Positions 1-64,000 of a stretch of DNA of 64,000 nucleotides are shown one piece after another. The stretch's first letter is position 1; each line of letters opens with the position of its first letter. Position numbers and translations under genes: made by a program. Under the pieces are notes generated by a model that was not told where the DNA came from, did no database searches, and saw only the letters and a list, made by a program, of their open reading frames with translations. Origin of the DNA: Deuterostichococcus epilithicus (lineage: Eukaryota > Chlorophyta > Trebouxiophyceae > Prasiolales > Stichococcaceae); NCBI GenBank assembly GCA_033439295.1, contig JAVTLE010000018.1, forward strand, positions 930,001 to 994,000, written 5' to 3'.

Positions 1-324
1 TGCACCTGTGGTCACTGGCTCGACTTCCGATGCGATACATGTGTTGGGGTATGTATGTGATGGCTGATGCGTTTGCTGCCGGCCCCTCATGCCGAAGGCT
101 GACGAGGTTGCACCCCTTGCCGCAGCCCCCCGCGTCAGTGGCAAGCAGTGCTGGCTCGCCATGCTTCCCCGCTCCGCAGTCCGATCCGCCCGGCCTGCCG
201 GGTCATGCACCCTGCACCACAAGGCGGCTCGTTCTCCAGACATCGGAGGACTCCTCCTGGCCAAATGTTGGAGGCAGACACTGACAGGGGGCTGTGCCGC
301 TGAACCCTGAACCCTGCGCCACAG

Positions 325-2738
325 GGTGCGCAGCATGCAGGGCCACCGCGCACGGGTGGGCTGCATGGCATGGAGCAGCCATCTGCTGTCGACAGGCAGC
401 CGCGACAAGACCATCCTGCAGCGCGACGTGCGCGCGCCCGAGGACTGGACCAGCCGCCTCGCGGCGCACCGCTCGGAGGTGGGGCCAAATAATATTTCAA
501 TGTTGGCCCACCCTGGAGCGGCAGGGCCAGTCATGTGTTGCAGTCTCTGTCGCTTGCAGGCATGCTTTGTGTATGGGCCACCATGGCAACGCTTCCACCT
601 GCCTGCTTCTGGGCACCTTGCGGCCAACATCGCACGTTCAAATGGCGCAGACAGCATGCTATTGTCTGTGCCGTGCTCACCCCGCCCAATGTGCGCGCTC
701 CCTGCGCGCAGGTGTGTGGCCTGAAGTGGGCGCCGGACGACCGGCAGCTGGCGAGCGGCGGCAACGACAACCAGCTCTACTGCTGGTCCTCCACATCCAG
801 CCAGCCCGTGCTGCGCTTTGATGACCACCAGGTGCATCGCTTGTCCGCAAGCTTCGCTAAGGAGACAAGCCAGAAGACAAAATCAACTAGTGCGCATCTT
901 GGTCGCTCCATTGTGTGCCCTCGCGGCGCTATGTGGGTTCGGAACCTCCTCGACAGTCGGTGCTGTGCTTCGATGACCATCAGGTGCGCCTTTGGATCAG
1001 GGTTGCGGAGTTTCTGCGAGCACAGACTTGTGCAATGTGACTACAGAGTCGCATGAATGTAACCATTGATGCTTGTTGGTGCTGCGTTTAGACGGCCGTC
1101 AGATGTCACCTGCCCCACCTGGCGTGCACCCATGCTGCAAATTTCGGCGTCATGTCTTTGCAGCATTGCCCAGCCAGCCTGGCGTGCCGCAATTTGCACG
1201 AAGCACTCGCACACTGATCCAGAGGGCTCGATGTGTTGAGGGCGATAGACTCTGATCAGAGTCTCTCGTTGAACAGCTATACTACCCCTGGGTCAGTCAC
1301 CTCTAGGATGCCTTTCTTGACCAAGGCAAATCACTGCGCATCCCGCAGGGAATGAAAGCAGGGCTCGAGACTGGCATCACAGCGCAAGACCCTGATCTAC
1401 ACACACGTACACATCCGTCCAGCCCCCAATCAGTGCTCAGCCGCCGAGCAGGCTCGTGAAATCCCTGTAAAACGCAAGCACACCACCGCCCTGCACAGGC
1501 GGCGGTCAAGGCGATAGCGTGGAGCCCGCACCAGCACGGGCTGCTGGCCAGCGGCGGCGGCACCGCAGACCGCTGCATTCGCTTCTGGAACACCGCCTCA
1601 GGCGCCGCGCTCACTGCCATCGACACCGGGTCCCAGGTGCGCCGCTGCTGCCGCTGCTGCTGTTGCGGCAGCTGCTGACCTGCTGTGGCGGCAGTTGATT
1701 CTGAGATAGAGTGAATGGTGCTCATGGCAGATGCAGGCCAAGCAGGCGGCACATCTTGCCAAAGTCCTGCGGATGCTGCAGGCATGTTCCGTGAACCCTG
1801 CTCATGCGCACGTGATCACCGCTGCCCATGGCACAGGTGTGCAACCTGTCGTGGAGCCGCAATGTCAACGAGATCGTGTCGACGCACGGCTACAGCCAGA
1901 ATCAGGTGCGCTTTGGCGGCCGCCTCCCTGCAGCCTGGGTTGATGCGCGGCTACTGAAGCCAACCTCCCGGCACCCTGCCTCTCGCCATCGATGCCCATG
2001 GAACATTCCCACGCCTTGTGGACGCCTGCTGAGATGAGGCGAGGAAGCGGAAGCGCTGTCCTAGCGAAGGCAGCGCAACGCTGGCTGCGGCCCGGGCCTT
2101 GGGGGGCGTGCCCTCGAGGCCACCTTCGGTCGACTCCTGATCTCCACAGTCGTGCATGGGCGTGTGCTAGCGCCCCTGGGCCCCGTGCGTGCGCAGGTGT
2201 GCGTCTGGCGGTGGCCGGGGCTGGCCAAGCTGGCGACGCTCACAGGGCACACTATGCGGGTGCTGTACCTTGCGGTGTCGCCTGATGGCCAGACCATCGT
2301 CACCGGCGCCGGTGCGTCCCTTTCCGAACCCTGGAGACGGGACACCCGCTCATGAGGGATTGCCCCTGAGCGCGCCCTCGTGCGAGGCCTTGCAAATGGG
2401 CAAGATGGTGCCGCCTCCACCAGCGGCCCTGGCGCGTGCTTCCGTGCCCGCAGTTGCGGTTGCGGCAGGCAAGGAAGTATCTTTGCGGAGGTTGAAGGGA
2501 TGCCAAATGAGCCGCAGCAGCACTTTTGCAACGCGTTGGTCTGGCTGGGGTTCCATAGCCCCTGCATCCTGACACCAGCGCAGCAGCTGTGTTCCTGTGC
2601 TGTCACTCAGGGGCTAGTGCACCACGTGCAGGTGACGAGACGCTGCGCTTTTGGAGCGTCTTCCCGGGTGCCAAGGCGGCCGGCGCCGCAGCTGACGACT
2701 CCTCAGTGTCCTCGATGATGCGCGCCCACATCCGGTGA
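325..2738 (+). CDS. FZR1: Cdh1/FZR1 (CCS52-type) activator of the anaphase-promoting complex, 3' part
   Basis: WD40-repeat activator that recruits substrates to the APC/C ubiquitin ligase in late mitosis and G1. Exons: 325-478, 712-831, 1499-1636, 1837-1905, 2197-2311, 2632-2738; all junctions keep phase. Diagnostic stretches are [43 protein letters not shown] and [11 protein letters not shown], typical of the Cdc20/Cdh1 propeller. The read [15 protein letters not shown] favours Cdh1/CCS52 over Cdc20. The protein ends in Ile-Arg, the known IR tail that docks on the APC/C TPR subunits. The N-terminal part with the C-box and first propeller blades lies left of the window; bases 1-324 are intron. 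Family identity is established knowledge, the splice model is my inference from frame and borders. Confidence 0.93.
960..987 (+). repeat. Intronic echo of the preceding FZR1 exon end
   Basis: This 28-base stretch matches 808-835 at 25 of 28 positions, including the GTGC donor that closes the exon there. It lies about 150 bp downstream in the same intron and orientation. It would read VLCFDDHQ against VLRFDDHQ in the real exon. Confidence 0.8.
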
Positions 2739-3242
2739 CCCAACCAGGAGTGGCGCCCGGTGAACTTCTGCCGGCCCAGCGGCTAGCGGACCAGATGATA
2801 CAATGACACATCACGGGGGCAGCGCACAATGTGTTTCAGGAGGGCGAGGAAGCCGTGCTGTTGGAACATGAGGGACGATCTGGCAACAAGCGTCTGAAAG
2901 AGGGCGGAGGACATCAGTGGTTTCTATTGGCAAGCCAGGAACCAACGACGGTGTGTGAACCATCAAAGCATGCTTTTGACAGACAAGGAGGTTCTGTATG
3001 CTCTTCAACGCTTTCATGGAGTGCAGACCCTGTGCGCATGATGCAGGCAGTGTGCAGTCAACAAGATGCAAGGAGAGATGTCCGTACAAGGGCCCCCTCA
3101 TTAATGGCCGACTGCGATCAGCAATGGGATGCAGTGTGCTGAGAGTCTTCAGAAACGCTTACCGACGATCCGAGCGTGCGCCTGACAGAGTAACAGGTCC
3201 GCGGACCCGCTTCCTCCGTGCTTTGAAACCGCTTTAGCAGCC
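2739..3242. other. Intergenic: FZR1 3' flank and GH5 promoter side
   Basis: Between two genes on the same strand. I see no convincing coding exon, RNA gene or repeat. It should hold the FZR1 3' UTR and the promoter and 5' UTR of the cellulase gene. Confidence 0.5.
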
Positions 3243-6200
3243 ATGCAAGCCTCAGCTATCCTCATCGCCGGCCTGGCGCTGCTGGCGACGGCCAGCGCCG
3301 GTCGCGACCTGGTCACCTCGCGCGGCCTGTTGCAGATGACCGGCATCGAGTCGTTGGCCGACGCCGTCGCGCAACAGCCCACCGTGCCCCAGATGGTGAT
3401 TCCTCAAGCCAATCAAAGCCTGTTGCACTGCCACAGGCGGCCATTTCGGTCGTTGCACCGAGCTCCAGTGTTGAATAATGTCCCACTCCGGTCAACCCTG
3501 GTGCAGCTCCTCGACTGCCGCTTATGCTGGCCAAAAAGGCTCGCACATGAGAGATTGAGAAGATGCAAGAATTTCGCGGAGTCCAGGATCGAAGACGCAT
3601 CGACTGTGACTCAGTCACCGATCCGGTCAGCGCGGGAGTTCATGCACCCGCTAGGGCCACTTTAGCGTCATGCGCAACGGCAGCATAAACTGCAGAATCC
3701 AAATTGCATCGATCACCTCATTTGCACGTCGTGCCTGCGCGCGCGCCTGCTGCGCGGGTGTCGCTGACCGGCCGTCTGGTACAATTATCACCGATCGACG
3801 GACATCCGCTCGCATTCGGCCGCTCCGACCGATTGCGTCTTGATCAGTCAGCATTGTAACCAGCCTTCAAGTCTTGACCAGACCGGACTGTCATTCTCAG
3901 ACACTTGTGCACGGCGCAATGAGCTTGCAGCTTGCAGTCACGAGTCGAGTCACCTCAGGTCCAGGCTGCTGCTACCTCATTGACTTCCAGATGGCGCAGA
4001 CCCACATTTCATACAGCCTTCAGTCTGCTGCCAGGTCTTCGAGCATGATTGTGCGACCTGGCTGCAGGTGGGTTTCGGCGACGTGGACCGCGCCATCCCG
4101 AACACTGCCACGGTCGGCGGCATCGCGGAATCGTCCACGGACCCGCAGCCGCAGTGCGAGGCCAACATCGCGGCGGAGCTCACGCCCGCTGGCGGCTCCA
4201 GCTACTCTGCCAAGCTCACCTTCTACCTCAAGAACTGGTGCGCATTGATGGACCCAGCAACACGAAGCTGTCTGGCCATCCTTCCTTTGTGGTGGCTGAC
4301 ACCTCCAGCACCGGCTGCCCGGCACAGCTGGGACAGCTGGTGCTTTCCAAACGAGCTCGGCCGAGGCGAGCTACGCAAAGCAGCATTGGACGCGTCATGC
4401 GGCATTGCGTCTGGCTGCAACCGCAGGCCTCGTGTGCCTCTCAGAAGCTCCCGTGTGGTCACCCTCGAGTGACCCCAAGTCCCTGCTGTCGTTACGCAGG
4501 GCCCCGGAGGTCACTCCATGCCAGTGCCGTGGACGATCACCTTTACAACTCAGTAACAATTTCAGTGGCAGGCCCCTGCGTTTGACGCCCTTCAACTGAC
4601 TGAGGCTTCCTCGCTGCTGCGCAGGGCAGCGGAGGTGATCCCAGTGCCGTGGACCGTCCACCTGTACAACCCGGTGTACCTGCTGGTGACTGACGCCGAG
4701 GCCGTGGCCATCACGTCGCCGCCCAAGGTCGTGTCCGGCTACATCGATGGTGCGCATGCGGTCGATGGTCTCGTTCCTGGCGTTCCTGACTGTACTAAGG
4801 TGCATTGCAGCCGGCTGCATGGTGCAAATTCTACCTGAGCATCAACCACAACATGTATGCTTGCGCGGCCGGTCACCATACAACGATCTACTCTGCGATG
4901 GTGCCGACGCCCTGGCCTGCCACGAAGACAAGCTTCCACATGCTGGCTTGTCCCTGAGCCTTCCTCTGGCCTTGCTGCGCTGTGCGCGGACACGGCTCAG
5001 TCAGTGCAGCCTCTGGGCAAATCCCATGACTGTCAAACTTACAAACGGCGTCTGAGACCTTGCAACCCTGCTGCTGGTACAGCGATGGGCGCAGACATGG
5101 CCCAGGCGGTGCAGCCGCTGGGCAACAACACGGTGCAGTTCAGCGTCAGCGTCGTCGTGTCCTCCGGCAATGGCCTGCCGCGCACCGTCTTCATCAACTA
5201 CACTCCCTGCTCCCTGGTGCGCTTCTTTGTTCCTGAGCATGTCATCAAGTGTTCGTCGAGATCATCAACGTATTCCAACTGCACACCAGACTGCGCTCCG
5301 TTTTCCAGTCGGCTGTTAGCACAGTTTAAGGCGGTTGTCCTGGCGGCGTGCTCCCAATGCTCTGTATCACGTTTTCATGCCAGGTTGGGCCTCGAGTGCT
5401 GCTGCAGCGCCATCTTCTCGCCCTGCATGTCCTGCCTCCAGAAGAGTGAGAAATTCTCGGGGATTTCTCAAAGCCAGTGGGCGGGCTCAAAACCCGACGA
5501 GTCTGTTGGCACCCCACAGGTGACTGTGTCAGGCACCGGCAGCACGCAAAATTCGGCGCCGCCAGCGCCGCCAAGCCCCCCCTCCCCGCCGCCGGCCAGC
5601 CCCTCCCCGCCTCCGCCGCCCAGCCCGCCGCCGGCTCCCATCTCCGGCGAGATGGCGACCCAGACGGAGTCCGTTGCCGCTGTCGGCTTCGCCTTCGCCA
5701 CACCGCCACCCATCCGCCAGAACGTCGCCATCAAGGGTGCAGCTCTTGGAATGATGTTATATCTCTGTTGATTGGTGCTTCCGCCTTTCGACATTGCTGC
5801 ATCGCATCCAGCAGGACAGGAGCTTGCGGGTTTGGCAGCCTTTCCGTTTTCGAAGCGGGCGCATCCAATGGTGTTGGTCGTGTTGAAAGCTGGGCGCATG
5901 CGGCTTGCTGCTGGAAGCCAGGCCTGTGCAGCTTGCATGGCCGCTCAAGAGCCAGACCTGTACGATTGCACGACTGCAGGTCAGCAGTTCATCGGCGTGG
6001 ACGGCCGCCCCGTGCAGCTCAGGGGCATCAACTGGTTCGGCTTCGAGGTGCGCTTGTTGCCTTGCTTTGCTCAATGTTAGGGTTTAGCCCTAGCACTCGA
6101 GCCCGCCCGCCGCAGCCTGACCCAGAAACTGAAGGGTTGCAGGACGGCTCGACGACAAGCCTGCGCACAGTGTGAAGACTTCGTCCTTCTGCGTGCCGCC

Positions 6201-9200
6201 TTGCACCGCGCAATCCCAGGGAGGGATCATCACAGAAGGCCTCTGCCTGTGCAATGGCCCATCTGCGACTGGCCTGCAGCACATGAGCACGGCGCAATCC
6301 GGCATCTGGTATGGCGCTGACATGTTGCAATCGAACGCTCACCAGCTGAGGCGATGGCTTCTCGTCGCTGCTGCTGCAGGACATGAACACTGCGCCGGAC
6401 GGCATCTGGTTCGGCCCCGACACGCTGACGCGCGATGTCGTCACCATCGCCAAGCGCATCAAGGTGAGCACCGGCTGGCCCCCTCCCCCACACCCCCACC
6501 CCCCTGCCCACCGCCACTGGCAGCACGACCCAGTTTTGGTCGAAAATCAGTGAAAATGGACCGTGCCGCTCCGTGTTCCTGCGCTGTGAGACCGTGACTG
6601 CGCCGCAGTGGTCCTGCGGTAACCCTAAAGCCGCCGATGATACACTGCCTTCTTACGCTTGCAAATCTGGAACGTTGCTGCTACTCCTCATGTCGTGTTC
6701 CAGGCGATTTGACGTTGTTCTGCTGCCCGGTCCCTTCCACGCAGGCACTCGGTTTCAATGCCATCCGCATGCCCTTCAGCATGACCGACCTGTGGGGCCT
6801 GAAGCCCCGCATCTTCAACTGGGACTGTGCCGCCGTGACGCCGCAGGCCTTCCTCAAGTCTGTGACAGACCCTGCGGTGCCATACCCATCAAGTGCGCAG
6901 CCCTCAGCCCTAAACTCCTCCGCCTTGGGGCCCCCTTCCTGGTCGTCTTGAACAACCCAAACCCGCTGAAGTGCTTGGGAGTGTTGCAGTTCTGCCATCA
7001 TTGCTTGTGACTGCGGATTGGTCGCAAGCTGGTGCACTTTGCGCTCTAATGCCGCAGGCTGTCAGCCGCATGCGCAGCAGTCGCTCTCATCCTGCATCTT
7101 GATGTGCATTACGTCTTGACCGAGCCTCTGCGAGCATGCACACCGCCACCGCCCCATGGAGCATTGCAATCGCCTCTCCGAGAACGCTGAGCTATTGCTG
7201 CTGCGCAGATGTTGCCGCCAACTGCAGCCTGCCGCACGATTGTGCTTCGGGTTCGGGACCTTCCTGCTCACCAACCTCAGCTGGGTTCTAGGTTATTGAG
7301 TTATGAGATTGCGACTGCCGTCCCGCAGACATCGCCATCAACTACAGCCTGCCGTACGAGGTGAAGAGCACGACCAACTCGTGCGATGACTACCTTCCCA
7401 CCGACAGCGTCTTCAACCGCTTCATTTGGACCATCGGCTTCCTTGCCCGCAACGGCTTCTATGTCCTCATTGACAACCGTGCGCTCTCTCCGAGTCGACC
7501 TGATGCCGATTCAGAATGTCTGGCGCAGCCCGTTTTGGACTGCGTGTGCTCCTGCGGCATGATGCTGGCATGGCGCCTAGGGCCTCATGCCCTGTGCACA
7601 GCTGGCGTGGCTTTTCGGTGCTTTCTGGATGGCACTGTCTGTCACTGCTACCGCCAACCGGCGCTGAGCCGTTTGGTGTGTGCTGCGTGCAGACTTGCAA
7701 TTCGATACCACTGTCTACGATAACAACGCCAACTGGCTGCTGGTGCGCACGCCTCCCTGTACTGGGTAGTTTCCTAATGCTGCATGTAGACTGCGGCTCT
7801 ACCCACTAGCGCGCACACTGCCGACGCTCAGCTTTATAGGCTGACGCTACTACCGGGGTCCTGCGCCGCCTCTCGAAGCCTCGGCTGCGACTTCACTCTG
7901 CGCAGCCGGCCACGCCAAATATGATGCAACATGCAAACCGGCAGCATCACCCCCTTAGTCGTCATAACTGGCCGCCGATGCTCCATGCCAACAAATCCCT
8001 ACAACAACTTTTCTATACCAAACCCCGCAGGGCTGGAATCGCATCATGTCCACCATCGCCCTGGACCCTGTGGCCAAGGCCTACACGATGTACGACATCC
8101 TGAATGAGCCGGACTGCCGCGGCATCGGCTGGGAGGGCGGCGGCTCAGGGCGGTCCATGACCAACAACTACCTCGCCATTATGGACCAGGCACGCGCTTT
8201 GCTGCGCTGCACTGACGCGCTGCTCTGTAAACAAGCATACGTTCATCATCAAGCATATGGCTCAGGGTGATTTATGGCCGACACTGCCTGGCCGGCATGG
8301 ACAGGGCATGTTGCCCTTCAGGTTTGGACCAGGCTCATAACAAACATCAAGGCGCAGCAGTATGATCCCGTCATTGACTGCCCAGCCGACCCTGTAAAGG
8401 AAAGGGCAAGCACATCCCCGAGTGATAACTGCGCTCGAGCTGCAGAGCTGCAGAGCTGCTTAGTCGACGCCTTGGTGCGTCTGCTGGCACAATTCGTTTT
8501 CTGAACCCAGCACAGGCACCATGGCGGCTCCTGTTTCAGGTCCGTGCTGCAGCAATGGGCATGCCATACATGCTATTCGTGTAGCTAAAATCAGCGGTGC
8601 TGCCATGCTCACATAGGGCTACAAGATTAACCCGGAGGCGATCTACTTCGTGGAGGGCGCCGGGCAGGGCGGCACTGGCGCCAACTGGGGCGACGGCTTC
8701 TCAACGGCTGCCGCCGTCATCAACCCCGGCGGCGCCTCCGACCCCACCCGCTTCTTCAAAACCCTGCTCACCAAGCCCTACAGGCACGGCCCTTGCTGCC
8801 ATGCTTCTGGTGCCAAGCCTTGCCTCGGGGCCCATGCCCGCCGCCGCCTGCGCTTGCGGCTTGTCTTTGGGGCGCCTGCCAATATGAATCCTAGGCTGCG
8901 TGTTACAGGACCCAGTTCTCAAGCCTCATTTTCAGTGCACAGTCTGCGTTTGAGCGCAGTGGGTCACTCGATTCGGCCGGGTCACTCAATGCGCATGAGG
9001 GTGGGGCTCGCCGCAGGACCACCGCAGTCTGCAATGCTCTGGCTGAGCACGATGTTAGTTGTCCGCAGGGCCCAGGTTGTCATCTCGCCGCACATCTACC
9101 CGCCAACCATCACGCACGCGACAACAGGCTTCTCGGGCGCGTCGCTGTACAACCGTCTGTCCGTTGCTCACGGCTACCTCACCAAACAGGTGACAACTTG

Positions 9201-11718
9201 ATCCATGTACATCCATGTACATCCATCCATCCATCCATCCATCCATCCATCCATCCTTTCATCCATCCCAGCCGCTCCTCTGAGAGTGCCCTGGCTGAGC
9301 AACTGTCGGCCTGTCCAAACACGTCTGCCCGTCACTTACGGCTGCCCACCAAGCAGAGGCGAGCGCCGTCCCGGGCTGACCAGTCGGCAACTTTGCAGTG
9401 CATGAACCTGTGGCTCTATTCGTGGTGCTGCCTTGACGGCAAGTTATCACACACAGCAGCCTCTTGAGGCGCCGCCACCGCGCTGCCGCTGTGCTTGGTG
9501 TCAAAGACGTTTCAACCTTCCTCTCTCTGTTCTCGTTGACGGTCCTGCGCATCAGAGGCGCCTCAAATTGACGATCCTGTTCCTCGCTGCTTGCTTGCAG
9601 GGCTTCTGCAACGGCGCAGACTGTCAGACGTTCATCGTTGTGCCCGGCGAGTTCGGCACCCGCATGATCGACCCCAATGACATTACGGTGCGCTTGCTGG
9701 GATTTGCCCCCTTCTGCTCCGGAGAGTCCGCAGCTCTCCGGTATCGTTTCAGAAAGCTGCAAGGACGCCATCGACAGACTATTTGGACGGCCCTCTCTGC
9801 TGCTGAACGCGGCTGCCTCCGACGCTGCGACGCTGCGATGCTGCGGCTCTGCTTTCTGTCCTGCGGCAGTAAGAGCACGTGTTGTTGCGATGACCTTCTG
9901 AGGTTTTGCAGGTTGATCTTCCCTTCCAGTTTCCCAACGACATGGACTCCCATGTTCCAATCAATACTCCGTATGGCAATCACATTGATATGTTGATTCT
10001 GATTATGTCTCTTTACAGTTCCTCAACGACCTGGCGAAGTACATGCTGCAGCCGGGCAGCGCCACCGATTCGCTGCATTCCACCGTCACCTCCTGGTTCT
10101 GGTGGTGCTGGAACGCCAACAGTGCTGACACCGGCGGCCTGGTGCACTTTTCAATGGGCACATTCCGGTTCGAAACACCACAGAAAATTCACTTAGTGGG
10201 TCACTGAGTGATCACCTCCTGATCACGTGGGGCTGGTGGGGCTGAAGTGCTAACAGCGACACCGACGGCCTGGTGCGCCTTTTTAAGGTGTTGTGCATGC
10301 ACATCACCTGGTTCTGGTGGGGCTGGAGCGCCGACAGCGCTGGCACCACCTGCCTGGTGCACCCTTTTCCGCACCTCCGAAGTGCACGACAAGACTTAGC
10401 AGCCACCGAGGTTGTTGTTGCCTGTGTGGTTCCTGTGAGGGGTCCGCGTTGTTTATTGGTTTGGTAATGTCTTCGTCGGCAGCAGTGCCGCCTCCCCACT
10501 TCTCCCCCCTCTCATGAGGGTCTCCTGCCGTCGGCTGGCGATCGCCGCCCACCAGCCGGCGCGCTTACACCCTTCCTGGCGGGCGACGATTGGCTGACCT
10601 CCCGGTGGCCCAAGGTGGACGCCTCGAGGAACCACTGCTGCCCATTGACTATTGACCGCCTCTCTCGCGAGACCGTGCCGCTGACCGCCTGCAGGTGGGC
10701 GACGACTGGCTGACCATTCAGTGGCCCAAGGTGAACTACATGAAGACCATTGGCCTGGTGCCCTGGTACCAGCCGCTGTCCAACGACCGCAGCGGCGGCG
10801 TCGCCACCGCCGCGCCCACCGCCGCTCCGACGCCAAAGCCGACGCTGAGGCCAACGCCCGCGCCGACGCCCCGGATCACCCCAGGTGCTGATGCAGACAC
10901 GGTCTGGCTTGGCCCGCTCTTGATCCGGAGCCAACGGTGGAGTGCACCGGGTTGCAAGCGGCCAGCGCCCCTGCACAGCCCCTGATCGACCGGCTTGCTT
11001 TGGGTCGGGTAGGGACTGGGCTGCCCACGAGCGCACACATTCTGCAATCGAAGTGGCACAGTGCAACTGCAGCTTGTCATTCCTGCAGGCTGCGTGCGCT
11101 GCGCGGCTGACTCGATTCGACTGCCACATCTGACTCTTAGAAATGATTGTGGCGCCATTTGACCGCATGCAGCCCCAGTCGCCACTCCCAAGCCCACCGC
11201 CAAGCCGGTCGCCGCGGCGCCCAAGCCCACGAGTAAGCCGACCGCCACGAAGCCCACAGCCAAGCCAACCACAAAGCCCACAGCCAAGCCGACCAAGAAG
11301 CCCACAGCGAAGAAGATGGCTGCGGCGACGGCAGCACCGTCCACTGTCGCATCGCCTGGCGCCGCCGGCGCCGGCACCCTCGGTCCCTGGGAGCAGTGTG
11401 GTGGCAAGACAGGGCCCAACGCCAACCCGCCGCCAGCGCTGGGCGACTTTGCGTGGGCCGACCAGGGCGGCGATGCCTGCCTCGCTGGCGAAACCTGCTC
11501 GCGCCAGGTGCGCCCCCACGAAGCCACCAAAATATTTTTTGTCCACAAACGACCTAAGTGTGCTGCAGTGTTGCTGTTCATGGCTGCGCACTGGTTGTAG
11601 CTGTGTGGGCTGCTTTGTGCCAGGGTTTTTGCCTTTGTCTCGTACGGCAGTGTTGATGCTTTGTCTGTCCGTGCCAATGCAGAACGAGTGGTACTGGCAG
11701 TGCCTGCCTGCGGCTTGA
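3243..11718 (+). CDS. Secreted modular GH5 endoglucanase with C-terminal CBM1-like domain
   Basis: Predicted 834-residue beta-1,4-glucanase. Exons: 3243-3395, 4068-4237, 4625-4749, 5095-5216, 5520-5736, 5980-6047, 6380-6463, 6745-6892, 7329-7478, 7693-7742, 8031-8189, 8617-8783, 9069-9189, 9601-9687, 10019-10141, 10695-10884, 11173-11507, 11683-11718 (2505 nt). Residues 1-19 form a signal peptide. Residues about 52-190 are an extra module with [19 protein letters not shown], resembling cellulose-binding beta-sandwiches but not assigned. A proline/serine linker (about 203-235) precedes the GH5 barrel (about 263-680). The acid/base Glu is E455 in ILNEPD, the nucleophile E595 in VVPGEFG. A Pro-Thr-Lys linker leads to residues 782-832: [26 protein letters not shown], with four Cys and three Trp, as in fungal CBM1, but with a longer first loop. 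Introns after 8189 and 8783 begin with GC. Role: cell-wall remodelling or external cellulose use (inference). Confidence 0.9.
4495..4555 (+). repeat. Intronic echo of GH5 exon 3 start
   Basis: Resembles 4618-4678, including the acceptor and the start of exon 3 (shared core CCAGTGCCGTGGAC). The copy sits just upstream of the real exon and picks up a stop (CAGTAACAAT), so it cannot serve as a full exon. Confidence 0.75.
4984..5040 (+). repeat. Intronic echo of GH5 exon 4 start
   Basis: Resembles 5090-5142 (GCGCAGACATGGCCCAGG...). Shared blocks are GTGCAGCC and CTGGGCAA. It lies about 105 bp upstream of the true acceptor. Confidence 0.7.
6274..6324 (+). repeat. Intronic echo of GH5 exon 7 start
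   Basis: Resembles 6374-6424: CTGCAG, ACATGA, CGGCATCTGGT and GCTGACA blocks line up with the acceptor and first codons of exon 7, exactly about 100 bp upstream. Confidence 0.75.
7204..7243 (+). repeat. Intronic echo of GH5 exon 9 start
   Basis: Matches 7324-7364 closely (CGCAGA, GCCATCAACTAC versus GCCGCCAACTGC, CAGCCTGCCG). Includes the acceptor AG; distance about 120 bp. Confidence 0.75.
9205..9270 (+). repeat. CATC tetranucleotide microsatellite
   Basis: Run of ATCC/CATC units inside a GH5 intron, starting right after the exon that ends at 9189. Two longer ATCCATGTAC units lead into the pure repeat. Confidence 0.95.
10209..10378 (+). repeat. Two successive intronic echoes of GH5 exon 15 end
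   Basis: Exon 15 ends within 10085-10151 (TCCTGGTTCTGGTGGTGC). Copies lie at about 10209-10284 and 10301-10378. The second still reads [17 protein letters not shown] against [17 protein letters not shown]. Spacing is about 125 and then 92 bp, all in the same orientation. Confidence 0.85.
10577..10620 (+). repeat. Intronic echo of GH5 exon 16 start
   Basis: Resembles 10691-10736: GGGCGACGA, TGGCTGACC and TGGCCCAAGGTG blocks are shared. Distance about 115 bp upstream of the real exon. Confidence 0.8.
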
Positions 11719-12369
11719 TGGCGCCGGCTTTAAATTGATTAGGGCCTGGGCGGGTGCCCAGTTGCGATGCCATATTACAACGTACACCATGGTAGCGAGC
11801 CAATGCCGAACAGGCATGTATGTCGAAGTATGCCATAGATAGCTCCGCCAGAAAACTGATATCAGTGTCATTATTGTCAGTATCACCACAGCCATGCTTT
11901 AGTTTGAGCCACTGCATGAGCTGACTGAGCCATGTAGGAATCTCGCGCGCAGCAGGGAACTTTCACAAATGAACTCTAGTGAAGGGGTTTTGATATTTGC
12001 TCGGACCGCAGCGTGCTCAGGAACCCATGCATCCATCGTGCATACGTAGATGGTACCATAATTGTGATGGAAGACCTTGCTGTCACCAGCATTGCGCGCG
12101 GCGCCAATGGATCATGGCCAGATAGTACCGTTTGTACCTCTGTTGCCGGATGTGCACACGCTTAAGGGACAACAGCTCAAAACATTCCCGCACTTGAACC
12201 CCTACTGCTCCCCTTAAGCCTGTACTGCCGTACTCCTACCCCAAACAATACCCTGCCAGATGTTGGAGAAGCCCAGAAGCTTTCCTGGCACAAGTCCCCT
12301 CCCAAGGTTGCCAGTATTTGACGTTTGCTGAGGATCTAGCGACAAATCCGCGTCGCTGGCGGCAGCGCG
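11719..12369. other. Intergenic between convergent GH5 and phosphohexomutase genes
   Basis: Tail-to-tail spacer holding two 3' UTRs. Lower GC than the genes. No exon, repeat or RNA gene that I can support. Confidence 0.5.
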
Positions 12370-15300
12370 TCACCGACCCTCTGACGGACTGTCGTCACCG
12401 GCGCCCACTGCCAGCTGTGCGATGTCGATATCGACAGTGGTGCCGCAGCTGACCATGAAAAACTTCATCACCTGCATCGACAGCACCCACAGTTGACGAG
12501 TGATCTGCTACGCATTGCTTGTCGGAGCCTGATGAGGCTGGCACAGGTTGCTAAGAGGCAAGCCACAGCCGGTGGATCCCTGCAGGCGTAGGTGGCTGAC
12601 GGTTGCAGGTTGCCATGTGGTTGTACAACTGGCGACCAGTGCATGCGACCAGATTGCAAGCACTGAGGCCGGCACTTTGCTCCGCGTCAGTGCTGGTGGC
12701 ACAAGCATTGCCCGCTGCTCGCAGCGACATGCCCGGTGCGGCGCGTCGCCGCCCAGCTAGCGCCAGTGCAGGCTGAACACTGTTTCATGGCCGACAGGGT
12801 GGCTGGGAAGCACAGCAGCAGTGGAGGGCACCTGGGCGGCGGTGGCGCGGGCGCCGCCGGGCACCTCCGACTCGATGTTGAGCACCAGCAGCGGGTCATG
12901 GAGCGACGCGCGCAGCAGCACCCACCCCCGCCGGCCCCCGCCTGTGTGCCACAGGGGAGGGGGGCGTCGCTCCGCAAGGAGGCCAACAGCAAAGAAACCA
13001 ACTGACGGCCGGCCGCCGCCCCTCAACAGGGACGCCGTCCAGCACTGCGGCGCCGCCCAAGAGCTGCCGCGCGATGACAGGCATCAGAGCCCCACCTGTG
13101 TCCAGAAGAGACGCCCCAGCCCCCGTGGATACCCGGCTCCAGGGTCCAGCCGGTTTGCTGGAGCCGAATTTTTCTCAGAGCGTAATCATGCTCGAACAAT
13201 GAGGCATAATCGCACCTTCGTCGACGGACACGCGCCAGCCCTCGTGGTTTTCCGGCTCCAGCGTCCAGTTGTCGGCGCCGCCGGCGCCGGCGTCGAGCCA
13301 GTCCTTGAAGCACGCCAGCACCTGCTTCATCTCCCCCATCACGTCATCGGCGCCCGACACCTATGGCAGCGCGATGTAGGACGCAGGAGCTCAGCGGAAC
13401 TGCTCTGGAACCGCTGAAGCGCGCCACCACCTGCCCCAGTGCCGGCGCCCGGCCCCTTCCGAGGAACACATCGGGTTCGGAGAGTGCCTCACCGCACATG
13501 GCTCAGGCCCGGCTCAGGCTGCCGATGTCTGACTTGAGGAAGGTTTGCAGGGGTGCTGATGCACCGCGCATGCGGGCCCACTCCTGGGCGGGCCGACTGC
13601 CCGCTGCACCTTGCCAGCTTCTGCACTATCTCTCGGTCGGAAGGCAGGCATACCGACGGGCAGCTGCTCCACTTCTGTGTGGAGGAGCCGACCCTCATGG
13701 ACTTTGCGGCACCTGCATCCCAATCATGCATCCTCTGGCTGGTCTTCGGTCCAGCTGCTTACACTTGAAGAACTTGGACACCTACCTTGAGGCAGCGCTG
13801 GCGGCTCCCGGCATGCTCCGGCTCCTTGAGGACGCCACATGCTTGAATTGGTGCTGAATTAGTGAAGCAAAATATTAACAAAACCATACCTTGAGGCGGT
13901 ACTCGCGGCTCTCGGCGGGCTCCTTCAGATCCGCCAGCAGCGCGGTGACGTCGCGGCCGCCCCCCTCCTTGGCCGTGCGCACTAGCTCGATGACGCAGCG
14001 CACCGCGGAGTAGGCTCCGTCGTCCAGATAGAAGTTCTCCTTCATCGCGCCGTGGCCGCTGCGCATGGCAGTACATTCACAAGGGATCAGCACGTTTAGA
14101 AGGCCCGTACTCGCCAGAATAGAAATGCTCATCAGCATGCCTGTGATAAAGAACGTCCGAATAAGTGCGACGTAGCCTTGCCCGGGCTGCTTGAACCCAA
14201 GGGCAAGGTTGCGTAGTGTTCATTCGGGCGACCAACTTCGAGGTTGTTCACCTGGTGCTACCGTCTGGCCTGTATCTCACTGCAAAGATGCATGTGCCAC
14301 ACTGCCCGCCACACAATCAGTTTCATCACAGGCCGAGACAGTTCCGCGATGAACCTTTCTCAGATGCACCGCAGTGGACTGGCCGTTGGCCATGGCGCCA
14401 CGGCCGCTGCACGCGCTGGCCAAAGCCGAGCCACAGGCCGAGCTGATCCACGTCACGCCGTAGCCGCTACAAGCGCGAAGAGCGGCGGCGGTGTCCGTTC
14501 ATGGGCACCATGCGCCGCGCCGTCGCGCGCAGCACAGCTCCACAGGCCACAAAGTGATTCCACAGCCTGCAGGCCGTGCACCTGTGACATTCCCAACATG
14601 CCTACCATGCCTAACATGCCTTTAATGACATTCCTTGCCTGGTCTCCATCATGAGCTGGCAGTCGACGCCCTCCTTCGCGAGCGCGATGCCCTTGTTGAT
14701 GACATTCTTGTAGCCGCGCTGGAAGCGGAAGTGGCGTCCGCCCAGCCCGCTGATGAAGTCGGACAGCCCGTTGCTGGTCACGCTATCCGTGACAATCGTC
14801 GTCCCCGGGTGCTCCCTGCACCATCAAGGAGCGCCACTTGTGTTTGGGCCGCTGTTTGGACAAGCGGCGCTGGAGGTTGCGCAAAGCCTGCATCTGCACC
14901 TGCATCTCCTGTCTGTGGCTGCTGCCTGCAAGCCCTGAGAGGATTGGGCTTCCAGACGCCTGCTGTGTATACATGCAGGGATGCAGAGCGAGCGCTGCGC
15001 CACGAAATCTGCGCCAGCAGACATGCAACAACACGACCGCAGGCGGCCTCCACCGCCAGCGCACATCCTCCACCGCCGACGCACACAGCACCGGCCACAC
15101 ACCTCAGGGCGATGTAGGACATGAGCCCGATATAGCGGTTGCTGTTGATGGGCTCTCCATTGGCGGCGACCACCGCCGAGCGGTCCACGTCGGTGTCGAA
15201 GACGATGCCCAGGTCAGCGCCCGAGCGCCTCACAGCGTCGCAGCCAGCCGCCATGGCCTCCGCATTCTCGGGGTTAGGGATGTGGTTTGGGAAGCGGCCG

Positions 15301-17927
15301 TCGCCGTCCAGGAACTGGCTGCCTGCGGCGTTGGGCACTCAGAGTGGAGGAGCATGTGGCAGATGATCCCTGCTCATATTTGTGCTTACGACGCCCAAGT
15401 CTCTGGGTTTTGTAGGTGGTCGTTGCCGTCCAGGTTGCCGTTCAGGAACCGCTGCCTGCATTTCCAGGGCCTACAAGCACTGGAATGTAGGTGTTCGCGC
15501 TGCTGCCGCATGCACACCTACAGCCATCAGCTGTGAACGTCTGCTCAGCACTATGACATGGCAACATGGCAGGCAAATGTGCGAGTGTGCTGCCTTAGAC
15601 GTCCGAGTCTCCATGGGCATGCCTGGCGCCTGCAGGCAGCACAGCGGCAGGTCCAACAGCTCGACAAGCTGACGCCAAGGCAGCTTGGCGGCAGTGAGGG
15701 AGTTTCTGCACGTGCGAGCTCTGCCCAGCACCCAGCACCAGACATGCGCATTTCATGATGTGCAGATGCAGACCGCCTTCATGGCAGGATCCAATAACAG
15801 GCATCCAGTGTTCCTCCCAAGCATGCAAACAGGAAAACAGTTGCAATTCTGTCTTCATCACGCACCCTCAATGTCGGCGCCCAGCGGCTGCAGCACGTCA
15901 TACGCAAAGTAGCCGCCGCCGCCGTTGCCGGCGTCCACCACGATGTGGAAGCCGCGCAGCGGGTGCTCGTAGTCCTCACCGTCGTCAACGCCCTTTTTGA
16001 TGATGTCCCGCAGGTGCGCCGCATACACTGGCATGAAATCGTCCTACAGGGTGGAGAGTTTGAACTTTGTTGTCAAGTTTTCACACAAAGGTTGCAAATC
16101 TCTATGCAGAAACAGGCTTTGCGCAGGGAACATGCAGGGCTGCCGCCGAGCGGCAGCCAGTGGCGCCACGCGCCTGGATGGCCATGACCCGCCAGTCAGG
16201 TTCTGGCAGTGCAGCTGCCGGCGGGCGCCTCCCGCCCAAACAGCGCGGCTGCCCGCGTGGGTGCGATACATTGCGCAGCGGCCACAGCAGGCTGCGGCCG
16301 CGCCGCCTCGGCTGTGCCTGGCCGCTCGTGGCGTGTGGTGCGGCCGCTGGAGCCCCACTCCCACTCAGGCGTGCCCCCTGGGAAACTCAGGTGCATCCGC
16401 AGGATGAGGCGGCTACAATAAAAGTTAGGCCCCACCGTGCCTATGAGGGCGGGGTCCGCCCGCAGCGCCGTCTGCAGTGCGTCAGCCGCCTGCGCTTGCT
16501 CGTCGCCGGGGGCCACGCCCGCCGCCGCCGCCTGCGCCGCCGCGCCCCTCAGCACCGCCGTGATGTCCGCCTGCCGCGCAGCCAGCAGGGCACAAAGGTC
16601 AGGCTCTCGAGGTCCGGGCGCCCTCGATTGCAGTCGCAGCGCAGCTGGAGGTTCATGAATCGCAAGGTTCCCTCGTGCAGCCAGCGATCTGCCGCTCTTC
16701 CATCATCACATCGAGCCCTGGACGACTCCTGACCAACAACGGCTGCGTGCGCTGGTCCCGAGGTTTGTCCAAACACAAAGCCTTGTACGTTGCTTGAGTA
16801 TGCGCCATATAAAAATGCCACTGGCTGAATGAAACCCACCTTTTCGGCGCCGCCGTCCTTCGTGAAAAATTTGAAGCCGTTGCGGTGGAACGGCAGGTGG
16901 CTGGCAGTGATCATGATAGCGCCATCATACTGGTGCCCTGCGCAGGCGTGTGGAAATCTGTTGACCTCCAAGATGGACGAAGCTTGCAGCTGTGGCGTTG
17001 GCCGCCCATGCAATAGTACGAGGAGTCCTGCCCCAGGGTGCATGAGCAGCTGGTGGTTGGTAGCGCGGTGTGACTCGAAGTGATGCATCCTGCAGTGGGC
17101 GCCCGGAGAGATTGGGCGGACCCACCATCCAGGATGCAGCTCATGAACATGGCTGGCGTGGTCGCCGGCCCAAAGTCCGTCACGGACACGCCCTTTGATG
17201 CGAGGCCAGCGGCGAGCGCTGCCGCCAGCGCCGGACCCGAGAGCCGCGGGTCCCGCCCCACCTGCCGACGGACAGTGGGCATCGCATCGGTGCAGACGTG
17301 AGATGACAGGCAGCCTCCGATTCACGCTGCGGGCAGTGGTGCATTGCAGAGCTCCAGCGACCTGACATCAGCAGCCGTTGATGTGACGCCGCTGGTGCTT
17401 GGCACCGCCAGAGCCCATGACACATCGTGCGCAGTCGCACAGCGCGCTGCTCTGACAAGCGCCCAGAGAAGCCAGGAGCAGTGCACCCACCGAGACTTTG
17501 AGCTGCTCCGCCGGCTTGCCCGTGCGCTCCGACAGCCAGTCGGCGAAGCCGCGGGCGATGAAGACCGCGGCGTCCGGCGGCAGCGTCACCGGGTTCTCAG
17601 GCACTGCGGTCACAACAGAGGTCAGCACAGGCAGGTGGGGCGCCTCACTTGCGATTGATGCAACAAAGATTAACGCAGGCGAGTGAGGGCTCAAAATATG
17701 CCGCTGCGAATGCGATCGTGCAGGACGCGCCGTGCCGGCGGAAGGAGGTCCCTAGCTATGGCGGCGGGATGTAGTGGGATGAGCGCTGCACCTGCGATGG
17801 CGACGCCTCGGATGTCGCTGCCGTTTTGCAGCTTCATGAATGCTTTAAGAGTGTCGTCTCCCGCCGCAGCCTCGCCGCTGGCGGCGAAAGAGACCTGCCG
17901 CCTGCCGCCGCGCTGCTGCTGACTCAT
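12370..17927 (-). CDS. Phosphoglucomutase/phosphomannomutase-family enzyme (plant-type, probably plastid)
   Basis: Alpha-D-phosphohexomutase moving phosphate between C1 and C6 of a hexose, closest in memory to Arabidopsis At1g70820. Exons, left to right: 12370-12471, 12832-12941, 13216-13360, 13890-14058, 14639-14815, 15103-15322, 15866-16043, 16436-16570, 16840-16937, 17126-17261, 17491-17603, 17792-17927 (1719 nt, 572 residues). Seen motifs: GRDPRLSG near the N terminus, active-site loop ITASHLP (S141), metal loop FDTDVDRSA (D308, D310, D312), and sugar-binding loop METSGHGAMKEN. The last exon ends in AGDDSPSEGR. The intron left of 14639 begins with GC. The start used (M at 17927) is the first in-frame Met; an upstream exon with a transit peptide is likely missing, and CAG just before VSFAASG could be its acceptor. 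Confidence 0.88.
13093..13150 (-). repeat. Intronic echo of a phosphohexomutase exon end
   Basis: Resembles 13213-13272 (CCAGCCCCCGTGG versus CCAGCCCTCGTGG, and CCGGCTCCAG.GTCCAG). In gene orientation it lies just downstream of the exon whose end it copies. Confidence 0.75.
13782..13836 (-). repeat. Intronic echo of a phosphohexomutase exon end
   Basis: Resembles 13885-13935: ACCTTGAGGC, CGGCTC, GGCATGCTCCGGCTCCTTGA against the exon edge coding EPAESREYRLK and its donor. Offset about 103 bp. Confidence 0.78.
15416..15463 (-). repeat. Intronic echo of a phosphohexomutase exon start
   Basis: Resembles 15283-15330 (GCCGTCCAGG, GGAAC, CTGCCTGC blocks), covering the exon start SQFLDGDG and acceptor. 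Offset about 133 bp. Confidence 0.65.
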
Positions 17928-18663
17928 CCACCGCCAGCCTGTGCGGATTGATCGCTTGTGTCCCACACTCCTTGATGATGCGCATGTTACAACGAGACAA
18001 AAATCCAAATATCTGCAAGAGCCATGCGGTTGTTAACCCTCTCCGATTGTGCGCAGGTTGTGTGCGCAGAGTGTGAGAGGCATATATCTCACTGGCAACT
18101 GGATCGAGAAACTGTACTCGCCCGAAGCGGATGGATGGGGCGCAAGAGGTTCTTGCGCAAAGCGTTCATGTCTCTGGCGCGGTTGCGTCGGCGAAACGTG
18201 CCAGTGACCACCGCTGATGGCAGCCTGGCAAGGTGAGACCCATACCTGTCGCAGTCCTGTGCATGGGACTGATCTGCCACGCATCATCATGGCAACCACA
18301 GTGCAACGTCAAGCTCTCGCTGTCCTGAAATGCTGCACCTTGCGAGGCTTAGTCAGCACAAGGGCAGAAGTGATGGTCGACAGACCCAAGTGTGCGGGCA
18401 GTGTTTACAGCTGCACTCGCTCATCAACTGCGGTTGAAACTTCAGCTCTGCACCACGACTTGATGTTCATCATCTGCATGCATGGCCTTCAAGCCTCAAC
18501 TCATCAAATCAAGTCAATTTGTATCTGACTGACGACGAGAGCCCAGTTCTAACACCGGGACTTGAGCGTCTCGTATATGTGTGCTCCAGGGCCGCTATTC
18601 GTGAAAGCCCGAACAGAGTGGCTGCAATGGCTGATGCGGAGTCAAGGCTGAGCAGGCAGCCTC
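17928..18663. other. Intergenic between two minus-strand genes
   Basis: Should contain the phosphohexomutase promoter and possibly its unlocated first exon, plus the SDS22 3' UTR. A TGTAA-type green-algal polyadenylation signal occurs on the minus strand at 18405-18409, about 255 bp past the SDS22 stop. Confidence 0.4.
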
Positions 18664-21443
18664 TCAGGCGCTGCCCAGCTTGCGCCCGACGCCCGTGCCA
18701 AAGCTGCCGTCCCCCGCGCCGCCGCCGCTGCCGCCGCCCCGCTGCGCCGGTGTCAGGATTTTGTCGTCCAGCTGCTCCAGCTGTGGAAAGCCCTGCTGCT
18801 GCAGCTTCGCCTGCGACCATCAGCACCCTCAACATGAGCACACCTGTACCCCACGTGGTTCCGCTGCGGGACACCAGACCGCACATGCAGCAGCAGGACG
18901 CAGCATGCCAGCCCTCAAACCCCAAAACCCCTTCCCGGCACGAAGGACTCTGGGACGCAACTGGAGCTGAATCTGCAGGTGTCAAGCATCAACGGTGTAA
19001 TGGGCCGCGCCTGCACGGTGGCCATGTCTGACGTCGCGGGGTTGTTAGCCAGGTACAGGCACACCAGGCTGCTGCGGATTTCGGACAGGCTAACCAGCAG
19101 CGCCGCCCGGTCCTCCAACGCATTGTCGTTCAGCCACAGTTCCTGCAAGAAGGAGCAACGGCTGCGGTGTGCACCTACCTCCTTTACGCCTCTACTCGGA
19201 GCCCGGCATATCCGCCACGGTGACGACCTGTTGAGCATCGTGCCGCAGCGCACCCACTTGAAACAGAGGGTGCATGCCCGTCGAATGGGCTCCCAGCTTC
19301 ACACAAGGGTTGACACCTGCTGGCTGACGGCGTAAGGCAGGCACTGCATGCTGCAGCAACTCTGAGGTGGGTGCGCACGCGCACCTGCAGCTGGCTGAGG
19401 GCGGCAAGGGACGGCAGCGCCGCGAGGCGGTTGTTGGACACATCCAGAATCTTCAGCGATGTCAGCGTCTCGTAGCCCTGCGCCCAGCACACAGGTGCGG
19501 GATCATGCGCCTGCCTGCACTACACAGCAGCCTGCACATGCAGCCTTCACATCGGCAGCCACCCTGCTGGGTGCTCCCCTATGGAGGCGGTGCTGAGGGG
19601 AACGAACAAACGCACCAATAACAAACAGGCAGACAGCTGGCACCCGCCTTCAGGTCGGCGATGCCGTTATGGCTGAGGTACAGCTCCTGCAGCGCAGTGC
19701 AGGCGGAGAGACCCTCCATCGACTCCAGCCGATTGCTCAGCAGCGCCAGACGCCGCAGGTTCGTCAGCCTGCGCCGGTTTCGATCGGCAAGGCGGTTTGT
19801 CCGTGAGCTCTGCACGGTGTGACTCCCCTAGGCAGACGTTGTGCAAGGGCTCAATGCTGTGACAGCCAGACCAATGAGTATGCGCGGGTGGCCACGGGCC
19901 TCCAGTCTCACAGAGTTCGAGCCGCACCAATCAGGGCTGCGCAGCCTTCGACTGGAATGAAGGTGCTTGAAGCAGACCCTAGCCCTGCCTGCGCACCCTA
20001 ACAGGCCATCGAGCGAGGTCAGGCGGTTGCGGCCGAGCCACAGCTCCTGCAGCCCTGTCAACCCGGCGATTGGGTCCAGGCTGCGGATCCTGTTGGAGCC
20101 CAGCTCCAGCAGCGTCAGGCTGCTCAGGTGCTCGATTCCCTCCGCCTGCACCGACCGGTGGAAGGCCAGTCATCAAGGGTCCCCCAGCTGGGAAGGCCGT
20201 AGGGTTGCGCTGAGCGCCTTCCAAACAAGTGTCGAGACCCACAGAGATATGTGCTTGCAGCTATACTTTGTTTTGATACGTACAGCATACTCATCAGAGC
20301 AAGTGCAATTGCCCTCGGGGCACAATACCTTGACATGCAACAGCGGTCAAGGGTGGCCGCACCGAGGAGATGCGGTTGCTGGCAACATACAGCTCCGACA
20401 GGTGCGGCGCCGCCAGCGCCGTCAGCGGTGCCAGCGACTTGATGCTGTTGTACGACAGCTCCAACCGGCGCAGCGCCGTGAGCGGGCCCAGCTGCGGCAC
20501 CTGCGGGGCGAGAGAGACGCTTTCGGCGGGCTCGGCCACGGTGCGCTTGTACACACCCTTGCGGCGACCTGTGAACAGGTGCTTCCTGGCGCCAACAGCA
20601 GCAGGCCAGCTGTACCCCGGCCTGCGGCATTCTGACCTAGACGCTCGGGGCGTAATGCGCGGCGGCAGCTGTGGCTGCGGCGCCGCTGTGAGGGGCAGAG
20701 CAGCGCGCACCGATCCCAGCTTGTTGTCCTGCAGGATGAGCTCGGTGAGCTGCCCGGCGCTGGCGAGCTGTGCCACCGCCGCCGCATCCTCAAGTATGTT
20801 TTGCCGCAGCGACAGTGTCTGCAGGCCTGCACATCGAGGAAGCTTCGGCCATCCCAGCCCACTCGTGCTCAAACAGCGCCGGGGTCGCATGAAACTTGCG
20901 CCTGCTGATTTCTGACCTGCAGGGCCAGCCGCTGTGCAGCCTACTACTGCAAAGCAGACCCTCGGTCTGTGAATGCAAGCGGCAGCTCGTTACACAGCAC
21001 AGCGCAGGTGTTATCAAAGGTACACTGCTGAGCTTGTTTACACCGAAAGGCGCAGTGAATTTTCGAAGCAGGTGACACAACTGGAAGGTCCCAATGCGTC
21101 TGACGTGTAACCTCTTGAACGTGCCATCAACTATAAGCACGCGCACCTGTGAGCGCCAGGAGGTTTGGCTCCAAGCTCGACAGCCGGTTGGCCGTGAGGT
21201 CAAGCGCCTGTCGCAACATGGTAACGCTGCTGTGGTTACAGATGACCAGCCCAGTGTGTGTACGCGGTCAGCCTGGATGCTGGCCAAGTGTTGCAGCGCA
21301 GGAATTTGGTTACAAATTACCGTCAGTGTGGGCGGCAGCGGCACAGCTTCCAGCGTAGGCAGGTGCGAGTTTGTCAGGTCGAGGGTGAGGCCATCTGATG
21401 CCACCTCCTCGGTTTCGTGTTCCGGAGTTGGGTTTGCCTCCAT
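18664..21443 (-). CDS. SDS22: SDS22 / PPP1R7, leucine-rich-repeat regulator of protein phosphatase 1
   Basis: Predicted 357-residue protein made almost wholly of about eleven 22-residue SDS22-type leucine-rich repeats, which bind the PP1 catalytic subunit. Exons, left to right: 18664-18810, 19017-19142, 19385-19477, 19648-19768, 19997-20145, 20363-20500, 20711-20826, 21147-21207, 21321-21443 (1074 nt, in phase throughout). Start is a true ATG: MEANPTPEHETEEVASDG, then LDLTNSHLPTLEAVPLP. Typical repeats are LTLLELGSNRIRSLDPIAGL and LQELYLSHNGIADLK. The end is a Gly-rich tail, GGGSGGGAGDGSFGTGVG, after the cap segment FPQLEQLDDKIL. The intron left of 19648 needs a GC donor to keep frame. Confidence 0.92.
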
Positions 21444-22164
21444 GATCTGCTTTGTCTGAGGCAGTTTTTCGTCTGCAGGGCGGCGCGGTCAACGACTGCA
21501 CATTTCTTGCTTGTTCTGCTACATGTTGGGCATCTGAAAGGCAGGATCAAGAGCAAATTTGGCATGCAAATCGAAGGTCAGAAAGCTGACGTCATAATGT
21601 CAAGTACAGTACTGGCGTTCATGATTGCTGTTCTGGTTCCGGGAAATCAATGGTACCCTTTCAAGCGATCCTCAAGGACTGCCGCGCTGAGCTTGCTGGA
21701 TTTCAAGCTTGAGAGCCATCACGATTCCAGTCTTGACGTCGTCAGTAGTTCCTTTTCGGTGCGAGATTCGGTGCTAGAGGGCACGTTCTGCTGGTGCAAG
21801 CAGATTCTGACGTCAAATCGGTGAGCGAGAGCCTGTTTGTGACACTAAAACAATTCGTACACATTGTAGAACCATGCGAGACGTGCCACCACCGCAGAGT
21901 ACGGACCTCATCTCGTGTGCAGTACGAATTTCGCTCGTCTGCCTGCAGCTTTGAATACTGGGCTCTGACGTCTACGCAAGGCTCATACAAGATTATCGGA
22001 AAGGTCCGGCGTCGCCTCAGGCATATGCTTTGTTTCACGATCAATTGCCCTGCACACGCCTGCACACGCAGAGCGACATTGGTCACTGGAGTCTGCGTCT
22101 CAGCTGCAGACTGCTCGGCGCGCCGCTGGATAAAGCCTTTCGGATATCCCAACAGATTCTACGC
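21444..22164. promoter_or_regulatory. Divergent spacer between SDS22 and the GDSL hydrolase
   Basis: Head-to-head interval of about 720 bp, noticeably less GC-rich than the genes. It should carry both promoters. I cannot point to specific elements. An upstream GDSL exon is possible but not seen. Confidence 0.4.
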
Positions 22165-25100
22165 ATGGTTCATGAGCCGTGTTGGGAGGTCTTGTGCCTG
22201 GGCGACAGCCGCGTTCGCGGCCGCCTGGGAGCCGACTGGGTGCGGCACCGACCAGCTGACCTTGCTCTGAATGGACGAAGGTTGCAGAGAAGGATCCCTG
22301 GAACTTCCTGCTCTTGCGACTGCGATGTCCGTTGCGTGTTGTTCATGATCCTTCAAGGACTGTCATTGTGCAACGTGTTGTTTTCTCTACTTCGTATTGA
22401 TTGATAGTGGCCTGTCCCGATTCAGATCAAGCCGCTGGAGGCATCAACGGCGGCGATTGCAGCACGCGGCGCACCGGTGCGGTCACTCGGCTTCCTCCGT
22501 GCAATCGTCATGAATCAAACGGTGCTTGATGCTGGTAAGCACACATCTACACGTCGACGCATCTGACCCTACCAAGGCTGTCGGCCGGGCGCCGCAGCTC
22601 AGCGCACTGCAGGGAAACCCCGCCTCCTGCAGCGCGCACTCCGGCTCCAGCGGTGCAGACACCAACACGAAACACACATAGCACTTGCGAGGCGCTGCGG
22701 CCGCCTCCCCTCGCAGGTGAAGCTGGTCAACGCGGGCGCCGACGCAGCGCTGGCGGCGTCGCTGCCGTCGCGGCTGCACGAGGGGCTGCGGCAGCACCCT
22801 GAGGCGCACGCCCTGGTGCTGCTGCTGGGCACCAATGACATCCTGGCGCACCTGAACCCGCTGCCGCAGCGCCTGCTGAAGCTGCAGGTGTGCTTTCTGC
22901 AGCAGCCTGCACTGACCTGCCTGCACCCGCCACCGCATCGGCTTCTCGAGCAGGTGGCAGTGCCTGCACCCGCTGCCGCAGCGCGCTGCGACGCCCGCCA
23001 GTGATCAACACTGGGTCACCATGGGCGCGTGCCCGTGCCCCATGCGCGACACTAGCGTCGCAAAGCCCCGGGTAGAGCCTGCACTGTCAGGAGCCCGAAT
23101 CCACACTGTGCCGCGACCTGCACAGGGCTCTCCTTCCCCCAGGTTGCTAGAGGGGCCATCTCAACCGCCGCTGTCACGTCCCTGCTCGCAGAACGGATTC
23201 CGGGCCGAGCACCTGGCGCCGAAGGAGTTTGCTGACATGGTGGCGGGCTCGGTGCGGACGCTGCCGCGCGGCATGCCGGTGGCGGTCCTGGCGCTGCCGC
23301 CCATCGGCGAGGACCTGGACTCGGCCGCCAATGCCACCGTGCGCAAGTGAGATTGAACAACATGACCGGCACACATGGACGTCAGGATGCCTGATACCCA
23401 TAGCTTGTGTGCATTGCGTCTTGGTGCCAAGATGACCAAGGCTTGTGACCGCCGATGAACCTGCGATGCACCGCTTGCACGTCCGCACATGCCAGCTGTG
23501 AATCCTCGGGCGGAGCGGACCAGCCTTCTGCCCCAGCCTGGCCCGACCTGCACCCTTTCTCACCTTTTGGTTGTGATCTTTCATACCTCTTTTGTGAATA
23601 GTCGGCATCTTCTGCTGCAGGTACAATGCAGCGCTCGAGCTGGCAATCTCGCGCGTCCGGTCTGCGACCTTCATAGACCTGTACGCAGCATTTGCGCAAG
23701 CGCTGCGCGCAGCCGGCCATGCCGCCGGCCCTGTCAAGCCCTCGGTGCAGCAGAGCAGCAGCAGCCGCGGCAGCTTCTTTGGCCAAGGTGAAGTTGAAAA
23801 GTGTCTCGTGAAAATTGTCTCGTGCTGCCTAGAGGCTGCCGAAGGGTTTTTGTTGTAGGTATTGGGTGGTTTGCAGGCTTCAGGGACCCATTCTGCTGTG
23901 CAGACTCGCAAGCCATGCTCACGCATGCAAGACTAGAGCAACACCTGCACCTCATTTCGTCATCTCAATACAGACTGCCGTGCTGACAGCCTGATGCCCA
24001 CTCTGTGTGTGATGCCTGTTCTTTGCATGCTGCCACCCCAGGCGCGACAGCAAAGGTGGCGCCGGACGACGGCGCTGCCAGCGAAAGCGCGACGCTGTCT
24101 CGGCAGTCGTCAATCACCGGCAGCGTGGCCGCCGGCGCAGACGGCACAGGCAGCGCGGCGGATGAGCCAATCGTGATCAACTTGGACGGCCAGCTCGAGA
24201 TCGGCCAGCTCGAGGCCCAGGGCGGCCAGGTGGACTTATTACGGAGGGTGTTGCCGACGCGTCAGTCAGGCATGAAGACAGTCGTCGTAGCGGCCGCTGA
24301 GTATAGAACTTAGGGCTCTGGACAGCTGCGTCTGCATCTGGCCACCATGCACCGCCCGGCTCACATGTTGGGGCTCGCAAGCCTGGTCTCGATATCTCAT
24401 TGAGAGAGTCCCGATTTCTCAGAGACAGTCAGAAGCACGGGAGGCGCCGACCCGCAAGCTGCGATGTCCGCAGGCCCCGTCCAGCGTAGGCAGGGGCAGC
24501 ATCGGCAAGACGAGCCTCCGCGCAGCGGCAGCGGCGGCGGGGTCGCGGCGCAGTAGCAGCGGCGGCGGCTCTGGCGCCGGNGCCGGCGGCGGCACCGGCA
24601 CGGGCCGCAGCAGCGCAAATGCACTGGAGCGGGCCGTGGCGGCAGCGACGACGGGGGCCATTGCAACGCGCGAGGCGCGGGTGGCGGGGTCGGCCGCAGA
24701 ACGGGGTGCGGATGATGCGCACGAGATGTCACTGGAGGAGCTGCGCGAGCAGCAGCGGCGCGAGGTGCGGCAGTGCATAGGGCAAAGGGCCACTGGCATC
24801 CGTTAAGCCTCAAAGCGTGCCTTAGCCATTCAGTACGATCATATACTGCAAACCTCGTAAGTGCGCACACGTCGAGGGACTGCTCGGAAGTCATCCGCAC
24901 GTGCCGTCGACCCCATGCTGGCAGTGAGCCGTGGTCGTCCGTCTGGACCAAGTGCAGCGTCTCCGCATCCCTCCTCCGCAGGCCAGCCTGGGGTTCAACA
25001 TGACGGCGTGGCCGCTGATGGTCGCGGCTTCGGTGTTCCGGCACTGGGTGTGCCGCGCCTCCTGGGACGCTGTTGCGACCGCCAACGGCCTGCTGCTGCT

Positions 25101-25482
25101 AACAGACAACGTGTCCTTCAGCGAGCGCGGCGCCCGCATCGTCGCACATGAGGTCTGGCCCTCCGTTTTCCCCACAGGGTGGCGTGCAGGGCCCCTGCAC
25201 GAGGCTCCGGCATCTCGTGCTGACACTGGGTTCGTGCCGACTGTTGTCTGTGCTGTGTAACAAGCTTGGCTTGCAGCAAGCAGGCAACGCCAGGCGAGGA
25301 GTCATTGCCTAGCTGAGGCACCGGCAGGGCATGGTGATGCAGACTGCGTGGCTTTCGACACAGCAGTCCACAGTTGCATTCGTCTGCCGCTGCAGGTGCG
25401 GGCTTTCCTGGACCGGGTGCTGATTCCGGTGCGACCAAGCGTCTATGCTGGCGCGGGCGGCCATCTGGCCCACCAGGATTGA
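22165..25482 (+). CDS. GDSL/SGNH-fold hydrolase-like protein
   Basis: Predicted 451-residue SGNH esterase/lipase-like protein; substrate unknown. Exons: 22165-22239, 22426-22476, 22717-22887, 23192-23346, 23621-23787, 24042-24229, 24474-24764, 24982-25152, 25396-25482 (1356 nt, in phase). Block I is VLCLGDS (nucleophile S15), then KLVNAGADA, block III LLLGTND (G80-D83), and block V LLTDNVSFSERG. In the family block V carries the catalytic Asp-x-x-His; here D408 is present but the His position is Ser (S411). A low-complexity insert rich in Ser, Gly and Ala (about 235-330) separates the core from block V. One N lies in that insert at 24581. The ATG at 22165 follows family length; no signal peptide is seen, so it may act in the cytosol. 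Confidence 0.8.
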
Positions 25483-26209
25483 GTCCGACGTCGGCAGCAT
25501 GGCGGCTGGACGTTCCAGGATCGATTTCCACCGCATTTCATGAGACGTGTCACATTGTGAGACGTTGGAAGTACCTCAGTCATCGGATCCCGGCAGAGGT
25601 AGTGGGTGTCACCACCTGTGCGTCAGGCTGGCGTGACGGCCATGGCCACATTGTCGATGCTTGGCCCATTAATGGCCCCGTTGTCACCGCGGCCAGTGTG
25701 CCACAGGCGAAGCGAGCTTCTCGTTATCTTGCGTACAGGTATGATTCAGGCATGGTGCTTGGTGGCCTGAGTACAAAAGCTGTGTGTGCATCGAGCGCAT
25801 TGCTCTAAAACACGGCAGCGGTCAATCTCTGTATGTTGTTGCAGTACATAGACATGATGACAAAAAGAATTCAACCCCTCGAGTTGTCGGCTTTGCTGTG
25901 GTTCTGCATGGACAACTCTTGAAGGCTAGAAAACACCTTCGTTTACTCGAATGATGCCACCTGCCGCCCGTGGGCAAAGGCACAGATAGAATAATATGCG
26001 TCATGCTGCGCTTACTTGTTGTACAAGAGATCCGCAAGTTGTCTCAAGCAAGCCTCACACAATCCATCGGCTCGTTGTGATGCGCAGTTCCCCCACAAAC
26101 CTGGACCTATGGCTCTAATCAGAATCAATCGTGCTCCTTGGGTTGCACGCAAACTGAGCATCCTATTGTGGCCTCACTGTGCGTCTGCCGGCCATCGGTC
26201 CCATCCCCG
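25483..26209. other. Intergenic between convergent GDSL and macrodomain genes
   Basis: Tail-to-tail spacer of about 730 bp with low coding character on both strands; presumably two 3' UTRs. Confidence 0.5.
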
Positions 26210-29200
26210 TCAGGGGCCGTGCGAGTCTCCAGAGCACTGCTTCTTGGGCGCCGGCGAGCCGGACTCAGACACTGCCAGACCGCCGCCAGCCGCGGCGCCC
26301 GCAGCATCGCCCGCTGTGTCGCCAGGACTGCCGACCTTATCGCCGTCGCCGCCGCCTTGGTCTGTGTCCATTGGCACGGGCCCGGCGTCAAGGACGGCAG
26401 CCGCCGTGGCAGCCGCCGCTGCCGGGCTGGCGGCATCATCTGCCTTCGATGCAATTCCCGACGCGGCTCCGGGCGACAACCCGCCGGTGGTGCTGCGAGG
26501 GCTGCCGCTGCCGAAACGCGGCGACGTGGTGCCGCCGCCACTGCCGCCTGTGCTGTGGGCCGGCAGCTGGTTTGACGGAGCAGGGCTGGCTGGTGCGGAG
26601 GCGGCCACCCCGGATGATCCAGCCGCTATGGCGCCCGCTGCAGCTACAGGGCTGCCGACGCCGACGCCCCGCTCGGGGCTGGCCTCCGGCATTGCCAGCA
26701 GCTCGTCAAACAGGTTACCGGGCTGCTTGCGGCGCACGGCAGCAAGGCTGCCGGCGGCACGATTGGTCGCCTCCGCCGCCCGGGCGGCTGTCGCACCGCT
26801 GCCACCGCCGCACGTTGCTGGCGGCATGGCACGGCTGCGGCTGAAGGTCTGGCCAGCTGAAGGGCCGTTGGAAGCCGCTTCTGCCGCATGTGCAATTGTG
26901 GGACCAGCGCCGCCGCCGAGGTCTGCGCTGTCCTCGAGCGATGACCCGCCGGTCCGCAGGAGTGCGGCGACCAGCGGCGACCCAGGGCTCGGTGGTGCGC
27001 CTGCGGCTGCTGCGCCAGACTTTGCGGTGCTGCCCAGCTGCACATGCTTGAAGCACGCCACCTGCCGGCCAGGAGCACCAGCTCGCATAAGACCCGACAC
27101 AAACCCCCTGGTTTTGTCGGCCGAACCGACTGTTGCATGGTCTGTAAAACTTGATCATCTGCTGGCTGCGTGTCATGGCCTCGAGCATGGACAGGAGGTA
27201 GGGGCGGCCTCCCGATCGCAGGCTTGGCTGTCGACGGTCGTCCTGCGGGCGGGCCTCACCTGGTCTTCGGTGTTTGGCGGGCTGTCAATCTCGCCGCTGC
27301 CCAAGTCGACTTCGATATTCCCTGTGTGCGTGCTGCTGCCGCTGTGCCGAGCGCCGCCGACGCCATCGATGGCCGCAGGCGCGCCGGCCGGCGAGGCGGG
27401 CACTGCGGCCGTCGCTCCGGCAGCAACAGATGCGGCCGCGGCGCGGGGCAGAGCGGCGGCCCCAGCCGCAGTGAGGGCCGCCGCCGGCGGAGCCNGCTGC
27501 GCCGCCGCGGTGCTGGCACTGCGCGGGCTGCTGCCGGCCGGCAGAGGTGCGGCGTCCATGGGGCCGCCGCTGCTCGCCCTGCACACATGTCAAGAAACCT
27601 TTCGGGCGAGACCAAAACCATGCATCTGCCTGGGTTCCACAGCAGCGACGGGGAACCTGTCCCCATCCACCAGCTGCAGCGACTGCCCAAGGCTGTTTGG
27701 ACCAATACGGTGACCGATGCGCACAGCTTCGTTTGCCTTTGCGCCAGCAGTTTGCAGCTTGGCGTTCCTGGCTGGGATCGAACAGGTTCCCGCTGGATCT
27801 CCTGTTGCAGCCGGAGGCTGTGCCTTGGGAGGCCATGGGCGCGGCTCTGGCCGGAGCGGCCTTGACAAGGGGCCCACCTGGTCTCGGCTGGGGAGGTGCT
27901 ACGTGAACGCGCGGCGCGCTGTGCCACCTGCCCCTGCCGGTCCGACACCTTGAGCCAGCCGCTCAGGGTGCCCATGCCTGCTGCGGAGCCGCCGCCGCCG
28001 CCACGGCCGCCCTTGGTGGCTGATGCGCCGCCGCCACCGTGATCCTTGGGGCCACTGCCGCGGCGGAGGGCGCCGCTGCCGCTGAGCGGCCCCTCGTCGC
28101 TGTCGCTGCCGCTGTCGGACGGCGGCAGCCGATTTGCAGGTCCGGATACCATCGGTCCTACAGTAGAATTCAGACTCGGCATGAGGATAAAATGTTAGTC
28201 GCATTCCGGGACCTTTCGAAGGCCCGGAGGCCCGTACATCAGCATTGTCATTACTCGACAGCCTTTTTGGGCATTGGGCCAAGTTGCTGCATGCGCCAGG
28301 TTGGTGTGCATCGGCAGAGACAAGCGGACGTCGGCTGCGCAACGGCGGGGGAGCCGCAAGGCAACGTCCGAGTGCCAGTGAGAGGGCTGCTGCGACTGCG
28401 CTGGCAGGAGGAGAGCGGGCTGGTACAAAAGCTCGAGATCCGCACCGGCAGAGGCGGCGGCCGCGCGGCGCCAGCAGTCCCACGCCAGCTGGTCGTGCAG
28501 CAGGAAGACGACCTCCTTCAGCTCGCCCGCGTGCTGCTTGACCACCTGCGAGGCCGAATTTGGCGCCTGGCTGCTCGCTGCTGTCCCAGACACCTTTTTT
28601 GATGTTCAAGTGTGCACTACTTCCCATTGTGCACCCCTGCAAGGGTCCCGCCAATGTGCTGCAGATCCCAGGGGCAGACACGCGCATATGCACTAGCAAC
28701 CGAGATCACAGGCGCACACTGCGCCGCTGGCGCGTGTCTGTGTGCAAAGCGACGGTCGAGCAAAGTGACGAGCGAGGTGACGAGCGCAAGGCCCGGTGCT
28801 TGCCTGCATGGACAGCAGTGCCGCCTCCTTCACCGGGTAGCCAAACACGCCGCAGCTGATGGCCGGGAATGCGATGCGCTTCATGCCCTGCACGTAGAGA
28901 GGCAGGTTTTGTTGCTTCAGATCTGAGAAGTACCACGCCAGTAATCTGGTCTGTTGAAACCACTGTACTCAGCAGATCCCTCATGCTTCAGATACGCCGC
29001 GTGGCCTAATTTTGTCGGCAGCTGGCGTCGAGAAGCTGCGCTGCAGCCAGAGGACAGGGCGAAACCCCAGCGCACCTGCTGGTTGGCAAGGCGCAGGCAC
29101 TCAACGTAGGCGCTGGTCAGCAGCCGCCGCGACTCCGTCGGCTCGTCGTCGTCGTACACCGGGCCCACTGTGTGGATGACATGCTCTGCCGGCAGCAGGA

Positions 29201-30015
29201 AGCCCCTGCGCCACATGTCGAACATGTGTCACACCGGAACTAGGTGTGCATTATGTGAGGGACGCCCTGTGACTACCGCTGGGTGCGCTCGGTGCACAGC
29301 CATACACTGCTGCAAGTTCTGCACAGCGACAACCATTGGGAATTATCGACTGCGGTCGGCAAGCCTTGCTTGGGGACCGTTAGTTTCAGGCCTCCCAGGC
29401 TCCCACACAGCATGCTGCTGGAGACAGCGGCGGAGACGAGACTTTCTGCTCACCTGGTGAGGCGGGCCTGGCCGGTGGGACAGCGCACTCCAGGCTCCAC
29501 TTGCTCCACCCGCCGGCAGGCAATCCGCAGCTGAGGCCCCGCCGCGCGGTGAATTGCGCCGTCCACGCCGCCGCCACCCAGCATGCGTTCGTTTGCTGCA
29601 ACACAGCGAGTGTTTGAGTGAACTCCTGTCGTTCAGACCAGCTTGTGGGCTGAGTCTGCAACAGCTCGGACCGAAGCTGGGTTGGTCTCCGATTCAAATT
29701 TGAACCATTTTGCACGACCCAGCTCCCGTCCACCAATGATTAGAAAACATGCCCTTGAGCTTCCAAATTGCTGTGATTTTGTCCTGGGTCCGTTTGCGCA
29801 CCAGCATTCACGATGGCGTCGCCTTTGAAGTGCGTGATGTCGCCCCGCTGCAGGTGCAACTGCGTGGTCTCTGTGATCTGATACACCAGCGGCTGAGGTG
29901 CGGCCGGTCTCGAAGGCGGCGAGCCTAGTTGAGTGCCAGTCCAGGGTCCATTGCTGCCGAAAGCAGCGTAGCTGCGGTTGATGGGATGGCTCGCGGGCGG
30001 ACCTGTCGGCGCCAT
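26210..30015 (-). CDS. MacroD-type macrodomain protein with long disordered tail
   Basis: Predicted 718 residues: an N-terminal macrodomain that should bind or remove ADP-ribose, then about 480 residues of Ser/Gly/Ala/Pro-rich sequence. Exons, left to right: 26210-27061, 27260-27578, 27878-28174, 28427-28545, 28804-28887, 29076-29205, 29454-29595, 29802-30015 (2157 nt, in phase). Macrodomain motifs: [60 protein letters not shown]. The NAAN plus [10 protein letters not shown] pattern is that of MACROD1/2 and GDAP2-like hydrolases. The tail has acidic DSGSDSDEG and ends [12 protein letters not shown]. The intron left of 28804 starts with GC. The join between 28427 and 28174 is the least certain; other acceptors exist. 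One N at 27495 lies in the tail. Confidence 0.85.
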
Positions 30016-30563
30016 CGCTCGCGCAGTCCAGCCTGCTATTGAACCAGCTCGAATCCGCGGCAGCATGACGCCATCATATCGATGAAAGGTCTTCCGGCCA
30101 GACCTGCTGAGCAACGTGAACAGTGAACCTTGGTGGAAGTCGCAAGCTGGCGAATCTCCTTCCTGCTGCTGCAGAGTCGCCGCCTGCACGACGACAACAG
30201 ATGGGCAGCAATGGGAGTGCCGTTTCCAAGCAGAAATTCGTGCAAGCTTGCCCCTTCCCACGCGGTTGATTTTCCACGACCAGTGCACGGCGCACCTGCA
30301 CCAGCACTCGCATCGGCATCGCGGGTTCGGCCCTTCACGGTGCGCGATGCAGGCGTGGGCGCTGCCTGCAAGTTTCCCCAGACATGCAAGGAAGCCTGAT
30401 GCCAGCACACGATCAAATAGCACAGCCTCACGCTGTACTCTGCGTACCGACGCCAAAGACCTCAGCTGTTGCAGCATGCTGTGCAGGCACCCTTGCTTTG
30501 CACAGCCGCGACGTCACAGGGCTTGACGCCTGCTCTGCTACGGCAGCGACAACGCCGGCTGAC
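30016..30563. promoter_or_regulatory. Divergent spacer between macrodomain and F-box genes
   Basis: Head-to-head interval of about 550 bp that should contain both promoters. A long minus-strand frame continues upstream of the chosen macrodomain Met at 30015, so the true start could lie a little to the right. Confidence 0.4.
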
Positions 30564-32514
30564 ATGGCTGACGGCGGCGGGCCGTCCGGCCAAGGGGGCG
30601 CAAGCTGCACTGCGAGTGGTGCGGCGGCCACTGCGCTGCTGTCAGCCGCCTCGGCACCCGCAGGTCGATGCTCTGTAACTGTGGCACACGCCACCATCTT
30701 GAGGAGCGGGGAACCTGGCCCTGCAGTTACCCTGACGCAGCTGTAAGCCTTTGATGTAAGCAAGCAACGCACTCGGTGCCCATCCTGAGTGATGCTGACA
30801 GTGGCCTGCCTCCGGTTGCAGGCAGCTCCTCAGTCGCCGCGGCGGCGACGGCAGCGGCAGCGGCTGCCCGCGCAGCCCGCACACCAGCGCGTGGGCGACG
30901 CGCCGTGCCTGATGAGCCACGGGACGCAACAGAGGTAGGCCGTCCGCTATGCCGTCATATGCGCCGGCATCGTGTGCGATTGCACCAGGCAATGCGAGGT
31001 TCAGCCGCCGGTAGAGGCAGCAGCCGTCCAATATCGCTGCTGTCATTGGACTGTCCGAGTCGCACATCTCGTCAAGCAGCTGGGGACGTCATCTCTGGAA
31101 GTGGACAGGCTACTGCACACAGAGGAGCAGGAATCGTGAGGCCGCACGTGAGCTTCGCACAAGGAGCTTGCCAGAGGAGCTCATTATTGCACCCGTGGCA
31201 CAAGCTCCAACCTCGCAGACGCCTGCCGCTGCTATGCGCAGGAGCCGGCGCGGAAGCGGCAGCGGGTGCGCCCAAAGCGGGGCGCCAAGGGCCGCCGCCG
31301 GCGGGCGCTGCGCAACACCCCCAGCGACGTGTGGGCGGCGATCTTCAAGCAGCTGCCCGACATCGAGCGCGAGCTCCCCAAGCTGCGCCTTGTGTGCCGT
31401 CAGGTACAGCCTGCTTTGCTTTGTGTGGGCGCAAGTATGTCATCATCTTCCGCATGCGAGTTCGTGCAAAGGGCGCCGCGATTGCGGCATTTGCAGACTT
31501 CGAGCACGGCCCTGAGCTGCATGCCTCTGCATCAACCTACTGCATCAATCTATTCGTTGCCACCTTCCCCAAAGTACTGCTGGCAGCGGACGGACTGCGC
31601 TGCAGCGATCAACATGTGCACACCGTTGCGCACAGTTTGACGACACCGTCAGTGGCCGGGTGATCACGCACTGCCGGCCTGCGCGTCGCATCCGCGACGC
31701 GCAGCTGTCGTCGCTGCTGCAGCGCTTCCCCATCCTGCAGAGCCTGGACGCCAGCGGCTGCGGCAACCTGACAGGCGCCTGGCTGCGGGACCTGGAGCAT
31801 CACACAACCCTGAAGTGAGTTCTGAGGGGATACACATCGAAGATGGCCGGAACGAAATACCTCCACAGGCTCGAGAGAGTCAGCAGCGTGTCCAGCTAGA
31901 TGGGAAGGGCCAGTACCAGCTTCCAAAGACCTGTTCTGCCAAGAAGCAGTGATGGTGCTGCCAATGCATGACGACTCTGCAGCCGCATGGTCCTAGCCAG
32001 GCGCAGCCAAGCCGCCGCAGCTGCCGCACCAGGCATGCATCATTACGGACCCGACCAACAATCCCAAAGGGTCACACACGGCCATGCTTGCCCGCATCGC
32101 AGGCGCCTGGTGCTGGACCGCTGCGCCTCCGTCTTCCCGCCGCGCGAGTCCAGCTACTGGATCTACATTAGCAGCGCTGAGCGGCTGGAGCACCTGTCTG
32201 TCGCCGACAACCCGCATTTTGGCATCGAGGACCTGCAGCTGACGTATGAGCTGGAAAACCTGCGGACGCTCAACCTGTCGGGGTGCTCCGCGCTTACCTC
32301 GGATGCGCTGCTGGTGAGCGACCTCCTATGATTTTAGTAGGTTGGCAATTCGGCGCTTCATCTGTGTCCACCTTCACATGTTGTGCGCTTGTCAGTTGAG
32401 CAGCGTTGGCATGCTCGCGAGGGTGGGATGCCCCCGCCATGCAGCAGGCGGGCGCCGGCTCTGGACTGCAGCCTGCCGCTGACCTGGCGCAGCCTTATGT
32501 GTCCTCCATCGACA

Positions 32515-32554
<40 letters not shown>

Positions 32555-35500
32555 GCTGCCCGCGACGGTGCCGGCCGTCCACTGCGCGGCCGCAGCCCTC
32601 GCTCTCGAGGAAGACAAAGCCCAGCGCGCATGCACGCCAGCTGGAACTGCATTCCCACAGCAGCTGAGTTTGGCTTGAATTTCGCTCCTTCGCCGGCCCG
32701 CAGCTGTTCGGGCAGGACCCAGGCTTTGCGCGGACGCTGACGTCGCTGGACCTGTCGCGCCTGCCCAAGGTCGACGACCCCTGCATGGTGCGCCGCCTTT
32801 TCTTCGTCTGGCTGCTCTTCTCCCTGTCCTTGGCTGCGCTGCTGTCCGCTGACGGCCTCGCGGCAGGCGCGGCAGCATGGGGAGGCCTCGAAGGTGACCC
32901 TGCGGCGCGCCAGCATACAAGCTCCAAGCGCTGTGATGCCCCCGCATGCTGTGCGCCGCGGGCCGCACAGGAGGTGCCGTGGCAGTCTCCGGTTTTGAGC
33001 TCGCACGCACGGCCAGCCACGGTGGAGCAACTCTAAAGTCCTCCTTTGTCGGGCAGCGTATGCGGCTGCGAAAGAAACCTCCGCCTCTGCCACCACGCAG
33101 GCGGGGCTGCCAGGGTTGTCGCAGCTGCGCACGCTGAGCCTGGCGCACTGCAGCTCGCTGACGCGCGACGGCCTCGGCTTTGCGGCGCCGCTGCCCAACC
33201 TCACCTTCCTCAGGTGTGTTTCCCTTCCAGCCAGGCCCGCCCCTGGCCTTCTGCTCCCAGGTCCCCTCCAGTGTGCTACCCACTGGGTACCATGCCCGCT
33301 AATGTACCTACACATTATTGGGCGTTGGCAGGTCAAACCTCCGAGACTGCGTCCGCTTGTGCCAACTGCAGCATCGAGGGGTGCGAGAAGCTGTCGATCA
33401 CGGGCGCCGCGCTTGGCCTGACGGCGCTGGCCTCGCTCCGCTGTCTGGACGCCTCATGGCTGGGCGGCGACCTTGACCGGGAGGCAGACGACGAGGCGAC
33501 GCAGGGGCCGCTGCGGGTGCGTCCTCTGCACATTCTTGGGGCTTGGACGGCATCTGCACACGTGATGTCGACGACAAGGCGGCGCAGGGGCCCCTCCGCC
33601 TAGGAGTCCAGCAGGACCTGAAAGCACGGTGTGGGTTTTTAGGGGCACCGGGTGGCACCATACAGCGTGCTGCCACAAAGGGAAGAACTGGTGAAACATT
33701 CCACGGGACGCCCCGGCCGCGCAGGGCGACCAGCTCTGCGGAAGCCTCTGCCGCTGGACGCCTTGTGGAGATGCCAGTCGCCCGGATGCACACACTCAAC
33801 TTCCGACATGGCATCATCCCCCTACTCACACGATTGTTGGCTGGGCGCCTGGGCCCTGGTGCTTCCACACCTGAGACGTGAACACCCGCCTCGAGTGCAG
33901 GGGCATGCAACTGCGTCATGGGCTGGGCGGGCTGCGGCAGAGTCTGGGTAGCCGAACGATATGCTGTCATGCAGCATCTGACACGGCACCATCCTCGCGC
34001 CGCCCGCAGGCGGGCAATAATGCTAATGCACGGCCACCCTCGACCAGATGCTGAGCTCCTGAGACGCGATCCAGGTTCGGGATGAACCACTTGCCTCGGC
34101 TCGCACTGCAGGCGGGCAACAACGGTATGGGGTGGGCGGGCTGGGCGGAGTGTCTGGCGGGCTGCCTGACAGGGCTGGAGGACCTGCGGCTGGGCGGCGC
34201 CGCCGCCACCGACTTCGACCTCATGGCGCTGCGCACCCTGACGCGGCTCATCGCGCTCGACGTCTGCGACAGCCAGGATGTGAGCAAGGATGGTTTTCGA
34301 AACACATGCTGTACCGCGTCCCTAACATTCCGTCGACGGTGATGGTGCCGGGCCCCCTAGCTGTGATGGGTGTCATGCGGGGAACGGCAGCGGCGGGATG
34401 CAGGTGGGGCACACTGCCTTCTGCCAGTGCGTATGCTGCTGATACCTTCAGGAGCATTGCAGTACTGTGCCGATGCTGTGTGTGCATGGCATGCCAACGG
34501 GCTGGCACACATGTCCTCATGCTGATGTTGCGGCCCCACCCGGCGCCTGTCCTCATGCGGCAGGTGATGTTGGACGTGCTGTCGGCGACTGCCCTGTGAC
34601 ACACCATAGCTCTTTCGCAGACATCGGCAGGGATCACACAGCATGCGCTGTCGTTCCTGTGGGCAGATTGTTCAACATACCTTTAGCCCCTTTCTGAGCT
34701 TTACGACTCACCAAGATAATCACTTCAATTCAATTGAACTCGACATAGGTGACGTCGGACGGGCTGTCGGCGCTGCTGGCCCTGAAGTCGCTGGCGCGGC
34801 TCAGCCTGGAGGGCTGCCTCGGCGTCGGCGACGAGGGCGTTGCGCACCTCGCGAGCCTGCCCGCGCTCGCCGACCTGGACCTCGGCGCCTGCGACGAGGT
34901 GTCCGACCAGGTGCGAGGGAGCAGCTTCTGTTGCCTCGATCATGTTGTTTTCTTGATCAACGACCTGGACCAGCTAGTCTGCCCGCGCTGGCTGCCCTGC
35001 ACCTGGGCGCGCCTGCGACGGGTCCGGCCAGGTGATGCCCTGCTGCGTCATGCTGACGCGGCCGCCGCAGGGTTGTGTCTGTGCCTGCAACGCTGAGCGG
35101 AAGCAGGCGATCTGCGCGGGCGCTGTTGCATGCCAGACCTGCACTTTCGGTCGCGGAGCCGCCGGCGCCCCACGACCGCCCCACGACCGGCGCGCCGGCA
35201 TTGCTTTTGCGCTTTCCCTCCTGCATGGACCCTGCCACATGGAGCCTCCTTGCTGCAGGCAGCTTCCAGCCAAGGGAATAAAAACTTCATCCCCCTTGCT
35301 CCCATCGGCTCAGCATTGACATGGCCAATGCTTCGCTGAGCCAGGGATGTGATGCCGTGCAAAGCAAAAGCCTCAGCAGTGACATGCCCTTTGACGCTGC
35401 GCAGGCGCTGGAGAGCCTGGCCACGGCGACGGCGCTGACGTGCCTTAATGCGGTGGACTGCTCGGTCTCGGACGACGGCATTGCGGCACTGCGCAAGGCG

Positions 35501-36174
35501 CTGCCCGGGCTGGCCGTCAGCCACACGCGCGCGCCCGAGGGCTACTGGGAGATCGTCATCACCGACACCGAGGTGGGGGACGCACTCCAAGTGCTGCTAC
35601 CCTGAGGGTACCTGCAAACTCGAGGGGGTGCTGCCTTGAATGCCTTGAGGGTCCCTGCAACCTCGGTGCATCACCAGTGCATTGCGTGTGCGCGGGAGGG
35701 CTGCTTGAAAGTCGTCTTTGCCGACGCCGAGANGGCGGNTCCCGCGCGAGCAGCTGCACGTACGAGCATGCTTGCGGGCCTCGGCAGCTGCAATCGCAGG
35801 GGAGCGCTGCTGCAAAACTGCGCACGCGGCCTGGAGCCCCCCCTGTGCAGCGGGACAGGAGGCTGAAACCCGCAAGCAGTGCCAGAAGTCGGGCCCGCTG
35901 TGCTTGCTGGCCCTCGCCCTCATTCACACGCGTGCTGTTTCTCCAGGACGAGTTTGACGACCTGGACGGCGAGGAATGGGAGGTCATGCTGATGAACGCT
36001 GGTGAGGACAGCGACAACGCGAGCGAGGACGAAGGCGGCGGCGGGCATGCGGCGGCCGGCGCCGCCGCCGCTGCTGCTGGGGACGTTGGCGGCGCCGGGG
36101 CGGGCGACGCCCATGCTGGCCCGGACCAGCAGGCAATGGTGGCCGGCGAGGACGCAGCAGCTGCGGATGAATAA
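30564..36174 (+). CDS. F-box-like leucine-rich-repeat protein with nuclear localisation signal
   Basis: Predicted 610-residue substrate-receptor-type protein of an SCF ubiquitin ligase. Exons: 30564-30663, 30822-30934, 31242-31403, 31636-31814, 32103-32313, 32704-32787, 33101-33213, 33372-33516, 34112-34279, 34749-34910, 35405-35572, 35947-36174 (1833 nt, in phase). Residues 1-70 are Gly/Ala-rich. ARKRQRVRPKRGAKGRRRR (about 74-92) is a strong basic nuclear signal. NTPSDVWAAIFKQLPDIERE with LRLVCRQ is F-box-like. Then come FBXL-type repeats such as LQSLDASGCGNLTGAW, LRTLNLSGCSALTSDALL and LSLEGCLGVGDEGVAHLA. The C terminus is acidic and Ala/Gly-rich. The target is unknown. Ns at 35733 and 35739 are intronic. 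Confidence 0.85.
32518..32553 (+). repeat. TGC trinucleotide repeat
   Basis: About eleven TGC (CTG/GCA) units in an intron of the F-box gene, downstream of the exon ending at 32313. Confidence 0.95.
33547..33603 (+). repeat. Intronic echo of F-box gene exon end (33516)
   Basis: Resembles 33470-33516: GACGACAAGGCGGCGCAGG against GACGACGAGGCGACGCAGG, and GGCCCCTCCGC against GGGCCGCTGCGG. Immediately downstream of the source exon. Confidence 0.75.
33889..33945 (+). repeat. Intronic echo of F-box gene exon start (34112)
   Basis: Resembles 34096-34160: TGCAGG, ATGGGCTGGGCGGGCTG against GGGTGGGCGGGCTGGGCGG, and the following GTCTGG. About 210 bp upstream of the true acceptor. Confidence 0.7.
34562..34596 (+). 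repeat. Intronic echo of F-box gene exon start (34749)
   Basis: AGGTGATGTTGGACGTGCTG here against AGGTGACGTCGGACGGGCTG at 34747, followed by a shared GTCGGCG and GCCCTG. About 185 bp upstream. Confidence 0.8.
34963..35037 (+). repeat. Intronic echo of F-box gene exon end (34910)
   Basis: Resembles 34855-34916 in block order CTGCCCGCGCT, GCGCCTGCGACG, CGGCCAGGTG. Follows the source exon within about 50 bp. Confidence 0.65.
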
Positions 36175-36775
36175 GCGCATTCGGGTGCTTAGGGGCTGAA
36201 GGTAGCGATTTGCCGAGACTTTGACTTCCAGTTCACTTCCACTGCACCGCGTGTCATAGCAGTGCTAGGACATCCGGCGTCAGCAGCATCCCCTGAGCAT
36301 CGCAAAATCACACCGTCCAGCAAGCTTTAAGCTGAACAACCAGATGCACATACGGCGCTGCCTCAGCAACGATACAAAGGAACCGTCTGATAGGTATCGA
36401 AGGTCAAAGCCATGTCGCCGACAACCGAACCGAGCTCGCGTCGGCCACAATTCCTTTTCCCCCTCTCCGGCACTCCTGGAAACGCCTTCACTGCGGCCTT
36501 CACAAATCGGAATGATTGGGCAGCAGGCGCAGACGACAGAAAGGTCAAAGTAGTCGCCTGTTTCACTTCTGGGTTTGTCACAGAGATCCAGGCATTTCTA
36601 GACCCAAATAGTCGACGGACACACCAGCGACACTCAGTGACTGTGTCTCCAACGTCTCATTGTTCGACTTGCAACTACTTAGCGGTCGAGTCGGTAAGGT
36701 AAGGCAACTAGAGTCACACCGAGGGGCCTCATGCGTCAACGCGTTGCCCAAAGAGGCCCATATCCAACATCGTCG
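36175..36775. other. Intergenic between convergent F-box and CLASP genes
   Basis: Tail-to-tail spacer, about 600 bp, less GC-rich than the genes; no exon or repeat supported. Confidence 0.5.
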
Positions 36776-39700
36776 TCATGGCGCATCCGCAACCGTGCTG
36801 GCAGCGGCGGCGGACTCTGCCCGTTTGACGTAAATGTCCAGCAGCTTCATCTGACTGGGCGCCAGCGGTGCAAGCAGCGGCAGCGCTGCCTCCCCCAGCC
36901 GCTGCAGCACATGGCAATCGTTGAATGACAGACTCATGAAAAGCGCCTGTCATCAGGCCACCAGCTTGGCGTTGTTGCACATCGTTCCCGCCAAGACCAA
37001 CTCTCAGTCTCTGCCTGAGGAGTACGCGACAGCCAGACAGGCGCCATCACCCTATGCGGCCACTGCAGAAACATCTGCTGACAGTCGGGGTTAAGCAAAC
37101 GAGTGAGGACTTGGAGGTGTGTAGTCTGCATACCAGGCGCAGGTCGACGAGTGCCATGACGGTGGTTTTGCGGACGTCCGCCGCTGGGTGCTTGAAGGCA
37201 GTAAACAGCGCCGGCAGCAGATGCCCGCTGGGCGCCGCAGTCGCCGTCAGGCTGGCGACCGGCAGCGCGCCGATGGCTGCCTTGACGCCCGCCAGCGCCG
37301 CCTGCGGGACGCATGCAGTCAGATGACAAACACATCCAGGAGTAGAACACTGACCCGGGGACCCACATCGCTCAATGTGATGCCGCAACAGTGTGAGACA
37401 GAGGCCACTCATGGCGGAGCAGCAGCGCCGCACAGGACGTCTCATACTTTAACAGGGTGCGTCACCTGAGCGGCGGGGGCGCCGGCGGGATTGCCGCAGC
37501 AGGCCAGCAGGCGCGGCGCCACGGCCGCAAGCACGGCGGAGGGCGCCGCGGCTGCCATGGCGGCCAGCTCCGCCGAAGCCGCCTGCACGCATACTCGGCT
37601 TGCTCAGACGGCCAGTGGCGCTCAGGCCCTGCGAAGATGGAGCCTGCTTGCGCGCAGCAGATGAAGCTTGGCAGTCGCAGGTTTCCCAAGAGCACTTGTC
37701 AGAGGAGCAGACGACAGAGGTCGCCTGCCGGCCATGCCGCACATTCTTCCCTGGCTTGTGGCGCTGACGCGAACGGCGACAGTGCTCTATGGCATGCCTT
37801 TGCCGGTTTCAAGCTGCAGGCGCGAGCGACATATCACACAGGCGGGCCGCTCAACTCGGGAGTTGCGTCCTCACGCAGCGCCCGTGACAAGGGTCCATTG
37901 AAGGTGCACAGATGCGTGTTTCTGCACAAGGCTGGCCAAAGACCCTGCCAGCAAGCAATTGCACGCACCCGTCGCTGGGCATCTGTCGAGCAGCCGTCCA
38001 GCAGCGCTTGAACCCGCTCCAGCACGTTGGCGCGGCTCGGTGCTGCTGCCGCTGCCGGCTGCTGCTGCTGCAGCGCCGCCGCTTTTGTCTGCCCGGAGTG
38101 TGGAGCAGACTGCGGCCGTCGGACTGCAGCCCCCCCTCCGCCGGGACTGCCAATAGCCGCTGCTGCCTGGGCCGCCCGCGGCGCCGGTGTTGTCGTCTGC
38201 GCTGCTCGGAGCGGCGGCCGCTGCAGCTGCATGGTGCGGCCCTGCACCACCAGGTCGCCGCTGTGGCGGGCGGCGCTGCTGTTTCCACTGTTGCCGCTTC
38301 TGCTCCCACTGCTGGCGATGCTGCAGCAGCTGTCACCGCCTGCGGTGGTCGCCCCAGTCCACTCTGCCATGCTGCCGGTTGCGTGTGCCGGCTGCAGCGC
38401 TGGCGCTAACGCCACCGTGCGAGGGTTGTGCGGAGGCGCCGAATTCGCCAGACACAGACCCGAGAGGCGGGCCACGGACGCCGTGCCGCCGCAGCCTGGC
38501 GAGTGGTCTTCGTCGCCGTCAGCACTGCTGGCGCCGCCGCTCAGCAGGGCGTCAGGCGGGCTGGGCGCCGCTGCGAAGCTGGTCAGCAGTCCCGTCTTCA
38601 GGGCCTGCATAAATGCATTGGCAAGAGTCTCGAGCGCACGACACTCGTGACGTGCTTTGGGCTGGTGCTGTGCCGTAGTCTCGCGTGCTATCACCTCCAG
38701 GACCCTGCACTGATCATGCATCAAGAGTGGTCTGTCAACGAGTGTTATGCAGAAGCAACCGCTGCTGCACTCTCATCAGTACAGACCTGAAAGACTAGCT
38801 CAACACAGCCACGGACCAGAGGGCATCTGCCGCACCTGGGCGGTGTTGCCGGTGGGCGTCAGCGCGTCCGGGTGCACCCACGGCGGCGGGCTGAGCGGCT
38901 GCCGCGCGAGCGCCTGGAGCCGCTCCACCGGANCGGTCTTTGCTGGCGGNGGCGCGGCTGCGGCATCGCCAGGACCCACCGCTGGTGGCGCAGCAGTCAC
39001 ACCGCCGCTGAACCTTTCTGTGCAAGGAGACCGCTGCGACTGCGGCGCCGCCGGTGGCGGCGGCGACGTNGCTGCGGGCGCCGCCGCCGGCCTGGCGGCG
39101 GCCGTCGCCGGCCTGGCGGCGGCCATCGCTGCTGCCGGACTGCAGGGCAGCTCCACACCTCCAACGCCGAGCTCGTGCAGGTCACAGGCACCGCACCCCG
39201 CGGCACTGACGGGCGCCGAGTCGCCATGACGGAAGCTGCGGACGACGGGCTCGGTCGGCAGTCTCGCCACGAAGGTGCCGATGCCGCCGCCACTCAAGCC
39301 GTTGCTTTGGATGTCGCCTCTAGCACCAGCACCGTCCTCACTTTGTGTGCCCCGCCGCAGAAACGGCGGCGGTGGTGCCGCCGCAGAAAAGGACGATGAA
39401 CGCGCAGGCGCCGCCAGCTGCCGGGCCAGCGCGCGGTCAAATGCCGATATCGTATCCGCGTGCGCTGGCGACGCCGTGGGGGCGGCCGGGCCTGCCGACG
39501 CCGGCGCTGCTGCCGCCTGCTGCACGCACGGCCCCCGAGAGGCGCCAGTGTCGATGACGATGCAGCAGCTGCGGCTCCCCGGAGGCTGTGCTGTTGCTGC
39601 GGCGGCGGCTCCGAAGTCCCCGGGGTGCTGCTGCTGGCATGACCATCGTCATGCGCTGCCACCGCTGCAGTGCACAGCGCACCAGCGGCTGCAGCTGGCG

Positions 39701-42700
39701 GGCTGCCAGAAGCGCTTGGGACGCCGCATGGGGTATCATCTGCGGCGCCGCCACTGCTGTGCGCCGAGCGGCTGAGCTGCGCCGCCTGCTGCGGCGGTGT
39801 GCCAGGCACGCGGCATGGCAGGCTGGCACTACTGCCCTGGCAGGCCAAGGCATCAGGCGAGCCTGGACCAGAAGCCACCGAAAGGTCTGCGATGTGCGGC
39901 TGCATGACAGGCGCTGGCTGGCCGTCCGACTGCGGCTGCCCCTCCCGGTTCTGCTTACCACCGGCGGCGCCGGGAGACGACGCCGCCGATGCCTGCGATA
40001 CGGCCGGCGAGGCGGGCAGCGGGTGGCTGAGCGGCGCAAACTCTGCAGACAAGCGCATGGCGGCTGACCGACGGCGTGCCTGCAATGGCAGGGCAATATG
40101 AGGACAAGGGCTTCCATGCGTCGGTGCACACCAGTGCCGGCACATGCATTTGAACCGCCGCTGCAGGACTGCATGAAATGTGCTAGGGCCTGGCAAATGT
40201 CTTTTAGCAGTGCTCTTGTTGGGAAGCTTGATAAGATCGCAGCACGTGTTCATACATGTTGCCCCCCTGAAGCGTTGCCCCTGGCAGCATGCACTCTGGC
40301 ACTGACCTGCCCAGGGCTGCGTGCAGCCAGGCTGTCCGCTGGCGGGCTGGTGAGCAACGCTGGGTGCAGCAGCGGCATTTCTGCTGCAGCAACATCCAGG
40401 ACCATAATTCCCTGCAGACAGCACAAAATCGTTGAACGAAGAGTTAAGATAAGTCTCACTGTCACCACCGCTGCGATTGCATCAAGCCGCAGACAGCAGC
40501 ATCCTGCAACTGGCACTCCATGTCTGTGTACATAACTGACCAGTCACAGCGGCAAGCTGGGGCGGAATCGCACCTGCGTAGGCTCTGGCAGCTGCTCTGC
40601 TGGCAGAACAGCCTCGGCCGCCGCCGCAGCCGCCCCCGCAGCCGTGCACTGCTCCGCCGCCGTCAGGGCGGCCGCCGCCGCCGTGCGCGTCTCCGGGTGC
40701 CTGTCAGCCGCCAGCGGCGCCACGCGCCGCAGCCACGCCCGCATCGCCCTGCTGCCGGGAGCCGTCGCTGCGGGCGGAGCGGCGGCGGCGGCGCNGCCGC
40801 CGCAGCTGGCCGCGGCCTGAGCGGACTGCAGCGCCAGCCGCGGCGCCAGCTGGCGGGTGAAGAAATCCAGCACGGCAACGCGGCCGCGAGCGCCGCCACG
40901 NACCACGGCCACCGCGCCGGCGGTGGCGGCCAGCAGCAGCTCCGGCTCAAAGGCCTCGGCCGCGCCTGCGGGCAGGTCGGGTAGTGCTGCTGAGCGGCTG
41001 CGGCCGGGAGGCAGCAGGGCAGTGGGCTTGCACTGTGTCCAAACGGCACGAGGCACTGTGCTGACAATTTTCAAGGGAGCACACCTGCTGCAGGCTAGAC
41101 TGTGAGCGGAGCAACAGAATCAAGGACCAGTCGGTTCCACGACCAAACGGTTCATGGTGGGCAGCTGAAGCGAACAACGAGTTCTGCTGGTTGCTCGCCT
41201 GAGAGCGCCTCGGCCGCCGCTTCTGCAACGTCCTGCTTCGGCTGGACGGACGCGCTGAACAGCGAAGCCAGGAAACGGTCGAGGTGCGGCTCCAGGGTGG
41301 GTCCGCAGGCCGTCGCCGCCGCCGACAGCGCGCCGGCCGCCGCTGCCGCCACCCGCGCGTGCTGGCTGCCTGCAGTGGAGGCACAAGGGTGGGCAAGCCT
41401 CGGAACTGCAACATCCCAGCGCCCACTTTACTGTAACCGGAGCAAGGACTATTCAGCCTGGTGACCTGTTCAATTCTGCGCTCTTGTTTCCTGCTGATCT
41501 TTCAAGGAGTTTGCTGCAACTGGGCTGCATCCTGTTCGTCACAGCGTGCCAGGAGTCAGAGAAAATGGCAATTTCGAAGCACTGCCGCTCTTGTAGTATA
41601 AGGCGGACTGCACATCAATGCATGCAGTCTCCAAGCCAAGCAAGCCTTCACAAGATGCGAGATGGCTAGTCATCGATGTGCGGCCCGGTGCCGATTCGGC
41701 GCCAAAACCCTGCTGCCATAAACCCTCACCCAGGTGCTCCGCCAGCAGCGGCAGCAGCGCGCTGGCCTCGGCGGCCAGCGCGGGCGCCGCATCGCGCCCC
41801 TGCCGCGCCAGCAGCTGCCGCAGTCCGTTGTACGCTGCGGCCCTGCCGCCACCGTCCGCCCCTGCGGCACCCAGTCTCAGGCAATCCGACAGTGCACGCA
41901 AGAAGGAGGACAACAACAAAGGAAGATCGTCAAGGAGGTTGCTCTTGACTGCTCTTGAGAGAGTGGTGCCCATTGGCTGTTGGGTCTGCGTGGGGCCGGC
42001 GGAGCAGGAGCAAGGCCGTTAGTCATGTCACGTAGGCTGCTGATGTGCAGCTGCGGGCTGTGCGCCCACCTGCTGCCTGGATGGCGACCACAAGGCTGCG
42101 CAGGCTTGGTGTGCCGCGGCCAGCAGCGCCATCAGTAAGGCCTGCCTCCGAGCCGCCGCTGGCAGCCTCCGCCGCTGTTGTAACGGGCTCCGCAAGCGGC
42201 GTCGGGTGCTGCGGCGGGGCCGCCGCGGAGACGCGGCGCGGCGGGCGCGCCNTGCCCCCAGGCCGCCCGCTGCGGAGTGTCGGTGGTGCATGGGCGCCGG
42301 CGCCTCGGCGCCAGCTGGCAGCGCTCCGAACGGCTGCGAGGCGCGGCGGTTGGCCATAGAGACGCGCCGCGGCAGGCCCACAGACCGCCGTGGCCTCGAC
42401 ACCGGACCCGCCGACGGCTCGCCCGCACGGTGTCCCTGATCATCGGCTGTGTGGCCGCCGCTGCCGGCCCGCCAGCTCGGCAGCGGCATCGGCGTGCCGC
42501 TGCCGACAGCGCCGTACGCCTGCGCAGTGCCGCTGGCTGGCACGGTCGCCGCATCCGGCGCGGCCGNCCCCGGTCGCCGCCAGCTGCACCGCCGCCGCTG
42601 CGGCGGCCGCGCGGGCGGCAGCCTGAAGGCGCCGTTGCCGCCGCCGGGTCTGCCATCGGCGGCGCAGGCAGCGCCGCCGGCCTCGCAGCTGCCGCGCGAG

Positions 42701-45012
42701 CTGCCGCCACCGTGCGGCGCCCCGCTAGCGCTGCTGCACCTGCTGTCGGTACTGCTGCAGGCGCTGTGAGGCCTGGAGCTGCCGAAAAGCCCACCCTGGG
42801 GCACCGCTGCTGGCTGCGCCGCCGCTGACAGCAGCTGCCGCTGCGCAGTGGGGCTCATGCCTGCGAGCGCCGCGCTGGCGGCGTCCGGCGCCGTCGCCCT
42901 CAGCGCTGCGTACATGCGGCGGCCGAGCGCCCGTGTGTTGGCGGCGGCGTCACCGCAGGCCGCGGCCACCGCCCTTGCGACCGGCTCGGACGCCTTGCGC
43001 CACTCCGACGGCGCCCAGTCCTCCAGCACCTTGCACGCAGAAGCCGATAGGAAGTCGGTTGGAGACAATAACCCCCCAATGAGGTTTTGAAAGTTAAGCA
43101 CGAGAGCCCTTTCGCCTGTGCGGCAACTTACCCTGATGCAATGCACGACGTGCTGGGACTGGCCCGATCCGCAGGCAGTGCTTCCGATACATGCGCAGTG
43201 AGGCTCAGGTGGTCGGAGGCTCGCCTGCAGCAGGTAGGCGGCGCAGCAGTGGCGCAGTTTGACGGAACGGTCGGTCGGCAGCGGCAGGGCCAGGTGCGGC
43301 AGCAACGCCGCGGAGCGGCAGTGGCGCAGCAGCGCCCGCATCGCGCCGTCTGCCGCCTCGTACATCACCTGCCGGCGCGGCAGCATGAGGGGCGCTGAAC
43401 ACTATCTAGGATTCAGTGCTGGGCGCCGGGACCGCAGCAGCACGAATGCTCGAGGGGTCAGAGCCGATGTGTGCCGAGTAGCCCCGCAGAGCAACATCAG
43501 ACCTGTGTGCAACTGCTCTACTGCCGGGAGACCGAGGGTTTCAAATGATGGCGCTTACAAGACTGTGGTGCACGGGCAAATGATGAAGCGCGCTGCGGTC
43601 ACCTGCACCGTGATGACGATGACCTTGAGGAGGTCGTCCACAAAGTGTAGCGCCATGGCGGCAAAACCTACCCCCAGCGCCGCCGCCAGCACCTCCAGCA
43701 GGTGGCACGCCTGCCGCGAAACCGCCGACCGCCTGCGAGGCGGCGGCGCCTCATCAATGATCGGGCGTCGTGCAAGCTTGGCTGGCAACGCCCGCACCGA
43801 GCGAGTCAAAACGAGGTGTCGCAGACAAACACAGGCACAGAACATGGAGGCTGGAGCGAGTCAGCGCGGGACATGCAGCAGCTTGAAAAGTCGGCTGCTT
43901 GGTGACATTGCGGCCCCACAGGCGTTTTTGATGCGCGAGTGGCCCATCCTGCGCTGCAGCACAGCAGCACCGCCGCTTGCTGCGAGGCATCCCCAGTGTC
44001 AGTCGGACCCACCTGTCTGCGAGCTGCAGGCTGAGGGCGTCCCGCAGCAGTCGCCGCAGCAGGTCGGGCAGCACGTCGAAGCCCGCGGCGCCACCGGCGA
44101 CCAGGCCCTCACACCGCGCCAGCGCCGCCACCCGCTTGTCCCAGTTCACCTGCCGTGCCAGCCGTCAGGTTTTGCTGTGCTGCGTCGAAGCCGGCCAGGC
44201 ATTGGAGGTGCGGCCATATGCGACAGCGGCCCTGCTGTTGGCTGAGCTCCGGCACAGGTGCTGCCGGCTGCGCCCTTCACACGGATAATCCAAACGTGAG
44301 CATCGGTCGCAGCGGCTGCCCAGGTGGTGCGCACGTCGTCAGCGCCGGGTGCGAATCCAAAACGGCGCAACATGCTCACCGAGAGCTCCAGGCCGTGGGC
44401 AATGCCTTCCAGTTCCGCTCGCAGCTCTCGCTCCGAGGCGACCGGCACCGGATCGCAGCACACCAGCTCCCCACCAGTCGCCAGCCCGCCGGCATCCTGT
44501 GCACAATTGACGCATGTGGCCCTGGACGCTGTGTCTGTACGGAAGCTGTCCTGCCCATCTGTGCCCGCGTACACCGCAGACAGCGGAAGGAGGCTGGGGA
44601 TGTCGCATACGATGGCGGCTTTAGTGAATGCCTGAGGATGCGTGGTTCCGCCAGGCAGCGTCAATGGGTGCTCGATGGCCTCTGACCTTGTACCCGCCGC
44701 GTCGCCTGCGCGGCGGCAGGAGCGTGCCGCTCGCCTCGCTGCAGCTGCTGCAAGCGGATCCTGGGCGGCCCGCGCTGCTGACGGAGACGACCGAGAAACA
44801 CTCCTCGTCCTCCTTCGCGCAGCTGCCAGGTGCTAGAGTGCCCGCACATCCCTGGCACCACAGCTGTACAAAGCGTCAAATGCCTCGCTTGCGCCTGGTA
44901 TATACGTGTGCTACGGCAACGCCAGGATTCTTCCAGGTTACGACACCGGCTGTCTTGCCTGGAGCTGATTGGTGATGTCCTGCAGGTCAGTGGCGTCACC
45001 ATCACGAGCCAT
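36776..45012 (-). CDS. CLASP-type microtubule-associated protein with TOG/HEAT arrays
   Basis: CLASPs bind tubulin through TOG domains and stabilise microtubules at plus ends and the cortex. Exons I can place, left to right: 36776-36901, 37134-37301, 37466-37582, 37969-38604, 38836 to about 40079, 40574-40965, 41199-41369, 41730-41948, 42070-43029, 43225-43368, 43603-43732, 44013-44149, 44380-44496, 44687-44822. N-terminal TOG marks: SERELRAELEGIAHGLELS, NWDKRVAALARCEGLVAGGA, QLADRRSAVSRQACHLLEVL, VQVMYEAADGAMRALLRHC, LKLRHCCAAYLLQ-like helix, EDWAPSEWRKASEP. The C-terminal array ends DVRKTTVMALVDLRL, APLAPSQMKLLDIYVKRAES. Between them is Ser/Ala/Pro-rich linker. Introns left of 41199 and 43225 use GC donors. 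The first exon is uncertain; MARDGDATDLQDITNQLQ from 45012 is a candidate. Two large exons (42070-43029, 38836-40079) do not keep frame end to end; Ns at 42252 and 42567 probably hide indels. Confidence 0.8.
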
Positions 45013-45301
45013 TGAATGATCAGCGGGACGGGCTGAGCGCGCTGAGCAGTGCCAGCAGTCAGGCAAATATGTCTCGAGATCTGAGCGGGGCCAAGCCCGT
45101 GCATCAACACCCGAGTCAACTGTACGAGACCAACAACTCAGCCAAGGGATGCACAGACTATGAACCTTCAGGCGGAGTATTAGTACGCGTCCTGGCTACT
45201 GGCCAGTAACTATCACTCGTCATGCACATGTTTTGTGCTCCTCGTATCGACGCGATCGACTGTGTTGTGCAAAAATTTCGGCCAGCTGTCTCGGTACGTT
45301 T

Positions 45302-45577
45302 TCAAAGCGCGCGAAATGGGAAACTCAACGCAACGACAGTCCCCATCGCGTTCAGGATGTGCGCGACGCTGCGCTCGGCCCTGAAGTAACGTGCAAACTC
45401 GTGAAACTCGTCACTCGAGGCCTTCAGTACCTTCTGCAAGTCTTTCGCCAAGGCTGAGAGCACGGCGCGGTTTGACAATGCAAACTTGAGACCAGCGGAT
45501 TGGCCGAGTGTGTTGAATTTGTCGGGTGCGAAAGTCAGCATGCCAGGCTCAGAAAAATCAGTAACACAAGAAAACAC
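45302..45577 (-). other. Unassigned minus-strand open frame upstream of CLASP
   Basis: An open frame with an internal ATG-started stretch beginning MLTFAPDKFNTLGQSAGLKF and continuing for about 79 residues to a stop. It is rich in Lys, Phe, Asp and Asn, unlike the Ala/Gly/Arg-heavy chance frames around it, and its DNA is less GC-rich. I do not recognise it. It could be a small gene, an upstream exon of the CLASP gene or a relic. It overlaps the spacer between two divergent genes. Confidence 0.25.
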
Positions 45578-45580
45578 AGA

Positions 45581-47198
45581 TGGAAAGCGGCGTCGCTGCG
45601 ATCCGGCTTTGGCCGGCAGGTTGCCAGCAACCAGGTTTCAGCACCAGGCATAGGATTTGGCAGCGCCGACAGAGATGGCTTTCGCAGGGTACTTCCTTCC
45701 ACACAATCGAGTCATGTTTCTCTTTTCTTATGAGCTCGCAAGCCTACGATGGCATGCTGCAGGGCTTGTACACCACCGCATGGCTGCGCACCCAGCGCAC
45801 GTCTCCGCTATTGTCCGGGTGCTCACTGTTGCCGTTCATCCGAGCATGATTACCATGGTGAAGCTGCCAATGGTTGCAGGTCTATGTTTAACATGAGGCG
45901 GACAGAGCCAAGGCGGAGGCTGAGGGAGGGACCAGCTCTCCTGGGCCAGCCTACAGAGTCCAGGTAGGCAAGGCGCATCATAATGGCGTTCTGCGCACAT
46001 GCTGCATCCTTTTCGTCTAAATTTTAGCCAAGAGGTTGCTGAGATTATCGATGCTGGTTTCGCGACATGTCAATTCGATCTGAACCGGAAATTGTGCAAA
46101 TGAGCAGGAGACACTGGGGCGACAGTTCCTCTCGACCATGCGCTCGAATGACATCGCAAGCTTCGGCACAGCCCGGCGGGAGGGCATGGCGAAAAAGGGC
46201 AGCGGGCCAGGACCAGGCGCATACAGATCTGACGAGCCATCGACGCAGCACAGCTTGGGCCACTTCAAGTTTGGTACGGCGTCACGGGATGCGGTGGAGA
46301 GGGTCTACATCTGGGCAGAGCATGACAAAACCCTCAGGCGGCAGGTGCGGCGGGCGTTCCCCTCCTCTCCCTTGCATCGCGTCACACCATTGTGATGGCC
46401 GCTGCGAGTGCCGAACACTGGGATGGGCATCACCAGCACACCGTCACTCCCCTTGACATGATGCAGAGTCCACATGCAGCAGCAACATTTCAGGATATCC
46501 ACCGCGACCACATCCAAGATCACCCAGCCACTGCGCAACCCATAATGATGGCACAGGGACTCGCCAGGGCCAAGCGCATATCAGACGGATGCTAAAGGGA
46601 CACGGCAAATCCTCCCGGACCGATATTCAGAGCCCGCCTGAAGGATGGGCAGTGGCAGCCGCTCAGACCCCACTGGCAGCAAGCAGTATGCCTCTCTACC
46701 TGGAGTAGGTGAGTGCGAGCATGCACCATTGAACAGATGATCTTATGGCCCCGCGCCTGTGCGACAGTGCCTGCATGCACCTGCGCAAACGACTTTGAAC
46801 AGCAGGGCCACCATTGTGTCTTGCCCATGCTTGCACATGTGTATCCGCTTAGCAACTCCATGCCGCTCCCGGCGTGGCCTGGGTACTTCCTGCAGGCCAG
46901 TACAATGTGCCCAGCGGCATTGGCAAGCAGGCGATCTCCACCAAGAAGAGCAGCGGCGCGGTGCGCTTTGGCACCGCCGGCCGCGACGCGGCACAAAAGA
47001 TCTTCTTGTCGCCGGAGCACGACAAGTCTAGCGCCGGCAGCAGCTCCCGGGGACCCGCCACCGCCGGCCAGCAGCAAGCGTACGGGTCACAGCACCTGAG
47101 CCGAAATGCAGACGCGCTGTCGTGGGGTTTTCACCAGGGGGCCTCGGCAGCGCGACTACCGCACTGAGTCGCCGGGACCCGGCGGATACGATGCATGA
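45581..47198 (+). CDS. Sperm-tail PG-rich repeat (ODF3/SHIPPO-like) flagellar-type protein, with an in-frame TAA
   Basis: STPGR proteins line or decorate axonemal microtubules in cilia and flagella. Exons: about 45581-45688, 45880-45963, 46108-46344, 46687-46708 (micro-exon, tentative), 46896-47079, 47138-47198. Repeated units are clear: GFGRQVASNQ...GFGSADRDGFRR, SSPGPAYRVQ, LGRQFLSTMR...FGTARR, GPGPGAYRSDEPS, FGTASRDAVERVYIWAEHDK, QYNVPSGIGKQAIS...FGTAGRDAAQKIFLSPEHDK, TESPGPGGYDA at the end. The exon at 45880 reads VYV-stop-HEADRAK, aligning with VYIWAEHDK and IFLSPEHDK, so a TAA at 45889-45891 interrupts an otherwise family-like exon. ATG at 46138 could start a shorter product. The 5' exons are not located. 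It may be a decaying gene, a sequencing error, or a misplaced acceptor. Confidence 0.75.
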
Positions 47199-47852
47199 TG
47201 ACTTGAGGAATGCTGTCGTGTTGGTAGCTCTTGATGAACATGTGAAATTGAGCTCCCATGCATTTCGACGACGCAGATAGCAGCAGCAGGGCCCCTCGGT
47301 GCCGGACGAGGCGGTGGCATGTCCACCATATCAAACTCTGTCATGCTCTAGTGTTTCTGTCTGCAATCAACTGCTGATATTTCAAGTTTGCTCTTCCGTT
47401 TCATCTGCACAGCTCGCTCCTCGCCATGTATGCTCGACCACATCAATCCCCCTGTCTGACAAAAGTCTGCTGCACGTGACCTGCACGAATTCAGCAGGAC
47501 TGCCGGCCAACACAGCAGTGGAGGGTTGAGACTGGCCAAGCCTCTGTTTATTAAAGGTCTGGGTTGCTGCGCAAAAGCCACCGTCAGACATTTGCCTTTT
47601 GCATCTAGCGAACAGACGTCATCAAGGTTTTGCCATCTGCAATAACAAAAGCATCAGCAGCTGCGCCGCCGGCTTGGTTGCTCCTGCTATTACATCTCGC
47701 ATATGACAGCCAAATATTTCCCCACCAACCACATTGATTGACGAGCAAACACGCCGTCGTGAAGTCTACCCGGAGACGCAAATCATTCCGCAGGAAGTCA
47801 CCAAGTATGACAGGTCCTCGGCTGTGAAGATCTCGCATCAACCTCGGCACGC
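47199..47852. other. Intergenic between ODF3-like and ATM genes
   Basis: Same-strand spacer of about 650 bp. No supported exon; it should hold the 3' UTR of the first gene and the promoter of the transporter gene. Confidence 0.45.
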
Positions 47853-50800
47853 ATGTCTCGCTGCCAGCGGGCAGCGGGCATCGCACGCCTGTGCGCTCGG
47901 GTGCACACCGATGCCTCCGCCGCCGCCGGCGGCGCACACGCAGCGGCGCTGCAGCCGGGGCTGCCGACGCAGCAGCGGTGGTCGGTGCTGCCCACGCTGT
48001 CGGGCTGGTATACGGGTACACGGGAGCTGGGAAGCGGCGCAGATGCCACAAGAGAAGGGTCGCCATGCCAGCAGCATGGCAGCGCCGCCGCTGGCAGCCG
48101 CGCGCTGCTTTTCAGCAGCCTCAGTGCCCCGAACCTGCAGATGGCAGCCGGGAGGCATGCCATACAGCAGGTAGGTCAGTTGGTGCACGCTTAGACCTTT
48201 CACTCGTTATTAATCCTGGTACTGCATCCACGTCCTTGCTGCCTATGCAGAGCCGACGTCGGCGCCGACGCCGGCGTGCTGAACCACTGCTGCTCCCTCG
48301 TACTGCAGGCCACTGGCGGCATGCCTGGCGCAGCCGCGGCTTGGCGTTCGCTCGCCACAGACGCACAGCAACCGCCGCAGCCTGCCCAGCCGCAGCCGCA
48401 GCTGCAGCTGCAGCCGCGTGGCAACCAGCAGGAGCAGCTGGGCTCTGCGGCGCCAGACGCTGCAGCCGGTGATGCCAAGGTCACGAGCGGCGCCAGGCCT
48501 CCGCTGCAGACCCTCGAGGCGAAAGGTGAGATTGGGAGTGCTTCCCACCCGAGCGGCGCTGCGGTGGCGCCTTGCGCATATACAATAATCGGTCTAGGTG
48601 ACTCGCGTGGCGCATTTGCAGCCCGTGTATCAGAGCACACAGTGAACGAGAGCAGGGTGCAAAGGCTGCTCTGTTGGCGGCAAAGTGCAGGGCTTGTCCT
48701 CCGTTCAAACGTTGTAGCTGTGACTTCACATCTGGCAGACCGGCGATGCCAAGTCCGCCCACGAGATGCGCAAACGGTCATGCACCAGGCAGCTATTGGA
48801 TGCATCTTCGATTTGTAATGCTGGTGTTCGTTCTGAAGGCGAGGCGATGCCGAGCCGGTCAGCTGTTGGATGCATCTTCGGTTTGTGATGCTGGTTCTCG
48901 TTCTGAAGGCGAGGCGATGCCGGACCGGGAGATCCTGGGCACTCTGTTTGACTACCTGTGGAACAAGGAGCACGGCTTCCGGCGCCGCATCGGCCTCGCG
49001 ATGGGCCTGCTCATTGTAAGCAAGGGCATGAACATCACGGTGAGCCGGTGCCATCTGCCCTGCGCTGGGCCTTGCGATGGGCCCGTGCATCGTCAGCAAG
49101 GGCATGAGCACCCCGATGAGCGCGAGAGCACACTGCTGGCTAGCCGCCTGCCGGCGGCGGCGCAGCAGGGGGCTTGCGAGCCAGCAGTTGCCAGAGGTAG
49201 GCAGCTGCCGCTTCGCAAGCAGGCTCACCCCTACCCTGACGGCGCCGCAGCTGAAGCCGTGTCCGCACGACTGGACGCATGTGTATCCCACAGCGTGCTG
49301 CATTACTGCCTGTCGCACAAGGTGCTCACTCGCACCTTATGCGGCAAATACAGCCCTCGCCAACCGAGCCACATCTTGTCACTGCTCTTTTGACTGCTCA
49401 TGGGATCCAGGACCCTCTTCGATTTCCCTTGCGCAGGTGCCGTTCATGTTCAAATATGCAATCGACGGCCTGACGCTGGACACCAGCGGCGCGACGGCTG
49501 TGGGGCCCTACCTGGCGCTGACGCCGGCGGCCCTGATCGCGATGTATGGCGCCGCGCGCGCCGGCTCCGCGCTGTGCAACGAGCTCCGCAATGCCACCTT
49601 CGCCAAGGTGGGAGGCGCCGCTGCCTGCCCCACCACTGCATGCTTCGGCTTTGGCAGTGATGGTGGGCGGCAGCAGATGGGGACCCTGCTCCCCGGATTT
49701 TGGGGTTCAGGATTTCCCCATTACACACGCCTGGCACCCTGTCCTGCGTCCGCACAAGCAGGGGACGTCGGATGTCAACTCCATCGCCGTGCCGCATTCT
49801 GGCACTCGTGCCCCAAGTCGATGCTGACGCCCCCGCCGACCTGCTCGCTCGTGCGCGTGCAGGTGACGCAGAACACCATACGCCGGGTGGCCAACACGAC
49901 CTTCGAGCACCTGCACAACCAGGACCTGGCCTTCCACCTGTCGCGCCAGACGGGCACGCTGTCGCGCGTCATCGACCGCGGCACCCGCGGTGCGCCGCTC
50001 GTGCCACACCCACTTCCGGTTTACCTGCCCACTGCCCTGCACTCACCACAGCTGTGCTGGTGGCGCACTGCTGCAACGGAACAACCACCCCGAGACATGC
50101 GCAGCCTGTACATCCAGCAGACAGTCCTGGAGGGCGACCGCACCCCAGTCTCCAAATCCCACAGCTCCCTCGGCTGAATACCCCCACACGCCGGCGCTCG
50201 CACCAGGCACCCTCGTCGCTGCCTTTGCTGCGCAGGCATCAACTTCATACTGAGCAGCATGGTGTTCAACGTGGTCCCCACGGCGCTGGAGGTGTCCCTC
50301 GTGGCCGGCATCCTGGCATGGAAGTGCGGCCCGGCGCTGGCGGGCCTCACCGCAGCCACGCTGGTCGCCTACATCGCCTTCACCTTCGCTGTGACCCAGG
50401 CAAGGACCCTCGGCCGCTGTCCGTAGCGTCTGCCGCGTGTTCCTGCTGAAAGTGATAAGATCATCACAACGCTGCTGCTGCAGCGGCACACCAGGCACCG
50501 GGCGCGCACATGGACCTTCAATGCGCTGTCTGACTGCTTCCCGCTTCCGCTGCCGCAGTGGCGCACCAAGTACCGAGTGCGAATGAACAAGGCGGACTCG
50601 GAGGGCGGCTCTCGCGTCATCGACAGCCTGCTCAACTACGAGACCGTCAAGTACTTTGGCAACCAGGGCCACGAGCAGGCCCGCTACGACTCCTGCCTCG
50701 AGCGTGCGCCCCCTGCCCGCTCAAACCCTCCCGACTGCTGGTCTTGCTGCTTTCCCTACCCTGGACCTGCACCACTGCTTTTTGACGGGACGGGCAGCGC

Positions 50801-53800
50801 TGGCAGAGCCACCGCTGGGCAGAGAGACACACCGTCGCGGGGCGCTCAGGTCAAGGCAGCTCCCTGTTGCCGCCAGCACCAGGAGCCGGCCCGCCGGAGC
50901 CTACCGCGGACAGCCCGAGTCTGCTGTTCCATCAGCGCAACCGCCACGGCCACGACCCGCCATCCGGAGGCGCCTCTGTTTGAGATCTCCGCCTGGTGCC
51001 CCGCGCCTCTCCTGTGCACAGGGTACGACGGCACAGCGCTGAAGACGCAGCACAGCTCGACCGCCTCAGGTTGATGTCACCCCGCTTGGAACAGGCAAAA
51101 TCAAGTCACTCCACCTGCTTTTCAGGGTACGAGGCCGCGGCGCTGAAGACGCAGTACAGCCTTAGTGCCCTGAACTTCGGGCAGAACCTCATCTTCAGCG
51201 GCGCGCTGGCGGGCGCGATGCTGCTCACCGCGGACGGCATCGCCGCCGGGCAACTCACCGTCGGCGACCTCGTCATGGTCAATGGCCTGCTGTTCCAGGT
51301 GCCCGGCCTGCCTCCGTCCCGGTCAGGCTGTTCAATTTTGGTGCCACTGCGGCGGGCCGGCTGGCAGCCTCGTCATGGGACCTGGTCGTGCTGTGTGGCA
51401 TGCTGTCCCGCCGGGGGACTCCTCAGCCTGCCCTGGTGCAGTGTTCGAACTTTTGTGGTCCTGTCCTGTCGCCTTCGGCAGCTGACATCAGCACAGCTGC
51501 CAGCGCGCACACAGACGTCCATGCAACGAGCACACACTTCGCAGGCTGCGAGCAGCTTACACCTCCAAATGCTCACATCTCATGGCTGAATCAGCCTTCC
51601 CTCTGAAACAACGCGCAGCTGTCGATGCCGCTCAACTTCCTGGGCACGGTGTACCGGGAGACGAAGCAGAGCCTCATCGACATGGGCGCCATGTTTGCGC
51701 TGCTGCGGGAGGGCTCCGATGTAAAGGTATGTGAAACCGTTTGGAATCATCTGCAACTGCCAAGCACGCCTACTCTCACCCAGCTACCCAGCCACCCATC
51801 TCCCCTCTGCACGACCCTGCTGCACCTGCATGCATGTGGGCGCCGTCAGGCACGACTCCGTTATGATGATTATTATTGACCTATCATGCAAGGCCGTGCG
51901 GCATCGTCGGCGTCCGGAACATGTGTCGGGGGTGCAGCGTCCCGCACCCGTACCTGTGTGGAGCCATCTGCATCCCCTGCGGAAGCCCAGCCTGCGGCAC
52001 GCCGCCGCCGCCACCTCACCAGAACGACCTGTCCCCTCCGTGCTGCCCACTGTTTTAGTGGGTCTCATGTGCGCCGCTCAACTGCCTCAACACCGTTCCA
52101 CCACAGGACAAGGCGGGCGCTGTGGAGCTGCAGCCGGCGCCCGCCGGCCACGACATCGAGTTCCGGGACGTGGCATTTGGCTACCGCGACGGCGCGCCGC
52201 CCATCCTGGATGGCGTCTCTTTCACCGTGCCCGCCGGCACGTCGTGCGCCTTCGTCGGCACCAGCGGCAGCGGCAAGTCGACACTGCTCAGGTATGTTGT
52301 AGGCTTGGTACGTAACACAAACCTTTCATCCTGTGCCCGCCGGCACGTTGTGCGCCTGTGTCGGCACCAGCGGCAGCGGCAACTCGTGATTACACAGGTG
52401 CATGCGTGGGGTGTCCCTTCCTTTTTGGCTCGGCGGCACCTCCTGCACATTAGTGGGCACAGCAGCAGCAGCATATCGACACTGCCTCAGGCGCGCCTGC
52501 TTGGGCTCTCCTTGCTTCTCTACTGCCTTTGCCTTCCACCCTTTGCCAAACCTTTGCAAATCCACAAAGCCTAACCCCCTTCGACCAGAGCGCCACACGT
52601 GTAAACCTCCGCTTGGACAACGCAGGCTGCTGTTCCGGTTCTACGACGCCAACGGCGGCAGCGTGCGGGTGGGCGGCCGCGACGTGCGCGACATCACCAT
52701 GGCGTCCCTGCGCGGCGCCATTGCCCAAGTTCCCCAGGCGCGGAGAACTGCCCGGTCGATTCCGACTGACACGTTTCCGGCAGGGCTTCATGTGCTTTCC
52801 CTGCCTCCTCTGATGCCCTCAGACAGGCTGCGGCGCTCGTACGATCTCTCTGCTGACTGGTGCCTGCACGACCGCGCCTGCGCCTGAGACACGAGGGCCG
52901 GCACCGTGAGGCCCTGCATCCTGTTGCCAACAGGACATGGTGCTGTTCAACGACACCATCCGGTACAACATCGAGTACGGTCGCCTGGGCGCCGGCGAGG
53001 CGGCCGTGCATGCCGCCGCCCGCCAGGTATTTGTCTCTCCCCACCCGCCAAACACTCCACTCCTCAAAACTTTCCATCCTTCGCTCGTGATGGATGCAGG
53101 CACTGCAAGCAACTGACGCTTGCATCATCCGCTGCCTCGTCCATGTGCTGTTGGCTCTGTATACTGCACTATGCGGACCAGGACTTGCATCAAGTTGCAA
53201 TTTTGACCCCTCGATCAATGGCCGCGAGGCAGGCCTTGAGGGCTATTGCGGTGCCCCTTTTGCAGCGCCCAGCCGCCTGCGGCATGTCTTTTAACAACCG
53301 TTTGCGGCATGTACCCTCAAACTTGTGCCTCGAATCTCTGCCTCCAAACTCTGCGCAGGCGGCGGTGCACGATGCCATCATAGCGATGCCGGACGGCTAC
53401 GACACCATCGTCGGCGAGCGCGGCCTCAAGCTCAGCGGCGGCGAGAAGCAGCGCGTGGCCATCGCCCGCGCCTTCCTCAAGGCGCGCATTGAAAACCATA
53501 ATTTTGAGAAAAGCAGTTTCACTTTAGATCAATCACACGGCGGGCTCGCCGCTGTGCAGCACATGCCTGCGCTGGCCGGACGGCAGCCTGCAGCGCTGTC
53601 CAGCCACTGCCGGAATGCCTGACGGACAGGAAGTTCACAATCCTGACGTGGAAACCTGCGCACCTGGTGACCGAGTAGGCCCGAGAGACACCCTCCACGC
53701 TTCACGATGAGGCAACCCGCGCATTCGATGCCCGCACAAGTTCCTAAATGCCTGTGCCATGTTTGCGAGTAGTGCCCCTTGACGCACACATTAACCGTTA

Positions 53801-54547
53801 TACTTCTGCACCTTTCTATTCCTACAATCACTCACAGAGGTAGAAAGGCTAGTTTCGCTGGACCGACAGGAGGCGCCCATCCTGATGTGCGACGAGGCCA
53901 CCAGCGCGCTGGACAGCCGCACCGAGGGCGACATCCTGGCGGCGCTGCAGCAGCTGGCGGCGGGCCGCACCAGCCTCTTCGTCGCGCACCGGCTGTCCAC
54001 CGCCGCGCAGGCCGACAAAATCGTCGTCCTGGACAAGGTGCNTCCTTCTCATGTTGCATGNCTTGTCCCACACACTACACTCCCCCGCGCGCAAGCAAGC
54101 TTGCGTGCCTTCTGCTCAAACCAGCTGTTTGTTGCGTCGGCAACACAGCTGCTGACAGGGCATCCACAGTCTGTGGCTCGTGTAGGTCTCTGGGAAGCGG
54201 CTGCTCATGCCGGCGTCACAATTTCTGATGCAAAACGACCCAAAACGCAGGGCCGCGTCGTGGAGGAGGGCTCGCCGCAGGAGCTGCTGGCGGCCGGCGG
54301 CCGCTACGCCGAGCTGTGGGCACGCCAGGCATCTGTGGACGACGTCGCCGGCGCCGACCCTGCGGCGGCCGCTGCAGCGGGCTCCGACGGCGACGACAAG
54401 GAGCAGGCGAGCTCTTTACTCAGTTCATCATCGCCTCTGGCGCCCGACCGAGCTGGGACCTGGGGCAGTGCGGAAAGCTCTGACAGTGCGTGTTGCTGCG
54501 GCCTGACGGGGGCGCATGGTGTCGAGGCTGCGCGACGTGCGCCATAG
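47853..54547 (+). CDS. ATM: Mitochondrial ABC transporter of the Atm1/ABCB7 (ATM3) family
   Basis: Half-transporter of the inner mitochondrial membrane that exports a glutathione-sulfur compound needed for cytosolic iron-sulfur assembly. Exons: 47853-48170, 48309-48525, 48909-49039, 49437-49607, 49863-49989, 50236-50399, 50559-50703, 51126-51298, 51619-51726, 52107-52291, 52626-52737, 52934-53026, 53359-53481, 53870-54037, 54251-54547 (2532 nt, 843 residues). The Arg/Ala-rich N terminus ([19 protein letters not shown]) is a mitochondrial presequence. Membrane part: [46 protein letters not shown]. ATPase: Walker [10 protein letters not shown] (K575), signature LSGGEKQ (673-679), Walker [13 protein letters not shown] (D697, E698), H-loop VAHRLST (H729). 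NYETVKYF and NFGQN are Atm1-family marks. Introns after 50399, 52737 and 53481 start with GC. Ns at 54042 and 54061 are intronic. Confidence 0.94.
48793..48908 (+). repeat. Tandem copies upstream of ATM exon 3
   Basis: A unit of about 70 bp containing TTGGATGCATCTTCG, TTTGTGATGCTGG and TTCTGAAGGCGAGGCGATGC occurs twice; the second copy runs into the acceptor and start of exon 3 at 48909. The two differ at only a few bases. Confidence 0.9.
49065..49120 (+). repeat. Intronic echo of ATM exon 3 end
   Basis: Resembles 48991-49045: GCGATGGGCC, AGCAAGGGCATGA and a final GATGAGC against GGTGAGC. Begins 26 bp after the exon. Confidence 0.85.
51020..51072 (+). repeat. Intronic echo of ATM exon 8 start
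   Basis: GTACGACGGCACAGCGCTGA matches GTACGAGGCCGCGGCGCTGA near 51127, followed by AGACGCAG.ACAGC in both. Offset about 105 bp upstream. Confidence 0.85.
52335..52496 (+). repeat. Two intronic echoes of the ATM Walker A exon end
   Basis: The exon end at 52231-52291 (GCCGGCACGTCGTGCGCC...GGCAGCGGCAAGTCG) recurs at 52335-52399 with high identity and, more decayed, at 52433-52496. In the first copy the Walker A Lys codon AAG has become AAC. Confidence 0.88.
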
Positions 54548-55903
54548 GCCTTTGCAGCTTGCCGGCCGTCGAGTCTCCCGTCGGCCGACCGCGCAGCAGG
54601 CGGGATGCCCAGCCGCTGTCGAGCGTTGCAAAACGATGACTCCGCATCGCAGCCTGCGCGCAGGGCAGCGGGCTGTTTGGCGGCGGCCTGGACCGGCGGC
54701 ATGGCGACGTCGCCGGCTCTATGCACTGAGGCGCCGCTGCGCAGGCCGCGGCTGGTACAGAGGGGCACGCCTACCCGACTGCAGACACGCTGTCGCCTGC
54801 TGGCGGCCATGTAGCTGGTGGGAGCGGACCCATGGTCCAAGGGGGAACGATGGCGCCGACCCCTTGCGCAGCGGCAGCACACGAAGGCCCAGAAGCACAG
54901 TTTCAACGAACACCATGGTAGTTGATCATGAAGGGACCTCCAAACAGGGACGTCCCGGGCACTGGTTGCTGCAGCTGTGCAGCAGGCCATAGTTGGACCC
55001 GGCGCCAAGTTGACCAGTGCTAGGTGCGCAGGTTGGACATTCAGAGACCATGACGGCACGCGCATTTTGGTGATAGGTGGTTACAGAGTCCGCGGAACCA
55101 GTAAAGAAGATTCTGTGCCTGATGGACGCTGGTTCAGGCTGCTAGAACACAACAAGCCCTTCCGGGTTCTGAATCAAGAATGAGCACAATTCCAGCAGCC
55201 CTGTCCATGGCAGTCTTCGAACGGCAGCACTGTCGGATCCAATCTCTGGTGCAGCGGCTATGTTGTGCAAAAGCAAAAAAGTCAGAGCAATGCGTCTGTT
55301 GCTCAGATCTGCGGAATGGCCGCTTGCTACCTCTTCCTTCGCCGCCGCCACTGGCGAAGCACGCCGTCAGTTCACATCGGACACGCCGTCAGGGTGGTCA
55401 TCTGCGCCACTCAAACTCATCTGCCATTAACTTCCTTCCCTTCTACCAATGCCTCCTAGTGGTGCTGAGCCCAAGGCAACTGCGCTGCCAGCGCCTGCTC
55501 GTCTGTCTGCGACCAAATCGAGGGCCAAACGGCCGGTCGAACATTGGTGTTGTTTCTTCCTTTGCTTTCGTACACGCCGGCTTGGTCTGACATTCTGTAA
55601 ACGCACAATATGGCCCGCCCTCTCTACGGGCCGCAGTGATACCTGTGCTAGTGCTGAGTTTCTCTCGGGCTGGGGAAGTGCTACGCTGTCCGCCTTTTTT
55701 ACGGCACCGCATGACTCCAGGTCGCAAGTGTTTCAAACTCTGCGCCCAGCTTCACCCGCAGCACTGACCAGGGTGCGCGGCCACTTGGCACTCGGCGTCC
55801 GCGGTGCCTGCTGGGGGCACGTCGCCGAGCGGCAGCCTTTGGGCGCCACTCTGCCGCCACCGCTGCCGCCGCCACCGCCGCGTCAGCTGATGTGCTCCTG
55901 GCA
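54548..55903. other. Intergenic between convergent ATM and kinase genes
   Basis: The longest gene-free stretch (about 1.35 kb). The left half is GC-rich, the right half less so. I see chance frames on both strands but nothing with a recognisable domain, and no RNA gene. Presumably two 3' UTRs and spacer. Confidence 0.5.
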
Positions 55904-58900
55904 TTAGACGATGTCGTCGCGGGAGGTGGAGTTGTCCAGGTCCGCTGTGCCGTATGTCGCCGCCGAGCCGCCCTGCAGAGGGTGGACGGGCGTGAAGGGT
56001 GAGAGACGGCACGGGAACCCGCAAGGCAGGCGTTGCAAAATCAACGGAAACTGACGATGCCGTTCTGCAGGTGCTGGCGATGTGCAGGAGGCAGCCCTCC
56101 CGACAAGCGGACAACAAATGACAAGCACTAGCAGACAGGGGCCCACAGTCAAGCGACGCAAGGCCTGCGGAGCACGGCGCCGGCGCGACATCGCAGAAGC
56201 TGTCACGGGACTGTGCATGGAAAAAAGGTTTTCCTGATCATTCTATTTATTAGGAACGCACCGAGTCCATCTCGTCGGAGGCAGGCAGGCGCGCGAAGGG
56301 GCCGGTTGCGGGGCGCGGGATCGGCGCAAAGGTTGCGCTGGTCGCCACGCTGGCCGCCGACGAGCGCGTCGCCTCCAGCTTGGCCTTGATCTCGAACATC
56401 ACGCTCTGGGCGGCGGCAGTGTGGGAAGTCAGGGACTAATTGCTTCATGTTGGGGTCGGGGTCAAGCGGAAAGGAGGTTCGCCTCCAGTTTGGCCTTATC
56501 TACAGCAGCTCGCTCGGAGGGCAGCGGCGGCCATGAGGCATTGATATGATGAGAGGGAGGAGTTCGAGTGGGAGTTGTGAGAGCAGGAGGGAGCACGTCT
56601 GCCCTGGTCTGCCCACTCTCTATAGTGCCCCTCGCCATGGCCAACCAAGCAGTGGAGAGCATGGCAGCAGCACTGCTCTGAAGAGACTTGGGAATCGTTA
56701 TTTTGGCATCCAAAATGAAGTACGAGTGCTGCGCGGTGCAGATACTGATCGAGAAACTGAACTGAGTGATGGCAACCCCGAGTCTCCAGGAGCACAAGAC
56801 ACAGGGCTATTCGGTACCATGGCGACGCTGATTTGCTGCTGAGATCCGGCTTCCCAGCTCTGCATGAGGTGCACCACGGCAGCAGCATGCCCAGTGTGCC
56901 ATGCGCACACAGCCATCACTTTGCCAGGTGCAGCCAAGCCCCCTCCCAGACGATCACACGACGGGAAGTTGAGTGTCCTCGTGACAGCCGCCTGGAGCAA
57001 GCGACTGCGGGGAAGGGTGCGGGCACGCACCTTGAGCTGCGGCTTCTCTCGCTCCTCCATAGGCGTCTTGCCCGGGTCCGCAGTCAGCGTCTCGGCGCTG
57101 TCGTCCAGCGTCATGGTCATGATGTCCGCGGTCACGTCCTGCAGCGTCAGCGGCATGGCAGCATGTCACGCCGGAGCGGCTCCGGTGCGCAGCATGGCGT
57201 CTGCACTCTGTCGCCGCTTGACCCCCGCCGGCCTACCCAGCAGCCGCCCCTGCCGCACCGTCTCAAAGCGGCTCACGCGCAACAGCGACGCCAGACTGCA
57301 GCCCGAGGCGTGTGCGCCGCGCCCCTCCCTGGCGGCGACCAGACCGGAGGACGCGCCATGCAGCACTATGCATACAGCCCAAAGCGGGCGGGCGGGAGGG
57401 AGGCATGCCTAAATCATGATTAAGCGAACCCAGAGGCCCAAACCCTGGCAACGTACCGTGTCCTCGTCGATAGCATCCAACTCGGATGAGGCGTCTAGCA
57501 TCGCGCGGACCTCCTCCGGCTCCTCCCATGCCGGCTCGGAGCGGTACAGCAGCCTGCGGGCGGCGGCAACAAGAGTTAGGGGATACAGCAGGGACCGGCT
57601 CGGAGCAGTACAGCAGCCTGCGGACGGCGGCAACAAGGCTGTGGGGATGCAAGAGAGGGGATACAACAGGGATGTGGCACCAAGGGCAGCAAACTCCAAA
57701 CCGCCGGCTGCGACAATGACGCGCCAATGCTTGTGCAATTCCTGTGGGGCAACCCCTTACGTGTCCGTCACGACATCAGGGTGTAACAGATTACACAAAA
57801 GCGTGCCGAATGCGCTGTGACCTGCCAAGCGGCAGGGAGTTGGACCACAGCGGTTCGAACCTAGAAGACTTACCGGCAGGCCTCCTTGGCGGAGGGGCGC
57901 CCGCTGACGTCGCGCTGGGTGCACGCGGCGATGAGGTCGGCCACGTCCTGCGGGCAGTCGTCGGGCACCACTGGGTCGCGCATGCCGCCGCGCTGCGGCA
58001 CCTCCTGCGGGGGGCAGTCCGTACACACAGCGGTCATGTGGAGGCGAAGGAGGTTTATCGTTCACTCAAATTTTGTTGTTGAAAGGAGGACGCGTGGGCT
58101 GCTGTCGCAGGCTGCTGGCTGGGCGATGGGGTCAGCGCCATGGCAGCCTGCTGGCAAGAGCTGATGAGCCAAAAAAAAGTCCCCATTCGTTGAGCAGCAC
58201 GGCCCCGGTGACAGCTCGAGAACCTTTGCTGAAGCTGCCAGCTTTGTGCGGGGCCACCGGGTGGGGTGCAGTGCCTAGCGAGCCACGCAAGCCGCCGGCA
58301 GCCAGCTGCCGCACCTGTGTCACGATCTCCCACAAGACCACGCCCAGGCTGTAGATGTCCACCTTCTCTGTGCACCTGCACCGCGGATGGGGGCATGAGG
58401 TTCATGGGACATGGGGCAGAAGTTGGGTTCTGGCAAGGAGGCCACGACCTGAGGCAGGAAAGGACAGTTGGCATGCTCTGGGTTGGACACATTGCTCGAG
58501 CCTGCGAGCCTACCCCTGGCAGCACCAACAAGCAGGGCACGTCCGCATCGCAGTGCGAAAACAGAGGACTGAGTCCGGCATCAGAAGCTGACTTACCAGC
58601 TCGGCGCGGTCCGGGCCATGGCGGCACAACCTCACACGACTCTTGCAGACATGAAAGACCCGAAGGGCGAGTCCGACAGCGGTCGGAGGATGCTCACTTC
58701 TCGCCGAGCAGCAGCTCGGGCGCGGCCCAGGCCATGGTGCCCAGCGCGCCGTCGCGCGTGAGGTAGCCGTCAGTCATGATCTTGGCCATGCCCACGTCGC
58801 CGATCTTGGCCACACCGTCCTGCGCAGCAGATGATGGCGCCGCGGTGTGATGCACTTGGTGACGCTGTGCAGTGGCGTGCACATGTGTCGCCGGCAGTGC

Positions 58901-61582
58901 CAGCACCCCAGGCAGGCCGACATCAGCAGCCGCATGCCTTGTCTGTCCGGGGCACCGAGCCTCACACACACTGGCGCAATGCGGCAGACAGCTGTGGGAA
59001 TGGGACAGGCATCAACACGTCCCCGGGCCATGTTCCTCAGGCGGGCGCCACAGAGCGAGAGGGAGGACGCACCCGGGTGAGCAGCACATTCTTGGACTTG
59101 AGGTCGCGGTGGATGACCTTGTTGGCGTGCAGGAAGGACAGCCCGCGAGCGATGTCCACTGCAATGGACTTCCCACGGTCCGCCCACCGCAGCTTCTTGC
59201 CGTCGTCCATATTGAGCGCCTGCCGCAGGTCGCCGCCCTGGCGGCCCGGGAGGTTGCGCATGTCAAACGTCTGATCATGTGGATCATCGGGGTGGAAAAC
59301 CACCAAGGTGCCGGGAACACCGAGTGCTGTGAGCCTCCAGCACCCACGAGTTTTGGGCCGCTGGCGCCCTTGCAGATGCTTCGTTTACCGTGGCGGTCAG
59401 GAGGCGCAAGGCTGCCGCAGTGGCACGCATGGCGTGCAGCGTGGCAGACGGCTGTTGGGCGCCTGTGACAAAACATTAGGGCCATATGTATAGATCCTGA
59501 ACCCTACAAGCGCACCTCCATGAGCTCCACCACCAGCAGCAGGCTGTTGGTCTGCACGCAGGCGCCGTAGAACTGCACGATGTTGCGGTCCCGGCTCACA
59601 TACCTGCGCAGGCAGCAAGGCGCCCGTCAGAGGCAGGATACGCATCGTGCGAAGGACCGGAGACCGGCTGCGGGCAGCCTGCAGCTGCTCTGCGAATGAA
59701 CGAGACGAGCAGCCGGATGCGCGCATCATGCTGCCGCGCCCCCGCGGTGCTAAGCGCCGGGACGGCGGACCGTGCTCACAGCAGCCTGCATGGCGGCAGT
59801 CTAGCGACGGAACCTGGCCCACGTGGTTTGTTGCACATGGAGGCACTCGCAGATTTCAAAGTGAAAGAGAAGTTCCGAAAAGCAAAGGCGCACTTCATCA
59901 TGGCGATCTCCCGGATGAATGCCTCCTCCATGGCGCGGTCGCGGCGGAACATGGACTTGATGGCCACCGGCTGCACCTCCCCGCGCATGCCGCGCAGCAC
60001 CTTGCCGAAGTTGCCCACACCCAGCTCCCAGTCGCTACCGTCCGACCGCTTGACGATCCTGCGGGAGGAGGGGGAGGCACGCGCTGGACGGCGGCGGGGC
60101 GGGGCTTTCTTGTTGTGGGAAAACATGGTCGACTGCAAGGGCTGAGCCCAGCCGCAAGTCAATGCCGTCGGGCAGCATGACGGACCAAGTGGCTGAGCAG
60201 CGCTTGATCGAAGCTCCTTCATGCGAAGCCCTTGTTGTGCAGCTGCTGCCAACTGCATGACTGTCTCATGCGGCCGCTAGGAGGGGCGGGGGGAGGGGAG
60301 GGGGCGGGGAGCGGAGAGGGGCCAGAGAGTTTCAATCGTTCTGGGGAACATGTGATGTGATGGCACGCTGGAAGGTGCGCACTTGATGTCCTGCATGTCG
60401 ATCTCCCAGTCTGTGGGGCCCTGTGGACCCTCGTCCAGCATCTGCCGCTGGCGGTCCCGCCAGTATCGCCGCGCCAGCCAGCACCCGCACATGGCTGTGT
60501 GTGAGAAAGCTCACACCGTCACAGAGCGGCCTCCAGCAGGTTTTGAAGCTGTGCTGGGTGCCATGTTTGAACGTGTGGCACAGGCACGTGCTCACACGAC
60601 TTGCAGCAGGTTGCACAGGAAAGCAGCGACACCAGTTGCCACCGTGCAGGTCAGTGTGTCCAGGCGCGGCGTGTCCAGGCGCCCGCACCGACTTTGACGG
60701 CCATGAAGCTGAGAATTGTGCCCAGGGCAATCGCCAGCGCATGCCGCTTGGCGTAGCTCTCCTGCAGCCGCCGCCGCTGGAACACCAGCGGTTTTCCATG
60801 CTCATCCACCAGCGTGCCGTCCGTCAACGCGTCCAGCGTCGCCGCATCTGCGTATGGCGCGGTAAACGGGTGACATCATGTCTTGGTGGTCGGGCCTGCC
60901 GCTGGCCCTCGCGGTGGTGTGCACCAGTGTGTCAGGCTGTCTGTCTAGTGTCGATACTGGTGCGCCCATGACAGCGGGCCACTGCCGGACCGCACTGCAA
61001 GCAGAACTGCTACAGACCACCAGAGCAGAAACCCGGCAGGGTTCAGACTCGCTGAGGCAGGCAGGGAGGCCTGGCACATCAGATTACTGCTCATATGGGC
61101 ATTACATAGTGACCGGGGCTGCATGTGAAGCTGGAAATGCCAGTTGTCGCCTGGCGGTGATCGCCGACAATGTGAGGCTACAAGCACGCGCAGCTGGTGC
61201 GAATGCCCAGAACGACCAACCAAAGGCATTCAGCTGCCGGCCGGCTGCCAGGAATCAACGAGTGCCCGATCACAGGGCTCGGCACACAAGTGCTGCTGGC
61301 CTCACGAGACCAGCACCGTTTTCGACCCGGGCAATCAATGCCGGCAGGGGCGAGCAATCGGAACAGTCAACATAGCGGGCCAGGCGGTCCAGCCAGCCTC
61401 GGCGCGCCACCACCCACAGGGTGTGAGGCACTACCAGTTTCTGCGTTGTACGGCCTTCCGGTGCAGCTTCCGTGGTGGATCTTTCTGCCATGGAGGTGAG
61501 GCAAGCAACAGCACTTACGTGCGAAGCTGACACATGCCGATAGCAATGCGGCGACCCAGGCCAGCCGCGTTGCGGCCGCCAT
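55904..61582 (-). CDS. Single-pass transmembrane protein kinase, TKL-like
   Basis: Predicted 494-residue receptor-like kinase. Exons, left to right: 55904-55972, 56262-56405, 57031-57138, 57457-57553, 57874-58004, 58315-58375, 58698-58819, 59073-59237, 59516-59603, 59894-60058, 60383-60494, 60689-60847, 61519-61582 (1485 nt, in phase). Start is a true ATG with a signal peptide (MAAATRLAWVAALLSACVSF). A short outside part of about 35 residues precedes the membrane helix (about 58-81, LAIALGTILSFMAV). Kinase domain: glycine loop LGVGNFGKV, VAIK (K146), catalytic IHRDLKSKN (D241), GTMAWAAPE. The metal loop is GDVG rather than DFG (D259 kept). LKSKN and GTMAWAAPE are TKL-type. The inside tail carries an acidic EEPEEVRAMLDASSELD stretch and ends NSTSRDDIV. 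The short ectodomain has no known sensor; ligand unknown. Confidence 0.88.
56466..56530 (-). repeat. Intronic echo near kinase exon 56262-56405
   Basis: TCGCCTCCAGTTTGGCCTT here matches TCGCCTCCAGCTTGGCCTT within 56358-56413; the flanking GAGCG/GCTCG and GGCGGC blocks also recur. Lies upstream in gene orientation. Confidence 0.75.
57595..57672 (-). repeat. Tandem echo of kinase exon start (57553)
   Basis: CCGGCTCGGAGCAGTACAGC here against CCGGCTCGGAGCGGTACAGC at 57531, continuing through AGCCTGCGGACGGCGGCAAC and a shared GGGGATACA.CAGGGA. The two units abut directly. Confidence 0.92.
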
Positions 61583-62352
61583 TGTCAGTACTAAAAGACC
61601 TGGCCGAAGTCCGGGGCCAGTACGGCTACTGTCTCTCTCCGCGCAGCGCCGTGTTTGATGCTACTGCCTGCTCGACGGCCCTGCAACGTGCACCTCGCTG
61701 AGAGGTTGATCAGGCGCCAAGCTCACAAGGCCACAAGCACGTTGTGTGTCCTGTGCAGAGCGGGGGCAGGGGCTGCAAGCCGTGTGCTCTGCCGCTTCTG
61801 TGCGATGGTGATTGTGACGGGAGCCTGCGCTGAGGGTGCACGGCAGGGTGTGCTTTGCTGACGGTCTGACGCTGTACGCCACATTTGGCTTCGCTGGCGA
61901 CAACCATCATCAAATTTCCTTCAATTCGGCCACGTTGGCAGTGGTCCTTTTGCCAAATCGTGACTAAGGATGGTGGTGTCAATACGGATCTGCCAACAAC
62001 TTCAAATCTGATTTATTCACATTGAAGTTCGACCCTTCTCGGTGCTGCAAGTCCCATATAAACAATACAACTCTTCACTCCGCAACTGAGGAGCTCAATA
62101 CCTAACGAAATCATGAGCTCTCTCTGACCACTTCCCCCAAGACGACCGCACACCCGCTAACACAAACGAATATGGACAAAGGATGTCAAGACGAGGCACT
62201 GGCGGCGGGAGCAGGACACAGCGGCGTGGTGGATGTGCGCGGCAGTCTTCTTCCAGCACAGGCACTGCATCACTTGAGTCCCCCAAGCCGCCGCCTGGGT
62301 CACACCATACGGTGCGCCACTGCCTTGGCCCGCTGCTGCAGACCGTCCATGC
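61583..62352. other. Intergenic between kinase and zeaxanthin epoxidase-like gene
   Basis: Same-strand spacer of about 770 bp. Lower GC around 61900-62150. Should contain the kinase promoter and the 3' UTR of the right-hand gene. No exon supported. Confidence 0.45.
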
Positions 62353-64000
62353 TCACGCAGCAACGGGCTCCTTCTCCTCAATCGCAGACGCCCGCCAGCT
62401 GCGCTCAAGGCGGTCGCGCTCCGAGCGGTGGTACATCCTGCGGACGCAAGCAAGCACTGTCGGCAACAGGTGCAGCGACACCTGCTGAGGCAGCGGCGCT
62501 CCGCATCCAGGATGGCGCCAGCAGCGTCATCGCGCGGGTGACGTCTGCCCTTCAGGTGGAGGCTGGCACCCGGGGGCAGCGGCATGCGAACTGTTGACAG
62601 GGGAAGTGCGGCGCAGTGCAGCAAACCGCTGCAGAGACGGACACAGGAAGGGAGGGAGGCCAGGGGGCGTGGGCGGCTTCCTGAGGCGAGGTGCTTACTT
62701 GATCTTGTACTGGAGGCCAGTGCCCGGCTCCCCAAACTCCAGCACGTCCCCGGGGCGCAGCCGCTGCCGGCTGCTTGGCGCCATCTTCTTCTCGTTCAGC
62801 CACGTGCCGGTGGACGAGCCCAGGTCGCGCACGTAGTGGTGGCCGTCCTCCTTGATGAACTCTGCGTGCTGGTCTGACGCCTGCAGTTTGGGGTTTAGGG
62901 TTAGGCTTTGCAGTGTATGGTGACCACAATCGCTTTGTCAGATCAGGAGTGAGCACGGTTCCGACCCACATGCCCTGCCTCGCCCACTCGACCCTGCGCC
63001 TGGCAGCCACCGCACACTGCTGCGACGCGCTGCCGCTGCCGGCAGCCATGCGGCGACCTGACATGGACGCCTCGAATTCGTGGCCTCTCCCAGCTGTGTG
63101 CTGCCACCTGGGATGCATCGGGAGCAGCACACCCCGAGCTGCCGCTCGTTGCTGCCTGTGGCTGTGACTTTCGAAGTCCAACCGCACTTGAGGTGAATGG
63201 TGAAGCTGCGGGGTAGGGTCCTGCATCCGGCAGCACGCTGTATCGGGACACGGCCTGTCGGTGCTCTCGGAGAGAAGGCGCTTACCGAGGGCGCATCCAG
63301 AATGAGGTTGCAGCTCTCATCGCTGCCGATGGCGCAGCACTCGTCGTCGCAGATCATGACCGCCGGCTCCGTGGTGGGCTCCGTGCCGCCGCGGCCCTGC
63401 ACCAGCACGCCAGGGGTGGTTACAACAACACTACCTACAAAGAAGCCGCTGCTGAAACGCCGCAGCGATGGCTGACATCCTTTCAGCGCGCCGGGGAGCA
63501 TGCCACCCAACCAGCATGGAAAGCGAGGAACAACGAGGGTTGACACAGGTGGTGAGGCGCAGATGCGGTGCGGTGCAGGGTGGGTGACAGCGTATGGGGG
63601 TGCCACAAGGATGTGCAAGGGACGAGTTGCACCTGGTTCGTCAGGGGCACCACTGCCCACTGCGCGTTTGCCGCCCGCAGCAGCTCGGCGTCGTCCTTCA
63701 TGAACAGGTAAAAGTCCTGCGGGGCCCACAACCTCCTGTTGGACAAACTCGCCCCGCCAAAACGGGTACTTGCGTCGCCACGCCGCCGGCCCCTTCTGGG
63801 GTCTGCACTCGCGGGCGGGCGCCCGCGACAAGGCGCAACAGCATTTCAAACCGACGAGTGGCCGCTGCTCTGGCCGACGCACGCGGGGCTGTGTGCGGCG
63901 CCTGGAAGCACGTCATCCTGGGACGCGCGCACGCAGGCAGGAGGCCGGGCCCACCGACTCGTCGAAGGTCTTGGGCTTGTCCGGCAGCCGGCAGTGCGGC
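62353..64000 (-). CDS. Probable zeaxanthin epoxidase, C-terminal FHA part (5' end outside window)
   Basis: Exons, left to right: 62353-62437, 62699-62880, 63286-63396, 63633-63716, 63955 to beyond 64000; phases agree. The read CRLPDKPKTFDES joined to FYLFMKDDAELLRAANAQW and AVVPL lines up with the linker that joins the monooxygenase and FHA parts of zeaxanthin epoxidase (CRLSDK...DDDALE...GEW). The FHA core is visible: IGSDESCNLIL, ASDQHAEF (the S-x-x-H phosphopeptide-binding pair), DLGSSTGTWLN, LRPGDVLEFGE. The end is a charged tail, MYHRSERDRLERSW to EEKEPVAA. The enzyme epoxidises zeaxanthin to violaxanthin in plastids. The FAD part lies right of the window, so identity is moderate; another FHA protein is possible. 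Confidence 0.65.

Follow-up and report, generated by a model that had tools for sequence, protein, structure and literature searches.

Introns of a green alga appear to grow measurably by tandem duplication across exon borders

The window, i.e., the whole 64,000-nt stretch of Deuterostichococcus epilithicus contig JAVTLE010000018.1 that was analysed, contains six genes that were modelled, with 63 introns and 69 exons: FZR1, GH5, a phosphohexomutase, an F-box/LRR gene, an ABC transporter and a kinase. The exon models of the ABC transporter (nearest homolog protein at 79% identity), the phosphohexomutase and GH5 were based on independent homologs. FZR1 was matched to PDB entry 4ui9 (E 7e-97), its gene model being a reading checked against PDB, while the kinase model is based on reading frames and a kinase-domain match, and both the model and the putative name of the F-box/LRR gene come from reading by eye alone. 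A preliminary description of this DNA had reported copies of exon edges inside the neighbouring introns of six named genes, and such copies were found in all six (6/6); its “ATM” is a mitochondrial ABC transporter and not the ATM kinase (homolog names “ABC transporter B family member mitochondrial” and “ATM2”).

With corrected splice edges and a Smith-Waterman score of at least 28, 24 copies of flanking exon edges were detected in 21 of the 63 introns, when a mean of 1.09 was expected from the exons of other genes (maximum of 7 in 20,000 draws), so that the excess over random pairings proposed as a check in the preliminary description is present in the six window genes. At a score of at least 32, counted before eight edges (seven in FZR1, one in the kinase) were corrected by 1–3 nt (the counts at 28 follow these corrections), comparison of the 63 introns with the 69 exons gave matches to own flanking exons in 20/126 cases, vs. 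0/114 for next-but-one exons, 2/4107 for other exons in sense, 0/126 for own flanking exons in antisense and 6/4107 for other exons in antisense; matches with exons of other genes stay at chance. The copies lie at offsets of 64–215 bp, in the same orientation and close to the junction as had been described, 17 of the 24 blocks ending within 5 nt of it and 23 within 14 nt. One match retained in these counts, between phosphohexomutase intron 9 and its downstream exon (20 nt, 35 nt off the junction), is probably due to chance. When the window was compared with itself by blastn (score of at least 36), independently of annotation, the same picture of strand and distance specificity emerged, with 21 direct and no inverted repeats at offsets of 50–200 bp, and three direct and no inverted ones at 200–1200 bp. 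Of the 21 short-range repeats, 20 reach an exon edge, including one (22851/22963) in an SGNH-like gene identified by eye, outside the six modelled genes. Because self-blastn appears to miss offsets below 50 bp (none in the window or in 20 other loci), a diagonal scan of our own was used, in which 48 of 72 direct repeats from the window and these 20 loci fell at offsets of 50–139 bp, 18 being shorter and 6 longer; its inverted and shuffled controls, on the window only, gave no repeats. The exon-edge copies are real and far above chance.

On the forward strand, the FZR1 exon end at 802–831 recurs in intron 2 at 954–983 (offset 152; 25/30, reaching the junction; GT kept). GH5, on the same strand, carries upstream copies of exon starts in intron 2 (exon 4620–4670, defined by homologs P0241 and P0242, copy 4495–4549; offset about 125; AG kept), intron 3 (5095–5125, copy 4990–5020; offset 105; 26/31; the edge at 5095 follows the single homolog P0242, the other homolog placing it at 5106), intron 6 (6381–6422, copy 6281–6322; offset 100; 32/42; AG kept) and intron 8 (7324–7359, copy 7204–7239; offset 120; AG kept). 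The exon end at 9145–9189 is copied in intron 13 at 9311–9356 (offset about 167; 37/47; GT lost), and intron 15 holds a three-copy array (10092–10368) made of the exon end at 10092–10141 and copies at about 10233–10282 and 10307–10356, both with GT, the farther one matching at 42/50. Its two intronic copies match one another at offset 81, and the 21st repeat of the self-comparison (10222/10303) links them. At the other end of this intron, the exon start at 10697–10736 has an upstream copy at 10581–10620 (offset 116; 34/40). The phosphohexomutase, on the reverse strand, shows copies of an exon end region in intron 10 (13268–13227, copy 13149–13108; offset 119; 35/42; exon from P0121, P0122, P0124 and P0126), of an exon end in intron 9 (13923–13890, copy 13819–13786; offset 104; 27/34; GT kept) and, weakly, of an exon start in intron 6 (15312–15284, copy 15434–15406; offset 122; 23/29, score 28).

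In the F-box/LRR gene (forward strand), intron 6 carries copies from both sides, of the exon end at 33487–33515 (copy 33570–33598; offset 83; 25/29) and of the exon start at 34116–34151 (upstream copy 33907–33943; offset 209; 30/37). The exon start at 34749–34776 is copied upstream in intron 7 (34564–34592; offset 185; 25/29; AG kept), and exon ends are copied in intron 8 (34851–34910, copy 34973–35031; offset about 121; 49/62; GT kept) and, weakly, in intron 9 (35531–35572, copy 35690–35731; offset 159; 31/42, score 29). At the acceptor of intron 1 of the ABC transporter (forward strand), a 70-bp unit is duplicated in full, with no gap between the two copies (48790–48859 and 48860–48929, exon starting at 48909); 69 nt align at 90% identity, exon and intron parts being both alike. 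Further copies are found in intron 2 (exon end 48992–49034, copy 49068–49110, within 48992–49115; offset 76; 36/43; GT decayed to AT), in intron 6 (exon start 51126–51160, upstream copy 51022–51056; offset 104; 30/35; AG kept) and in intron 9, where the exon end at 52219–52291, which we take to be the Walker A region, has two intronic copies at 52323–52399 and 52428–52491 (best block 58/64; second copy 78.5% over 65 nt). On the reverse strand, the kinase has an upstream copy of an exon start in intron 8 (56405–56369, copy 56514–56479; offset 109; 30/37), a near-complete tandem unit over the acceptor of intron 6 (57531–57587 and 57595–57651, offset 64, exon starting at 57553; 57 nt at 88%, exon part 22/23 and intron part similar too) and a copy of an exon end region in intron 4 (58737–58712, copy 58621–58597; offset about 115; 23/26). 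The three-copy arrays of GH5 and of the ABC gene suggest repeated rounds of duplication.

Carrying a copy goes with a longer intron, and the offsets account for the excess. Among the 63 introns, the mean length was 439 bp with copies and 294 bp without, and 298 bp once the offsets were subtracted; the excess of 144 bp (90–200) fell to 4 bp (–45 to 53) after subtraction. This is illustrated by a slope of 0.99 between intron length and offset in the window (CI 0.73–1.34). A planted edge-only control weakens this argument, its slopes ranging broadly around a mean of 0.34 (–0.12 to 0.97). Together, the offsets of the 24 copies sum to 2950 of the 21,575 intron bases of the six genes. In 241 ab initio introns from 47 other loci of the same assembly, 15 copies were found in 14 introns at score 32, and the mean length was 428 bp with copies vs. 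264 bp without, and 277 bp after subtraction, with slopes of 0.77–0.78 and wide intervals. As the excess equals the offset, small tandem duplications over splice borders seem to contribute measurably to the growth of introns, in line with the lengthening that had been proposed from the letters alone.

The copies are rarer in these other loci, with 11/274 flanks in 20 evenly placed loci (0.4 expected) and 4/208 in 27 kinase loci (0.28 expected), than in the window (20/126, all at score 32), and the higher rate in the window may be an effect of how it was chosen. In the 20 loci, direct and inverted repeats numbered 30 and 0 at 50–150 bp, and 1 and 1 at 150–200 bp. Tandem units also lie away from borders, inside predicted introns (an intron-only unit in locus L039, offset 59, 91%; L045) and inside predicted exons, there in multiples of 3 in other loci (an exon-internal unit in L042 has offset 72 and 95%). 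Duplication specific to borders had been considered as the main reading given that nearly all strong short-range window repeats touch an exon edge; it was rejected because of these units in predicted introns and exons, and because intron-only units should fade sooner.

The reading that we regard as quite probable is that tandem duplications of 60–215 bp straddle exon edges, one splice site being used while the other copy decays. Small tandem duplications, with units of about 60–215 bp and mostly 100–130 bp, would arise at many genome sites, presumably through break repair. When a duplication covers an exon edge, both the edge and its splice site would be doubled; the outer, protein-preserving copy would still be spliced, so that the duplicated unit would be added to the intron; the redundant edge and its splice site would then decay, unconstrained. 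The splice site supported by homology would be the one used in RNA. Intron-only duplications may be equally frequent and would fade sooner, because no conserved exon would be left as a reference.

Similarity between exon and copy is equal over the three codon positions (85.2, 85.4, and 84.3%), only 25 of the 104 differing codons being synonymous and 79 nonsynonymous, and indels of 1–2 nt occur in 8 of the 24 alignments. In the 15 of 24 pairs for which close homologs were available (GH5, the phosphohexomutase and the ABC transporter), exon and copy differ at 52 residues; the closest homolog has the residue of the exon at 47 of them, that of the copy at one and neither at four. Residues invariant among the homologs compared are missing from copies, e.g., a lysine of an ABC pair kept in 10/10 homologs. 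The intronic copies are derived and unconstrained, no protein-level constraint having been found on them. It is therefore very improbable that they act as functional alternative or mutually exclusive exon edges, although 13 of the 24 copies anchored at a junction still have their splice dinucleotide (ungapped projection) and a single stop occurs among the differing codons of the aligned blocks; by our estimate, 13/24 is about the level that neutral decay would leave. The decay of the spare copy and of its splice site, as initially suggested, agrees with these figures. Chance, composition or an assembly artefact placing alleles in tandem could draw on the GC-rich sequence, in which 0.8% of comparisons (33/4107) reach score 28 by chance, and on the 13 single N bases of the window. 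However, the exon, strand and distance controls do not reproduce the copies, the divergence appears high for alleles and the excess recurs in both further sets of loci, which makes this explanation extremely improbable.

The intron side of the pairs bears on another alternative, that exon segments were copied up to their edge without the intron part, or that conversion kept old tandem copies similar to the exon, its tracts stopping at the junction, where homology ceases. The two youngest window pairs (48790–48929 and 57531–57651), being complete or near-complete tandem units, include the intron part and argue against edge-limited copying. For the older window pairs (22), agreement between intron halves was 32.3% vs. 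a null of 26.6% at positions 7–26, and 24.5% vs. 24.9% at positions 27–46; this residual similarity (0.323 at 7–26) exceeds the upper limits of edge-only simulations (0.300–0.309). Intron-side z was above 2 in only 2 of 36 pairs from the window and other loci, and two old pairs (F-box intron 9 and ABC intron 9) exceeded 2 in longer windows and not in shorter ones. Similarity spans the whole offset, or nearly so, in the two youngest pairs and L039, and does not do so in most older pairs or in L041, L042, and L033. In these last three, 19–32 nt on the exon side are near-identical and the intron side shows background similarity, a pattern not predicted if a whole unit decays uniformly; these few pairs suggest exon-to-copy conversion or edge-limited copying. 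Length speaks against insertion of edges only, which would add about 41 nt per intron and leave 71 bp (6–134) unexplained, since the observed excess is the full offset; the length test does not speak against an old tandem copy that underwent conversion. On balance, edge-limited copying or conversion is held to be unlikely. It is likewise doubtful that the exon is a master copy, conversion repeatedly overwriting its intronic duplicates or new copies being made as far as the junction; splice borders would then be hot spots where templated copying occurs locally, besides being places where random duplications stay visible.

Under tandem duplication followed by neutral decay, simulations with ages distributed between 0.08 and 0.5 substitutions per site were rejected by the intron-half data, and the window was fitted only with most events old (about 0.3–0.5 substitutions per site) and few recent. 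Copies had been said to range from near-identical to barely recognisable through a continuing process: the range is right, its near-identical end is thin (two window pairs), and continuation is weakly supported, with few recent events while most copies look old in the simulations. Conservation of old copies above the neutral rate, suggested by the steep fall of similarity at the junction, was weakened because local alignment selects high identity (in simulations, pairs aligned at an identity of 0.84 had truly diverged by about 0.25–0.4), and survives for a few high-identity pairs.

To our knowledge, intron growth in compact genomes is poorly quantified. With a conserved exon against which the duplicated half can be compared, this genome holds a built-in record of duplication whose length can be accounted for. 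Besides, many of its introns are exposed to competing splice sites, which makes them a natural test bed for splice-site choice.

Among the matches listed in the open-access literature (titles and beginnings of abstracts), no genome-wide description of border duplications lengthening introns was found. In the model of intron gain by tandem genomic duplication (Rogers, 1989; Gao and Lynch, 2009; Hellsten et al., 2011), outlined in excerpts of PMC3443670 and PMC4974935, an AGGT segment of an exon is duplicated, and the two copies come to enclose a new intron. Both cases share a short intragenic tandem duplication, redundant splice signals and a preserved protein, but in the alga the duplication covers a border and lengthens an intron that already exists. 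Outright creation of introns, also raised in the preliminary description, is not seen: under the AGGT model, a copy of the upstream exon end would abut the acceptor, or a copy of the downstream exon start the donor, but none of the 24 window copies abuts the far intron end, the nearest lying 166 bp away. According to the excerpts of PMC8355091, sequence-independent short tandem duplications are the commonest among the short insertions (<100 bp) of the human genome, and small tandem duplications are formed in mouse and human cells at induced breaks with 3′ overhangs by CST/Pol alpha-primase and end joining. These are alike in their short, sequence-independent tandem units; they concern induced mammalian breaks, the excerpted text draws no link to introns, and use of this pathway by the alga would be an analogy. 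Mutually exclusive tandem exons (PMC9013439, in part) are likewise same-strand local exon copies, but they are whole exons retained for function whereas the alga holds decaying partial edges. Introner elements (PMC9860276, in part) are likewise a source of introns at many sites, but they copy themselves into many genes whereas each algal copy resembles its own neighbour exon. In the potato RdRp gene, as excerpted from PMC4974935, a duplication that spans the boundary of intron 1 and exon 2 made a new intron; the duplicated segment similarly joins the 3′ side of an intron to the 5′ side of an exon, with inherited splice signals. That is a single case, whereas the alga shows 24 copies of varied age in six genes and 15 in other loci and, unlike in potato, its upstream copy is absorbed into the intron, and the added length can be accounted for.

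The assembly holding the window (C16:930001-994000) comprises 46.8 Mb in 21 contigs, with a GC content of 62% across sampled loci. It is otherwise contiguous, in large contigs, but 13 isolated single N bases lie in the window (such as 24581, 27495, 38933 and 54042). Gene models were built with a small spliced aligner using independent homologs of the ABC transporter, the phosphohexomutase and GH5. The best named protein matches of the ABC transporter come from Trebouxia-, Apatococcus- and Micractinium-like green algae, and the closest sequence overall shares 79% identity with it. Four references gave ten identical internal exons for this gene; in two further exons, one or two of the references placed one edge elsewhere, and the 5' part differed. 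Ten exons were also identical for the phosphohexomutase (four references) and for GH5 (5980-10141, two references), edges outside those differing. The GH5 gene (3243-11718) has relatives that include cellulases from Chlamydiae-related metagenome genomes (48-50% identity), a resemblance suggesting that the gene passed between algae and Chlamydiae, in either direction. The FZR1 exons were read and then checked against PDB 4ui9, whereas the kinase (exons read by frame, plus a kinase-domain match) and the putative F-box/LRR gene (exons read from sequence alone) have a thinner basis than the other four models. The resulting dataset contained 63 introns and 69 exons, and every intron was GT-AG or GC-AG once edges were corrected. 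GC donors occurred in 6 of the 63 (8190, 8784, 14638 on the minus strand, 50400, 52738 and 53482), which is high compared with about 1% in other eukaryotes; the three of the ABC gene agreed across all four references.

The introns were then aligned against their own flanking exons and against the others, as the preliminary description had proposed. At a Smith-Waterman score of 32, a match was found in 20/126 own-flank comparisons and in 2/4107 comparisons with other exons on the same strand. No match was obtained with next-but-one exons (0/114) or with own exons antisense (0/126), and other exons antisense gave 6/4107. Lowering the score to 28 yielded 24 copies in 21/63 introns against 1.09 expected. 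The decayed same-strand copies of exon edges initially described in six genes were recovered, with at least one in every gene (GH5, 7; F-box, 5; phosphohexomutase, 4; ABC, 4; kinase, 3; FZR1, 1). Independently of annotation, blastn self-comparison of the window returned 21 direct and 0 inverted repeats at 50-200 bp. A further exon-end copy (22851-22989, offset 112) was noted in an SGNH-like gene, read by eye outside the six modelled.

Both exon ends and exon starts were copied, at offsets of 64-215 bp (mean 123), in blocks averaging 41 nt per copy-bearing intron and usually reaching the junction; GH5 intron 15 and ABC intron 9 hold three-copy arrays. An ATCC tetranucleotide run (9201-9262) adjoins the exon-end duplication of GH5 intron 13. 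In line with decay of the redundant splice site, among 24 junction-anchored copies in ungapped projection (a list to which the second copy in GH5 intron 15 was added and from which a weak phosphohexomutase intron 9 match was dropped, so that it differs from the 24 score-28 copies), the dinucleotide was lost in some and intact in 6/12 donors and 7/12 acceptors. Were the copies functional duplicate exons, coding constraint would be expected; the evidence speaks against this, since exon-copy identity was flat across codon positions (85.2, 85.4 and 84.3%), 79 of 104 differing codons were nonsynonymous, and the closest homolog carried the exon residue at 47, and the copy residue at 1, of the 52 amino-acid differences (15 of 24 pairs, in GH5, phosphohexomutase and ABC). 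By these comparisons, the copy is the decaying member of the pair and the exon is retained.

The proposed lengthening of introns by duplication was sustained by length accounting. Indeed, the 63 window introns averaged 439 bp with a copy and 294 bp without (p 9e-7), and subtracting offsets brought the former to 298 bp. Intron length regressed on offset with a slope of 0.99 [0.73-1.34], against a mean of 0.34 in a planted-block control of wide range [-0.12, 0.97]; insertion of the visible block only would leave 71 bp [6-134] unexplained. The relation was repeated at 47 other loci in ab initio models (score 32), where 14/241 predicted introns held a copy, with lengths of 428 bp with a copy and 264 bp without, 277 bp after subtraction, and a slope of 0.78 [0.35-2.04]. 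On the window genes, which had also served as its training set, the gene finder got 50/63 introns exactly right, and 50/53 of its in-span predictions were exact.

At 50-150 bp, self-blast of 200 kb from 20 places in the assembly gave 30 direct repeats and no inverted ones; at 150-200 bp it gave one of each, and at 300-800 bp there were 31 further direct repeats, of which the matches listed (up to 400 bp) fall in low-complexity stretches of two loci, L038 and L048. Own-flank copies numbered 11/274 in these places (0.4 expected) and 4/208 at 27 kinase loci (0.28 expected). The pattern therefore extends past the window, at a density some 4 to 8 times lower than inside it. Tandem units also lay wholly within predicted introns (L039, offset 59; L045, offset 62) and within predicted exons (including L042 1634-1778, L048 9612-9728 and L036 2993-3155). 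In the latter, all seven matches listed, from five places, had offsets divisible by 3, as frame selection would leave, some being low-complexity coding repeats.

Tandem duplication as the origin of the copies is favored by the almost purely direct orientation of the short repeats and by a length gain equal to the offset, but the intronic half of the presumed unit gives it less support. Clearly similar intron halves were seen in only two window pairs; two others exceeded z 2 at first and then fell below it in shorter windows, where 2/36 pairs passed (window and other loci). Because detection favored high aligned identity in simulations, older pairs may lie at 0.3-0.5 substitutions per site, an age at which intron halves would be unrecognisable. 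Evenly spread ages did not fit in the simulations, as intron halves would then be far clearer. In three pairs from other loci (L042, L041 and L033), exon sides are near-identical over 19-32 nt beside random intron sides, and conversion of an old copy by the exon, or copying limited to the edge, would explain them.

If tandem duplication is the source, a break or paired nicks, followed by fill-in and joining, would duplicate about 60-200 bp; splicing would proceed from whichever site preserves the protein, and the remaining sequence would decay neutrally. Intron birth, raised earlier as possible, was seen in none of the cases examined. Duplication by fill-in and joining at breaks or nicks has been described in mammalian cells (PMC8355091), and the proposal is that a similar pathway may act in the alga. 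Among the open-access matches listed (titles and abstract openings), none described a widespread lengthening of introns with the added length accounted for; the closest precedent there was a potato RdRp duplication spanning an intron-exon boundary (PMC4974935).
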